Shown here piece after piece: positions 1 through 64,000 of a stretch of DNA of 64,000 nt. The stretch is taken from the NCBI GenBank assembly GCA_963575645.1, contig OY754465.1:27229501-27293500 (forward strand), read 5' to 3'. The position numbers and the translations under genes were made by a program. This DNA is from Xanthostigma xanthostigma (lineage: Eukaryota; Arthropoda; Insecta; Raphidioptera; Raphidiidae). The notes under the pieces were generated by a model, which saw only the letters and a program-made list of their open reading frames with translations, was not told the origin of the DNA and ran no database searches. Position 1 is the stretch's first letter; each line of letters opens with the position of its first letter.

Positions 1-397
1 AGACAATTCAACACCGCTGTTACGTCATGTCACAAAAAATCGAATATATCTGAATCACATCTTTATATCACCAAAATGGGAATGTATTATTCTATTTGCG
101 TAGAAATGATCAAAAACTTCATGCAGAATAGATCTACATTAAGTCAAAACATCACCCTCACCCCATCAGCAAAAAATTTAGGGATAGCAAAGTACCGACT
201 TGAACGAACGTTATGCTGAATGAACTTACAAAATTTATGAAAATAATAGTTCGTGAGTAGAGACGTATATTTTCAAACTTTGTTATAATTAACACATATA
301 TTTTATCAATTTTTAGGCGCGAATATCGTAAGCTAAAGCGCCTATATGTACCTACTCGCAATGTCTGTGAATCTGTGTGTCACGCGTACAGTCCAAA
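1..397. other. AT-rich stretch, no gene seen
   Basis: No coding signal is visible; the one open frame on the minus strand (158-361) has no recognisable motif. Bases about 290-385 resemble 9885-9990 (both share TTTTAGGC and TCTGTGAATCTGTG followed by TCACG), so a small dispersed repeat lies here. Confidence 0.5.
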
Positions 398-990
398 TGC
401 CTTAACCGATTTTATAAAACTTTTTTTGTTCGAATCGTCTCCGCGTAACTTAGCTCAACGTCGACGATTTTTGAATTTTGACCCCGGAGGGGAACAATAA
501 AGAAAAAAAACAGTTTTTCGCTTATAACTCGCTCAATTTAAATCAGGTTAGTTCGAAACTAGTCTCATAACAAAAGAGGAGAAAATTTTACATAAATTTC
601 GTACAACAAAATTTGCCCAATTAGTTTTCAATACAGATATATATATATACAAATAAATTCAATTTGACATAACGGATGGCAAATATCTTTCGGTTATCTT
701 CGTCTGTTGTACAGTGTAATATGGTAATTTAAAGATTGCGTATGTTCGGTTTTAAAATAAAATTGATCAATATTTTTATTTATTAAAATAATAAAATAAA
801 AAGATTGCATATTTTGTTCAAAAACGCATGCCATTTCAAATATTTGTGAAATGCAACGCCTTTTAAGTTAACAATTTGAATAACTAATTATTATTAGAAC
901 ACAATAATGCAACCGTCATTTTTGACATTTTTTACCATTCCGACACCACGGATGAGCGGACTGAAACCAAATTTTGGGAGGATAACATTT
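398..990 (+). repeat. Composite Helitron-derived repeat, copy 1
   Basis: Bases 398-632 match the 5' terminal region of the Helitron at 11811-16693 (shared blocks such as TTTTTTTGTTCGA, GGGGAACAATA, CGCTCAATTTAAATCAG and TTTCGTACAACA). The following 690-990 segment is co-linear, in inverted orientation, with 44393-44660 (shared AAAGATTGCGTATGTTC, GAAATGCAACGCCTT, GGATGAGCGGA). The same order in both places shows one composite repeat rather than independent insertions. It has no coding capacity. It is probably a non-autonomous element using Helitron ends; its right boundary is obscured by the palindrome starting at 982. Confidence 0.6.
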
Positions 991-1126
991 TTTTTTCTTG
1001 TAACTAATGTTTATATACCTAAAATACTATTTTACACTAAAGTCAATTATTTATAAAAAAAATTGACTTTAGTGTAAAATAATATTTTAGGTATATAAAC
1101 ATTAGTTATAAGAAAAAAAATGTTAT
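982..1126. repeat. 145-bp near-perfect palindrome
   Basis: The left arm (about 982-1049) and right arm (about 1060-1126) are reverse complements over roughly 65 bases, around a short AT-rich loop. The arms contain CTAATGTTTATATACCTAA and its complement. The palindrome abuts the TA in front of the element at 1128. It resembles a hairpin MITE. No target duplication could be assigned because both flanks are repeats. Confidence 0.8.
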
Positions 1127-1127
1127 A

Positions 1128-2372
1128 TACAGGGTGTCCCATAAGTCGACGTCCAAACGAAGTGAGGTAATGGGGGAGGTCATTTCCTATCAAAATAACC
1201 ATAATTGATGTTATCCAATTGTTTACGGTTCGAAAGTTATTTCAATTTTTGTATTTTTCTCTGAAATCGTGTAGTGCTTATACTAAAAAATTAATTTAAA
1301 AAAATCTATGAGTTATTTGGTTGATTTTTTTTTAATAGGATCCTGAAGGGTCTGCCTTTCCAAAAAAAATAATTTTCATGAGCTCTGTTCTCTTGTCCAT
1401 TTAATAGAGATTCTTACGCGGTATAATACAACCCGTTATTCAGGACAGTTTTTTTTATAACAATTTTTTTACATGCAAGTCGTGTTTGTAAAAAATACAT
1501 TTTCGAAAATTTCAATATCTAAGTTGGCTGGAACGACTTAAACAAATTAATACGTTCTTCTGCATTCGCTACTTCTAACGTATGCTCGCTATTCTTTTTA
1601 TTACTAGTACGCCTCCGACTTGACTATTCATTTTGTACTTTGATATTTGGACCTGCGCTTGGTAATTTGAACTTCGATCTTGTTTGTGATTTTGCGACCA
1701 ATACAATACAAAATAACGAACGAGCGTTTCGACTAATTAAAAGAAATTTTATCCGACGATGCCAATTATGTATTAGGGCACGTGGTAGAAATTTCGAACA
1801 TTTGTTGTAACTTTAAATAAAATTTGGTACATTTGTGTTAGACCAGCCAACTTAGATTTTGAAATTTTCGTAAATGTATTTTTTAACAAACACGACTTGC
1901 ATGTAAAAAAATTGTTATAAAAAAAAATTGTCCTGAATAACGGGTTGTATTATACCGTGTTAGAATTTCTCTATTAAATGGACAAATTTTTCTGATAATT
2001 GGCCAAATTTTTTTATAACACTTTTTTTCTGTCAACGTGAATTTAAAATCAAATATTTTTTTCTTGCCACCGAAAAGTGTTTACAAAACCATTTTTTTTA
2101 TTTGACAGATGATAACAGAGCTCATGAAAATTATTTTTTTTTGGAAAGGCATACCCTTCAGGATCCTATTAAAAATAAAATCATCCAAACAACTCATAGA
2201 TTTTTTTAAATTAATTTTTTAGTATAAGCTCTACACGATTTCAGAATACAAAAACTGAAATAACTTTCGAACCGTAAACAATTGGATAACTACATTTATG
2301 GTTATTTTGATAGGAAATGACCTCCCCCATCACCTCACTTCGTTTTGACGTCGACCTATGGGACACTTTGTA
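1128..2372. mobile_element. Long-TIR MITE, mariner-like ends
   Basis: The left end reads TACAGGGTGTCCCATAAG and the right end is the complement of TACAAAGTGTCCCATAGG. The arms extend to about 1532 on the left and back to about 1841 on the right, so they exceed 400 bp. The right arm has an extra block of about 120 bases near 1985-2108 that the left arm lacks. A TA precedes the left end, as in Tc1/mariner insertions; the right TA has decayed. The unpaired middle (1533-1840) shows no transposase. The ends resemble those of the coding elements at 34587 and 62124, so it was probably mobilised by that group. Confidence 0.8.
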
Positions 2373-2410
2373 TTTATATGTTCTTTAACAAATTTGTTAA
2401 TGTTATAGCG

Positions 2411-2625
2411 CCTTGAAAAAGACTGGATCTAAGTCGAAACGTTGGCAAATGTATTAAATAAATGCACTATATTGGAAGTCTATTGTTCCCAAGAATTTTC
2501 CACAGTTAAGGTACCTAATAATTTTCAATTATATATTTTTGTTAATATATTTTTGTCTGAAAAATTGGTCGAATTTTTTATTTATTGAAGAGTTCTAATT
2601 AGACGTTAATCAAAGTTTGACTTCT
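2411..2625 (+). repeat. Penelope-like 3' tail with decayed hammerhead-like core
   Basis: Bases 2411-2447 carry TTGAAAAAGACT, a loop, AGTC and GAAACGTTGG. This is the CTGAAGA / short helix / GAAA arrangement seen at five other places in the window, here with the first block degraded. The downstream tail (about 2531-2625) has the conserved GTCTGAAAAATTGGTCGA and TAGACGTTAATCAAAG found also at 8168, 37196, 40249 and 44281. It is non-coding. Assignment to Penelope-like elements rests on the coding copy at 24040-24546, which ends in a related tail. Confidence 0.55.
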
Positions 2626-3759
2626 TATCAATTCAGCGGGTATATTTATAATTTTGTTTTTTTTTTGTTGAGGTTAATTGCTTTGAATAATTAATTACAA
2701 CACTGCTGTGCTCAAGAGGATGAGGAAAAGTCTCCATATGTTTTTTTTAAACCGATTCAGTATTTTTTTCTGGTTAAGTAAATAATATCCAGAAAAAAGT
2801 CAGTTACAAAACCTCTTTGAAAAAAAAAAACACTGAAAATACAAAAATAGTAAAATTTTGAGATGGCGTTATTTTTTTAACAGTATATAAAAGTTTTAGT
2901 AATATTGATGCTGACTTAAAAATTTTAGTATTTTTTTTTCAATGAAGGTATTTTAAAAAAAAAGTTTATGTACATAACGTTATTAATTAGAATTCTATTA
3001 ATTAGAAATGAGCTCCCGTTTCTCTGAAAACTTAAAACAATTCTTTTCCATCATAATATAATATTCCATCCTTGCCAGAAAGTACAGATTCAGATAGACA
3101 CCAAGAAAGAGAATCTGTCAAAAGTGTTGTGAATTGGGGTACTGTCGTTTTTACCACATGGCGCATACGTCGTATTTATTCGACTATATTATGATAGAGC
3201 TTATAGAGTTCATCGATTTGATATAAATTGAAGAAATTTTAATATAATTCCTTAAATATTGCTTCTATAACATATCTCTTAAATTTCTGTTCGACCACTT
3301 GTTCTATAATAAAGAACATCTTTACACTTTGAAGTGTGATATTTTATAGATATAACTATAACGGACATATTTTTAAAGTGAAAATTTTTAGTTCGCAGTA
3401 ACTCAGAATCTTTCGTGACGGAAACTGACAAGTTTCTGCGTTGTATAACAATCTTAAGGGCATCCATTAAGAATATTTGTTACCTAATTGTTTGCCCGGC
3501 TTCTTATTCATCACTGAAAATGTCAAACTTAGGTTCAAATCCTGAACTATATATTTGTGATGTGCTATGCAATTATCATCCAATAGAGAACACTTATTTC
3601 AAATTAAATATTAAATTAAATTATTTATTAAGAAAGAATATTACAGTGGCGACGAGAATAAAACTCCATTTTCAATTTAAAATCAATTTCCTGAATTATA
3701 TTTTCAAATTAGAATATCTTTTGAAAAAAAAAACAAATATTTTTCCTAAATACAAGAAA
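2626..3759. other. AT-rich stretch, no gene seen
   Basis: Homopolymer runs and AT-rich sequence with no recognisable protein. The open frames at 3279-3467 and 3415-3804 are low-complexity and lack motifs; only the very end of the second runs into the transposase below, in another frame. Confidence 0.5.
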
Positions 3760-4453
3760 TATTTCCAGAAGATGTTGCAAATAGAAATTCGTTTTGTGAA
3801 CTAATGATGGAAAAATGCAACGAGAACCCTAATTTTGTAAAGAACATTTGTTTCACCGATGAGTCGACATTTACAACAAATAGTGCTCCAAATAAGCAAA
3901 CATGTCGTAGTTGGTGTAAACAAAATCCCCATATTGCGATCCCATTTCATACACAGTACCCTCAGAACGTGAATGTTTGGGTTGGTATGATGGGTAACAA
4001 TATAATTGAACCTTTTTTTATAAATAGGACATTAAATGCCCAAAAATACTTAGCTATGTTGCGAGATCAAATATCTCCGGCTATTCGTGCTGTAGCTGAA
4101 GATTTTGGGTCGGTGATTTACCAACATGACGGAGCAATAGCGTAAACGCCATGGCAGTCAGACAATGTTTGAATGAAATGTTTCCAAACAGATGGATAGG
4201 ACGTGGTGGAGCAATTCATTGGCCAGCGCGCTCCCCTGACTTGTTACCTAACGATTTTTATCTGTGGGGCTACTTAAAATCAAAGGTTTTTGCTGTGCAA
4301 AGACATCTTAATTTAGATTCTGTGAGAGATAAAATAGTGGAAATGTGTTTCAATATTTCACCAAAAACTTTGCAAAACGTACAACGCCAATTTTATGAAC
4401 GTTTAGGACATTGTTTGGCCGTAGGCGGAACAAATTTTGAACATTTATTATAA
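3760..4453 (+). pseudogene. Mariner-related transposase, 3' two-thirds
   Basis: The translation carries the catalytic core of a mariner-related transposase: FTDESTF (first aspartate, near 3858), NVWVGM, QHDGA (second aspartate, near 4129), then RWIGRGGAIHWPARSPDLLP and NDFYLWGYLKSKV with the third aspartate near 4254. About 41 residues separate the second and third aspartates, the spacing called DD41D. The helix-turn-helix N-terminus is missing; homology begins at about 3760. A stop and frameshift at 4141-4150 break the frame just after QHDGA. The C-terminus ends naturally after NFEHLL. No matching TIRs were found, so only the coding part survives. It is non-functional as read. Confidence 0.85.
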
Positions 4454-4700
4454 GTATATTGTTTTAGTTACTTTTTTTGTTCTATTTTTGTAAAAAAAAA
4501 TAAAAATAATGATTTTTATAAGCATTTTAAATAGAAATCCTCAAGATTACCATAGTAACGCAATAGAAATAACAATTAATGCAGTCAAGGCTAACTCTGA
4601 TCCATTCGTTTTTTCCCAATGCTAATTTCTCTATGTGCACCTTACGCGTTTACATACTGTATAGACGAGGAATTAAATTTTACAGAGCTTGTTAGTTTTT

Positions 4701-4800
4701 TGGATTCAGGGGACCTCAAAACGAAAAATTATTTTAAAATTTTGAAAAGTGAATTTCGACCTAAACTACTATTCCCCACTTGTGGGTTGGAATGGTAAAA
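4701..4800 (+). repeat. 3' end of repeat family G
   Basis: The block with GGGGACCTCAAAACGAAAA, TTGAAAAGTGAATTTCGACC and CTTGTGGGTTGGAATGG matches the right ends of the copies at 40718-41390 and 50057-50720, and the inverted copy starting at 32290. Only the terminal 100 bases are present. Confidence 0.6.
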
Positions 4801-5811
4801 TTACTGCACAAAGGTTTAAATATGTTATTTAAAATATTTTTGTTCAAATACTTGAATTAAGTTTTGTAGATGAATTAAGTTTTAAAATATTAAAATCATA
4901 TAGAAAAAACGTGATGAATGAATTACCGACATTGAAACAGTATGTGATTAAATTAATTTGCCTTAACTTTATAGTGAACGAACATAAATAATTAGTGTTA
5001 AATTCATATCAGTCATAAATGATCGTTCATGTCACAGAGCCAGTGTCCGTTAAGTCATCCAAGCGGACGCTGGCATCCGCGCTGGCCGTCCGCTCCTTTG
5101 TAAAGAGAATCAGATAAAAAACCTTAGAATATATAGAATAGACACTTACAGAAGTTTGTGGGCTTATATTATGTCCAGTCGACCACTGTTCAATTAATTA
5201 TCTCTCATACAGTGTAATGCAGTGGAATTTTTTTTTGTATTGTATTAATTGAAATTAGTATTTGATTAATTAAAATAATATATTTGTAAATATCTTAGAT
5301 ACAATTATATTGACAAATATAATTATAGTAATTGCAAAATTATTTCTTATAACATTTTACAATAAATCTGGCGAGTTGAAATAGTATTGTGAACTGTGTT
5401 AAAATATTTTTATGAATTGTAAATTTTAAAACTGAAAGATTATAATCTTTTATATATAAAAATCCGGTGTCCGTATATTCGTAATTCTTCTCCTCTTACA
5501 TGACTTGATCGATTTTTTTTGTACCTATTGGGTCACCTGGAGTTCTGAGCTATAGTTGGACCCGGTAAGTGGCGCTGTTGACGGATCCAGATATTTTTTC
5601 TATTTTCCGACCAAATTTTTTTATATATATTTTTTTTTTGATTTCTCATTTGAATAAAAAAACATATCCCAAATTATAATCCTGACTTATTAAAAAAAAA
5701 TAACGTTTCATTCATAACTAATAGACGCCGATGACCTCAGCTGTTGAGCGTCTATAATTTACAATCTCTCTCATAACTGACCGTTTGCCTTCCAGGTCTG
5801 CTATTATTCTA
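4801..5811. other. No gene; degenerate repeat remnants
   Basis: AT-rich with no coding signal. Around 5455-5600 a TATATATAAAAATCCGG start followed by a GATCGATTTTTTTT block looks like a decayed Helitron 5' end. Bases about 5726-5777 (GATGACCTCAGCTGT and TCTATAATTTACAATCT) recur inverted at 21619-21655. Confidence 0.4.
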
Positions 5812-6297
5812 TAAAAACTTTTTAACAAAAAAATTAAACCGCCGAAAAACTGAAAAGCAAAAAATAATAAATCTTTTTATTTAACTAAGTTCTATCTAAG
5901 TAGTTCAACGTATGTGACAGTCTAGTATATCTAAGTAATTTTGAGTCGGCGTCAACAATCCTTCGCCGGAAATCTCTGAGCATTCACGAAGTTAATATCA
6001 GGGACAGAGCAACCCTAACGGGCACACTGAGGGCACACGTCTTTGCGAGTGGTCGTGTGGAGAGTGCATGTTTAGAATGTTAATGTTTATCGCTGGAGAT
6101 TTCACGTATCATTGTTAATTTGATTTTTTAGTGATCTTTGTTCATTGATGGTTTGACGCCGACTCAAAATTACTTAGATATACTAGACTGTCACATACGT
6201 TCAACTACTTAGATAGAACTTAGTTAAATAAAAAGATTTATTATTTTTTGCTTTTCAGGTTTTCGGCGGTTTAATTTTTTTGTTAAAAAGTTTTTAT
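5812..6297. repeat. Foldback element with 148-bp arms
   Basis: The left arm (5812-5959) and right arm (6151-6297) are near-perfect reverse complements; both contain TAACTAAGTTCTATCTAAG and GACAGTCTAGTATATC or their complements. The outer end, TTTTTAACAAAAAAATTAAACCG, is shared with the foldback at 32936 although the rest of the arms differs. A 190-base unpaired centre carries GC-richer sequence without an open frame. It is a non-autonomous DNA element of unassigned superfamily. Confidence 0.75.
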
Positions 6298-6360
6298 TTA
6301 ATAATTTTTTGTGGCTATATAATTTATAATTGTAATATACACAACTCAGCATGAAAATCT

Positions 6361-6775
6361 GTGAGTGAACCATAAATCACCCCTATTTTCCCACCCTTAG
6401 GGTAGGATTTTTTTTTCCAAATTTATATGAGACAAACCTCGAGGTATACCCTATCCAATAAAAAAATAATTATCAAAATCGGACTACTCTGTAAAAAGTT
6501 ATGTGTGGTCATACATTACAATCAGTGAGTGAACAATCAATCATCCCCTGTTTTCCTACCCTTAGGGTTGGAATTTTTCTACCAAATTTATATGGGACCA
6601 ACTTCGGGGTATACCCTTTCAAACAAAAAAATAATTATCAAAATCGGACTACTCTGTAAAAAGTTATGCGTGGTCATACATAAATAAAAAAAAAAAAAAA
6701 AAAATAAAAAAAAAATATACGCGTCGAATTGAGAACCTCCTCCGTTTTTGTTTTTCGTCGGTTAAAAAATCCGAT
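6361..6775 (+). repeat. Tandem 164-bp dimer, A-tract and TCGGTTAA end
   Basis: Two direct repeats begin at GTGAGTGAAC (6361 and 6525), each about 160 bp, both ending in CGGACTACTCTGTAAAAAG and GGTCATACAT. An A-rich tract (6681-6717) follows, then AATTGAGAACCTCCTCCG and GTCGGTTAAAAA. The same closing motif occurs at 33225-33257, behind the other foldback of this family. Confidence 0.65.
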
Positions 6776-6904
6776 GCAGCATTATATGAAAAATTTGCAA
6801 TATTACCTAATGAACTGATTTCTTAGGCATTGTTTGAAACATAAAAAAAAATGTTATTTAAAAGGAGTATAGCTAAAATGTGACGTAAGGAAATTTTTTA
6901 AATT

Positions 6905-7066
6905 TTAACTTCCCGCTTTAAAAAAAAAATTTTTTTTTTTTTTTTTTCAAAAATTGGGAAGTTATTGGTTCCATCCCGATTTTCGAAAATCGAGTTTTCG
7001 CCAGATCTCGACGTTTTGAGGTCCTAGGAAGCTATTTTGGCGATGATGTCCGTAGGGCTCTATGTA

Positions 7067-7097
<31 letters not shown>

Positions 7098-8021
7098 ATG
7101 TAAACCTTTTATATCTTTTGAACGGAGTGTCCGACTGAAACGCGGTTTGCGGCATCTGACGTGATCTTGGTGAACTTACTTCCTGAAAATTTGAAACGAT
7201 TCGGCCCAAAAAATTTTGAGAAATCTTAAAAAAACAAGTTTCAAAAATTTTTTAAAATTTGTTTTTGTAAAATATTTTCTAAACTACTAAACCGAATAAT
7301 TCCAAAATCTAATCAGCTCTTCTCCTGAACAAACTGCGTCGATTTCCGCAAACCGCATCAAAATCGGTACATTTGTTCACGAGATACCGTGAACGAAAAA
7401 ATCGTAAAAAAGTGTTTTTTTAAAATGATTCTTAAAATTGTTATCAGATCGATTTTTTTGTAATAAATTACTTTCTTAGGCTAAAAAAACTGCGTCGATC
7501 GCCGCAAACCAGATCAAAATTGGTTCATTTGTTCATGAGATAACGTGAACGAAAAATTAGGAAAAAAGTAATTTTTTATAATTACTCGTAAAATTCTTAT
7601 CAAATCGATTTTTTTGTAATAATTTACTTTCTTAGGTTAAAAAAACTGCGTCGATCGACGCAAACCGCATCAAAATCGGCTCATTTGTTCACGAGATATC
7701 GTGAACGAAAAATTTGTAAAAAAGTGTTTTTTTTAAATTGCTTGTAAAATTCCTGAGATCGATTTTTCTGTAATAAATTACTTTTTTAGGATAAAAAATT
7801 GAGTCGACTGCCGCAAATCGCATCAAAATCGGTTCATTTGTTCATGAGATATAGTGAACGAAAATTTCGGAACAAAGTGTTTTTTTTTTGAGCTCGAAGA
7901 GCTAAAAAATAAACTTCTTGCTATATTTTATATATTTTTGAGCGTTTTGAACTCGAAAATAGCGGGAAGTTACAGGGATGGCCTGCAGGGTCAAACTTCT
8001 TTTCAAATTTTTTTTGTAGAA
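6905..8021 (+). repeat. Repeat family K, copy 1 (four internal units)
   Basis: The repeat opens with AACTTCCCGCTTT and closes with AGCGGGAAGTTA plus GGCCTGCAGGGTCAAACTTC, so its ends are inverted copies of a GCGGGAAGTT motif. The interior has a GT/ATGT microsatellite (about 7065-7100) and four direct units starting at about 7334, 7490, 7646 and 7800 (period about 156), each with CTGCGTCGAT, CAAACCGCATCAAAATCGG and TTGTTCACGAGATA-like blocks. An inverted copy at 27243-28152 has three units. No open frame with motifs is present; the class is unknown. Confidence 0.75.
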
Positions 8022-8099
8022 ATGACAGCTATTTGAAAAAAAACTCGAATTTGCGTCAAAATTTTGAGTTTAAAAAAATTATAACTTGATTGATCAGCT

Positions 8100-8205
8100 C
8101 TGAAGAAGATCCAAATCCGGACCGCAACGTCAATGTATTAATTATTATTTTTTGTAAATATATTTGTCTGAAACATTGGTCGATAATTTTATTTATTGTA
8201 GTATC
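8100..8205 (+). repeat. Penelope-like 3' tail
   Basis: CTGAAGA at 8100 is followed by a GATCC/GGACC imperfect helix and GCAACGTCAATGTATT (one change from GAAA). Next comes the conserved tail GTCTGAAACATTGGTCGATA and TTTTATTTATTG. Order and spacing match the tail at 2531-2625 and join the hammerhead-like core to that tail in a single copy. Confidence 0.6.
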
Positions 8206-10989
8206 GATATAGCTAAAGGGGGTCCGGAATTTCTGACAGTGAATGTGTACCTAAGTTATTTTTAGTTTCCGAAACTCCGCAAAGGAATAATGTAATATCC
8301 CCTGCCAAGGCTTTGGGTTTTCCTAACGGTCCGATCGCTACCTGAGTTTCGAGTAGACTCCAACGCACTCACTGCTAATTGCCATAACTTAGTAATGTAA
8401 GGAGAAAAATTGTCCACGGAAAAATTTCCTCTGTTTTTCCGGAAAATTTTCAATGTCAAAAAGGCAATTTATTAGTAATATTTTCATGAACATTATTGAA
8501 CTTTCCATACTTTGTTTTATTAGTCAATTTATGTACCATTTAAACAAAAACTACAGGTTATAATTTAAATTTTGTAATCTACATGAATAAAATTAAGTTT
8601 GATTCTGTTTTACTTAAGATTTGTTGTATTGTTTAATTTGCAACGCATAAAAAGAATTCATACTATTACATTATAAAAGAGCACACAGAAAATGAATCAC
8701 CCATTTATTTTGTTATTTAATAGTAATGATGTAGTAACAGAGGCCAGAAGATGGCATCACTGTACTGACTACTGCAGTTATAAAGGGAATTCCCCTCATG
8801 TAAACAGCACTACATTATTGTTTTTTGTTGGAATGGAAAAACTCAAAAGGACATTACATCCAGAGCTGATGAAAATACTCGTTTTATTTACTTGTAGCCT
8901 TTAGTGAACGAAAGTGTAATTTTACAAAACCTTATTAATTTAGTGGCTTAGTAAATTTTTAAGAAAATTTTGAAAATTTTCTGTATCAAAATTTTTCGGA
9001 AAATCCATAACTTTACACTATAACTTCGGTAATAATTTGAATTTTGGAATGGTTGGAATAAACGCTTAAAAGATTTTCAAAAATATAAACAACAATTCAT
9101 CAAGCGAAAAAAAAACAATTTTTTAAAAATCTTAAGGTGGCGTAATACCTTATGATAATTTTTGTCTGTTGACGTAAAACTTCTTCAGGCGTGTTTTGAG
9201 AATTTCCAGAATGGGCAGCTCCGTGAGTTGCCGTCATTAATTATATAGTATAAGCTTTGTACATTTTCAGTCTGAGAGTTGAAAATAATCGTCTTTTCAG
9301 TATTTCTTGCCGCTAACATTATTTACATATTGTTTACATAATTTACTTTAACTGCGCGTAAATGTTGCACGTGTAGTTTTTTTGACATATCGCAATTTAA
9401 TAATCCGTATATAGAGGATAAAATATAATTACGAAACAGAAATTTCCTAATTTGACTCCAGTGGATAACAGTCTCTACAGTCGCCCCAAACCCGGCTGGG
9501 CGTATAGGCGTACGGGCGGTATGTATAATGCCTATGCGTAGCTGTTTGTGACATGTCGTACCCCAACTCAGTATGTAATAATGTTAATACGGGTCGTGGA
9601 TATTATACTTTTTGTCCAGTTTAATGACAGTCGGGAAATTAATAAAGGCAACGACAAGTTTTTGTTTGAATATATCATCTATGACCGGTACTTAGTTTTT
9701 CATATCTTATAAACATAAAACGGTAAAAAATAATTTAAATTTGGATTGAAAATGATCCATACAGTTTCTATTTTTTTTTTCAAATATAATGATTCAAATT
9801 TCGGTGCTCATTAAATTCTAAACTCTGGGCACTCGTGTATATAGTTTAATTATTAAAGCGTCCTTGTAACGGAAATATTACACAAGTTCAAAGGTTCTCA
9901 CGCAAACGTCGTTATAATATGTGTATTATACTTTTAGGCACGACCTAATCATAGCTAATTGCTCTGTGAATCTGTGATCACGATTTTTTTTTATTGCCGT
10001 AATAGTCGCCTTCAATGAATACATAAAACAGGCAAATTCTTCGAAGTGCGCAAGAACAGCTTCGATTTTGATGATTTTTTTTAAATTTTGTTTGTTTATA
10101 TTATTGAAAATCAGAAACGTTTTGGGGCGGAGAACAAATTATTTATATTGTTTAAAGGGCTAGTGGTAGTCAAAGGAATGAAAAAATTTTTAATATTTTT
10201 TTTTTCGACAAAATTTAATTTACTTTATAAAGCTAATACTTATATTTCAACTTGGCTTCACTAAATTAAAAAAAAAAAAATTGGACGAAGCTATCTTTGT
10301 TGGCCCCTCTGGCAAGTATAGGTAATGCTTTACGATGACCATCATAACTTTGTGCTGGTTCATCCAAAATCAATAAAACAAAAAAAAAAGTCTTTAGTTT
10401 AATAGTATATCTAGGACTCAATAGAAGCTTTTTTTGTAAATTAATAAAATGGCGGCTTCTCAAACGGGACTGAGACTGCTCTTCATATTCTTGAGTTATA
10501 GTAACTTTCGTGTCTAGAGCTTTGCTTAAGCTACGTGCTAGACCAGATTTACGCTTGCAATGCATATAAATAAAACACACAAATAAAAATACCTTATCAC
10601 ACTAAGCCAAACGTAATGTTTATTATAAATGGAGATGAAAATAAAGTACTTAACCTACCCACTAAGTAACTAATTACGAAAAGTGTTTTTTTTTTTGCTT
10701 TAAACAAATAACTAAAACAGTAAGGAATGTAGGTTTTAAGAAATAACCTTAATGTATAAGAATCTTCGCAGGTACCTACGACAGCAGCAATTAATAAAAA
10801 AAAAAACTGAACAAACTGAATATAACCGAATTCGTTGCAGCGTAAATTTTAATACTGGCATACGTGTCTGTCATGTGGGTAGGCGTAGTTAGTGATGTAT
10901 TTATTGGAACTATTTTAGCTCCTTCGGGGATTATTTTGCAAGAACGCTGAAACACATAGGTAATTCTTTTTTTCTTACCAAAAGCCTAA
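8206..10989. other. Long stretch without recognisable genes
   Basis: No transposase, reverse transcriptase or host domain could be recognised on either strand. The open frames at 8262-8459 (minus), 8692-8904 (plus) and 10266-10580 (minus) have no motifs I know. The 8280-8370 block (GGTCCGATCGCTACC, GAGTTTCGAGTAGACTCC) is GC-richer than its surroundings and may be an unidentified repeat. Confidence 0.4.
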
Positions 10990-11219
10990 ATATGAATTTT
11001 CATATTCCTAGTTTGAGAAATGGTGGACTCCCCATACAAATTTCCATTTTCTATTGCACCCCTTCAGGGTTTTTTGAGTCAAAAGGTAGCCTATATCCTT
11101 CCTCAGGATGCACTCTATCTCCTTGCCAAATTTTATCGAAATCTGTTCAGCGGTTTTGGGCGTGAAAAGGTAACAGACAGACAGAGTTACGTTCGCATTT
11201 ATAATATTGCTATGAATTA
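10990..11219 (+). repeat. RTE-type short retroelement tail
   Basis: The block AAATTTTATCGAAATCTG, TTCAGCGGTTTTGGGCGTG and ACAGACAGACAGAGTTACG, ending in CATTTATAATATT, is the typical tail of RTE-derived short elements in insects (recalled from known families). The open frame across it encodes no known domain. Confidence 0.5.
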
Positions 11220-11810
11220 AGTGTTAAAATAATTGCATTTTATTTATTGTTAGTATAACATACTCTCTCAAAAAGAGTTGCTATAAATTTTCCCGCTTAT
11301 TAAAAGGCGGGATCAAATCCGAACAAATAAAGGAGATAATATAGAGACGAAGGTAAGTTCACTTTTTTTAAATTTTCACACAAATTACAATAATTGTACT
11401 TTCTCATTCGTGGGTGGATGTAATGACCAATGTGTCGTAGCTCTTGATTTTAAAAATTAACTGTACAGCTCTCTTGCTTGTGTATTTTTATTAACGTGGA
11501 ATAAATGACGGGCTAAGGCCTCGCCGCGTCCAAAAATCACCGTCGAGAGGTTAGATTTTAATATAATTTATTTTAATAAAATATTTGGTGTTAATGCTTC
11601 GAAGTTAAAAGGTACTTTAGGTAATTTTAAAGTTATTTAATTCAAAATTTAAGTTGTATTCTTGAACCTTTCGGTTTGATAAATACGTAGGTACTTATGC
11701 TTGTTTTTCAAATGATAAATATATTATATTTTTTTAAGTCAAAAAAGAAATGTGACATACGCTAGTTATGTTACATTAGAAATGACCTTTATTTCGATAA
11801 ATATTAGTAA
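11220..11810. other. No gene seen
   Basis: AT-rich sequence. A small stem (CCCGCTTATTAAAAGGCGGG, about 11291-11310) is visible, with no context that assigns it a role. Confidence 0.45.
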
Positions 11811-12263
11811 CTAGCTGACCCGGCAAACTTCGTACCGCCTAACAGTCAATGAATGTTGTGTAAAAGTTTAGCTAAACTTACTTTAGGATTTTATTAGCGT
11901 AGATAATAAAATAAGTACAAAACAAATTTTCTTCATACCTCGACCGAAAGTACATACTTTTGGCATCAATTGTAATACAGAAAGTCTAACATTTCCGCAT
12001 TGGTGGGATTACATGCACAAATGCGGGAAGTACGCACGTTCGGACGGCAGTAAAGAAAAATAGTCTAACAACTGTTGTTTAGATGTTGTTTCCATAGCAA
12101 CCCTATTACATTTTAGCTAATAGTCGCGAACAGCTGTCATTTGTGTTTTTACGTATAACCTCAAAGCTGTTTTCTTGGAATTTATCCGTGTTTTTATGTA
12201 ATTAATAAGTAATTAATGCATTTAATAAGCGTACGAACGATCGAAGTATGAAGAAAATAGTAG

Positions 12264-12379
12264 ACACCACACTGGCCGAAAGTTTGATACTTTGCACTGC
12301 GCGTCATGATGTCTTGAGATTCGCCTCGGGAAACATGGTGCGCAGTGCAAGAATATCAAACTTTCGACCTTTGTGGTGT
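12264..12379. repeat. 116-bp hairpin nested in the Helitron
   Basis: Arms at 12264-12303 and 12339-12379 are imperfect reverse complements (ACACCAC, AAAGTTTGATA and TTGCACTGCGC and their complements) with a loop of about 35 bases. It lies between the RepHel stop and the Helitron 3' end. It could be a small MITE or an original subterminal structure. Confidence 0.6.
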
Positions 12380-12564
12380 AATGTGTAATAAGTTCAAAAG
12401 TTAATTAATGTATTAGAAGATACCTATTATATAAAGAAAACAAAAATTGCTGCATGGGTTGCACTCGGGTTGATTCTCTTCAGTGAAGTACCTTGTCTTG
12501 AATTCCTTTTTAATGATAGTTTTTAAGTTTTTATAATTTTAATGATTTTTATAAAAAAACTTTT

Positions 12565-12620
12565 CTGAAGATGGACTAATAATTGTCCGAAAGCGCTTAA
12601 TTAATTAATTGAAAATAAAC
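12565..12620 (+). repeat. Penelope-like tail with well-kept hammerhead-like core
   Basis: CTGAAGA, then TGGAC, an AT loop, GTCC and GAAAGCGC give the core CUGANGA / helix II / GAAA with a perfect four-pair helix (GGAC/GTCC). It lies just beyond the RepHel stop inside the Helitron and in the opposite orientation. It is either a nested insertion or carried Helitron cargo. Confidence 0.5.
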
Positions 12621-12668
12621 ATTTTTGGAAAGGATTTCTTTGTCATTTTCATCTAAATTTTTCCAAAT

Positions 12669-15600
12669 TTATGTGCGTATTGAATAATTATGAAGTACCT
12701 TGTGATATACGACATTTTTCGTTTTGTTATCAAGCGCAAGAACAAATAAAGCGGATGGTTTGCCGACACGTGAACATGCCGCGTACAATTGACCATGAGA
12801 AAAACATGAATTTTCTAAATTCAAACCACAAACACTCAACGATTGGCCTTGTGATTTGTTAATCGTCATGGCGAATGCAAGACGAATCGGAAATTGAATT
12901 CGTTTAAATTCAAAGTACATATCGGTTGGGATCATCGGAATCCTCGGAATGAGAAGTTCCTCACCTTTAAATTTTCCTTTGAGTATCGTCGCGTGAATCA
13001 CATTGATCTTATCACCAAACGCGTGCCATTGCATAGTTTTGGTTGGTTTAGATTTCGAAGCATGATTACTACCGATCCAACCTTTAGTTGTAAATTGTGC
13101 GGTGGTAAGCCAGGCACATCCAAAGAGTTCAAAAATTCAGTTGGATAGTTGGTGGCTTCGTCTTCGTTTGTTACACAGTCAATAGATTTGAATGAATGCA
13201 GAGTACCAACGATTTGATTCTGAATTACGAAGTTTAAGTCATCCACATATTTGTTCGTAGCCGCCAAAATTGCTCGCCCACTCAACCATTTGTTATTTTT
13301 ATGATTAGCAATGATGTTCGGGAATACTTTGTTGATGAGCTCGTATTTCGATGAGACGAAATTGCAAAAATTCGTAGGAAATGAAATCAATCCGCTCGAT
13401 TCGTCGACAGGAATACGACCATTACCGATAGTCAGCAATTGCTTGGAGAAATCATCAGCAGATGGATCATTCAGCAATGCAACTCTCATGTTTGCTGCCA
13501 GTTGAAGTTTCTTCACATAGCCCCACAGATTTGATGATTTGAGGCAAGCGTTTATTTCATCGGCAGGAGTCGACCTTGGAATGACTGGCAGTGTTTGGTG
13601 GAAATCGCCAGACAGTAAAATAATTGCGCCTCCAAAACATCTCGAGTCATTGCGCAGATCTTTCAATGTTCGATCAAGTGCTCCCAATGCGCGTTTGTGG
13701 GCCATTGTGCATTCGTCCCAGATGATGATTTTAGATGCTACTAAAACTTTGGCGATTGTGGAGGTTTTTGCAATGTTACATGTCGGTTTTTCAGTAGTTT
13801 GAAGGTTTAACGGCAATTTTAACGCTGAATGAGCCGTACGGCATCATTCTAACAATGTTACCGCTATTCCAGAAGAAGCAACTGCTACCGCAATGTCGGA
13901 TCTCGCACGAACATTGGCCAAAATCAATGACATGAGGAATGTCTTCCCAGTTCCACCGGGGGCATCCAGGAAAAAAAGCCATCATTTCCATCATCAATTG
14001 CTTTCATTAATATATTATAGACTTCCTTTTGTTGGGAGTTCAACAGGGGTACATTCGTTTGAACAGATTGATCTAATTCATGTCGATCATATTCACGTTC
14101 ACGTTCCAATTCTCGATTAAACGCATCATTCATTCCACGATCTGGCGCTGGCATTCCGAACCTGATTAACAAACTGCCGCACATGTGGTAACACATGTCT
14201 TCGATCAAGAGCAAAGCCTGGTTATGTATCTCCTGATTCACTTCAAGATCGACACGAATTCGATGTAAACTGTCTTCTGACATGTTCTCCTTGTATTTGT
14301 TCCACAGGTCGCATGGATTCGATGGGAAGCATGTCGAAATGATGTAGCAAATAATGTGCGTATCTGACTTGGAGATGCAGAAATAATTGCTTCAGCGATG
14401 GTCGTATCCCAATGAGTATCGTTTTCAAGCAAACTGAGCTGTTAACATGCAGCACGAAATGTTGGGCACACTATAGATACCATTAACAGTTCGTAGTGAT
14501 TCAAATGATGTTGGCCCACGAACATTTACCAGCAACAACCGCAAATAGAAGCATTCGTCATTCTTCGGATGAACTGTGTAAATTCGACCAAGAGCATCAG
14601 TAGAACGCACATCCGGATGACCAGGAACCACATCGCCTTGCTTACGACGTTGAAATTTCTTCGATGAAGTGTCTTAAGTGTAATAACGTGGTATCTCCGA
14701 GTAAAGCAACGTTCGTGCAAACGTGTCGCTTTGGCAAATCGCAAAGAAAGTGGTCAATGTTGTCGCTGGAGGTGTTTCAGCACGTTGAGCAGCATTCGAC
14801 GCGGTTAAATATACTCGTTGACCATTCTCCAGATGCACCGCCAAATGTACAACAGCGGGATGACGTTCGTGAATAGGGAATGAGAATATACGCCAAATCG
14901 CCTCATTGCAGTTCACATATCGGCCAACTTGATAGCGCGTAATTTCATCGTTGGTATTGGAGGTTTGAATGCCAAAAACCGCCATATCGCTCTCTTTCGT
15001 GACATATTTGCAGATGTATTTGATGGACTTCAACGAATTGCAATATTCAACGTTGCAATGTGTCTTGAATGTTTTGGAAAAAAGTGGCGAATATAGAACA
15101 ATCCAACTATTGTCGACCACAAAATCGTTTCCTTTCACTTTCGTTGTGATAGTTCGACCGTTTATCATCGGGTGATTGACGTCGATACAGTGGATAACCA
15201 TCGTTGCCAGTGATGGTCTCTGCCGTAAATTTTCGTTGATAACGTTTTGAACACTTGCCATCAACCATGCACGGTGATTGGGGGTTGATGGCACCACACG
15301 GTCCATGAATCATATTCGTAATTACAACATCGTGTAGGTCTGGATCGGTTTGGGGATCAGGAATCTCGGCACAAATGATATCATCTATTTGGTCTGGTTG
15401 AATTCTTTCGATTAACCAAATAAGAATGTGTGCATGCGGCAAGCCTCGTTTTTGCCATTCTATTGAATACATCCAGCATCGAGTATCCCTAAAGACGCGC
15501 TGCTTAACAATGTACTTCATCAGCGACTAGATTTTTTCCTTGAAGAGACGTGCGGTGATGTGCCGATCACTTGATGTTTGTCCGGGAAGCAGCATTTGAA

Positions 15601-16398
15601 CTATTTCTATCCATTTGGGATTACATGTAAAGGTGATGAAAAGATCTGGCCGACCGTAATGACGAACATATGTCATTGCTTCTTGCGCATATTCATGCAT
15701 ATGACGCGGGCTACCTGTGTACGGTACAGGTCAGTTCGACGCCAACGTTTCGACACCAACGGTTCGACGCCAACGTTTCGACGCGTGGTCAGTTCGACGC
15801 GAGGTCGTTTCGACGCGGGGTCAGTTCGACGCCATACTTTTTTTCGTATTTTTTTTATTTTTAGAATAACTTTGCATCATCATTCAAATAAATGCGATAT
15901 GCCTGATATAATATAATATATTATATTTTATATGTTATTATATGAAGCGTGATTCAAATAAATAAGTAATATGACATTATATATAATAAATGTTAATGTG
16001 AAACCCAAAAAGCTATAACAAAGAATTCAACAGGAATTACTTCGTTGATAAGAAAAACCTGTCGTTGTACTTTACTATTAAAATTTCCCGTTGAACTTTA
16101 CGTGGAACGATTCACAACTAACACGACTTTGTTTTATATATACCTATAGATATAAAATATATGTTATATTAAATCAGGCATATCGCATTTATTTGAATGA
16201 TGATGCAAAGTTATTCTAAAAATAAAAAAAAAGCACGAAAAAAGAGTATGGCGTCGAACTGACCACGCGTCGAAACGTTGGCGTCAAACCGTTGGCGTCG
16301 AACCGTCGGCGTCGAAACGACCTGCTTCGACCTGTGTACGTCGCCGGTAGAATAGTCAATCGACCAATACTAGCTGCATCTCCTTGGGTGAATTGCAT
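12669..16398 (-). pseudogene. Helitron Rep-helicase (RepHel), interrupted
   Basis: Homology begins with DAASIGRLTILPATYTG (16398-16330), stops at the foldback insertion and resumes at 15712 with SPRHMHEYAQEAMTYVRHYG and FITFTCNPKW. The HUH replication motif appears as GLPHAHIL (near 15437), followed by KSIKYICKYVTK and YLTASNAAQRA. The helicase half shows Walker A, DAPGGTGKTF, near 13950; Walker B, IIWDECTMAHKRALG; LLSGDFHQTLPVIPRS; and the C-terminal NKSQGQSL and YAACSRVG near 12750. These define a Pif1-like SF1 helicase fused to a rolling-circle Rep. The product would nick and peel single strands during Helitron transposition. At least six frame changes or stops interrupt it, so it is inactive. 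The extreme N-terminal zinc-finger region was not recognised. Confidence 0.88.
15724..16329. mobile_element. 606-bp foldback element with minisatellite arms
   Basis: The 11-mer ACCTGTGTACG occurs on both sides (15713-15723 and 16330-16340), and the Helitron reading frame continues from ATYTG across it to SPRHMHEY, so the insertion is proved by its empty-site logic. The arms are inverted and carry short repeats of the form GTTCGACGCCAAC (15730-15833 and 16250-16325); further in they pair through TTAGAATAACTTTGCATCA and AATAAATGCGATATGCC. The centre (about 15936-16154) is unpaired and includes a Helitron-like 5' terminus at 16112-16150. It has no transposase. Arm structure and long target duplication suggest a Foldback or Mutator-like non-autonomous element; the superfamily is unproved. 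Confidence 0.85.
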
Positions 16399-16693
16399 CG
16401 CGTAAATGACTAAAAAAACTGTTTGGGCAAATTCTGTTGTACGAAATCTATGTAAAATTTTATTCTTTTTCGTTTAAAACAGGTTTCGAACAGATCTGAT
16501 TTGAATTGAGCGAGTAATAAGCGTTTTTTCTGTATTGCTCCCCTCTGGGGCCAAAATTTAAAAATCGAACGACCGTAGGTGTTATTCTACCTGGAGACGA
16601 ATCGAACAAAAAAAAGTTTTTTAAAATCAGTTAAGCCGTTTTTGAGTTATAAATGGTGTAACTAACCCGACTTTGTTTTATATAATATATAGA

Positions 16694-17844
16694 TTTTCAG
16701 ACAGTGCTTAGATTTTAAACAAATAACAGAAAATTTTAATTCGAAGGACATAGTTGTCTACGATGATGTCAATAATTAGCCTGTTTATAGAAGCAGGCTT
16801 ACTACTTTATAAAGATAATTTGATCCCATAGAGTTAAAAAATCTCCTTCTAAACTTCTTCTTCATTTTCCGTAGTATCTATCATATCGCAAAATTAACTA
16901 TATGCTTGATGTAGTTTCATAACGCCAAGAGCTGTATACCTGATTCAACTAGCAGTGTGTTGGAGTCAGGAGTCGGGAAATCGCATGGTTGCCCGAGAAA
17001 ACGTTCCGTCATAAAAATCGTTTCAATTGTATTATATATCAACCAATTTGTAATGACCATGCAGATTAGATTCAACAGATCTTGTTGTGTGTAAGTGGTT
17101 GTCGACGCTACAACCATTTATAATCTGCAATGTCCCCTTTTAATTTTACGTGCAGGGCCAATAATCAAAAAATATATTTAAAAAATTTAAAAATTACACA
17201 AATTTTTGTTAGGAAACTAACTTAAGTTAGAGTAAAATGTTTAACATAAAAATAAAGTTTTTTCAATTTTTACGATACTACAATTTCATGCGAACAATAA
17301 TAAATTATATTGTCACGGTAATGTCAAAAGTACATTTCGTAATATAACCCAATTATAACCGAGAAATAACGGTTTGTTTTCTGAACAATTGAATAAACAT
17401 ACATTTTCGTAATATCGTTTGTATTGAAAAATACTACTTCACAGTAAATTAAATTTACACTAAAAAAATAAAAACGGTGTAAAAATGATACGGTTGATAT
17501 ATGCAGGTAGCAGTAGGTACCATTGTTACAATCAGAACATTTGTAAATTTACACAGAGAGAGGCGCTTGCCATGCAAACATTATTGCGTTCATTTACATT
17601 ATACAAACATAAACAACAACACTTTGCCTGCTGTAAACAATCGCTAGGTCCATTGTGTAACTATTCCGTGTCCGAATCGGTAGCCGGCATGTTTGTATCA
17701 CGGTCTTAGACAGGTCTTGACACTCCTCCATAGTACGGGTAGCCCTTATTGAATCTAGTCTCAATTATTACACAAACCGCTATACTGTCAGCGATATGTG
17801 CTCTATTATCGGTTATACAAGAAGCTTTATCTAGGTTTATTTAC
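16694..17844. other. No gene seen
   Basis: AT-rich. Open frames at 16917-17117 (minus) and 17485-17709 (plus) show no recognisable motifs or similar copies in the window. The 17485-17760 part is more GC-balanced and not obviously repetitive, so it may be single-copy. Confidence 0.4.
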
Positions 17845-18115
17845 CACGAAATCCATTCAAATTGTAATTTTTTAAAAACGGAGATTTTGTAATTGAAAAT
17901 CTCGAACAGAATTTGCCGGTTGGTCTGTACATACGTATGTGTATGTTCGTACGTCTGAGCTCTACAGATCGCAATTTTGTTCGGGTTGCGTTGGTTTATA
18001 TTTTATTCACTTTGTTTACTATCAGACTAGAACCCTAATTAAATTCACTGAAATATGTTTACCTAGTAGTTAAATTTTTTTAAACAATTCTGTTTTATTA
18101 TTTTTTACTGCTAAA
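17845..18115 (-). repeat. Repeat family T, truncated copy
   Basis: In reverse orientation it matches the middle of the copies at 43287 and 56689: TTTCAATTACA, CATACGTAC-type microsatellite, GATCGCAATTTTG, ACTTTGTTTACTATCAGAC and the AAACAGTTTTATTTTTTATT block. The tRNA-like part and the terminal hairpin are missing or unrecognisable here. Confidence 0.6.
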
Positions 18116-18600
18116 AAAATTATAGTTAATAATCACTGTAGTAAATTACCGTGGAATAAGTGTCACACTTTTCTATACCATGGAAATAGCTAGACAGGGC
18201 AGCGTTGGAATTCCGTGGTGTAGTAGATTAGGCCTGCCGACATAATGGATTTTTATTTTATTCAATCGTTGTTTTTATATTTTTTCCAATTTTATAATTC
18301 TTAAATTTTTAAAAAAAATTCCAATTTTTAATTTTTACAATTTTTTTATTGCTTTTAAATATTTTTTCAATTAAAAAAAAAATATCATACAGTGGAAAAC
18401 TGCGGAATGTGCACTTTCGGTATTGCCAACTATTTTATTTTACTGTGATATTTTGCAAGGCTGGTTTTAGAAATTGTGGAACGTTTTTAAGTTAAATGAT
18501 CATTCAAATATTTCGATATTTAAAAACTAGAAGCGAATTTTTATCAAAAATCAATTATAAACTAATTATTAATTATTTTTTATATTTTTTTAGATCAGTT

Positions 18601-18665
18601 CTGAAGAAGGTCCAAATTCGGACCGAAGCGTTAATGTATTGATTTTATATATTTTTTGTTATATA
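18601..18665 (+). repeat. Penelope-like tail with hammerhead-like core
   Basis: CTGAAGA at 18601, GGTCC, loop AAATTC, GGACC, then GAAGCGTTAATGTATTG. The five-pair helix is perfect; the following GAAA has become GAAG. The distal tail is replaced by unrelated AT-rich sequence after about 18665. Confidence 0.55.
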
Positions 18666-18790
18666 CTAAAAATATGTTTTTAATGATAGGAAATATAAAT
18701 AAAAAAGAAAAACTTTAATAAATTTTGACATTTATTTTTCAAAAAACAATGATTTGTGCCTTATATGGAACATTATGAATTTAAAAAAAA

Positions 18791-19250
18791 CTATTCGGTA
18801 TGAAATCTTAGAAAACAATTTCGATTTTTGTTGAAACATAATGGTATTTTACATTTATAGCAAAAAGTGAAGGTTCTCGCTGTGCAGCGTGGAAGTTTAC
18901 ACCTTGATCTATTGTTTTCGCGCCATTCTGGCAAATGGTCTAAGCCATCTTGACGAACGTCTTTCTGTAGAATTTCTTTGGTGGGTCTTCTTTTTCTCTT
19001 TTGCTCATATGCTTGTTGTAGATTATTATTCGATGGTATTCCTATGGATTTTCTCACTGGTTTTCCAGCTACGCACAATGCGTCAGATACTGCAATCCAG
19101 AAGCGGCAAAGGACACTTTTGTGGAATATCATCAAAATCGTCGCTATTATAGGCGAGAATATGTGCTAATTTAATGTTTCATTGAGATTTTTATCGTCAT
19201 CTGATAAGTCAGAATCTTCGCTAATATCAACAGGTAAAGTCACATACCTC
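18791..19250 (-). pseudogene. piggyBac-type transposase, C-terminal remnant
   Basis: The minus-strand frame ends with a cysteine/histidine-rich segment, RCKLPRCTARTFTFCYKCK and PLCFNKNRNCFLRFHTE, matching the C-terminal zinc-binding domain of piggyBac-like transposases (C-x4-C, C-x2-C, C-x5-C, then H). Upstream are KPVRKSIGIPS and RRPTKEILQKDVR, the linker usually before that domain. Immediately 5' (19140-19250, minus) short acidic stretches such as DISEDSDLSDDD look like the N-terminal acidic region of the same family, so the catalytic DDD core may have been deleted. No TTAA-flanked ends were found. Confidence 0.7.
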
Positions 19251-19544
19251 AAATTGTCATAAAAAAGAAGAACAATGCATAACTGAAATGTAACAAAGAA
19301 ATCAATTTCATTGTTAAAGTGCATGTAGGGTAATATAAAGCACAAACAATTTTTTTAAATTTTTGTCGGTTTTAAAAATGTAGTAATTACTTTTACCTTA
19401 CCTGAGGACTTAAACAGTTCAATAACCAGTCACAAAGTATTTTTTTCAAATGAAAATTTTGCTTTTATCACATTAATAAAAAATACGATCGATAATTTTA
19501 TTTATTAAATGATCATTGATAGTGAATAATTGTAAATTAAAATA

Positions 19545-20022
19545 CAGTGAAACCTGTACAAATGACCACCTTGTAACCTGACCACCTCTCTACATTGACC
19601 AATATTTCTAGGAACTGGTCTAATTACACTTATATTACACATACCTCTCTAATCTGACCATCCGAAAACATTGACCACCTGACTAATATGACCTCGATTT
19701 TGATAATGTTCGAGCTTTAATTGACTTGCGTATATTGACCAATTACTCCCATCTATTCTTATTATCTTTACATACTAATTTTCTTTCGTTATTTTCTGCA
19801 TTCATTACTGGCAGACTTAACTAAATTACCGATTATTTTCGTAAATAAATATGAACTTATTTCTAGCAAAATTCTTGTTTTTGTCTACAATTTTCTCGTA
19901 CACTCTTCCCCTTATCATTTCTCTCCACCCCTTTTTCATTCTCTGTACAATAACCACATGTGGGTATACAATGACCACTATTTTCGAGAACCGTAAGTGG
20001 TCGGTGTACACAGGTTTTACTG
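19545..20022. mobile_element. Pogo-like MITE, 478 bp
   Basis: The ends are CAGTGAAACCTGTACA and the complement of CAGTAAAACCTGTGTACA, flanked on both sides by TA (19543-19544 and 20023-20024). CAGT...ACTG ends with TA duplications fit pogo/Tigger elements. The subterminal part repeats TGACCACC and TGACCA many times (19563-19740, again near 19965-20005 as ACCAC), as expected of transposase-binding arrays. It has no coding capacity; the frames across it are shadows. Confidence 0.8.
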
Positions 20023-20440
20023 TACTACAACTTTTGGTAATATTACTGGATATTATGAGGTGGGACAGTTCCTTAACAAACCTGCGATACTGGCGTTGCA
20101 CAAAAAAAGTTCCCTGTTTTATTATTGTCGTGTAATGGAAACAAAACAATGAATTAATTTTAATTAACACTCTGCAGATGTGACCACTATAATGTGTATC
20201 AGCACCGGCTATAAACAAGTAAAAATTACTACACTGGACTAAATAATTATGATAAACGTAAATTACGAAACACAAAAATCCCACGTGTCTGAGTTTATTT
20301 CAAATGTATAGCGACAATAAATCCTGCGTTTTAAAAATTCTTCTTCTTTCTGATTTTCACAGAAGTAACAATCGTCTCATTATTCACAAAATTATAAACG
20401 AATTTGCTGCGCACAATATTATGTACATACTTGGCAACTA

Positions 20441-20918
20441 TACAGGCTGAGTTTTAAGTTGATGCTTTTTTTTACAGCGTGTAAAAATCAAATAGACGAT
20501 CAAATATTTCAAATAGTTTTTTTATCAAAACTCAAAAATAAGAGAGAAACAGCCTTTCGAAGTTTAAATAAATTTTATTAAATTTTCTTTAATTTTGAGG
20601 TCGGTCCTGGGGTTATATTATGTCACTATGGAAATAAGTTGTTATTATCAAGTATGTGTATTGTTCTGTTTTTGAGAGAATTGTGTGTGCCTCAATTATT
20701 TCTGTGAATACTTGATAATAATAACATATTTCCATAGTGATATAATATAATCCCAGGACCGACCTCAAAATTAAAGAAAATTTAATAAAATTTATTTAAA
20801 CTTCGAAAGGCTGTTTCTCTCTTATTTTTGAGTTTTGATAAAAAAACTATTTGAAATATTTGATCGTCTATTTGATTTTTACACGCTGTAAAAAAAAGCA
20901 TCAACTTAAAACTCAAAA
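20441..20918. mobile_element. Hairpin MITE family X, copy 1
   Basis: The element starts TACAGGCTGAGTTTTAAG, preceded by TA, and is almost wholly an inverted repeat: each arm (about 20441-20665 and 20690-20918) contains TTTTTTACAGCGTGTAAAA, AGAGAGAAACAGCCTTTCG, GGTCGGTCCTGGG and ATGGAAATAAGTTG or complements. The last bases of the right end (CCCTGTA, intact in copy 2) are lost. No coding sequence. A second copy lies at 55878-56301. Confidence 0.85.
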
Positions 20919-22226
20919 TAATCAAATATTTTGCCAAAATATGGTAGAATATGAGGATATTTTAACAAATAAGACGACTGAGCTTGAGCCTTGTCACCAG
21001 TCCACCTTAACGATCTCATCCCTTGTCGAATTTTACGCCCGTCGTTATCCAAGATAGATGGTGGTGTTGGCGCAATTTTTCTTCAAGAACTTTTAGTATG
21101 TTAGTCAAGTGACCAAATGGTGCAATATGTATGCTAAATTTCTAGCTTATAAGATTGTTTTACTTAACTTTTATATAGTGACTACGCTACTTATCCATAG
21201 GTGCGGACACAGAAGCTTTATGTCTGCCAAATAAAAATACAAACAAATAGAGAGAAAACGGAGTCTCACCGTAACCGCAAGTATTCCGTTTTTTACCATT
21301 TTGGTATGGAACCATAAAAAATGTTACTGCGTATTTAACAGAAAAGTGTCTATTTAAATTATTCCTTGTTCATAAATCTATACTCTATACTAATATTATA
21401 AAGAGAGAGAGAGAGCAAATTTTGTGAGTTTGTGTGTATGTGGAGGGTAATCTCCGGAACCACTGTACCTATTTGAAAAATTCTTTCATCGTTTGAAAGG
21501 TACATTACTCCTAACCAACATAGGCTATATATTATATATATTATGTGCAAATTAGCTAAAGTTATGATGATATTCGTCAGCTAAGTCGGAAAAAGTCGTG
21601 CCTTTTGATAGATAGATAGATTGTAAATTATAGACAGCTGAGGTCATCAGCGTCTATTCGTGCCTCTTGAGAGCTTCCACGGCGTCTGCTGCGGGAATAG
21701 TTAAAGCTACACGAAAATAATGTATGGCTGAATTGTTCCACTTGAAAAGTTCTAAAAAAAAGTTCGCGACAGCATATATCTATCTTCTCAGGATAACCCA
21801 CATAAACCATTTTTATTTTTCAAATTTGATAAAAAATAATGAACTACTTACGAAGCTGTTTTAACCGATATAGTGTTAATCTATATTTAAGTAAATTTGT
21901 TTATTAATTTAAGTATTTAATTTAGAACATTATTTGACAAAATAATTCTGGTAGCGATCGGCGGTTCCAGGGATGCCAGCGTGGGAGAGGCTCAGGTATG
22001 CGAAGGGAGAACCTAACAAAATAAATGTTGTATTACGAGCAGGCGCTGGAAAAACAATGTATATTATAAACGTCAAAATAATTACGATTCACACTGCGAA
22101 TCACCAATTTGGACTGTAAATTATTTGATTTGAAAGGAAAAGAGAGAATAATATATTTTTAGTGAGTAGTTTTATGTAATATTTCAGTTTTTTATATTTC
22201 TCTTTTTTAGGCTGTATTACAATTTA
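20919..22226. other. No gene; Helitron-like short repeat start
   Basis: No protein recognised. At 21379 the sequence TCTATACTAATATTATAAAG followed by a GA run and a GTTTGTGTGTATGTGG block is the usual start of short Helitron-like repeats in insects. The segment 21619-21655 is an inverted match to 5726-5777. The rest is AT-rich and featureless. Confidence 0.45.
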
Positions 22227-22961
22227 TAAAGGGTGTCTCAGCAAGAACTTGAATTTCGAATTGCGCGCCATTTTCGACTGTCAATTGTTGAGTCAACCAT
22301 ATTTGGTGTTTGTATAATTAAAACATTGACATTTACGAAAATGGTGCGTTATAGCTTAGAAGAACGTTTGTTTATAGTGAAAACCCATTACAAAAATTTT
22401 TGAAAATGTTGAAGGTGCCGCCGTGACTGTCGACGGTAATCGTTACCGGGCCATGTTGACAGACTTTTTTTGGCAAGAATTAGACGGAATTGACTTAAAT
22501 GAGATGTGGTTGACAGGATGGCGCTACCTGTCACACCGCACGTGAAACAATGACTTTGTTACAAACCACGTTTTCAGGTCGTGTCATTTCTCGTTTTGGA
22601 GACCAAAACTGGCCGCCAAGAAGTTGCGATTTAACTTGTTTGCACTATTTTCTCTGGGGTTATTTGAAAAGTAAGATCTATGCGAACCACCCTGAGACAA
22701 TTGAGGAACTCAAAGAAGAAATTTCACGTCAAATTCGTCAAATCCAGCAGCCTTTACTGCAAAATGTACTGCAAAATTTCGTCAAAAGAATGCATACCTA
22801 CCTGCCAACAGAGCAACGGTGGCCATTTAACCGATATTTTGTTTCATGTGTAAATGTCATCACTACCTCCATGCATATGTAGAAAAAAATGTAAATAAAA
22901 TGTTGAATAAATATATTTTTTTTTATTTTTAAAATTCAAGTTCTTACTGAGACACCCTATA
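22227..22961 (+). mobile_element. Deleted mariner-related element
   Basis: The ends TATAAAGGGTGTCTCAGCA and the complement of TATAGGGTGTCTCAGTAAG define inverted termini of about 30 bases (GTGTCTCAG.AAGAACTTGAATTT shared), with TA at the junctions. The element is 735 bp and carries a transposase with a large internal deletion. It sits immediately before a Helitron-like repeat whose first bases overlap the right junction. Confidence 0.8.
22341..22882 (+). pseudogene. Mariner-related transposase with internal deletion
   Basis: The start MVRYSLEERLFIVKTHYKNF (22341) is the N-terminal helix of this transposase family and ends at a stop. The sequence then jumps to the catalytic region: VDGNRYRAMLTDFFWQELD, then after a one-base shift QDGATCHTAR (second aspartate, about 22517), then NWPPRSCDLTC and LHYFLWGYLKSKIYA. 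The third aspartate is replaced by histidine (codon CAC near 22643), and the first aspartate region (FTDE) is in the deleted part. The C-terminal helices (PETIEELKEEI, QNFVKRMHTY) remain. Spacing between the second aspartate and the mutated third position is again about 41 residues. It is dead on three independent counts. Confidence 0.85.
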
Positions 22962-23704
22962 CTAATATATAAAGCAGAAGAGTTTGTTTGTTTGTTTGAA
23001 CGCGCTAATCTCAGGAACTACCGGTTCGAATTGAAAAAAATTTTTTTTGTTGGATAGCCCATTTATCGAGGAAGGCTATAGGCTATATAATATCACGCTG
23101 CGACTAATAGGAGCGGAAAATCAATGAAAAATGTTGCAGAATGTCAGTCAAAATTGTTCACAATATACTTATATTCAGGTGAAATGCCCTAACTGAATAT
23201 CCCAATATTAGCGGCACACGACAGAAGCTCGGTTAGATCAGCCGGTAGAGCGCTCGACTCATGATCTCAGGATCGTGGGTTCGAGCCCCACCTTGGACGA
23301 ATATGTTTTTAATGTTTTTTTTTTTTAATTTTCTATTTTTCTTTCTTCTAAGGCTATCATTTAAATTTATTTTAGTTTTATTTACGACTAATTAAAATTA
23401 AATAAATCTATATAATAGCTCATTTGAAAACTATTACAGTACCTATATATAAAAATAAGTTTCCTACAGTGTTTTCAATTAAATATTTATTATATTTTAT
23501 TAATTATACAGTAATTATTGATTTAAAAGAAATAATTATTACTACTTAAAAAAATATTTTCATCAAAAATGGAGGTTTGAGTTTAAAATAAGTAATAAAG
23601 CAGGGAACATTCATGTCTCGGTAAACTAAAATGAATGTGCTTACTCATGTCCCTCCCTTCCCCATTCGTTCTTTTGCACCCGGGTGAAACCAGACGGGAC
23701 CACT
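22962..23704 (+). mobile_element. Non-autonomous Helitron-like repeat
   Basis: The start TACTAATATATAAAGCAG, then GTTTGTTTGTTTGAACG, CTAATCTCAGGAACTACC and TATCGAGGAAGGCTATAGG are typical of short Helitron-like repeats in insect genomes. It ends near 23704 with CCCGGGTGAAACCAGACGGG and ACCACTAGT, a GC-rich fold followed by CTAGT. A tRNA-derived segment lies inside at 23228-23302. Assignment is from memory of such repeats and from the terminal signals. Confidence 0.5.
23228..23302 (+). pseudogene. tRNA-Lys-derived pseudogene, anticodon CAT
   Basis: The D-arm (GATCAGCCGGTAGAGC), the anticodon arm (CTCATGA between TCGA and TCTC) and the T-arm (GTGGGTTCGAGCCCCAC, perfect stem) closely follow a eukaryotic tRNA-Lys (CTT), but the anticodon position reads CAT and the acceptor stem has mismatches. 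It may be a mobilised tRNA copy or the head of a SINE. It is not a plausible functional tRNA. Confidence 0.7.
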
Positions 23705-23955
23705 AGTAATATTATAAAGAGAGAATGCGAATTTTGTGTTTGTGTATGTGCGGAGGGTACCTACTCTTCGAAACTACTTATCCGATTTCAAATTTTCTTC
23801 CACCAATATTTAGAATGTACCTTCAGGATGAACATAAGCTATATATTATAGCGTTAAAATAAAAACGCTTTTCGTGAAGACCAATTTTGCAAAGTAAGTC
23901 GACGAATAAACGGTAGCAATCTGCAAATTCAGGCGAAGCCAGCCCGGGACACTAG
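23705..23955 (+). mobile_element. Second Helitron-like repeat, head-to-tail
   Basis: Directly after the CTAGT of the previous repeat comes AATATTATAAAGAGAGAAT, then GTGTTTGTGTATGTGCGG. The repeat ends with CAGGCGAAGCCAGCCCGGG and ACACTAGTAG. Length is about 250 bp; non-coding. Two such ends in tandem suggest one element inserted at the terminus of the other. Confidence 0.45.
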
Positions 23956-24039
23956 TAGCCTAATAATTGTATTTACAATTCTGTGTTTTTCACAACTGAC
24001 GCATTATTATTATAATAATATTATAATAATTATGATATA

Positions 24040-24546
24040 GCTCCTATTGCCTTTTTCTCAATTGCATATATTCCCACATTATCAGAAAAATTAAAACATT
24101 TTTTTAAATCCGAAAATATTCAAATTGCCTTCAAAAATTGTAACTCTATATATAAAAACTTTTTTTCTAAATTAAAAGAAAAAACTGCCAAATTACAATG
24201 TTCAAATGTAGTTTACAAAATTGATTGTAAAGATTGTGATGCTGTATATATTGGTCAGACTTCTCAATATTTGTCCCAACGTTTAAAACAACATAACTAT
24301 GACATACAAAAATATAAAAAATATTTCCATCCCAATACTAATTTTACATCTTTAGTTCAACATTGTTACAACAATAATCATGAATTTGATTTTAATAACG
24401 CTAATATTGTAACACAGGAATGTAATTATTCTAAACGTTTATTTTTAGAAATGCTTTTCATTAAAAAATTCAACACAAGTGTCAACAAAAGAACAGATAT
24501 TGAGAGTATGTCCTCTATATATAGCAAATTAATTGACAAATTGTAG
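24040..24546 (+). pseudogene. Penelope-like element, GIY-YIG endonuclease end
   Basis: The open frame from 24040 reads APIAFFSIAYIPTLSEKLK, the connector after the reverse transcriptase in Penelope-like elements, then VVYKIDCKDCDAVYIGQTSQ (24207 onward), where VYK and YIG form the GIY-YIG motif. Next come LSQRLKQHNYD and, further on, LVQHCYNNNHEFDF, with ERLFLE-like EMLFIKKFNTSVNKRTD near the end. The reverse transcriptase is absent upstream, so this is a 5'-truncated copy. It ends at a TAG and is followed by the tail at 24924-24990. The intact protein would nick the target and prime reverse transcription; this fragment cannot. Confidence 0.85.
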
Positions 24547-24923
24547 AAACTATTTATAACAAGCATAAACTTATCAATGTTCTGTTTTTCGTGTTTTAAA
24601 AAAATTCAAAAACATTTTTTCAATCAGTATAACTTTATACAAGTAACAGACACATTTATACAGTTTTCAGTAAAAATATATTCGTTCTTTCAAGATAAAT
24701 AGTAATTTAATACCTTTGATGACAATTTTTATTTTAATTTACTTTATACATAACAATAATACTGAAAAAATTGGTAAGTTTATCTATTTTATTTCCAAAT
24801 TTTAACTTTAATTTTTAACAACAATAATTTAACAATAACAACTTTAAGATCAATAACATTAACAATAACAAATGTAACAACAATAATTTGAAACTTTTTT
24901 ATATATTAAATCTTTTAGATTCT

Positions 24924-24990
24924 CCGAAGATGGCATAAAGTGTGCCGAAACGTCAGATAATAAAAATGCAATAAAAATCTTCAGTATTTG
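24924..24990 (+). repeat. Penelope tail of the same copy, hammerhead-like
   Basis: CCGAAGATGGCATAAAGTG and TGCCGAAACGTCAG: the block CCGAAGA is one base from CTGAAGA, helix II is GGCA/TGCC, and GAAA is intact. It lies about 380 bases after the endonuclease stop, with AATAAAAATGCAATAAA behind it (possible polyadenylation signals). This links the core motif to a coding Penelope-like copy. Confidence 0.6.
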
Positions 24991-25054
24991 CTTTTTTCAT
25001 CGATCCTATGCCACCAGGATTCTTCCTTCTTAATCTTCTAATTATTATTATAGT

Positions 25055-25305
25055 CTAGTCCACAAACTCTATCTCTATTATTTATAGTTTTAATTTAACG
25101 TTGAAAATAAGGTTTCATGCGGCCGTTACAGCTCGAGCGCACAGCCCTGTTGAGAGAGTACAACACATAAAATAATTTTTTTATAGTGTTAATTAGCAAA
25201 TTAAAATTTTGAATAAATTATGGTATCATCTTAACACTTGAAAGCATAAAATTCGGTTGAAAGAAATATTTTAAATTTCTTTTTATATAAGTGACGCTAT
25301 TGTTA
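25055..25305 (-). repeat. Repeat family R, partial copy
   Basis: In reverse orientation it matches 46800-47020: TTTCAAGTGTTAAGATGA, ACCATAATTTATTCAAA, ATGTGTTGTACTCT, AACGGCCGCA and TTTTCAACGTTAAATT. It is partial, without the outer arms of the full element at 46264-47282. Confidence 0.65.
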
Positions 25306-25390
25306 ACTAACTAATTATTTTCGAAAAAACGCCTCCATTGGCAACAACAAAAAATGTTTAAATAAAAAGAAAATTAAAGTGAAAAGAAAA

Positions 25391-25760
25391 ATTAAAAAAT
25401 GTCGGCGGCAATCGAACCCGGCACATTGTCACTACTAGGTACAGACCTTATCATCTACGCCACGGCGCTGTACCGCTGTTATTGTGGTGTAGAAGTATAA
25501 GCACTTATTTAATTTGATTAACTTCTGAAAATTATCCATTTATTATAGCACTATTCTACGGTAAATTATGTTTTAACTACTTATTAGCTGTCAAAAATAA
25601 TAAAAAATAAAACTGTTTATGAAAATTATACTAGTGAACACATTTCAGTGAATTTAAATAGGATTCTGGTTTGATAGTAAAAAACATGAATAAAATATAA
25701 ACCAAGGCGATCCGACCAAAATTGCGATCTGTAGAGCTCGGACGTACATGAACTTTGAAA
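25391..25760 (+). repeat. Repeat family T, left part
   Basis: It contains a tRNA-like segment on the minus strand (25403-25478: A-box GTGGCGTAGATGATAAGG, B-box GGGTTCGATTGCC). It continues with AAAATAATAAAAAATAAAAC, GTTTGATAGTA and GCGATCTGTAGAG, as in the copies at 43287 and 56689. It stops at the microsatellite position (about 25760); the rest of the family sequence resumes at 26965 beyond the Harbinger fragments. Confidence 0.65.
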
Positions 25761-26015
25761 ACAAAATTGATTAAAAAATGTTGCTGGATATACTGCCATC
25801 AGAACAGCCGGTTTTCTTTGACTTCTACAAGATTTGGCTCCAAAAGGGCGCTGGGTGAGTCGCCCATAAGGAAATAACCAGAAGTTAAGACGTTCAAGTC
25901 AGAGGGATTGTCGGATATTGGAGTTAGGGATCACGAATTCAAACAAGCTTCAATCTGATTTAGGAGTATATACATTTCTTCAGAATATAACTCTATAATT
26001 TTTTTTCTATTTCAG

Positions 26016-26540
26016 TTTCCTGAAACACAAAAGGAAAGGAAAATGATAGCAAAAGAATTTGAAAATAGATGGAACTACTACCATCACTATGTCGGAGCCA
26101 TTGATGGAAAGCATGTTGAAACCGTGCCTTCTAAAAACAGTGGTTCATTATATTATAATTATAAAAGAAGGTTTAGCATGGTACTGCTGGTAATAGTGGA
26201 GGAGTTCTTTTAAATACAAAGTTCTATGAAAAACTTGCAAATAACTCATTAAATATTCCTCCTGAAGAAAAATTGAGCAACAGTTCTCGCATACTCCCAT
26301 AAGTATTTGTTGCTGACGACGCGTTTGCTCTAGCAAAAGTTCTGGTAAAACCTTTTAGACAAAGAGACATAGCAGACAATTGAATGAAAAGAATTTATAA
26401 TTATCGGGTTTCAAGGGCTCGTCGCGTAGTAGAAAATGCATTTGGAATATTTGCAGCAAGGTTTAGAGTGTTTAGGACAGCAATACACGTTTCAGCGATA
26501 AGCATTCTGCCGGTGGAAAATCTAATTCTTTCCGACACAT
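26016..26540 (+). pseudogene. Harbinger (PIF) transposase fragment, plus strand
   Basis: A splice-acceptor-like TTTTTTCTATTTCAG precedes the exon. The frame has YVGAIDGKHVETV (first catalytic aspartate), SGSLYYNYKRRFSMVLL, then after a deletion LLNTKFYEKLANNSLNIPPE, VFVADDAFALAKVL and, past a TGA, YRVSRARRVVENAFGIFAAR with the catalytic glutamate in VENAFG. This is the DDE_Tnp_4 domain (HARBI1 family). The segment that normally holds the second aspartate, between FSMVLL and the NTKFY block, is missing. A stop before VFVADD adds to the decay. Homology ends near 26540, where it meets an opposite-strand fragment. Confidence 0.85.
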
Positions 26541-26805
26541 TTTTTTGTATAACTCAGTGTTCCTGTACACGCCACCATTCGACCTTGGCACCCGCAATCC
26601 ACAAAAATAAAATTGTAATCTGCGTCAACTAAAGCCATAAGTACTACGCTGAAAGTTTTGTGATAGTTGATGATCTCTGACCCACTATGAGCAGGACTTT
26701 GTATTAACACATGTTTTCCGTCAAGTACTCCCAGGCAGTGCGGAAAATTCCAAATTTGGCAGAATCCTTTTTCTATCATTAACCAGTCTGATGATGTCCG
26801 AGGCA
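26541..26805 (-). pseudogene. Second Harbinger transposase fragment, minus strand
   Basis: Read on the minus strand, an acceptor TTTTTTTGTTTCAG leads into LPRTSSDWLMIEKGFCQIWN, then HCLGVLDGKHVLIQ (first aspartate), INYHKTFSVVLMALVDADYN and FIFVDCGCQGRM (second aspartate). It then breaks off near 26541. It is the same domain as the plus-strand fragment but a different, divergent copy, and covers the region the other one has lost. Together the two fragments form an inverted chimera of two elements or a rearranged pair. Confidence 0.8.
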
Positions 26806-26856
26806 GCTGAAACAAAAAAATAAGTTGTAAATTATAAGTAAGTTTTTATTTTTTCT

Positions 26857-27105
26857 AGGACTCTGAAGATAAAGAAGCAATCGAAGATCATATACAAAAT
26901 AACTCTGAAAATGATGATACAAAGCAGGATGATGAGGGAGAAAACCCACAATTTAAGACGCCAAAAATGATTTTCAATTACAATTTTAGAAGTAATTATT
27001 AACTCGAATCGATCAAAAAATGGTTCTATTTTATAGAACAAAATCTCCTTTTTTCAAAAATCTACAGTTTGAATGGATTTGGTGTGAAATTAACTTAGAT
27101 GTAAC
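26857..27105 (+). repeat. Family T right part, after the Harbinger block
   Basis: From about 26965 (GATTTTCAATTACAATTTTA) to 27105 the sequence matches 43915-44060: AAAAATGGTTCTAT, GAATGGATTTGGTGTGAAA, TTAACTTAGAT. So the T repeat begun at 25391 continues here. Bases 26857-26964 are an acidic open stretch after a TTTTTTCTAG acceptor-like site (EDKEAIEDHIQNN, NDDTKQDDEGE); I cannot identify it. It could be an exon of the Harbinger accessory gene. Confidence 0.5.
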
Positions 27106-27109
27106 TTTT

Positions 27110-27949
27110 CAATAAATAAAATTATCTTCACTTTTTTAAAAATAAATTTAAAAGATTTTTTCAACGGAACTTTATCTTTATTCTTTCAAGTGTTGGGATG
27201 ACACCACAATTTATTCAAATTTTTAAATTGTTATTTAATACTACTACAAAAAAAATTTGAAAAGAAGTTTGACCCTGCAGGCCATCCCAGTTTATTTTTT
27301 AGCTCTTCGAGCTCAAAAAAAAACACTTTGTTACGAAATTTTCGTTCACGATATCTCATGAACAAATGAACCAATTTTGATGCGATTTGCGGCAGTCGAC
27401 GCAATTTTTTAACCTAAAAAAGTAATTTATTACAGAAAAATCGATCTCATAGGAATTTTACGAGCAATTTAAAAAAAACACTTTTTTACAAATTTTTCGT
27501 TCACGATATCTCGTGAACAAATGAACCAATTTTGATCTGGTTTGTGGCGATCGACGCAGTTTTTTTAACCTAAGAATGTAATTTATTACAAAAAAATCGA
27601 TCTGATAACAATTAAGTCATTTTAAAAAAACACTTTTTTACGGTTTTTTCGTTTACGGTATCTCGTGAACAAATGAACCGATTTTGATGCGGTTTGCGGA
27701 AATCGACGCAGTTTGTTAAGGAGAAGAGCTGATTAGATTTTAGAATTAATCGGTTTAGTAGTTTAGAAAATCTTTTACAAAAACAAATTTAAAAAAATTT
27801 TTGAAACTTGTTTTTTTAAGATTTCTCAAAATTTTTTGGGCCGAATCGTTTCAAATTTTCAGGAAGTCTAAGTTCACCAAGATCACGTCAGATGCCGCAA
27901 ACCGCGTTTAAGTCGGACACTCCGTTCAAAAGATATAAAAGGTTTACTA

Positions 27950-27994
<45 letters not shown>

Positions 27995-28480
27995 GCCCTA
28001 CGGACATCATCGCCAAAATAGTTTCAATAGCTTCCTAGGAACTCAAAACGTCGAGATCTGGCGAAAACTCGATTTTCGAAAATCGGGGTGAAACCAATAA
28101 CTTCCCGATTTTTGAAAAAAAAAAATTTTTTTTTTTTTAAAGCGGGAAGTTAAAAATATTTTATATGTTGTACTCTGTCAACAGGGCTGTGCGCTGGAGC
28201 TGTAACGGCTGCACGAAACCCTTTTTTCAATGTTAAATTAAAACTATAAATAATAGAAATAAAGTTCCGGGATATGGAACTTTTTTAATGAAAATTTCCT
28301 TCTCTTTAAGAATCATTTTTTACGACTTCGGCTATCGCTTATATTTTTTGAGATATCAGCGAAGAACTTAATGCCTTTTTTCTTTTATCTTAATTTGTTT
28401 AAATAACTTTTGCGATTTCTTATGTGCTAATAAAATATTTTTATACATTTTTATAGACGTACTTCCGAATCTAATGAGCC
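27110..28480 (+). repeat. Repeat family R, interrupted by family K
   Basis: Bases 27110-27242 (TCAACGGAACTTTAT, CTTTCAAGTGTTGGGATGA, TTTAAATTGTTATTTAATAC) and 28153-28480 (ATGTTGTACTCTGTCAACAG, GTAACGGCTGCACG, CTTTAAGAATC, GGCTATCGCTTATA) are consecutive in the full copy at 46797-47110. The K repeat lies precisely between them. Confidence 0.7.
27243..28152 (-). repeat. Repeat family K, copy 2 (three internal units)
   Basis: An inverted copy of 6905-8021: it opens with AAGTTTGACCCTGCAGGCC and ends with AGCGGGAAGTTA. Units with CGACGCA and GAACAAATGAACC recur at about 27395, 27550 and 27705. A (CA)n run lies at 27955-27990. A block of about 60 bases near the K end (around 27290) is missing compared with copy 1. 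Confidence 0.75.
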
Positions 28481-29164
28481 GTCGGTCATTTTTGAACTAG
28501 CTATTTCAAGCCTTAACACGTTTTTGAGTTTGTGAACTAGACTATTATGCCAGAAGAAAATTCTATATGTACCGCGATTTAGGACCATTAACAGTGTATC
28601 AATTGGTGTTGTTTACATGTTGGCATGAGTCTTGAATTTGATGAAATAGTTATACATCTTACGACATATTTAGTTACATCAGATGTCTGCAACATGATAT
28701 ATTTACATATAACTTTACCTTATCAGTAAATAGCAAATTTAAAGTACACACAACTAGAGAGTAGGTCAGAATAAGGAAAATTCGTTGATTGTAAAAAATA
28801 CATAAAACTTGTTACAATAAGCTATACGATTTCCCTACAATATCGTCGTTGACACAATAGTTTTTTTTACTGTTGTTACAAGAAAGCAATAGAATTGTTT
28901 GTAAAAAAATACTGTTCGTTTCCTACAAGAAGACAAAAAAATACATTCACCGAGTTGAAAAAATGCTTGAATGTGTCTCTACTAAACGTGTAACTCTTGT
29001 TTAATAAGAACTCATATTCATCACGTGATAAATCAACAGAAAGAAAAAACAATAACTTACCAGCTACCCTACAAGAAACATTAAAGAGGGGTGAAAACAC
29101 AATAAAAAGCTTAATTTCATAGAGAATTTATTTTAAATTTAAGTTACACCTGATTAAATACGTA
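28481..29164. other. No gene seen
   Basis: AT-rich with one unrecognised minus-strand frame (28876-29100). No repeats shared with the rest of the window were noticed. Confidence 0.4.
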
Positions 29165-29290
29165 CTGTCCGTGATGGAAATTATTTATTTACAAACACAC
29201 GTTTAACAAAACAGTTAAACACACAAATGTAAAGTACTTCTCTAACGTAACAGAAACAAAACTCATAAACTCTGACTAATAAAATGATAG
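29165..29290 (-). repeat. Short repeat shared with 37793-37920
   Basis: In reverse orientation it matches 37793-37920: TTTTATTAGT, TTTGTTTCTGTTACGTTA, GAGAAGTACTTT, TTTGTTAA, TGTAAATAAATA and TTTCCA/TTCTAC-CACG. The pattern resembles the R/U5 part of an LTR but no internal retroelement domain is near. Confidence 0.4.
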
Positions 29291-29514
29291 AACAAGTAAT
29301 GAAGAATATAAAGTCACTAATTATGTACACAAAATATACCACCAACTCAAAATCCGGAATTACACTTCCACCGTTTTCCTGGATTTTTTATTTAATATTT
29401 CTAAATTTTTATATAGTTCTTTCACATATTGAGTTCAATAATATTAGTTCAGTTATCAATTGACATAATATTTTGATTAGAATTACATTTTTTTATTAGT
29501 AGAACTTTTGTTCC

Positions 29515-29697
29515 AAAAATGTGTATCGAAGGAGATTCGTTTGGTTGAGGAACAATTGAAAAATAAGCTTTACCAAAGTATCGCTTGTGGCCAACGTTTC
29601 GAAAAATCATCTTCAGGCCGATACTCTGGTAAAGCTTATTTTTCAATTGTTCCTCAACCTAATAAATATCCTTCAATACATTTTTTTATCTAAAGTC
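29515..29697 (-). repeat. Inverted Penelope tails around a hammerhead-like core
   Basis: Arms of about 60 bases (29515-29576 and 29631-29697, with GGTTGAGGAACAATTGAA and AAGCTTTACC) pair imperfectly. The loop holds, on the minus strand, GCCTGAAGATGATTTTTCG and AAACGTTGGCC: CTGAAGA, a short helix and GAAAC. In a hammerhead the flanking stem would close as helix I, so arm plus core is compatible with such a fold, although the cleavage-site nucleotides are not clearly present. Confidence 0.55.
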
Positions 29698-30052
29698 ATA
29701 GCTTGATAATTGAGAAACACAACTTCAATTTTTTCCGGGAGGTGTTGTGCACAAATCTGGTAGGGGTCACACGTGCCCGGAAAACAGTCATTTGGAAATA
29801 GCTGAAGAACGGTTAGTTTTAGGATAAAAAAGTTTATTACCAATTTGAAAGCCGATTAAATTTCGAACAAAATTACGTATTTAATACGTTCTTTATAGAA
29901 TTTAAAATTGAAAGTATATATTTTCATAAACCAAAAACTCTTTAAAGCAAGCTTTTTGCGAAAAATTACTATCTTAAAACAAAGTTCAAAATTACACTAT
30001 TTCGACTTGCGTACTTTCTATTAGATACTGGTTTCAAAAAATTCAGAGCAAA
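29698..30052. other. No gene seen
   Basis: AT-rich; no repeats or motifs recognised. Confidence 0.4.
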
Positions 30053-30585
30053 TTAAGGTAGTACAAGCACCAAGGCAATTTTAAATAAAAGGCTTGATTT
30101 TTTTATATTTCGGTAGGTGGATGATATGTTTTCATTGATTTCTCCAAAACTAGTCGGTGGAAATTAAAAAAAACTATTTAAATTAAAGTTAAAACCTTAA
30201 TAAATTATTGAAAATAAAAAAAAAACCGTTGTGCCCGACTAATTAAAAAGATATTTAATTTTTTTAATTAAATATCTTTTTAATTAGTCGGCACAACGGG
30301 TTTTTTTTGTTTTCAATAATTTATTAAGGTTTTAACTTTAATTTAAATAGTTTTTTTTTTAATTTCCACCGACTAGTTTTGGAGAAATCAAAGCAAACAT
30401 ATCATCCATCTACCGTTTTACCATAAAGCCAATGTTAAATATGCCTACTTTTGAAGTCATTTATTTATTTAAATAATCGGGCAACCCCCCTAAAATTATT
30501 AGAATTGGTTTAGACTTAGTCCAACTTCATATAAAAAAATCAAGCATTTTATTTAAAATTGCCTTGGTGCTTATACTACCTTAAA
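30053..30585. repeat. 530-bp foldback, nearly complete palindrome
   Basis: Left arm 30054-30250 and right arm 30265-30415 pair almost perfectly (TTTCTCCAAAACTAGTCGG, AAACCTTAATAAATTATTG, TAATTAAAAAGATATTTAA and complements). The outer ends pair again through TAAGGTAGTACAAGCACCAA (30056) and its complement at 30562-30581. A block of about 110 bases (30416-30525) is present only in the right arm. No transposase. Confidence 0.8.
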
Positions 30586-32289
30586 TGGTCTAAGCTATGC
30601 TTTTATGATCTTACGAGTTGAAATCATTATTAATTCATAAATAAACTGATCAACTCAAATTTGCTCTTACGAATGACCGTTAGATGTGAATTTTTTAGTG
30701 CAAGACACTTTAAACTAGTAAACATTCAAAATTGTAGGAGTCATCTCTGCGTTTACTTTAAGTTATTACAAAGGAAAGGTTGAGCTATTAAAACCGTCAT
30801 TTTGTTGAAAAACAGTTGCATTAATAAATTAGAGCAACAGAACGGCTAGTAAAATTTTAACAACTCAACTATTTGTTATCAAAATGTGATAAAATTCAAT
30901 TTTTAATAGCTTCAGCTATTGGATTTTATATGTTTATTACAAACAAAAATTTCATCATAATAGCCAGATATTTGCTGGAACAAACTTTACGAGGTATATT
31001 GTGTTCACAATTCAGAATATATTTGCACTGTAGAACAAGAATGTGGGATCTTGAGAATATTTTGAACAAGTGGAAAATATTGTTATTATATAGCCTTATG
31101 GATTCCATCTTCTGAAATATAAACAGTACATGCAGTGTAGTGAAAATAATAAAATATTTTATTAACATGAAAAACACGACACATACCTACTGTATGGGCA
31201 CCTATAATACAATGCAGTAAAATTGTATAGAAAAGTCTTCTCACATAGCATTTGCATGTAATATACACAATATCTGCATACTCCAGGACTGTCGTGCCAT
31301 AAAAAAACATCGAACAAACAAGTAATTCAAGAATTACAAGGCGCAAAATTCTAATACCACACTCTGCAACAAAGACAACCGAAATATATTTGCAATTTAA
31401 GAGGTAAAATCGAGTTTTTACAGTTTTTTCTGATTTCATCTCTTCGAATTTTTTTCCGACACATTCTATTACACGAAATCTAAAAAATTCTCGTCATTCG
31501 TTCAAGCTGACTTTAATTGAGCAAGTTGTAAGACTTATTCTAGAACCAAAATTAAAGAATTGAGCGACGCTAGGATTAAATAGATTCCAAGAGATATCGA
31601 GTTAAAAAGTTCTTTAAATTCGGATAATTCGGTATCACAGATGTACGGACAAAGCGAGTATGTAATGTCTATGTCACAAGAGTTTCACTTGCAAGAATAA
31701 TTAACGGTGGGTGTGTTTATTTTCTCGCTTTTATACTCATACCAGTGGTATCATTGCTCGTGTGGTAGAATTCTTATGGGGGAATTCGGCGTGTCAAAAA
31801 AAAAACGTACTGGCGACTTATGTACCTACCATTATTTTTTTTTAATTGTCTCAGTGCTATGGCTGTTTCCCTTCTATTTACTGTTATATTTACTATTATA
31901 TTTAATTGGTTTTAGTTCTATTAATATTTAGAAAATTGCAGTGTATGCAAATTATCAATTAAAATTGTTGTTTCAAATATTGTTACTACTCAGCAGAAAA
32001 TAATTTAGTAGAACACTTATAATTCGTGTTATAAGCCTCACATGCTTCACATAGAATTTAGATTAGAGATGAGCTTATTGGTTACTTTCAAATAACCGGC
32101 TATTTGGTTACAGCGACTTCCAAGTTAAAGTGGTTTTTAGCAGCGACCAACGATCACTGGTAAGAGTATGCGCGCCGAAATAGGTTACGAATTTCTAAAA
32201 AAATTATATTTAATACGTATCAGTACGCTGTAGCAAAGTGTAAACAAGCATTTAATAAAATACGCAGTTAGTTACTTCACGACAATATT
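30586..32289. other. No gene seen
   Basis: AT-rich sequence with several unrecognised frames (30873-31115, 30926-31177, 31086-31439, 31707-31931). The sequence CAAGTAATTCAAGAATTA (31318) recurs at 43265, a minor shared repeat fragment. Confidence 0.4.
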
Positions 32290-32600
32290 TTACCATTCTA
32301 ACATCATAAATGTGGAGCCGCACTAATTTAGGTCAAAATTAACTTTTCAAAATTTTACAAAAAATTTTCGTTTTGAGGTCCCCTGAATCCAAGAAACATA
32401 TTTTTGGAAAAAAAAACTGTACGTCTGTTGATCTGTGAGCACGATACAGGTCAAACAGATGAATGGCTTTAAACCAAATTTTGAAAGGATGTTTGATGTG
32501 CAAATATTATTATTTTTGGGTAAAATTGGCGCATGCACAGAAGAGATGCATGCTATAATGTTGTTTTTATATAATAACGGTATACTTTTCGCAGCGGTTT
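32290..32600 (-). repeat. Repeat family G, inverted copy
   Basis: The block starts at TTTTACCATTCTAACATC (32290), then TTAGGTCAAAATTAACTTT, CGTTTTGAGGTCCCC, GATACAGGTCAAACAGATGA and GGCGCATGCACAGAAGAG, the reverse order of the 50057-50720 copy. Homology fades after about 32600. Confidence 0.65.
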
Positions 32601-32935
32601 ATTCCAGCTATTTTTTTCAAAAAAAAAGTTTTGCAGAAAAGATAACCATGAAAACGAATAGCAAATATCATAATATTTAATACTAACCGTTACTCGTGTC
32701 ACAGCATGCGTTAACAGAAACTTTATTTTCAATATTATATGACAAATGTCAATATTTTTGAAGTTGGAAAGGTCCCGTTGGCCATTTGCCAAACATTTTT
32801 TAATTAAAAAAAATCTAACTTAAGGAATGTTCGTAGACATAATTACCGATATACACAAACCGATATTTCATTTTTACCATAGAGTTAAAAGGGGGACACC
32901 GGATCTCGCTTGCTTCACTGAATCTATAAAATATT
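32601..32935. other. No gene seen
   Basis: AT-rich, with no recognisable element; probably the decayed remainder of the G copy and flanking sequence. Confidence 0.35.
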
Positions 32936-33255
32936 TTTAACAAAAAATTGAACCGACTTCAAAAAAGGCACTAAAAAGTAAAAAATATTTGCGTATTGAA
33001 ATGTTTTGGAGTCGGTGTAGTTCTCGGAATAGATTTCATTTTGGCTGACACCGACTCCAAAACATTTCAATACGCAATTATTTTTTACTTTTTAGTGCCT
33101 TTTTTGAAGTCGGTTCAATTTTTTTGTTAAAAATATTTTATTTTTCTTTTTTTAGTGTTAATCTAACACTAAAAATCGGTGAACATTCGTAAAAAAAAAA
33201 TATATATATATATATGCAGACGAACATAGAACCTCCTCCTTTTTGTTGAAGTCGG
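32936..33255. repeat. Foldback with TCGGTT ends
   Basis: Arms 32936-33018 and 33050-33133 pair nearly perfectly: TTGAACCGACTTC, AAAAAGGCACTAAAAAG, TTGAAATGTTTTGGAGTCGG and complements. Behind it are a (TA)n run (33202-33216) and AACCTCCTCCTTTTTG followed by AAGTCGGTTA (33225-33257). The outer TTTTTAACAAAAAATTGAACC is shared with the foldback at 5812. Confidence 0.75.
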
Positions 33256-34324
33256 TTAATAAATAATGTAATTTTGCTATCCGTTTTTATTTCAAGAAGT
33301 TAACAATATGTATCCATACTTCCACATTTTAAAACATTTGTTTTGTCGTCATTAGACCCACAGAAGGTATTTTGAACAATAATAAGTTATTCTAGCTAGG
33401 TACAAGAAATTTATATACAAAATTTCGTTAAAATTACTCCACGATTTTTTCTTATTCGTGAAACAATAGAACAAGCAAACAAAGCAAAACGTTGAATTGT
33501 TGAGTTAAAATGAAACCCCACACAGCTCTTTCGCTCGCTCATGAAAAACACAATTCTATTTCAATATTCAGATCGTCGTAAATTTTAATACCGAAAATAT
33601 TATAATTTGTTATTTATATTATTTTTCAATTAACAAAATAAATATTATTTCTCTTTGTTTTCCTAGTAAGTCGATTTGAAACGAGCTTTTTTGACTTTTA
33701 TAGTTGTTTTGTTTCATGTCGCATTGAAATGAACAGCTAAAACAAATATTGCATCCTCATATGTACAGTTTTATCCAGCTCTGAATGATGCATACAATAC
33801 AGATTCTGGAATTTTGTTCTTTCGTTCTACAAGTAAACAATCAAGATAATTAGGAACATGAGTAAATGATTTTCAATTTTCAATTCTCGCTTAATTTAAT
33901 TCGACTTTTCCGTGGGGTTGCCTGCAAACTTCATATAAACAATTTGAAATTTCAAAAAGCATTGATGACGGATGAGAGTTAGTTCGACATAGCTGTTTAG
34001 TCAGTTAGTGAGTCTATTTTTATAAATAATATCGTGCAGTCAGCAGATGGTTCTGATATGATGAGAGCCGAGAGCATCGCTCGGAGGCGTGCGGGGAGTG
34101 AATGTTATATGCTGGAGCCCGAGCATAGATTTGTTTTCATTTGGTCTTTGTGTCAGCTGTGTATGAAAAAAGGGTCTCAGAGGAAGTGTAGGGAAAATAA
34201 ACTCTGGAAGAAAATTGAAAATAATAGCTCGAGGCGAACGAACCAGCGCTACGTATATATTGTACTATATGTAGCGACGAAGCAAACTGGTAAAATATCT
34301 ACGGGAGACACTTCCAAAATTATT
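33256..34324. other. No gene confirmed; GC-richer patch near 34030-34210
   Basis: Mostly AT-rich. The 34034-34330 frame is less AT-biased, but its protein has no motif I recognise. Upstream, TCAGTTAGTGAGT (33998) resembles an arthropod initiator, which alone is weak evidence for a promoter. Confidence 0.3.
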
Positions 34325-34560
34325 ATTTAATTTTTAGTGTTCCGTTTGCACTAATAGAATCACTCGGTGTTCCTCCGTCCGTCTGTCACAGGCAATTTTC
34401 TCTGAAAGTATTTGACGTATTGACGTAAAAGTTTGAAATTTGGCACAGAGATAAAGTGTGACGTTTTAAATAAAAACGTAAAAATTGAATTATAATTCAG
34501 GAGTTGAAATGGGAAATGAAAAAAAAAAGTTTTCAAGGGTATCGTGTAGGGTGTCAAATC
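34325..34560 (-). repeat. RTE-type tail, minus orientation
   Basis: TTTTTAGTGTTCCGTTTG, TCGGTGTTCCTCCGTCCG and TCTGTCACAGGCAATT, followed by TTTGAAATTTGGCACAGAG, form the reverse of the common insect RTE/SINE tail ending in GGAAC-CTAAAAA. It abuts the transposon at 34587. Confidence 0.5.
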
Positions 34561-34586
34561 AAGGCTTAATGAAGCACTTTACAATA

Positions 34587-36916
34587 TACAGGATGTCCCA
34601 TTAAGAATGGGACATAGAACAACCGCAGATTCTCCAATTCAAAATAAAACGATTAAGCGAAATATGCTTAGATAAAATGTTACTCGTTTCCGAAATACAG
34701 GGTGTTGAAGTTGAAAACTGAAAAATTATCAATGTCCGTAATTTTTTTAATACACTGTATAATTTTACTCAAATCGGCACACTTGTTAAATATCATAAAA
34801 TGCACCTAACAATAAAAAAATTAGTTCAGTACGCTCTACCAGTGGCGTACGGCATGAGTAAGTAATGCTTGTACCCCTTCTAAATGTACGCCGCTGTCTA
34901 AATTTTAATTTTGATTATAATTTTAATTTTTTTGATATTTTCTAAGTCAATAATGTACACTTGTTAGTTTGTTGTAAAGTCATTGGTTTTCGAGATATTC
35001 GCAGTTAAAGATAGATAGACATTTACTTTTTATTTGTATTATTATTAATAATATTCATTTTTACAATTTTGTTTTAAAACCAAACAAAGTAAAAACTAAT
35101 GTAATGAAATTTTTACTTCAACAAATTTTTAACGTGTCCACCATTAAGTTGTATACACTTCCTTAGACGTTTAACTAAAGACTGTCTCACTTTAAACAAC
35201 TGATTTGCTTGATTTTGTCGAATTGTAGCAGCAGCATTCTGAATTTTGTTCCAAAGTTCCTGACGGGTATTTATTGCTTCACCGTAAACAAGACTTTTGA
35301 TGTAGCCCCAATAATAAAAATCTAAAGGATTAAATTCAGGACTGCGTGGTGGTCACGCAATTTCGCTTCCACGTCCAATCCAACGATGTGGAAAACGTAA
35401 ATTTAGGTAATTCCGAACATCTAATGTGTAATGGGCTGGCGCACCATCCTGCATAAACCAGAAGTTATGACGTAAATTTAAAGGAATATCATCTAACATG
35501 TCCTCCATATGGTTTTGAAGAAAATTGAGGCATTCTATCCCATTTAATCTGTATGGAAGCTCGAACGGACCAATGGTGTAATTTCCAATAATACCCACCC
35601 AAACATTTATAGAAAATTCTGTTTGGAAATGGTTCTCTCTTGGCAGGTGTGGATTTTCAGTATTCCAGAAATGACTGTTCGCCAATTATAAACACCTCTG
35701 CGAGTGAAAGTTGCTTCGTCCGTAAATAAAATTTTATTTAAAAACATGGGATCATTAGTGTGATTATTAAGGAAATCTCTACAGAACTGCTATCTCAACG
35801 GAGGATCACGTGCGAGTAAATGTTGTACTGGCGTAAAGTGATAAGGATATAAGTGTTCTCTTTTTAAAATCCTATGAACAGTAGAGCGGCTTATCCCAAC
35901 GGCTGTAGATATTCTACGAGTACTTAGCTGCGGATCGATAGCCACTTGAGTCAAAATTTCATCCTCCTCATCTACTGTAATCAAACTAGGTCGTCCTGTT
36001 TCAAGTTTTGGTCGAAATGCACCCTTTTCACCCAACCTGTCATACAGACATTTGAAAATTTTGTGTCCTGGTTGTTGTCTATTTGAATACAATTCTGAAT
36101 ATCGCCTAGTAGCAGCTCTACCATTAAAATTATTCTGGGCATAAATACAAACCATGTCCCTCATTTCTAAATTGGAAAATTCGTTATGACGTGGCATTTT
36201 ACAATAATATTACAGCTATTAATAACAATAATCACTTATCGGCAACAGATAGTTACTACGAAAATGTTTAACTGACAGTGACAGAACTTCAATATAAATC
36301 AAAGCCTACTATCAAAATTTTCAATTATAAATTAATAAATACTCTCACAATCGCAACGTGCCTATTAGGAACTTAACATTACAAATCAGAACAAAAAAAT
36401 AGAATAAAGCTGTTTGGTCGCGAATCTCATTAATTGTAAAAATGAATATTATTAATAATAATACAAATAAAAAGTACATGTCTATCTATCTTTAACTTTG
36501 AATATCTCGAAAACCAATGACTTTACAACAAACTAACAAGTATACATTATTGACTTAGAAAATTTAAAAAAAAAATAAAATTATAGTCAAAATTAAAATT
36601 TAGACAGCGGCGTAACATTTAGAAGGGGTACAAGCATTACTTACTCCGGCCGTACGCCACTGGTGGAGCGTACTGAACTAATTTTTTTATTGTTAGGTGC
36701 ATTTTATGATATTTAACAAGTGTGCCGATTTGAGTAAAATTATACGGTGTATTAAAAAAATTATGGACATTAATAATTTTTCAGTTTTCAACTTCAACAC
36801 CCTGTATTTCGGAAACGAGTAACATTTTGCCTAAGCATATTTTCGCTTAATCGTTTTATTTTGAATTGGAGAATCTGCGGTTGTTCTATGTCTCATTCTT
36901 AATGGGACACCCTGTA
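34587..36916 (-). mobile_element. DD41D-type transposon with 480-bp TIRs
   Basis: The ends are TACAGGATGTCCCATTAAG and the complement of TACAGGGTGTCCCATTAAG, flanked by TA (34585-34586 and 36917-36918). The inverted arms run 34587-35068 and 36432-36916, unusually long for a mariner relative; they share TTCTCCAATTCAAAATAAAA, AAATCGGCACACTTGTTAAA and GTACGCC-type blocks with few differences. Between them is one transposase gene. It is the most complete element of its kind in the window at 2,330 bp and could have mobilised the shorter relatives. Confidence 0.9.
35113..36197 (-). pseudogene. DD41D-type transposase, nearly full length
   Basis: The start MPRHNEFSNLEMRDMVCIYA (36197) leads into paired helix-turn-helix domains (GRAATRRYSELY, then ISTAVGISRSTVHRILK). 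The catalytic domain has ILFTDEATF (first aspartate), INVWVGIIGN, FMQDGAPAH (second), RWIGRGSEIA, SPEFNPLDFYYWGYIKS (third, about 41 residues later), and a C-terminus ending in NGGHVKNLLK before TAA. About 360 codons matches the family. Three lesions are seen: a TAG after RDPPLR (near 35788), a one-base loss near 35690, and TGA replacing the usual tryptophan codon just after RGSEIA (near 35352). Catalytic residues are intact. It would cut at the TIRs and insert into TA. Confidence 0.9.
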
Positions 36917-37195
36917 TATACAAAGTTTTTTTTTAATTTTTTTAAACATTCTTGGGGAAAAAACGCTTAAAAATTGCTTTTTCCTACCCATATCATTTAA
37001 ACAATCGCTCAGAAAAAATCTAAAAAAAGTTTTGAACATTGAGAATTAGATCTAGATTGAACGAAAACTATCACGGTCGAAAAATTCTAGCCCAATTAAT
37101 TGTTATAAACAATTTACTTGACACTATATTTTAAATTATAAAATAAATGTCGCAGGTTTGTTTTTGTTTTGGTCTTTTAATTTATTTTTTATTGT

Positions 37196-37265
37196 ATTGA
37201 ATATCCAAATCTTTGATTAACGTCTGATTAGAACTCTTCAATAAATAAAATTATCGACCAATTTT
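37196..37265 (-). repeat. Penelope-like tail, minus orientation
   Basis: CTTTGATTAACGTCTGATT, AGAACTCTTCAATAAATA and AATTATCGACCAATTTTTC are the reverse of the tail at 2531-2625 and 40318-40372. Confidence 0.6.
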
Positions 37266-37278
37266 TCAAAAAATAGCT

Positions 37279-37410
37279 ATGGTTTATAATCTTATTGATA
37301 AATCTATTTTATTATCTAAACCAAAATTTCACTTAAATAATTTTAATTTAGTTTGTCAAATCCTATTTGCTAATTCTTATCCTCTTTTTGCAATCGGCTT
37401 GATTGTTCAA
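37279..37410 (+). pseudogene. Penelope-like coding fragment (post-RT region)
   Basis: The short frame reads LIDKSILLSKPKFHLNNFN, then LVCQILFANSYPLFAI. This corresponds to the conserved segment downstream of the catalytic YADD region in Penelope-like reverse transcriptases, where the pattern 'DRA..LS...FH..N...I..IL..N.YP' recurs. It starts abruptly next to an inverted tail (37196-37265), in the opposite orientation. Similarity breaks after about 37410. This is a fragment too short to act. Confidence 0.6.
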
Positions 37411-38993
37411 ACAATAATAATATGCGTAGGTAAAAAAGGCTTTATTGCCAAATTCCAGAGAACAATGAATGCAAGAAAAAGAAAGAACTATCCAGCGTAT
37501 ATATACCACCGCTATAGCTCAGTCGACGGACAGTCAGGTATCGTCTGTTTCATTGAGTGAACAATCGACATAAATTGACAGTCAGTACCGTGAACAGTAC
37601 TGAGGTAACTTCTGAGATAAATAAATAAATGAACTGTGTAAATAATAGTGTACGAAATAAATACAAGTGCAGTGTGGTTAATAAACCATTGATTGAAATT
37701 ATATAAAACTGGATCAATATAAATAATCTTGTGTATATAGTTGTATAGTGTTTTTGTGTACATAAATAGTTACTTTGTATTCTTCATTACTTCTTTTATT
37801 TTATTAGTTAGAATTATATTTTTGTTTCTGTTACGTTATAGAGAAGTACTTTTAGTTGTTTGTTTATTTGCTTTGTTAACGTTTCACTATTGTAAATAAA
37901 TATTTTCTACCACGAACTAGAACAGTTTTGTTACAATAATATCATCACAATTATCTAACATGAACTGAGCAAACTGAGCTGAATACACTCACTGCGCATT
38001 TTTCGCGAATGCCTGCCATCTTATTTTTCTCTAATTCCACAGAAAAGATGTAGATCAAGTTTTCGGTATTAATCCATGAAATGTGTTTTGATGAACCTAA
38101 AACAATAAAATTGTCAAAATACACATCACTTATATTGCTGTCAGATGTTTACTACTTACGCTAACAGCGCTGCTAGCGGCAGAAAATTGCAATATTATCT
38201 ATCAACTATTTGCAATAGATGTGACGTAGCATGGAATTTATTGAAGTGCCCCTCGCGATAAGACATAGGTACATACACGCAGAATGGTATGCTAGATATG
38301 AATATGTGTATATGAGCGAGTGTGTAGATATGCTTTTTTTTATACACTCACTGGTATGTGTAAAGTTTGCAGCGTAAAATTGAATTAACTAGTTGAACGT
38401 ACCCCTACCATTTACTACCAAATGCCACCCAGCACCCCAACCACCCATCGCCAACTACCCTGCAGGTACATTATTCATACCTACAGTAACAGCAAGTATT
38501 TATATTGTGACTATAACTAAGTTATAAAATGTGAATATACATAATATTAGTATCTGTAACCGAAACGTAATGTCTGTTTATCAATCATTAGTTGATTCAT
38601 TATGGGGCTTTCTCTAGAATAAGTTCTATAATAACGATGTCCCCCTTTAATCTCTTCCTAGGGATTACAGCTTCTAGAAGTATAAGAAGTGAACGCATTC
38701 GACCTATTTTGAAAGAGTTCAAACCGATGTATCTAAAACAAAGTCGCTTATGTCAATATAACTTATTATTGCTCGGTTCTGATACTACTGTCATCTTGAA
38801 ATCTAGATTTAAGAATGCCAATTGTTTTAGAACTAGAACTAAACTTGAAAGTCATATTAGAAACCGCACACAAGTCGTCAATACTTACAATATCAAAAGC
38901 AAATTATGCTTTGGATATATAAAAGTGCACCATGACATTGGGATCAGTTGATATCTTGGTCACAGCCTGTTATTTTTTACTATGACAGACTTC
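37411..38993. other. No gene confirmed; possible LTR-like stretch
   Basis: Bases 37793-37920 match the short repeat at 29165-29290. A TATATA (37498-37503) followed by CTCAGTCG and later several AATAAA motifs would fit a solo LTR, but no ends or target duplication could be defined. The frame at 38592-38951 has no motif known to me. Confidence 0.3.
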
Positions 38994-39200
38994 ATAAAAA
39001 AAAAATTATAGCAAATGAAGTCTGACCAATTTATTAACAAAAATTGTCAGCCAGACAAGTTGTATTAGATAGAAGAGATCTTAAACTTTATTTAAAAAAA
39101 AAATTCAAGGAGGTGTTATGAAATGTATTTTCATAAAAAAATAATTTATAACAAATGAAGTCTGACAAATTTATTAACAAAAATTGTCAGCCAGACAATT
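38994..39200 (+). repeat. Direct repeat, about 70 bp, two units
   Basis: TTCATAAAAAAA..AATT, CAAATGAAGTCTGAC, AATTTATTAACAAAAATTG and TCAGCCAGACAA occur at 38994-39060 and again at 39130-39201, about 140 bases apart, with the intervening sequence unrelated. Confidence 0.7.
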
Positions 39201-39747
39201 TTTTTCAAAAATGGTACATTATTTACTACAAATTGTATAAATTTCAAGCAGGTGTTTTGGAAAGTAAAGTCACGTTTTTTTTTAAATTCAAAAATTCATA
39301 AAAAATATCAATTACCAAATTTTTACTAGTCTGGTGGGCGTAACATGTTTCTGACATGTTTTTTAGCCATTTTCACTTTATAATTTTGAGGTGTTCTTTG
39401 GGGTAACTTTTTCTGTCATGGGAGCTTGCACTATATCATTTATTAGTCTAATATTCGCATGCATTCACATGTTGAAACTAATTACTTTTATATTAAAAAT
39501 TTCGTCAAGGGCGGGAGTGTTAGACTTGATTGAAATTCATAAAAAAAATATTAACCTGAACATTAATTTCAAATCGACAAAATGTATCTGCAAAATTCGA
39601 ATACTGGCTTTGTTATACCAATAATAACTTTGATATTTCATATACACACGCCATGAAGAAAAGAAAAACAGTTTACTGTAGAATGCCGTTATTTATATGT
39701 ATTTAAGCCGTTGATTGTTATCAATAAATTATGACAAGTTATTAGGT
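39201..39747. other. No gene seen
   Basis: The open frame at 39391-39624 has hydrophobic stretches but no known motif. No repeats recognised. Confidence 0.35.
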
Positions 39748-39751
39748 TTAA

Positions 39752-40474
39752 CCCGGCGAGAGTGTGGCCGGGTGTGACATACCCACCCTGTTACTTTTAT
39801 GCCTGTATTTTTTTATTTAGTTATTCAAAAGTTTTGTTGTTTTGAGTAGTTGGAGCTAAAGGAATGCGGGAGGGGATAGTGGCGTTATCGCAGTGACGAG
39901 GCAGCCTGCGTTCGAGTCACACGCTTGCTAACAATACTCGAGTACTCTGCCACTTAAGTTCCTAAGATGTTCTTAAAATTTATATTAAGTTTTTTCTTGT
40001 TTACATAGTTCTTGATTTCATGTTCTATGAGCTTTTGTACTTTGTGGTCTTTTTTTGTTCATAAAGACTGTTTTTTATTTCTTTTGTAGTTTTTTTGAAA
40101 GAGTATATTTTTGTTTGAAAAGTTAAGTAATTTGTTTTTTTTTTCGATTATAATATAAAAACTATTAAACTGCCACATGTGTTTCATTACAATAAAATTA
40201 TTATCATATTGCCTATTACAATAAAAAAAACATTTACTTTAATGCTATCTTCAATAAATAAAATTATCGACCAATTTTTCAGACAATATATTAACAAACA
40301 ATATAAAATTAATACATTATTATTATTATTTATTGAAGAGTTCTAATCAGACGTTAATCAAAGATTTTAATGCTATCTATTTGGTAAATAAGTTTTAGAG
40401 TTCATTTTGTAGGCAGGTATGTCATACCCTGCTACATACTTTTTGTAATATTTTGTCACCACACTCCCGCCGGG
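39752..40474. mobile_element. piggyBac-like MITE with TTAA duplication
   Basis: TTAA at 39748-39751 precedes CCCGGCGAGAGTGTGG, and the right end is the complement of CCCGGCGGGAGTGTGG followed by TTAA at 40475-40478. An inner pair (GGTGTGACATACCCACCCTG near 39770 and GGTATGTCATACCCTGC near 40418) repeats a related motif near each end. TTAA target duplication and CCC-starting ends are diagnostic for piggyBac. It is 723 bp with no transposase. A GTTCGAGTCACAC motif near 39911 is a weak tRNA-like trace. Confidence 0.85.
40249..40372. repeat. Inverted pair of Penelope-like tails
   Basis: CTTCAATAAATAAAATTATC and GACCAATTTTTCAGACAATA (minus orientation, 40249-40297) are followed by TTATTTATTGAAGAG and TCTAATCAGACGTTAATCAA (plus orientation, 40334-40372). 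The pair is nested in the piggyBac-like MITE. Tail-to-tail arrangement also occurs at 29515-29697. Confidence 0.6.
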
Positions 40475-40717
40475 TTAACACAAATAATTTGTTCACACTG
40501 CATAAGAAAAACGAAATACACACAATTTACAGATTTTTAACAAAAGAATTTGAACTTAGTAAGGTAAATACGGATATATTCAATAAATCCGGGCGAAGCT
40601 ATCCGGGTTGCTAATACACAATAAACTATTTTATTACTGTAAAGCGCGTGAGTAGCGCATTTATTAAGTGTAAATCTAAACGAAAATGTTACAAATCGAT
40701 TTTAAATTTAAAAAAAA

Positions 40718-41390
40718 TTCCAGCCAATTGAGCAACGGGACCATTCCAACTATAAAATTGACATTTCATAATCATATAGTATAGTACCTAATATAAAGAA
40801 AATAAAAGTTCTGTTATCGCATGCGGTGACGTGGATAACGGCCAGTATTGAATATTATGATATCTGCTATTCATTTGCATGATTACCTACATGGTTACCT
40901 ACATACCTACGTCTTGTGAAAATTAACCAACGTATGCTTAACTATTCTTTCTAACAGATCTGCAGAACAAAAGAACAGCTAATTTTTTTCATTTTCAAAA
41001 TATCCTGAAACTATAAAGTTTAGAAAAAAAACTTTATTACAAAACTTTCTTGTAAAAATAAAAGAACTATAAAACGTTATAAAAAGTAGGTATACCGTTA
41101 TTAAATAAAAAACAATGTTGTAGCATGTGCCTCCTTTACGCATGCGCCGATTTTTCCCAAAAACAATAGTAGTCCTCTTTATATTTGCATATCAAACAAC
41201 CTCCCAGGTTTCAATCCGCTCATCCGTTTGAGCTGTGCTGTATATACAGACAAACAGACGCACATACTTTTTCAAAAAATATTATTCGGTTGACCTCAAA
41301 ACGAAAAAATATTGTAAAGTTTTTAAAAGTAAATGTTGGCCTAAATTAACACTATTCCCCACTTATGGTGTTGAGATGGTAAAATAGATT
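40718..41390 (+). repeat. Repeat family G, long copy 1
   Basis: AAAAAATTCCAGCCAATTG, GGGACCATTCCAACT, GAAACTATAAAGTTTAGAA, CGCATGCGCCGATTTT, CAATCCGCTCATCCGTTTG and GACCTCAAAACG occur in the same order as in 50057-50720. The start GACCATTCCAAC and the end GTTGAGATGGTAAAAT are inverted versions of one another (better kept in copy 2 as GTTGGAATGGT), suggesting short terminal inverted repeats. Non-coding. Confidence 0.7.
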
Positions 41391-41672
41391 TAAAATAAAT
41401 TTAACGTAGTGTCTAATACTGTTGTGGCTGCTGAGCGGGACGCAGCTCCGTGACGCAAGACTGTAATGAAGTAAAGCCATAATATAAGTTCGACAATAGA
41501 AAGCGATGCTTCCTGCAATAACCAAGGGTTTTTTGAGATTTAAATACGTTTCAATTATATATATCAAATTTAAAAATTACATTATATTAGCAAAATTAAT
41601 ATACTGCGGGAAAAAAATTATATACTATTGTTTCATCTCTATCGCATACTAACCCGCGGGTAGCAGCTAGTA

Positions 41673-42574
41673 GGGGAGGGAGGGGGAATGGCGCTCACTG
41701 GGTAATGGCGCTCACCTCTGTAACTCTGTCAAAAAGAAACGTAGCGACACGTCACGTCGCGTGAAGCGCGAGGGGAGGGGGCCTCTAATAGACAGCGTTG
41801 CAAACGGATAGTCAGCTCGCGTCATGTGACCGTGAAGAGCGTTTCTTCGTTTGCGGCCGCACTGATCTAATTTTTAATTAGGTGTTTTTTGTCGGTAAGT
41901 CCAAAACTTTAATGCTTATTTAATTACTGATTTTACTTTTTTGCCAATAAACTATTCTATTTTGTGATATTGCAGTCAATTTTCAACAATCGTGTATGAT
42001 TTTTTTAAAATTTCAAATTAATTACAAAACGACCGGTTGGGGTTATACCGCTCATCTGAGCGCCATTACCCCTTAGTGACTTATTTTTTTATTGTTTTAG
42101 ATAGATATGCCAAGAAATCGTCAAAGAACCACCGCTAAAGCGGCTTGGACCGAAGAAGCCCGTTTTTCACTTAACGGCAAGAAACTGAAATTGCTGAACA
42201 AGTTAAGTTGCTGGGCTCGCTATATTATGGACTCAATGTTGCAGATTTGCATAAACTTGTTTATAAATTTGCTGAGCGCAACAATATCAAAAACAATTTT
42301 GATCAAAGCAGCAAAACAGCCAGATTGGATTTGGTACACTTCTTTATGAGACCCTGAGCGGCATTACCCAAAGTGAGGGCAATGCCGCTCAAACATGTTT
42401 TTTTAATAATGTTTTCCCACTACTAGTAGGTGAAAGATATATGCTTTTGTTGTTAAATTGTTGATTACTCGATAATTAAAGACTTTGTTACTCTTGTTAA
42501 TTTTGATTCATATTAAATAATTTAAAAAATACACCGTGTTTTCCTTAAGTGAACGCCATTCCCCCGTCCTACCC
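41673..42574 (+). mobile_element. Pogo-type deletion derivative
   Basis: TA (41671-41672) precedes GGGGAGGGAGGGGGAATGG, and the right end is the complement of GGGTAGGACGGGGGAATGG followed by TA (42575-42576). Motifs of the type GGTAATGGCGCTCA recur inside (41683-41716, 42050-42073, 42357-42390) in both orientations, consistent with transposase-binding sites. The element keeps a GC-rich 5' region, an apparent intron ending TTGTTTTAG (42100) and the first part of a pogo transposase. It lies one base beyond a GCAGCTAG Helitron-like end. Confidence 0.75.
42107..42349 (+). pseudogene. Pogo-type transposase, N-terminal fragment
   Basis: MPRNRQRTTAKAAWTEEA is the usual opening of pogo-like transposases with a psq/CENP-B-type DNA-binding domain. 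After a frame change the second frame reads LNVADLHKLVYKFAERNN, then FDQSSKTARLDLVHFFMRP, which fits the second helix-turn-helix of that N-terminal domain. It ends at TGA about 80 codons in; the DDE catalytic region is absent. At most it could have made a DNA-binding peptide, and the frameshift argues against even that. Confidence 0.65.
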
Positions 42575-43124
42575 TAATCAATATTCTGAACTCGAAAAAA
42601 TTATTTGCGGACTTTAAGAAAGTTAATAAAATCACTAAACATTTTAGGAATTTTTGTTAAATGTCCCCTCAATGAAGTTTCTCTTTAGATCTCAAAATGC
42701 ACACTATGATGTGGTCTGTACACAGATTATATAAAATATAAACGATCGATTTAAAGAGAGAAATAAAATAATATAGCTGAACTGTCAGAACTGTTTTCTA
42801 TGAGCGATTAAACTGTTGCAGTGGAGACAGAACAAATATTATCACATCGGTGACAATACAATATTTCAAACAATTACATCCGGTCGTGTTTATTTTGTGC
42901 CGATATTTAGTCACGTTCTTACTTTAATTCCATCTAGATCAACTCGCGGACTTCCACATTGTCTGCCAAGTTTTATTTCTGTTAAAGCTGCATTTACATC
43001 AAACGTAGATACCTGTTATGAGAAATCATTCTTATATGTTTATGATACGCTCATACCTGTGCAAGACATTGCCCGATTTTTGGGACTGATGGGGGGTTGA
43101 ACTGGAAGGCTTATTTTAATATTT
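42575..43124. other. No gene seen
   Basis: The 42816-43100 frame has no recognised domain. No repeats noticed. Confidence 0.35.
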
Positions 43125-43190
43125 AAAAAACCGGTCAAGTGCAAGTAGGATTCTCACACGGAGGGTTTCGTACAATCGTACAAGATACAA
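43125..43190 (+). repeat. RTE/SINE head
   Basis: AAACCGGTCAAGTGCAAGT, then GGATTCTCACACGGAGGGTT and TCGTACAAT: the start of an RTE-type short element widespread in moth and butterfly genomes (from memory). Its matching tail type is at 44873-45043. Confidence 0.55.
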
Positions 43191-43286
43191 CACCGAATTT
43201 TTTAAATACCTTTGTAAAAGAAACAAGAGAGGCGCTATAACAATATGTAACCAGTGGGAGTATGCAAGTAATTCAAGAATTAAAAT

Positions 43287-44133
43287 AGTTGGCAAAACCA
43301 AAAGTGCACATCCCGCAAGTTTTCCACTGTATGATAAAAAAATAACAATTAAAAAATATTTTTAATAAATTTAAAAAGATTTAAAAATTTAAAGAAATAA
43401 ATTGAAAAATTTTTTTTTTTAAGTTTGCAAAAATAAAAAAAATTAAGAACTATACATAATATAATATAATAATTAATATCAAGTGGAATAAAATAAAACA
43501 AAATAAAAAGAAAAAAAAGAAAAAAAATATCAATGGTTTCGTAAGGAATCGAACCCAGGACCTTGCCCTTGAAGATCCAACGGCATAACCATTGCGCCAC
43601 GGCGGCCTAATACGATAGTGGTGTTATCACGGTATACAAGTGTAGCACTTGTTTTATGGATTACACTATATTTACAAATTGTTTTTAAACTTTTAGCTGT
43701 CAAAAATAATAAAAAATAAAACTGTTTATAAAAATTAAACTACTGAACACATTTTAGTGAATTTAAATAGGGTTCTGGTCTGATAGTAAACAAAGTGAAT
43801 AAAATATAACCCAAGGCAATCCGACCAAAATTGCGATCTGTAGAGTCGTGACGTACATACGTACGTACGTACATACGTACGTACATACGTACAGACCAAC
43901 CGACAACTGCTGTTTGTGATTTTCAATTACAATTTTAATAGTATTTATGAACTCAAATTGATTTAAAAATGGTTCTATTGTATAGATTAGAATCTCCTCT
44001 TTTCAAAAAGCTTCAATTTGAATGGATTTCGTGTGAAATTAACTTAGATATAACTTCTTATATGAACGAAAGTCAGCTCTGACGCACAAAGCGATAATAA
44101 AGCACATACCGCTAGTTTAGCGGTATGTGCAAT
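43287..44133 (+). repeat. Repeat family T, full copy 1
   Basis: Order of parts: AGTTGGCAAAACC and GTGCACATCCCGC at the left; an AT-rich segment; a tRNA-like unit on the minus strand; AATAATAAAAAATAAAAC; GATCTGTAGAG; an ACGT/ACAT microsatellite (43854-43892); AATTACAATTTTA; and at the right a perfect 13-bp hairpin GCACATACCGCTA-GTT-TAGCGGTATGTGC (44102-44130). TGCACATCCCGC at the left is an inverted near-match of one hairpin arm. The combination (subterminal inverted repeat, microsatellite core, 3' hairpin) resembles Helentron/DINE-type elements, but the tRNA-like segment is unexpected there. Confidence 0.7.
43541..43613 (-). pseudogene. tRNA-like segment of family T
   Basis: On the minus strand: A-box GTGGCGCAATGGTTATGCC, B-box GGTCCTGGGTTCGATTCC, with spacing close to that of a tRNA. 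Acceptor-stem pairing is weak and no clean anticodon loop is seen, so it is a tRNA-derived pol III promoter remnant rather than a tRNA gene. An equivalent lies at 56951-57020. Confidence 0.65.
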
Positions 44134-44280
44134 TTTACATAATACACCCCGGCGTTATTATATTATAAACATTTTATTTACAAAAACTTGGAAAATAAAA
44201 TAATAAACCACTTTGAAAAATATACCATTATTTTTACAAAACTCCTGCAAAAAAAATTAACCGTTTTGAAAAGTATACCA

Positions 44281-44322
44281 TTATTAATAAATAAAATTCT
44301 AATCAGACGTTAATCAAAGATT
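44281..44322 (+). repeat. Penelope-like tail fragment
   Basis: AATAAATAAAATTCTAATC and AGACGTTAATCAAAGATTT: the distal tail, but with an internal join that drops the GTCTGAAAAATTGG part. Confidence 0.55.
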
Positions 44323-44392
44323 TGTATATAATTATTATACAAAAACAACATTATAGTATATATTTTTAGGCGTCTTCATATTTGCAAATCAA

Positions 44393-44872
44393 ACATCCTC
44401 CCAAAATTTGGTTTCATTCCGCTCATCCGTAGTGTTTGCATCTTGCATCTGTCAAAGTAATATGTTCTAATAATTAATTAGTTATTCAAATCGTTAACTC
44501 AGAAGGCGTTGCATTTCACAAAATATTAATGTCAAAAAACTGACTCTTATTTAAAATGACATCCGTTTTTAAACAAATGCAATCTTTTCATTTTAAGACA
44601 GAACATACGCAATCTTTAAATTCCCATATCACCGTGTGCAACAGACGAAGTCAACCGATCCGTGTACGCTAAGTATTAGACAAAATTGAATTCATACAGC
44701 TTGTTTTCTATATAAAGCTGTATAAAAAAATATTCCGGCAAATTCTGTTAAACAAAATCAATGTAAAGTTTTCTCCTCTTTCGTTTAAGCCAGGCCTCGA
44801 AGCGATCTGATTTAAATTGAGCGGATTATAAACAAAACACTTTTTTTTAGTTTGTCTCCCTTTGGGGGGTTT
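44393..44872 (-). repeat. Composite Helitron-derived repeat, copy 2
   Basis: Reverse complement, in order: Helitron 5' region (CGCTCAATTTAAATCAGAT, GAAAGAGGAGAAAACTTT), then AAAGATTGCGTATGTTC, GAAATGCAACGCCTT and TACGGATGAGCGGAATG, matching 398-990. This copy lacks some internal AT-rich blocks present in copy 1. Confidence 0.6.
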
Positions 44873-45043
44873 TTAATTATTTTTTGTTCTAGCGGCAATA
44901 GAAATACACATTTTGTGAAAATTTCAACTCTCTACCTATTACGGTCTTTGAGATACAGCCCACTGACAGACAGACAGACGGACGGCGGATGCTTAGTAAT
45001 AGGGTCCCATTGAGCACCTTTCGGTTACAGAACCCTAAAAAGT
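44873..45043 (+). repeat. RTE/SINE tail
   Basis: TTTCAACTCTCTACCTATT, GGTCTTTGAGATACAGCC, GACAGACAGACAGACGGAC and CACCTTTCGG through AACCCTAAAAA: the standard 3' part of RTE-related short elements. Confidence 0.65.
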
Positions 45044-46263
45044 AATATTTTTAAGATTTTATCTGGCACCACTCAGGATGTAGACCGTATGGTTATTCTA
45101 TGAATATATCGTGCACTCGTACAGTCAAAATTGGATTATGGCACGCGAATCGTCCAACATGGTGGAGTTCGATTATCTACGTTTTGATACAGTCCGGTGT
45201 CAGCATTCTTACCGAATGCGGAGAACCTTCTCTGAACATCAGACGGAAAAGAAACATATTTTCTTATGTTTTGAGCCTGCGCTGTTAACCTGATCACCCT
45301 ACACATAGTTGTGTGTTCCAGCCTCGTTTTTCTTCTCTGTATAGACGAAAAAGAAATGCAGCTCGTTCCTTATGTATCTGGTTGACTAATCTTCTGAATG
45401 AACTCCAGCTGGTGCTTCTTCAAACTATTTGAGTTGGTCGTAATTCTGTTTTCCCGTGGAAAATTCCTTAGCGCGCAATTAATATGTCACTTTCTATTCA
45501 TCTGCTAGATACAACAACGCCAAAGTTTTATTGCTAATTGTTTTTGGAACAGCTGCACCAAAATCTCGTTTGTACAGATGATGCGAAATCTCACGATCGA
45601 GTTGGTTTTGTGTTCGTAACCTAAAATGATATTTTTTTATAAACTCTTTCCAGAGTGCAGTATTTTTAGTAATTTGTAATTTTGCAGGCCCTGAGACGCG
45701 ACCCCGTTTTGTAAACTGACAAATAATAGAAACATATCCAATTAAATGTTCTATTTAAAATCACTAAAAAAAGTCACACTTCCAAATCCAAAATACCTAG
45801 TGTATTAGGTATTACAGCCATTGTGGCTTTATTATGCTACCTTAATTTTGTTTTTAAGAAAAAATAAAAAAAGTTACCCCTTAATACACCCCTTAAAATT
45901 TTCTTTCTTAGTTGTAATACTATTGGTAATCCAACATCTCCACCAAATTAAATACTCTCTTCACTAAGTAAATTCATATCCGCAAACTAGTGTTTCCATA
46001 AAATTTTAAGTTCGGTCCTTTTTTCCGATTTAAGTAGCACATTTTGATCTTCACTAATAGATTAAATTTCAATTCTGAAACAATTCTGGGATTTTTTTTT
46101 TGTATTTTTGGGCAATTATATTATTAAATGATCCGTTTAGGCCATTTTAAATATTTCCAAAAATGGTGCCAAATTGTTTATGGAGCAATAAAACGTCGAA
46201 AAGTTTTGGTCCAATCTTTAGGACCCGCTATCCAACCGACGCGACGACAATAGTCATATGTAG
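45044..46263. other. No gene confirmed
   Basis: Two overlapping plus frames at 45100-45293 are GC-richer than average, and minus-strand sequence 45300-45720 is relatively free of long A/T runs, but I recognised no domain in either. This could be an old transposon gene or single-copy DNA. Confidence 0.3.
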
Positions 46264-47282
46264 CCGAGTCAAGAACTGAGAGTTTTGAGAAAAATAGAAC
46301 CAAGTCTCCAAAAAATATGTGCAATAGCTTATTCGGTTCGGAAAAATATTCCAAAAAAGGCGTTGTTTTTTTATTTTTTTCGCCGCCAAAAATTGAATTT
46401 GTTATTGACAAAAAAATGAAAAGACAAAAAAAAGCCCCTCAGATTTTTGGCAAATACTTAAAAACTATAAGCGATAGCGGAAAATGAAAAAAAGATTCTT
46501 AAAAAGATTACGTTATAAAAGGTTTTAAAAATTGTTTATTTTGTTTATTATAATTTTTTAAAGTTAACAAAAAATGATAAGTTTGCCAATTTTTGTTAAC
46601 TATAAAAAATTATAACAAACAAAATAAACAATTTTTAAAAACTTTTACAACGTGGTCTTGTTAAGTATATGTATATAAAAAGTGTACCATGACGCAAAAA
46701 ATTTATAGGCCAATTATTTAAATATTTTTTGTTGTTTTCAATGGAGACGGTTTTTCTAAAAAAATTATAAAACTATAGCCTCACTTTTTTGAAAAGAAAT
46801 TTTAAACAAAATTTCAACGGAACTTTATTCCTTCAAGTGTTAAGATGACACCATAATTCATTCAAATTTTTAAATTGTTATTTAATACTATAAAAAAACT
46901 CTTTTATGTGTTGTACTCTATAAACAGTGGTTGGCGCTTGAGCCGAAACGGCCGCACGGAACCCTTTTTTCAACGTTAAATTTAAACTATAAATACTAGA
47001 GATAGGGTTTCGGGAGTGGGACTCTATTATTGGAAAACTTTTCCTCTTTAAGAATCTTTTTTTCAATTTCCGATATCACTTATAGTTTTGAGCAATTACC
47101 AAAAATCTGAGGGGCTTTTTTGTCTTTTCGTTTTTTGTTAATAACAAATGCAATTTTTGTCGGCAAAAAAAAAATAAAAAAAACGTCTTTTTCGGAATAT
47201 TTTTCCGAATCGAATAAGCTATTGCTCATAATATTATTTGGAGACTTGGTTCTATTTTTCTCAAGAATCACAATTCTTGACT
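46264..47282. repeat. Repeat family R, full foldback copy
   Basis: Arms 46264-46510 and 47030-47282 pair: AGTCAAGAA, GAGAAAAATAGAACCAAG, GCAATAGCTTATTCGG, CCCCTCAGATTTTTGG and TTCTTAAAAAGAT-like blocks with complements. A second palindrome sits inside the left half (46514-46650: AATTGTTTATTTTGTTTATT and complement). The right-central part (46797-47020) holds the sequence found in the partial copies at 25055 and 27110. No open frame of significance. Confidence 0.75.
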
Positions 47283-47649
47283 AGGCTAATGATAAGTACA
47301 CTAATAATATTTGCATAAAAAATACGAGAAAAACTATTTCTAATCCACAAACATTCACTGAAAAAGAGAAAACTCCAAAAATCAAAAATTATAACTTTTA
47401 CCAAAAACTATGACATGAAAGTTTTGTGAAAGTTAACATCACAAGTCTTCAACAAAAAATTCGCTCCCACGTCAGCGAATTATTCTGATGTATAGAAACC
47501 AATTCATAATCTCTGAGAACGCCGAAGTTTCTATCAGCGGTTTGCGATTTGTTGTGTGCAAACGCTTTTAAACAAATGCGCATGCGTCGTCGGTTGCTGA
47601 CGATTTGTGATCGTTGTGCAAAGGAAGCTAATACTAAACAAAATTATAA
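47283..47649. other. No gene seen
   Basis: AT-rich to moderately GC; no repeats or motifs recognised. Confidence 0.35.
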
Positions 47650-48090
47650 AGACCGCTGCACACGAGGCTAGATACGCTGCTAGATTCCTTACTATATTTG
47701 CCTAGTAGTTTTCTAGCGCTGCTGGTTTTCTTGATTGCTGTTAAGTGCTCGCTTCACACGAGATTATTTTTCAAGTTTGTTTTGTGGATAGATTTGATGC
47801 GCGCGCAGTGACAGTTCGAATATAAACACAGAGCAAAACGAGTCTGTTGTCTGGCTCTGAGCAGAATGACGCCATGTTGGTTTGTGGGCGTTTGTTCAAG
47901 TCGCCCACGTGACAAGATATTGCTTCCTGATTGGTTCTTGCTCATACCTGGCAGCAGATCTAGCCCCTGTTCTATTTTTAAAATATATCTCGTGAGCTAG
48001 CAGGCCAGCCAGCAGTGACGTCATTTCCAGCTTCTTACACAGCCTAGCAGCGTTTCTAGCAACGTTCTAGCCTCGTGTGCAGCGGTCTTA
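47650..48090. mobile_element. MITE with GACCGCTGCACACG ends
   Basis: The left end AAGACCGCTGCACACGAGGC and right end GCCTCGTGTGCAGCGGTCTT are exact inverted repeats of 20 bases or more, continuing with CTAGATACGCTGCTAG on the left and CTAGCAGCGTTTCTAG on the right. Motifs CTAG/CTAGC recur about ten times in subterminal positions. About 440 bp, no coding sequence. The target duplication could not be fixed, so the superfamily (hAT, Mutator or other) stays open. Confidence 0.8.
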
Positions 48091-49089
48091 AAACACCCAT
48101 GAACGATGCGGAATTCGAATTCAAGACAGCTTGAACCAAACATGAGCTCATTGACCATTATACCAAGCTATCATCGACTGCTGTTATACAATATTTATAT
48201 ACCTAGATTATATCCGCAATGGCGTGGTTGTAAACATCGCTTTAGTTTTTACAGGCGGCATGAAAACGTCAACAGTGCGACATAAAGTGGAAGGCAGGAA
48301 ACAGCGTCGACACAGCGAACTGTGTTGGCACCCCTGCTGCACACACTGTACACCGACGTACCAGTTCTACCACTACCACTACAGCCTTGCCGTCATGATG
48401 TCGTGCACGTGTTACTGTTAGATTGCTTTCGGACCGCTGGGACGAGCCGCACAATTTCTTTCATTTAGCGACTTGATGAAGATGGACTGCGCACATTAAT
48501 TGTGTTTGGTTGGCGGACCTCCCGCCTTCTTACATTAAAGCTGCCTTATAAAACTGGGAAACTAAGCCTTTAGTTAAGCCGACAAGCTTACCCCTTGATC
48601 TTATGAAATTTGTGAGAATAATTAAAGTACATATGTGCGCGTTTATAACATTTACACTACAGCTCAAACAGAATTTCCAAGATTTTCCATTATATTATTT
48701 CAAACAGCATGCAAATGTTGATAGATAATGGCAACTAATAAAATCTGTATCAGAAATTGCAGACAGTTTTAAGTAAAAGTTATTTGCGTTATGTCGATTT
48801 AATACAATACAATAAATTCCGATATTTTAAAAACATTTTTTGATAGCGATTCTATACATTTTGAACACTTCACATGATGTAAAAGGTTTTTTTGTACATC
48901 CTTAACAGAAAATAGCTCCATCTATCGCGTGTATTAATAGCAGTCGTAAAATGACTTATTTAACACTAATAAGTGCAGTAAACCAGACGTAGGCGATCTA
49001 ACCAAATTAACAGTAATTTTTATAAACCATCCACGCCTACCATTTATAAGTGTGTATGTGTAAAACAACACTAGTAATAGTAATTACTA
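48091..49089. other. GC-balanced patch, unrecognised
   Basis: Bases 48230-48560 are far less AT-rich than the surroundings, with CCACTACCACTACAGCC and GACCTCCCGCC. The frames at 48224-48421 and 48269-48454 show no domain. It may be a host exon, UTR or regulatory region. The remainder is AT-rich. Confidence 0.3.
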
Positions 49090-49695
49090 ATAGTGATGTG
49101 CCGGATATCCGTATACGTATCCGAGGATATCCGAGGGAGAAGAAAGATCTGTACCCGTATCCGTATCCGCGGATCTTGAAACCAAATATCTGTATCCGTT
49201 AGTTTTATGACGGATCTTTTACCTTATTAATTTTCAATTCATACATGAAATTTTATATATATATAGGTGATTAGGTAATAATGAAAAACTGTTAAATTCC
49301 ATTCAGATTATTTTTTATTTCTTAAAATCGTATTTGGCACCTTTATATTGCAAAAATGTATCGTAGTGAGTACCATACCAACAGTACATAACTCAAAGGT
49401 ACTAATAAAAAACTATCTTTATAATGAGATATTGCACATCGATCTTTGGAAAGAGACAATCTGTTATGAGAGTTAACTCTTAAAGAAGTCAATAACTTTT
49501 TCCCATAACAGTCTCTTTCCAAAGGTCGATGTGTAATATTTACCGCCGCGTACTCTAAGAAAGTTAAGATCCGTATCCGTATCCGCGGATCTTGAAACCA
49601 AATATCCGTATCCCTATCCGCGGATCTTAAAACCAAATATCCGTATTCAGATCCGTATCCGCGGATATGCATTTTTAACGATCCGGCACATCACA
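49090..49695. mobile_element. hAT-type MITE with 8-bp target duplication
   Basis: AATTACTA is duplicated on both sides (49082-49089 and 49696-49703). The ends are ATAGTGATGTGCCGGAT and the complement of TGTGATGTGCCGGATC, matching the hAT pattern TAGNGATGTGCC. Subterminal arrays of ATCCGTATCCGCGGAT and TTGAAACCAAATATC occur at both ends (49110-49200 and 49565-49672). In the centre, 49434-49532 is a hairpin (ACATCGATCTTTGGAAAG and complement, TAACTCTTAAAG nearby). No transposase; the two frames across it are shadows. Confidence 0.9.
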
Positions 49696-49703
49696 AATTA
49701 CTA

Positions 49704-50056
49704 ATTATAAACGACCTACTAGAAGTAAAGTTTGTTACACTATTGAACTATAAAAAATGTTTAATATTACGGAAAATGAGTTGAAAGCCAGCTATTTAAA
49801 ATATATATATATCTCAGACATAAACTCGCTGACACTCGGTTTTAAGTAATTATCATTTATCTGCCGATGATATTGCTCATTATATCGTTTTATATTTTTT
49901 TTTCTAAACTTTTTTGGAAAAATAAACAGAATAATAAAAGTACAATATTATGACTGCAAAACAATACGTTATATCCTTTAGTCAAATGCAGAAATCCAAC
50001 TAGCTTCAAAGATTTACGTACAATAAGTATGTTACCTTGCCTATTAAAGTACATTG
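49704..50056. other. No gene seen
   Basis: AT-rich, (TA)n near 49800; no repeats recognised. Confidence 0.4.
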
Positions 50057-50720
50057 AAAAAATTCCAGCCAATTGGGTGACGGGACCATTCCAACTTCAA
50101 AAGTGTTGACATATCATTATCGTAAAGAAAATAAAATTTCTGATATCGTGTGAGGAGACGCGGGTAATGGCTAGTATTCAATATGATATTTGCTATTCGT
50201 TGCCATGGTTGCCTAGATAATATGTTTCACGTCATGTAAAAATTAATCAAAGCATGCTGAACTAGTTTATTTCTGACAGATCCATAAAATAAAAGAGCGG
50301 CTTTTTTTATTTTCAAAATATTTCTGAAACTATAAAGTTTAGAAAAAAAAATTTTTAATGAAATTTTCTGAAAAAAATAAATAGAATAATAAATCGTTAT
50401 GAAAAGTATACCATTATTATATAAAAAACACCGTTATAGATGCATCTCTTCTGCTCATGCGCCGATTTTCCCCAAAATTAATAGGGCTCTTCATATTTGC
50501 ATACCAAACATCCTCCCTAAATTTGGTTTCAATCCGCTCATCCGTTTGACCTGTATCGTGTTCACAGACTAACAGACGCACAGAGTATTTTTCAAAAATA
50601 TGTTTTTGTATTCGGGGGACCTCAAAACGGAAAGATATTGTAAAATTTTTGAAAAGTGATTTTTGACCTAAACTAGTACCTACCATTGCCCCCACTTGTG
50701 GGTTGGAATGGTAAAATTGT
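50057..50720 (+). repeat. Repeat family G, long copy 2
   Basis: Co-linear with 40718-41390. The subterminal GGGACCATTCCAACT (50087) and the complement of ACCATTCCAACCC (50700) form an 11-base inverted repeat near the ends. The interior keeps GCTCATGCGCCGATTTTCC and CCTCCCTAAATTTGG. No open frame with motifs; the frame at 50417-50797 is chance. Confidence 0.7.
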
Positions 50721-51617
50721 AGCTCAACAAATTTTTGAATATATTCTATATGACTTACAAACCGGATTCTGCAAATATCATGGCACAACAACGACACTTC
50801 TCTCAGTAGTTAATAGACTCAAATACGCCATTGATAAGATCATGTGGGTATTCTAGTGTTACCTGATTTCACTAATTGACCATGATCGTTTATCGACTAA
50901 ATTACATGAAATCGGCTTTTCTAAAAATACAGTGTAAAATTTAAACAATGGCGAAACTGTATACTCGGACACTTTTATGTCTCGATGTGGTGTGGGGAAG
51001 CATAATGGATCAATTATTCTTAAATTTATGTTATCAATTTGCACACTGTTGTAGAACACCATTTATAACTCAAGAACGTCTGGACAGTTTTAAATGATCT
51101 CTGATTTGTTGGATTCGCTCCGAATACCAGAATAACTGTTAAAATATCGTAAAAATTCACGGAAAAAAATGTAAAGAAAATTATTTTTTAAATAAATTAG
51201 GTTCGGATAATAATAATTAATATATTAACTGTTGTTTAGATGTTACCATTTATTTTGGTAAAATTTTACTGAATTAACGGTTTCGATTTTGGCGTTTCGG
51301 GGGATTTTCTTATAAGGGGGTGGTGTCGATGCGATGGCTTTTTTTTATGCGTAGTGAAAACGGAAGGGCGTTTTGGGGCAGTGCCTTAAAACAACGATAA
51401 CGGAGTGGTTTTTGCGTTTTAAAATTCGACAAAATCGGAAGCGTTAATTCAGTGAACTGTTACCATAAATGCAGTTTTTTCCAATAACTCAAAATATATC
51501 TATCGCATCCGAATGAAACTAATAAACTATTAAACTTAATAAATATTTTGAATTAATTTTATAACCTTAATAAAATCTTAATAAAATCTTAAATCTTAAA
51601 GATAAAAGTTAACTCGA
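50721..51617. other. No gene seen
   Basis: The 51290-51440 part is G-rich (GGGGGATTTTC, AAGGGGGTGGTGTCGATGCG) without a recognised feature. It may belong to the Helitron copy that ends at 51662, but the 5' end of that copy was not found. Confidence 0.35.
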
Positions 51618-51662
51618 CATTCATTGACTGTTAGGCGATACGAAGTTCGCCGGGTCAGCTAG
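51618..51662 (+). repeat. Helitron 3' terminus
   Basis: CATTCATTGACTGTTAGGCG and CGAAGTTCGCCGGGTCAGC end in CTAG, followed by T. Over 45 bases this matches the 3' end of the Helitron at 11811 with two differences. It marks a second, non-autonomous or truncated copy on the plus strand. Confidence 0.7.
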
Positions 51663-52855
51663 TATGTTATAAAATTCATTCGATTGATGTGTTACTATAA
51701 CAGTGTCATTCACTTACGATATTAAGCATCACATTTGACGACTTGGAATTTTTATTCTTCTTGTTAACCATCGAAGACAGAGCATAATATCGTAACTAAG
51801 GCGTCATTAAGAGGTGCGAAAATTTTTTTGTTCCAGGTACTGAAACTGACAGCCTTGTTAAACTTATAATTAATTTGACACGTAACAATTTACTTTGAAA
51901 ATCTGCGTGTTTGAAATACACTGTCTTCTCTAGAATCGATTAGCACCGAAAATCTCGACTTTATGACATTTATATGAATTTGTATAATTGAGTAGGGTAA
52001 AACCAGGCTATCTATATATTTAAAACACAAGTCCTAAATCTCTAGACAATCCGCCAGCCATCCCTACTAAACCGATTGACACAATTTTTTTTTTAAACTG
52101 AAGCCTTTAGTCCACAGATATGTTATCGCTATGTTAAATAATATGTTTTGTAGAAAATTTATAATTGTTTTACTTTCATAAAAAAACATTTTTTTACTGT
52201 GAGGCCCCCGAAGTGAGATATTTTAAAGAAACAATATTTTACGTAATTTTATCAATATGATGGCGTCGGTGGTTGCGATAACATTTTGAAATTTCTTATC
52301 AAGTTATTCAGGGCATCAAAACAAAACACTTTTTCCGAGTAAACCCCGTATCAACTTTACTACCTACTCTAAACATTGTGACCATATGATTTACTATAAT
52401 ATATTAACGATAGAGTTTCCATGTTCACTTTAATTTTAGAAGTCTGCGTGAAATTTTTTTTATAATTATAATTTTATTTATCTTCGTAAAAAATAAACAA
52501 TATTGCATAACTTGGATTGAGGTATCATTTTAAACAATAGTGATCCCTCTTTCTTTAACTTCCTACCTACTATGGTATGTATTGGATTTAGTCCTAATTT
52601 TTTTTTCAGAATATCTCAAAAAGGAATAACTCGGGTCTTAACTTAGATCTGATTAGATTTTGAACCAAATAGTTTAAGTAGTTCTGAGATATTCAAAAAC
52701 CATCCTCAGTGTCACGTATGGATATCATTTTTTATATGCCTAATCAAGATGTCTATCATTTTCTTTGACTATTAGTAGATCAACAGGACAAACAAGATGA
52801 TCAAACATGTTTCGCTATATCTATACTATTGTATAAAATTGTCCGTATGTATCTA
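51663..52855. other. No gene; possible Helitron 5' end at about 52009
   Basis: TCTATATATTTAAAACAC (52009) followed by AAGTCC, CTAAACCGATTGACAC and TTTTTTTTTAAACTG follows the same order as the Helitron 5' region read from 16693, but at low identity. Otherwise AT-rich without coding signal. Confidence 0.35.
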
Positions 52856-53467
52856 CAGTGGGTGATCAAATTATTACAGCCACTGAGTAAAATTAACATA
52901 TTTACCAGGCTACTCAAGGATATTCACTCGTGGGTCCTGGAGAAATTTTGCCATAGTTTTGACTTTGTGGCAAGGTGCCCAGTCGTGCATAAAATAATAG
53001 TGACGAAATTCCTCCAGGACCAACGAGTGAATGTCCTTGAGTGGCCTGGCAATTTGCCAGACCTCAACCGAATAAGGAACCTATGGAGGTTGATGAAAAG
53101 GGAAATTGCAGAAGTAATTGTCACAAACAAGCGCCAAGTGATCGAGCGCTTGATAGAGGTCTGACATAGATACAAAACAGTCAAAGAAAACTGCTCAAAA
53201 TGCATAGAAAGCATGCCAAGAAGAATCAAGGCTGTAATAGCCGCAAAGGCTGATACCACCAAGTATTAGGCATACCTATTTAACATAAGTTTATTTTTAA
53301 ATTAATGTAATTAATGAAAATTTTTTTAAAATGTGTTCAAGGTTTACTAAAATATTTCATGAAAACTAAATATACAAATAACAATAAAGTATCTTAATTT
53401 CACTATAGGCTCAAAAAAATATGCTAATTTTACTCAGTGGCTCTAATAATAATTTGATCACCCACTG
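52856..53467 (+). mobile_element. Tc1-type element, internally deleted
   Basis: The ends CAGTGGGTGATCAAATTATT and the complement of CAGTGGGTGATCAAATTATT, flanked by TA (52854-52855 and 53468-53469), pair over about 50 bases including CACTGAGTAAAATTA. 612 bp. The interior holds the C-terminal part of a Tc1 transposase and an inverted duplication of part of it at 52912-52950. Confidence 0.85.
52950..53269 (+). pseudogene. Tc1 transposase, C-terminal part
   Basis: The frame reads VTKFLQDQRVNVLEWPGNLP, DLNRIRNLWRLMKREIAEV and, past a TGA at 53162 where the family has tryptophan, RYKTVKENCSKCIESMPRRI and KAVIAAKADTTKY before TAG. This is the end of a Tc1 DD34E transposase. The catalytic glutamate of the usual PIENLW is changed to arginine (RIRNLW), and the DGAPCH segment with the second aspartate is scrambled. 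The N-terminal half is absent. Inactive. Confidence 0.85.
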
Positions 53468-53469
53468 TA

Positions 53470-54587
53470 TGTAGTATGTTTGAACGAATTTAGCTTAAAA
53501 ACTATTTAAATAACTTTGATGAATCTATTTTTGAAATGCTTTTTATGATTCCACTAATGCTATACGCTACTTTTTATCTCGATATTTAAATAGTTTTGTG
53601 AGTTAATAAATTAATTACAGATCGCCCGTAGTAACATCAACGTTATTGGTTGGAGGGTGTATGTGGGAAAAGCGGAGCAACGTATGTAATGAAGATGTAG
53701 TCGCGCGAGTATAGAGACATACACGCGCGAACGGGCATTCTATGCGGACCTATTCTATGAATGCGATTTTTTTTCTTTATGAGTAAATAAAGTAATAAGC
53801 ACTATACAAAAAAAATGTCCATAATCAAAATTTAATCAGGAAATTGATTAACGTACAGTGACAAACTGAAGAAAAAAATATAAAGATCTCGGGGGAAAAT
53901 GGAGTAAATCCTAAGTTAGTTAAGTGAAAGCTTTTTATCAAATTTTTAATTTCCTGGTAAGTGTAATTTCACGAAAAATCATATTTGATCGAATAGCGAC
54001 TTATTTCCTTTTCTTCTAAAGTCTTAAAATGGTAATATAATTTCATAAACAATAAATACGTACCTATTACCTATTCCATTTATTGAAAGCCTACAGTTTT
54101 ATATTAAGAAAAAAATGTACTTGATGGAAACAATATTATCAACAAAACCTTGAATCATAGCGCATGGTGTGCGCCGGCCAAGTTCTCGCAAAGTACTGTA
54201 TTATATTTACACGGACCATTACGAGTCCTTTTGAACCCCCCTGCCGAATTCATCAACCGGTCGTCTGAAGACTAGTCACGTCTAGTCGGTGCTGGCATAT
54301 GTCGTGTGATTTAATGAATAAATTATGGTATATAAACTATGATATTATGTGTCTGGATAATATTATAGCAGAATAAGTAAGAATTGTAAGATGTCGGGAT
54401 CGGTTATTAACACATTATTAAGTAACAGTTATACAGAGCAAAAATACTAAATTTAATTAATAAGATCAAACACAAAAACCTTCTTCTTCTTTGGCAGCGG
54501 CCATACTTATACTTGATATTCTATATGTGTGCTATATCAATTTATTGTCAACTAAACAAGAATGTAACTTTACAAAAAATATTGAAA
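53470..54587. other. No gene seen
   Basis: AT-rich; a local inverted motif CGCGCGAGTATAGAGACATACACGCGCG-like (53701-53730, loop of about 14) and a GC-richer patch (54170-54310) are visible but unassigned. Confidence 0.35.
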
Positions 54588-54846
54588 TTCCACCAAAAAC
54601 AAAAATGTTAACAAAAGGGCCAAGTTCGATACAAACAGCAAGTGGTTTGCCGAAAAGAAAGAACTGAGATCTAAGAAGGTGCCAAGTTTTCAGTTGGCAA
54701 TTTCTTATAAATGACTCGTGTACTATATGTAAACTTGACAAGTGAAAACTTGGCACTTTGTTGGATTTCACTTCTTTTTTTCAGGACACCCACTTGTTTT
54801 AGTTATGAACTTGGCCCTTTTTTCACATTTATGTTTTTGGTGGGAT
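54588..54846. mobile_element. MITE with CCACCAAAAAC ends
   Basis: Left CCACCAAAAACAAAAATG followed by AAAGGGCCAAGTTCGAT pairs with right GAACTTGGCCC followed by CATTTATGTTTTTGGTGGG. The arms are about 40 bases. Inner GTGCCAAGTTTTCA (54680) and TGAAAACTTGGCAC (54746) form a second inverted pair. About 260 bp; no coding sequence; superfamily not determined. Confidence 0.7.
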
Positions 54847-55877
54847 CCATTTTACATTACATCTGAAAGCCGTCGATGACAGCGCGTTCAGTACTTACCT
54901 ATAGGTTATTTTCAGTGATTTTCTATTCACTAGATACATAACCACAGTGCGCTGTACGTTATAGACAGCAAAATAAACGTTTTAACAAAAATTCAAAAAC
55001 ACGTCCATTTTTATATCAAAGGTGATCAATTTTATATCAGAGGAGACCGATTTTTATTCAGAAATTATCCTTACAGCTCTATCTCTGTACGAGGGTAAGA
55101 ACCCTTTCAAAAATTTGAAATAGCACGGGGCGTCAAATGATTCGTCATTGGAAAGAGTTTTTCATTTTTCAAGTAAACTTTCTCATAGTCGCGGTAGTGA
55201 GTCTGAATGATCTCGACATGAAAATCAAACATGAAACGCCGAGGAAATCAAACGCGAATAGCTGAAGAATTCAAACATGCGCTGTAGTATTGTAAATCGT
55301 CAAGCAAGTTTACATGTTTTAACGTTCATTATGTACTCGGTATAAATGTTTGTATAATATGTGCATAACTCTCATCCAAAAACTAACCTCATTAGTGAAT
55401 TTAACAGATAATATGATGGAGAGCGACACATTAGTGACAGACTAATTCTATTTTATTAACATGTATCATGTTTTAGCCCTGGGGTACTAAATTTTTTTGA
55501 GCGTCAATTTTGAGCGTCAATTTTTTCCGCGCAGAAAAAAAAAAAACAAGTTTATAGAATTTCGAATCAATATCGAGGAGAAAACATGATACATGGTTGA
55601 AATTTTTGGTTCTAGAACAGAAATTTAAGTTTGAACGTTATTTTAACCTATATGTTACTAGGCAAGCAGTTTTTTCTGCGGCTATCTCCTCCTAAACTAC
55701 CGAGCAAATTTCGACGATCAATGTGTCGTTTGAAAGGACTCGACGTACAGATGTGCAATAGGGTATCAGAAGTGCGATTAGTGGATTTTAAGGATTGAAT
55801 ATCGATATTCAAAAAATCGATTTTAACCTAACAAAATAGATGATATTATAATGATCAAGCTCTGGAAAAAAAATATA
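54847..55877. other. No gene seen
   Basis: Contains a 15-base inverted pair, CATGTATCATGTTTT (55460) and its exact complement (55580), about 100 bases apart, and a short direct duplication GAGCGTCAATTTT (55500-55525). No coding signal recognised. Confidence 0.4.
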
Positions 55878-56301
55878 TACAGGGTGAGTTTTAAGTTGAT
55901 GCTTTTTTTTACAAAAAAACTCAAAAATAAGAGAGAAACAGCCTTTCGAAGTTTAAATAATTTTTCTTTAATTTTGAGGTCGGTCCTGGGGTTATATTAT
56001 GTCACTATGGAAATAAGTTGTTATTATCAAGTATGTGTATTGTTCTGTTTTTGAGAGAATTGTGTGTGCCTCAATTATTTCTGCGAATACTTGATAATAA
56101 TAACATATTTCCATAGTGACATAATATAACCCCAGGACCGACCTCAAAATTAAAGAAAATTTAATAAAATTTATTTAAACTTCGAAAGGATGTTTCTCTC
56201 TTATTTTTAAGTTTTGATAAAAAAACTATTTGAAATATTTGCTCGTCTATTTGATTTTTACACGCTGTAAAAAAAAGCATCAACTTAAAACTCACCCTGT
56301 A
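55878..56301. mobile_element. Hairpin MITE family X, copy 2
   Basis: TACAGGGTGAGTTTTAAG and its complement form exact ends with TA on both sides (55876-55877, 56302-56303). It matches copy 1 (20441-20918) but the left arm has lost about 50 bases (the CGTGTAAAAATCAAATAG to TTTTTTATC block), making the hairpin asymmetric. No coding sequence. Confidence 0.88.
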
Positions 56302-56688
56302 TATTATGTCAAAATAATTACGGTTTGCTTTTAATTATTATATCTATAAGCAGTTAATTATTTGATTTGAGAAGAAACCAGAGGAATACCATATTTTCAG
56401 TGAGTAGTTTTAAGTTATATTTAAGTATGGGTATGTTATTTTTTATATTTCTCTTTTTTTATAGTGTTTTCAGATGTTGAAAAAAATTTTCATTAATTTT
56501 GCTCGATTTTAGAACAACAAACGACTAGTCAAGTTTAACCGTCTGTATGCAGATTATAATGAAATATCAATTATAATTATCATTGCCTTGCATTTTTTTT
56601 TGCACACTTCTTAAATAGAAAAATTTTAAATACGAGTTTTTCCAGGTAAGCAATAAACATTTTCAAGGCAGACAATATAATTTTAAAT
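56302..56688. other. No gene seen
   Basis: AT-rich; bases 56315-56410 weakly resemble 22075-22190 (AATAATTAC, GTGAGTAGTTTTA), suggesting a further degraded repeat. Confidence 0.35.
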
Positions 56689-57444
56689 AGTTGGCAAAAC
56701 CAAAAGTGCACATCCCGCAAGTTTTCCACTGTATGATAAAAAAATAACAATTAAAAAATATTTTTAATAAATTTAAAAAGATTTAAAAATTTAAAGAAAT
56801 AAATAATTAAAAATTGAAAAAATATTTTTTTTTAAGTTTGCAAAAATAAAAAAAATTAAGAACTATACATAATATAATATATAATTAATATCAAGTGGAA
56901 TAAAATAAAACAAAATAAAAAGAAAAAAAAAGAAAAAAATCAATGATATCGTAAGGAATCGAACCCAGGACCTTGCCCTTGGGGATCCAACGGCATAACC
57001 ATTACGCCACGGCTGCCTAATACGTGTAGTGGTGTTATCACGGTATACAAGTGTAGCACTTGTTTTATGGATTACACTATATTTACACAGCAATTATTAT
57101 ATTGTTTTTAAACTATTAGCTGTCAAAAATAATAAAAAATAAAACTGTTTATAAAAATTAAACTACTGAACACATTTTAGTGAATTTAAATAGGGTTCTG
57201 GTCTGATAGTAAACAAAGTGAATAAAATATAACCCAAGGCAATCCGACCAAAATTGCGATCTGTAGAGTCGTGACGTACGTACGTACGTACATACGTACA
57301 GACCAACCGACAACTGCTGTTTGTGATTTTCAATTACAATTTTAATAGTAATTAACTTAGATATAACTTCTTATATGAACGAAAGTCAGCTCTGACGCAC
57401 AAAGCGATAATAAAGCACATACCGCTAGTTTAGCGGTATGTGCA
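56689..57444 (+). repeat. Repeat family T, full copy 2
   Basis: The same order as 43287-44133, including the tRNA-like unit (56951-57020, minus: A-box GTGGCGTAATGGTTATGCC, B-box GGTCCTGGGTTCGATTCC), the ACGT microsatellite (57273-57300) and the identical 13-bp terminal hairpin (57415-57443). A deletion of about 90 bases lies after AATTTTAATAGT. ATAGTTGG occurs at both outer edges, which could be a target duplication, but ATAGTTGG also begins copy 1, so the boundary is uncertain. Confidence 0.7.
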
Positions 57445-58125
57445 ATAGTTGGAATTTCTATACAATTTGTAAAATTTAATATTAATATTATCTGTCAAAT
57501 TACACTAATAAACATTTTGTACTATTCTCCAATTGACTTTTGTACTGTGGGAGCTTGAAAAATGAAATATTCAACAATTTAAAAAAAAATAATGGTGTGT
57601 ATCTAGGATATGGAAAATCACTGATAATTTTATATTGTAAATGTGATCAGAATAGGAGCAGCCCACACCACTGCATTGGCACTGTACCGTTCCCAACGTG
57701 AACCACTTCTTCTTCTTCTCCTCCTCGTTCTACAGAGTCTCTGACGGCTGTTCTGTTGAGGGCGCCGAGCGAACGAGCGACCGACGCTATCCATCCATTC
57801 CTCCTCGTCTCCGCAAGCGTACAGCAGTGCCACAGTACACTTCCCTCTGGTGCTGGTGGAAATTAATTACAACGCGACAGCCTCTAATTGTCACATTACG
57901 TGACGTTAGATATTAATTCTTACGCTCGATATAACGCCGTTAATGCAATATCCATAAATTGTCAAGAGTGCGTCGTGCACCTCGTTCGTTTTGTATCAGA
58001 CTGTCTCAAACTGTTCAGCAATATACAGCCTGTGATCCAGCAAAATAATAATGACTAGATATAAACAATATATTCTCATAAGATCTAGTACGGTCACTCC
58101 TATTAATTTCTGTACTTCAGGTATA
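57445..58125. other. GC-balanced patch, unrecognised
   Basis: Bases 57660-57920 have CTTCTTCTTCTTCTCCTCCT and GCGCCGAGCGAACGAGCGAC and stand out from the AT-rich context. The open frames on both strands lack known domains. Possible host exon or promoter; no support beyond composition. Confidence 0.3.
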
Positions 58126-59891
58126 TACAGTATGGCTTTTAAAACCCGAACAGCTTTTTATTCGATTAGGTTGCATTTCGATCTCTTTAGATGATTTTTG
58201 TAGTTTTGAGGGGGCAATCGAATGGCGCAGGTTTTTTTACGGTGTTCAGGTGGTGTCCTGCGCAGGTTAACTTTTTTTTAATGGAAACCCGATTTTTTTT
58301 CTCGAAGGTTCGGAATCTTTATTGACAACAAGCAACTTTCATCTCAAATATTTTTTTATTCGAATATCCTGAACCCCGACCACCGAAAAATGTTCCCTGC
58401 GCGATTATTAGAAATAATTATTTTAGCACCTATAATAATACAAACGTACAGCGTGAACAATGGTAACCACACAGAATTGACATGTGTCAATAAAATGTGG
58501 TACAGATTTACATTCATATCATTAATACGTGTGATTTTTAAGAGTGACTGCACTTTGTGAAAACCCTGCGTTATCATGCCACAATACACTAGAGAAGATA
58601 GGGTTGAAATCGTTTCGCTCTATCACGTTAATCAGTTCCTTCGTCAAACCGCAGAGATATTTAGAGCACGTCATCCGGGAAGTCGATTAAGTGTTTCGAC
58701 AGTCAGTGAACTTGTGAATAAATTCCACGAGCTGGGATCAATCACCAATCGAAAAAGGGTTGCTGACCCCAAAGCTTTAGATGCTATAACAAAAATTGAG
58801 GTCCTGGAATCATTTGTTACCACACCTGGTCTTTCTGTTCGGGAGGAGAGCGACACTTCGCGGCTTTCAAGAACAAGTATGCGTAAGGTTTTGAAAGAAT
58901 TCAATTTCAAACCGTATAAAGTTTCCCAACATCAGAAATTAACAGCTGGCGATCCTGTCTTGTAAACCGATTTTTGTGAGACGTTCTCAAGAAATTTAGA
59001 AGAAAACGAGGACATATTGAAGAATATCTGCTTTTCTGATGAGTGCACGTTTTATCTGAATGAACGAGAGAATTTAAATCACCATCGTTACTGGTCTAAC
59101 ACAAAACCCGATTTTGTAAAAGAGACAAGAACCCAGTGGCCTCAAAAAATTAATGTTTGGGCCGGATTTCTTGGTAATGCAGTTATCGGCCCGATATTTT
59201 ATGATCGTAATGGCGAGTTTTATTTGGAAAATATCATCCACTCTCTGATAATGCATGAGAAAGAAAATCGAATTGTTACTCTACCAACAAGATGGAGCCC
59301 CGGCTCTTTTTATGGTACCTGTTCGCCAATGGTTAAACGGTCATTTTCCTAGACAGTGGATCGGGCGGGCTCGCACCTGTGTTATGGCCACCAAGATCAG
59401 CAGACTTAACGTAGATGGATTTCTTTTTCTGGGGGTTCATCAAGTCAATTGTGAGTCGTACGCGTACACAAAATCTTCAGGACTTGAGACAAAAAATCAC
59501 CGCTGCCTGCAGAAAATTTAGAACGAGTGCAAGAAGGGTTTCAAACACGTTTGTACTTTTGTATAGAAATAAATGAATATTTATTAAAATAATAAAATGA
59601 CTTTCAACCTCTTTTTTCGATGGGTCGGGGTTCAGGATCGATTCTAATAAAAAATTGCTTAGGACGAAAGTTGCTTGCTTTTCAATAAATATTCGGAACC
59701 TGCGCGAAAAACTTCGAGTTCCCATTAAAGAAAAGTTAACCTGCGCGGGGCACCACTTGAACACCGCAGATGAAAAAAACCTGCAACATTCGATTGCCCC
59801 CTCAAAACTACAAAAATCATTTGAGGTCGAAAAAAAAAAATGCAATCTGAGCGAATAAAAAGGGTGTTTGGGTTTTAAAAAGCCAACTGTA
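58126..59891 (+). mobile_element. Mariner-related element with 270-bp TIRs
   Basis: The ends TACAGTATGGCTTTTAAAAC and the complement of TACAGTTGGCTTTTTAAAAC, with arms 58126-58390 and 59614-59891. They share CGAACAGCTTTTTATTCG-like, GGGGGCAATCGAAT, CCTGCGCAGGTTAAC and GAACCCCGACC blocks. TA precedes the left end. One transposase gene lies between, in the same orientation. Different termini from the TACAGGGTG group, but a related transposase. Confidence 0.85.
58576..59592 (+). pseudogene. Mariner-related transposase, full length, broken
   Basis: The start MPQYTREDRVEIVSLYHVNQ gives the N-terminal helix-turn-helix, with LRQTAEIFRARHPGS and a second helix-turn-helix (LSRTSMRKVLKEF). After a TAA at 58963: DILKNICFSDECTFYLNE (first aspartate), KINVWAGFLGNAVIGP, LYQQDGAPALFMVPVRQWLN (second), FPRQWIGRAR; then in another frame WPP and MDFFFWGFIKS-like sequence with the third aspartate near 59409. 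The C-terminus (FQTRLYFCIEINE) ends at about 59592. At least one stop and three frame changes are needed to read it. Catalytic residues are still discernible. Confidence 0.85.
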
Positions 59892-61289
59892 AAAGACCGT
59901 ATTAGTCCGAACAGTAACAGAGAGTCAAGTCTTTAAATTGTTATTAGGTAAATAGAGAGAATATAATACCAAAAATTGTGCAAAATTAGGAGACTGATTT
60001 GAGCCCTCACACATTGAAGTCGGTTAACGAGAATTTTTATTATTCGCTACCTTCACAGACCTGTAAATCCTACCGATATTATGTCTGGTGCTACTATTGA
60101 ATCATTAACTTATATAAAGTTAAACTGGCATTTTTTATTTTATTAATAATATTTTATCTTATCTATTATTTTTATGAGATGAATCTCCTCTTCTTAAAAT
60201 GAATTCTTAGAGGACAAAAGAGCAGGTAAATACTTTGATATTTTCATCCATGATAAACTATTAACTCCAAACCCAAAAAGTTTTCTACTTATACATATAA
60301 GTAATTTGAAATCAAAGATTTTTAGTTATTATCTGGTTGTTAATCGTACGTACTAGACATTCTTAAGTTTAAACTATAGTTAAAAAATTGATATACGCAG
60401 CCTTACGTTGCACCAATAAAGAAATTATTTTTTCGAATTAAAACTTTCGAAGGGTATACCTACACTTTGTAATAATCAAAAAATTGAAAGCAAAAATATT
60501 TCAGTGAACGGTGGTGTGAAAAATACATATGTGCCGGGTTTGTTTAATAATCGACGGTACATTAGTTGACGTGATCAGCTATTCTAAGCAATTTAACAAA
60601 CCGATAGTTAACGCACTGCAAGCTTGCGCCCCTAATCTAAAAACATATCAAATGAAAAATGTTATTTGCGATGTGTTTTTTTATTACTGTGTGCTGATAA
60701 TTTTTAACCGAAAGAGGTTAACCATTTTCCATTTTTAAATGTTTATAATATTCCGAGATGTTAACCAATTAAAAAAATTTCCGAGACCGTTTTGTACAGA
60801 ATTCTTACGGATTTTTTTAGTTGGTTCAGTCGTCATTAATATATGTTGCCTAATATCTTCAGCATTTGTGAGCAAATTTGGATGATTCTTTTTTTTCTGT
60901 TTGATAGGGCAAGGGCATACTTTTAAGTCAAGGAGTGGTCTCATATATAATATTAATTTTACTTAAATTTGTTCAGCAGTTTTTTTATAATTTATAACTT
61001 TTTGATATCTAATAGATAGCAAGTATTAGGTTATAACCGATTGATATGAAATTTTTGTTTCCAGTTTTTACCTAAGATTTTTATTAATTTATTATTTGTT
61101 GACAGTCAATTAAAATAACTAATTTAATTTAAAAAAATCTGTGTCACCCTGCGTATCAAATATGACGCAAATCGGGCCTATTGTAAACTTTTTGTCTTAA
61201 AATCATGCACAATTAATAAACCCCCTTTAAAATTGACAGTCAATTACGAAGCAGCCTGTATTGAAAAATAATTTGTTTTAGTTGGTACT
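59892..61289. other. No gene seen
   Basis: AT-rich. TTGAAGTCGGTTAACGAG at 60015 is an isolated end motif of the TCGGTT foldback family. The frames at 60529-60738 and 60735-60944 are unrecognised. Confidence 0.4.
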
Positions 61290-61705
61290 AGTGATGTGCC
61301 GGATCGTTAAAAATGCATATCCGCGGATACGGATCTGAATACGGATATTTGGTTTCAAGATCCGCGGATACGGATACGGATATTTGGTTTCAAGATCCGT
61401 GGATACGGATACGGATCTTAACTTTCTTAGAGTACGCGGCGGTAAATATTGCACATCGACCTTTGGAAAGAGACTGTTATGGGAAAAAGTTATTGACTTC
61501 TTTAAGAGTTAACTCTCATAACAGATTCCAGAGATCGATGTGCAATATCTCATTATAAAGATAGTTTTTTATTAGTACCTTTGAGTTATGTACTATTGGT
61601 ATGGTACTCCACTAAGATAAATTTTTGCAATATAAAGGTGCCAAATACGATTTTAAGAAATAAAAAATAATCTGAATGGAATTTAACAGTTTCTCATTAT
61701 TACAA
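61290..61705. mobile_element. hAT-type MITE, truncated second copy
   Basis: AGTGATGTGCCGGATCG starts the copy, followed by GCATATCCGCGGATACGG, TTTGGTTTCAAGATCC and the central hairpin (61450-61548), in inverse orientation to 49090-49695. It breaks off near GTTTCTCATTATTAC (61692-61705), so the other terminus and its CCGCGGAT array are missing. Confidence 0.8.
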
Positions 61706-62123
61706 AATGCTTTTAATAACAGCAAAATATTTTGCTGTACTATAAAATGGTTTTTGCATTCACAAAAAAGAGTTCTGCTTGAATGTAGCTTAAAAAAAAT
61801 TAAAAAGTTAATTCAACTCGAACACTAAAAGTGCACGCGTACTGCGTCGCAACGTCACAAAAATTTGGCAATGTTGCAGGATCTCATTTTATGCTACATA
61901 CATCATGATATACATTTCCGGATCTCCACTTGACAGATCTCGTTTTGTTCAAATTTTATCACGAAAAATTTAAACGCAGAAATTGTTTCCCCTCTGCGGG
62001 GTTATAGATTAAGGACAATAAAAGGAGCCTTTTTGTGAAAAAGATACTCCAAAAAACCTTTTTTTGTGGTGGACCTCGGGTTGTCTGTAATTTAGTCGGA
62101 TCTCCACTTGATACAAAAACATA
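61706..62123. other. No gene seen
   Basis: CGGATCTCCACTTGA occurs twice (61920 and 62097) about 175 bases apart; otherwise unassigned. Confidence 0.35.
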
Positions 62124-64000
62124 TACAGGGTGTTTGGCACATGAACCGACACAATTTTTTGGGTGGCTCTCGTGGTCATTGTGATCATTTTAACCCCAAT
62201 GACTTTTGCCCTAAGTGTTATGGTTATCGAGATACGATTTTTTTTAGTTATTTTCGAAAATTGGCCTAAAAATTGCCTTCAAAAAATCGTGACCTGTTTG
62301 TTTTTGGTACTAGAGACACGAAAATACATTTATTGAGTTCTCGAATGACTCCTTGTTCTAAATGAATTATAATTTTATGCAAATAGTATCAGGAAAAAGA
62401 TCCTATGGACTTTTAAAGTGCCTGTATTAATAAAAACCAGTAGAAAAAAATAATTGATAAATCATTTAAAAAAAAATTAACGGGTATTTAGAAATTAGTT
62501 TTGTTTAGAAAAATACTCCACTTTATCCTCTTTTTAACGATATGCCACATGTCATATTTATCATTCAGAATGCAGTTAAATTAAACATTACCCGTTTACA
62601 AGAGTCAACTCGTGCGCCAAAAAATATCAAGTCACATAGCCAGCCGTTATGGATCTAGGATGTGAATAACAAGTCTTGTTTCACTTTTCATTAAATGATA
62701 TTGACTGTTAAACAGGTAAACAATGATTACAAAATTTGCTCAAATTGTGCCCCTCCACATCGGATACAAGCACGACACCTATTTCTAATTTCAACAGTTG
62801 TTGTTCTCAAAAGCATTTCCCTTTTTATTATTTCAAATGCAGCATCTATTCTTTCTATTAAATTTTCTCTGCTAGGTGTCAGGTCTGGGGATCGCGCGGG
62901 CCACGGGATTGGGCCCATTCTTCCAATCCACGAATTGATGAAAGAATAATTTAAAAACTCGCGTACTGTTCGTTGGCCGGACAACCGTCATTCTGAAACA
63001 CTATCGGCACGTCTTCTTCGTACACAGGCACTTCTGCCAATAACTCTGGGAGATTATTCTCTAAAAATTCCAAATATGCATCTCCGTTGAACTGTAGTGT
63101 AATGAAATGCGTGCATCTTGTTCTTCTGAAGAAGAGACCACACTTTCCAAATTGTCAAATTAAGTCTGCAAGCGACAACTCGTATGCTAACTGTTGGATC
63201 ATCTTGGAAAGCTTGGAGGATCCTCTCATCCACTGCAACATCAATTTGTCTGATATTGACTCGAGGCTCTTGAAAATTTAAGTTTCCGGTCTCTCTCAAA
63301 CGTCGATACGTTGTTGCAAATGTTTCGTGCTGGGGTAAACGGCGATCGGGATATCTCTCGTGATAAATTCGTCGTGCTTCACGGGAGACGCAATTGGCGG
63401 TGCCATATGCCAATATCATGTCAGCGTACTCTTCGTTGGTAAAGTTAGGCATTGTAAGACAACAACGAAAAACTTAACAACACCCCAAAATGTTACAACA
63501 AATAACAACAGATAATCAAAGCCTGCTCTTTATCACTGTATTGTTCCAACCTGACTTGATATTTTTTGGCGTACGAGTTGACTCTTGCAAACTGGTAATG
63601 TTTAATTTGGCTACATTCTGAATGATAAATATGACATGTGGCATATCGTTGAAAAGAGGATAAAGTGGAGTATTTTTCTAAACAAAACTAATTTCTAAAT
63701 ACCCGTTAATTTTTTTTAAATGATTTATCAATTTTTTTTCTACTGGTTTTTATTAATACAGGCACTTTAAAAGTCCATAGGATCTTTTTCCTGATACTAT
63801 TTGCATAAAATTATGATTCATTTAGAACAAGGAGTCATTCGAGAACTCAATAAATGTATTTTCGTGTTTCTAGTACCAAAAACAAACAGGTTACGATTTC
63901 TTGAAGGCAATTTTAGGCCAATTTTCGAAAATAACTAAAAAAATCGTATCTCGATAACCATAACACTTAGGGCAAAAGTCATTGGGGTTAAAATGATCAC
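62124..64000 (-). mobile_element. DD41D-type element, 510-bp TIRs, cut by window end
   Basis: TACAGGGTGTTTGGCACAT at 62124, preceded by TA, begins a left arm reaching about 62636. The right arm starts near 63550 and continues to the last base; base 64000 pairs with base 62181, so about 57 bases lie outside. Shared blocks include TTAACCCCAATGACTTTTGC, CTCGAATGACTCCTTGTTC and GCCACATGTCATATTTATC. A deleted transposase lies between on the minus strand. The complete element would be about 1.93 kb. Confidence 0.88.
62727..63452 (-). pseudogene. DD41D-type transposase, two internal deletions
   Basis: MPNFTNEEYADMILAYGTAN and VSREARRIYHERYPDRRLPQ form the N-terminal helix-turn-helix, followed by the second one (SIRVVACRLNLTIWKVWSLL). 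The sequence then skips the first catalytic block and continues, in another frame, with LNGDAYLEFLENNLPELLAE and VFQNDGCPA (second aspartate). A final segment has SWIGRMGPIPWPARSPDLTP but then goes straight to RENLIERIDAAFEIIKREM, so the third aspartate (usually P-L-D-F-F-L-W-G) is deleted. It ends with CIRCGGAQFEQIL. The DNA-binding region survives best. Confidence 0.88.

Follow-up and report, generated by a model that had tools for sequence, protein, structure and literature searches.

Hammerhead-like cores of probable Penelope origin, dispersed and mostly decayed, in a genomic window of Xanthostigma xanthostigma

Minimal hammerheads of Penelope-like elements

Minimal type I hammerhead ribozymes (HHRs) without helix III occur by the thousands in animal genomes, mostly as dispersed motifs, according to the sections of PMC7761336 drawn on here. 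Some of them have been mapped to the pLTRs of Penelope-like elements (PLEs) and may self-cleave as dimers (excerpts of PMC7761336 and PMC6155905). Double hammerheads, as a passage of PMC6466107 presents them, combine a palindromic stem III with a tandem arrangement, and an extract of PMC3088659 mentions palindromic stems III in Aedes and other hammerheads.

Six sites, A to F, were compared with these systems in the window, i.e. the whole stretch of 64,000 nucleotides of Xanthostigma xanthostigma DNA that was analysed. With the minimal PLE hammerheads (Cervera & de la Pena 2014; Lunse, Weinberg & Breaker 2017; as covered in portions of PMC7761336, PMC6155905 and PMC6466107) they share the CUGANGA - helix II - GAA order, a loopless self-complementary helix III, a UH cleavage site and an occurrence as dispersed single copies, one of them by a PLE-type coding sequence. 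Set against the same partial accounts, the window copies are single, four of the six are substituted at conserved positions and five of the six lack a PLE coding trace. The sites are very probably dispersed, mostly decayed minimal type I hammerheads derived from the pLTRs of Penelope-like retroelements. The window itself is repeat-rich DNA, of animal type to judge by its mobile elements, with hairpin repeats besides the one at site F, and ARAGORN finds no tRNA in it.

Anatomy of the six sites

The order claimed in the initial annotation (CTGAAGA, a short helix, then GAAA) is present at all six sites, allowing one- or two-base variants, and 4,434-6,292 nt separate neighbouring sites (Table 1). 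C3-U4-G5-A6-N7-G8-A9 and G12-A13-A14 are intact at three sites (C, D and F); the full set of conserved bases is kept at C and F only, with substitutions at conserved positions in the other four.

Table 1. Coordinates and anatomy of the sites and of neighbouring features
Feature	Position	Strand	C3 / last base 5′ of scissile bond	Sequence or extent	Particulars
Site A	2413..2443	+	2413/2443	TTGAAAA-A-GACT(7-nt loop)AGTC-GAA-ACGT-T	C3→U and G8→A; helix I 3 bp (GCC/GGC)
Site B	8100..8131	+	8100/8131	CTGAAGA-A-GATCC/GGACC-GCA-ACGT-C	A13→C; A.C mismatch in helix II; helix I 1 bp
Site C	12565..12598	+	12565/12598	CTGAAGA-T-GGAC(8-nt loop)GTCC-GAA-AGCGCT-T	every conserved base kept; helix III a 6-nt palindrome; helix I 2 bp
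Site D	18601..18632	+	18601/18632	CTGAAGA-A-GGTCC(6-nt loop)GGACC-GAA-GCGT-T	A15.1→G, giving G.U with U16.1; helix I 3 pairs (one G.U), GAUCAGU further out as alternative pairing
Site E	24924..24954	+	24924/24954	CCGAAGA-T-GGCATA(3-nt loop)TGTGCC-GAA-ACGT-C	U4→C; helix I 3 bp (UCU/AGA)
Site F	29593..29616	-	29616/29593	CTGAAGA-T-GA(TTTT)TC-GAA-ACGT-T	every conserved base kept; helix II just 2 bp; inverted-repeat arms on both sides
Coding remnant	24019..24543	+		stop-to-stop frame	5′-truncated; GIY-YIG endonuclease domain with CxxC before it
Left arm around site F	29522..29583	.		62 nt, 90.3%	opposite 29619-29680
Right arm around site F	29619..29680	.		64 facing positions	56 Watson-Crick, 3 G.U, 5 mismatches

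The intactness of the cleavage site and of helices I and III had been left unclear. A UH cleavage position is found at all six sites, and an A15.1-U16.1 pair is possible at five, with G.U at D. Helix I opens with three pairs at half of the sites (A, D and E), as against 6.3% of random placements (∼0.004 by a binomial worked by hand), and helix III of a monomer is found at none. Instead, H17 follows a loopless, self-complementary helix III of 4-6 nt at every site: ACGU at A, B, E and F, GCGU at D and AGCGCU at C, a six-of-six count that is partly selected, the sites having been picked for CGTT/CGTC/GCGC. Since helix III is loopless throughout, no single copy can be a complete hammerhead by itself. 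A credible tandem pair of motifs was not found in the window; the nearest same-strand matches, at 2703 and 18807, have three mismatches and were set aside because their core is not kept. Short stretches around the sites fold about like their shuffles at A (z -0.59), B (-0.02), C (-1.23) and E (-0.81), with -2.00 at D.

All six sites, as drawn, carry an extra A or U between CUGANGA and helix II. In comparison with the hammerhead of the Anolis PLE PAc, as given in part of PMC11167929, the last core A, the extra T and the first G of helix II also form an ATG at C, E and F. Unlike what that account gives for PAc, this ATG meets a TAA at the third codon at C and E; at F it opens 53 codons.

B and D are the sole alignable pair among the six sites (8079-8155 with 18580-18659, 80 nt, 80% identity), and B is a decayed homologue of D. 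Their difference in helix II breaks a pair and is uncompensated; the weak points of this helix lie at 8100 and at 29616 on the minus strand. The earlier argument from covariation between copies to selection on RNA structure finds no support in this B/D change, the remaining sites being unalignable. The accompanying view of a helix conserved by pairing rather than by sequence is a comparison of sites with unalignable flanks, chosen by eye for pairing.

Chance expectation and covariance models

Chance look-alikes have to be weighed: a search by eye for CTGAAGA, a hairpin and GAAA through 64 kb of AT-rich, repeat-laden sequence could meet several of them. A relaxed scan of the window (at most one mismatch over CTGANGA and GAA, helix II of net at least 4 pairs, helix III ignored) returns 29 places, three of which are among the six sites. 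A stricter scan adds GAAACGTH and is compared with 100 dinucleotide shuffles; like all the motif descriptors used here, it was devised after the sites had been seen. With at most one mismatch, it yields two sites (18601 and 24924) where helix II must have 4 bp or more (shuffles: mean 0.02, maximum 1) and again two where 3 bp suffice (mean 0.08, maximum 2). With two mismatches, the class of site A, three sites are obtained at 4 bp or more (mean 0.75, maximum 4) and four at 3 bp or more (mean 2.02, maximum 8); the fourth, at 27131 on the minus strand, was set aside as its core is not kept. Three mismatches with at least 4 bp give 14 sites (mean 8.44, maximum 18). When no helix is demanded, an exact match to the core is seen once (29616, minus strand; 0.019 expected by a first-order Markov calculation). 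One place (12565) combines a perfect core with 4 bp or more in helix II, a palindromic helix III and H17, where ∼0.01 is expected from one match in 12.8 Mb of simulated sequence.

The 29 relaxed places, the 14 three-mismatch sites against 8.44, the shuffle counts in the class of site A and the failure of site B to satisfy any descriptor are what chance resemblance would give, but the expected counts for the classes of C, D, E and F are ∼0.01-0.02, albeit under post hoc descriptors, and the case for B is its homology to D. As an explanation of the sites, chance is unlikely. The claim of hammerhead-like cores stands for C, D, E and F, which lie beyond chance, and the UH position holds at all six; B is decayed, and A is marginal by motif alone. 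In a control pattern with AGCGCT as helix III, none of 19 viral stretches has a helix II above 2 pairs, which indicates that chance core matches seldom bring a helix. In prokaryote genomes, the core pattern is found in 83 stretches; ten of them form 4 or more pairs in helix II, and in one of these ten (L033) helices I and III are present as well.

The covariance-model check suggested earlier gives no hammerhead match at the sites, though complete viral hammerheads are missed likewise. No Rfam hammerhead is found in the window at the gathering score or at E up to 10, nor at A, D, E and F scanned singly, B and C being covered within the whole-window scan only. As a control, 10 of 20 viral loci were scanned, 7 of them having all three helices, with no match at the gathering score; locus L020, which has all three, gives no Rfam hammerhead even at E up to 10. 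Given that Rfam misses complete viral hammerheads with the same extra base, its silence on the sites means little. These complete type I hammerheads of viral contigs (14 of the 20 loci) read CTGATGA-T-helix II-GAAACGTY, with the same kind of extra base as the sites, a base which the search pattern demanded. They have a helix I of 4-5 pairs and a hairpin helix III, whereas the window copies are without the hairpin.

Link to Penelope-like elements

The coding remnant upstream of site E matches a GIY-YIG endonuclease (PF01541, E 2.1e-5, 25.2 bits for a cut-off of 22.6). Site E follows the stop codon of this remnant by 378 nt and shares its strand, an arrangement that a 3′ pLTR would give. A limited search, covering ten ORFs of 60-135 aa (including one shortly before site E) and a tblastn run whose sole query was the site E endonuclease, found no PLE protein trace near the other five sites and no RT near any site. 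The six Penelope-type tails of the initial annotation thus have protein support at 24924, the other five being inferred. Among viral contigs, five pattern matches to relatives of the PLE endonuclease were obtained, none of which was confirmed.

Type I hammerheads of animals also occur in retrozymes, according to part of PMC7229834, and this source would suit the five sites without a PLE coding trace. However, the same portion describes retrozymes as short tandem repeats, ∼150-450 bp in length, that bear canonical type I hammerheads, while none of the repeat families found in the window places a site within an array of this kind, the sites lack helix III and a GIY-YIG ORF precedes site E. A retrozyme rather than a PLE source is highly improbable.

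The inverted repeat around site F

Site F forms the tip of a 62-bp inverted repeat, and the fold of the whole (-90 kcal/mol, z -17) draws the core itself into pairs. For this site alone, a foldback or MITE hairpin with a hammerhead-like loop by coincidence is a possibility to be reckoned with, if not the favoured one. The 62-nt arms at 90%, the strength of the fold with the core in pairs, the helix II of just 2 bp and further hairpin repeats elsewhere in the window all suit such a hairpin. Against it stand the tip sequence, an exact match to CTGANGA..GAAACGTH where 0.019 per window are expected, and an excerpt of PMC3846280 in which Penelope elements form inverted-repeat structures whose junctions are palindromic, a feature interpreted there as self-priming. 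The arrangement at site F resembles these palindromic junctions, as far as that excerpt describes them. It is conceivable, but very doubtful, that at site F the PLE hammerhead fold served a second purpose, in which helix I would act as a snap-back primer at which the RT would turn and copy the inverted arm.

Proposed origin and significance

With the core order, the UH sites, the loopless self-complementary helix III and the endonuclease remnant before one site directly seen, hammerhead-like cores of Penelope origin are the best reading. In a live element, a double hammerhead would form when the self-complementary helix III bases of two motifs pair with each other, the motifs being carried either by the tandem pLTRs of a single transcript or by separate transcripts. 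Cleavage by each motif would follow the UH that precedes helix I, so that a multimeric transcript would be trimmed. The five sites other than E would share the PLE origin. Judged from their sequence, the copies in the window are probably inactive, since four carry substitutions at conserved positions, no credible tandem partner is present and the coding copy is 5′-truncated.

The motif itself is already known from Penelope-type elements, and the sites are ordinary, mostly damaged copies. As it stands, the value of the finding is small: it adds worn examples of known PLE-type hammerheads in one more genome. If the arrangement of site F recurs across copies, it would link the unexplained role of PLE hammerheads with the inverted repeats that these elements form. 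If snap-back priming at F were true, the ribozyme fold would, beyond cleavage, explain the palindromic junctions of Penelope elements.

Core motifs and conserved positions

Six hammerhead-like cores, termed sites A to F, are present in the window, and the hammerhead numbering scheme was applied to each of them. The initial annotation had left the state of the cleavage site open; a UH position is found in all six. Conserved elements of the motif (CUGAnGA, A15.1–U16.1 and C3/G8) are described in sections of PMC11167929 and PMC3088659, among other sources. The full set of conserved bases is kept at sites C and F only, with substitutions C3U and G8A at A, A13C at B, A15.1G at D and U4C at E. At site A a possible 3–8 base pair is thereby kept, an outcome that two transitions would equally give. 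As drawn, one additional A or U separates CUGANGA from helix II in every site.

Hammerhead-like cores, parsed by direct reading and by script (core, extra base, helix II strands, GAA, helix III, H17)
Site	Position	Strand	Parse
A	2413	+	TTGAAAA-A-GACT/AGTC-GAA-ACGT-T
B	8100	+	CTGAAGA-A-GATCC/GGACC-GCA-ACGT-C
C	12565	+	CTGAAGA-T-GGAC/GTCC-GAA-AGCGCT-T
D	18601	+	CTGAAGA-A-GGTCC/GGACC-GAA-GCGT-T
E	24924	+	CCGAAGA-T-GGCATA/TGTGCC-GAA-ACGT-C
F	29616	-	CTGAAGA-T-GA/TC-GAA-ACGT-T

Chance expectation

Twenty-nine places in the window satisfy a relaxed search that tolerates a single mismatch across CTGANGA and GAA and requires a net helix II of 4 pairs or more, so that the relaxed motif is weak taken alone. 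When GAAACGTH was added and 100 shuffles were used for comparison, two sites showed no more than one mismatch together with a helix of 4 bp or longer, against a shuffle mean of 0.02 (0.08 for a 3-bp minimum). Allowing two mismatches gave counts of 3 versus 0.75 (4 bp) and 4 versus 2.02 (3 bp), and allowing three, 14 versus 8.44. The exact core occurs only at site F (0.019 expected), and site C alone combines a perfect core, a palindromic helix III and a helix II of 4 bp or longer (about 0.01 expected, based on one simulated match). All these tests were drawn up with the sites already in view. Site B satisfies none of the descriptors and is retained because it is homologous to site D (8079-8155 versus 18580-18659, 80% over 80 nt).

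Helices and covariation

Helix III is loopless in all six sites, the bases from GAA to H17 being self-complementary (ACGU, GCGU, AGCGCU), which makes all three helices impossible in one molecule; judged from sequence, two molecules, or two motifs in tandem, can make them. The six sites lie 4,434-6,292 nt apart, and the core is not kept at two weak scan matches, 2703 (close to A) and 18807 (close to D); the window therefore holds no tandem pair. Counted ungapped from the core outward, helix I has 3, 1, 2, 3, 3 and 1 pairs at A to F, and 3 pairs are reached by 6.3% of random placements. Site D has an alternative pairing farther out (GAUCAGU with AUUGAUU).

Covariation in helix II had been taken to imply selection on RNA structure. 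The contrast between GGTCC/GGACC, GGAC/GTCC and GGCA/TGCC is real, but the flanks are unrelated and the sites were picked for pairing, and it does not demonstrate selection. Only B and D are alignable, and between them a G changes to A while the facing C is unchanged, breaking the pair; the claim fails for this one pair of sites.

Control searches and the extra nucleotide

A control search of viral contigs, with the extra A or U required, gave 20 loci, in 17 of which helix II reaches 4 pairs or more. Fourteen (L002, L004, L005, L006, L008-L011, L013, L014, L016, L018-L020; 10 distinct sequences) are type I hammerheads of the complete kind, in which CUGAUGA is followed by an extra U and helices I, II and III have at least 4, 5 and 4 pairs, helices III and I being somewhat favoured as the best combination within 60 nt. 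Among the 10 distinct sequences, in an alignment with helix III misaligned in two rows, 94.2% of cells are paired (79.7% in shuffles) and both-sided changes occur in 8 of 14 pairs (3.9 in shuffles). The extra base is thus compatible with a conserved hammerhead.

Rfam at gathering score matched none of 10 viral loci (of the 20; seven of complete type), and L020, one of these seven, gave no hammerhead by itself at E up to 10. The lack of an Rfam hammerhead match in the window thus says little, complete viral hammerheads being missed too. With AGCGCT written into the pattern, 19 viral stretches were obtained, and helix II exceeded 2 pairs in none of them. In prokaryote genomes, 10 of 83 stretches with the core pattern have 4 or more pairs in helix II; one of the ten, on a Paenibacillus zanthoxyli contig (L033), shows the complete pattern as in the viral loci. 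Two phages, Faecalibacterium phage FP_Brigit and Flavonifractor phage Castelnaud, partially match the L004 stretch (78-79%, covering 38-45% of the query).

A probable Penelope remnant and other repeats

Upstream of site E, positions 24019-24543 encode a GIY-YIG domain (PF01541, E 2.1e-5) preceded by CxxC, a combination typical of endonucleases of Penelope-like elements (PLEs). This copy is 5'-truncated; no reverse transcriptase was found with it, nor any second match within the window, and Pfam matched none of ten other ORFs (nine near other sites, one just upstream of E's ORF). A tail repeat common to A and B recurs at about 37208-37275 and 40249-40366, so that their likeness may reflect a separate repeat. 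Inverted 132-nt arms (1124-1255/2245-2376, 92% complementary) end about 40 nt before site A; this TIR-type element may have truncated the repeat in which site A lies.

Other mobile-element remnants include broken frames at 12672-15526 (-), presumably a Helitron-like gene, in which piece 13001-13843 is matched by PIF1 helicase (PF05970, E 1.6e-36) and by the Pif1 2B domain and piece 14677-15309 has no Pfam match. A DDE_Tnp_4 transposase fragment, barely over cut-off, lies at 26525-26845 (-), and an ORF with a DUF4817 helix-turn-helix (63057-63473 (-), E 8e-12) is probably a transposase N-terminus. One repeat occurs in inverted copies about 20 kb apart (6937-7888 and 27315-28125), with inner tandem units of about 155 nt. 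A hairpin repeat (20448-20655/20708-20915, arms 98% complementary; second copy 55949-56303) has weak, sub-threshold Rfam matches to plant miRNA families, probably because it is a hairpin.

Site F and known systems

The site F core forms the tip of an inverted repeat (arms 62 nt, 90.3%; the 64 facing positions comprise 56 Watson-Crick pairs, 3 G.U and 5 mismatches), with a fold energy of -90 kcal/mol versus -28.2 for shuffles. The predicted minimum-energy fold pulls the core itself into pairing, which argues against an active hammerhead here. Abundant inverted-repeat structures with junction palindromes are described for rotifer Penelope elements in part of PMC3846280, and interpreted there as self-priming. 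An ATG formed by the core, the extra T and helix II opens 53 codons (29449-29610, -), recalling the lizard PLE, whose ORF begins at stem II. Site F is the sole unusual point among the six, and its bold reading is retained at low probability.

Minimal hammerheads of PLEs were reportedly first described by Cervera & de la Pena in 2014 and Lunse et al. in 2017. Minimal type I hammerheads that lack helix III number in the thousands across animal genomes, most of them dispersed and some located in the terminal repeats of PLEs, and they may cleave as dimers (PMC7761336, PMC6155905); for double hammerheads a palindromic stem III and tandem placement are described (PMC6466107). According to the relevant sections of PMC11167929, the lizard PLE hammerhead required its protein in order to cleave in vitro, and mutating the hammerhead left insertion unaffected. 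Sites A to F probably belong to this known kind, the minimal, dimer-type hammerhead of PLEs, and are mostly decayed.
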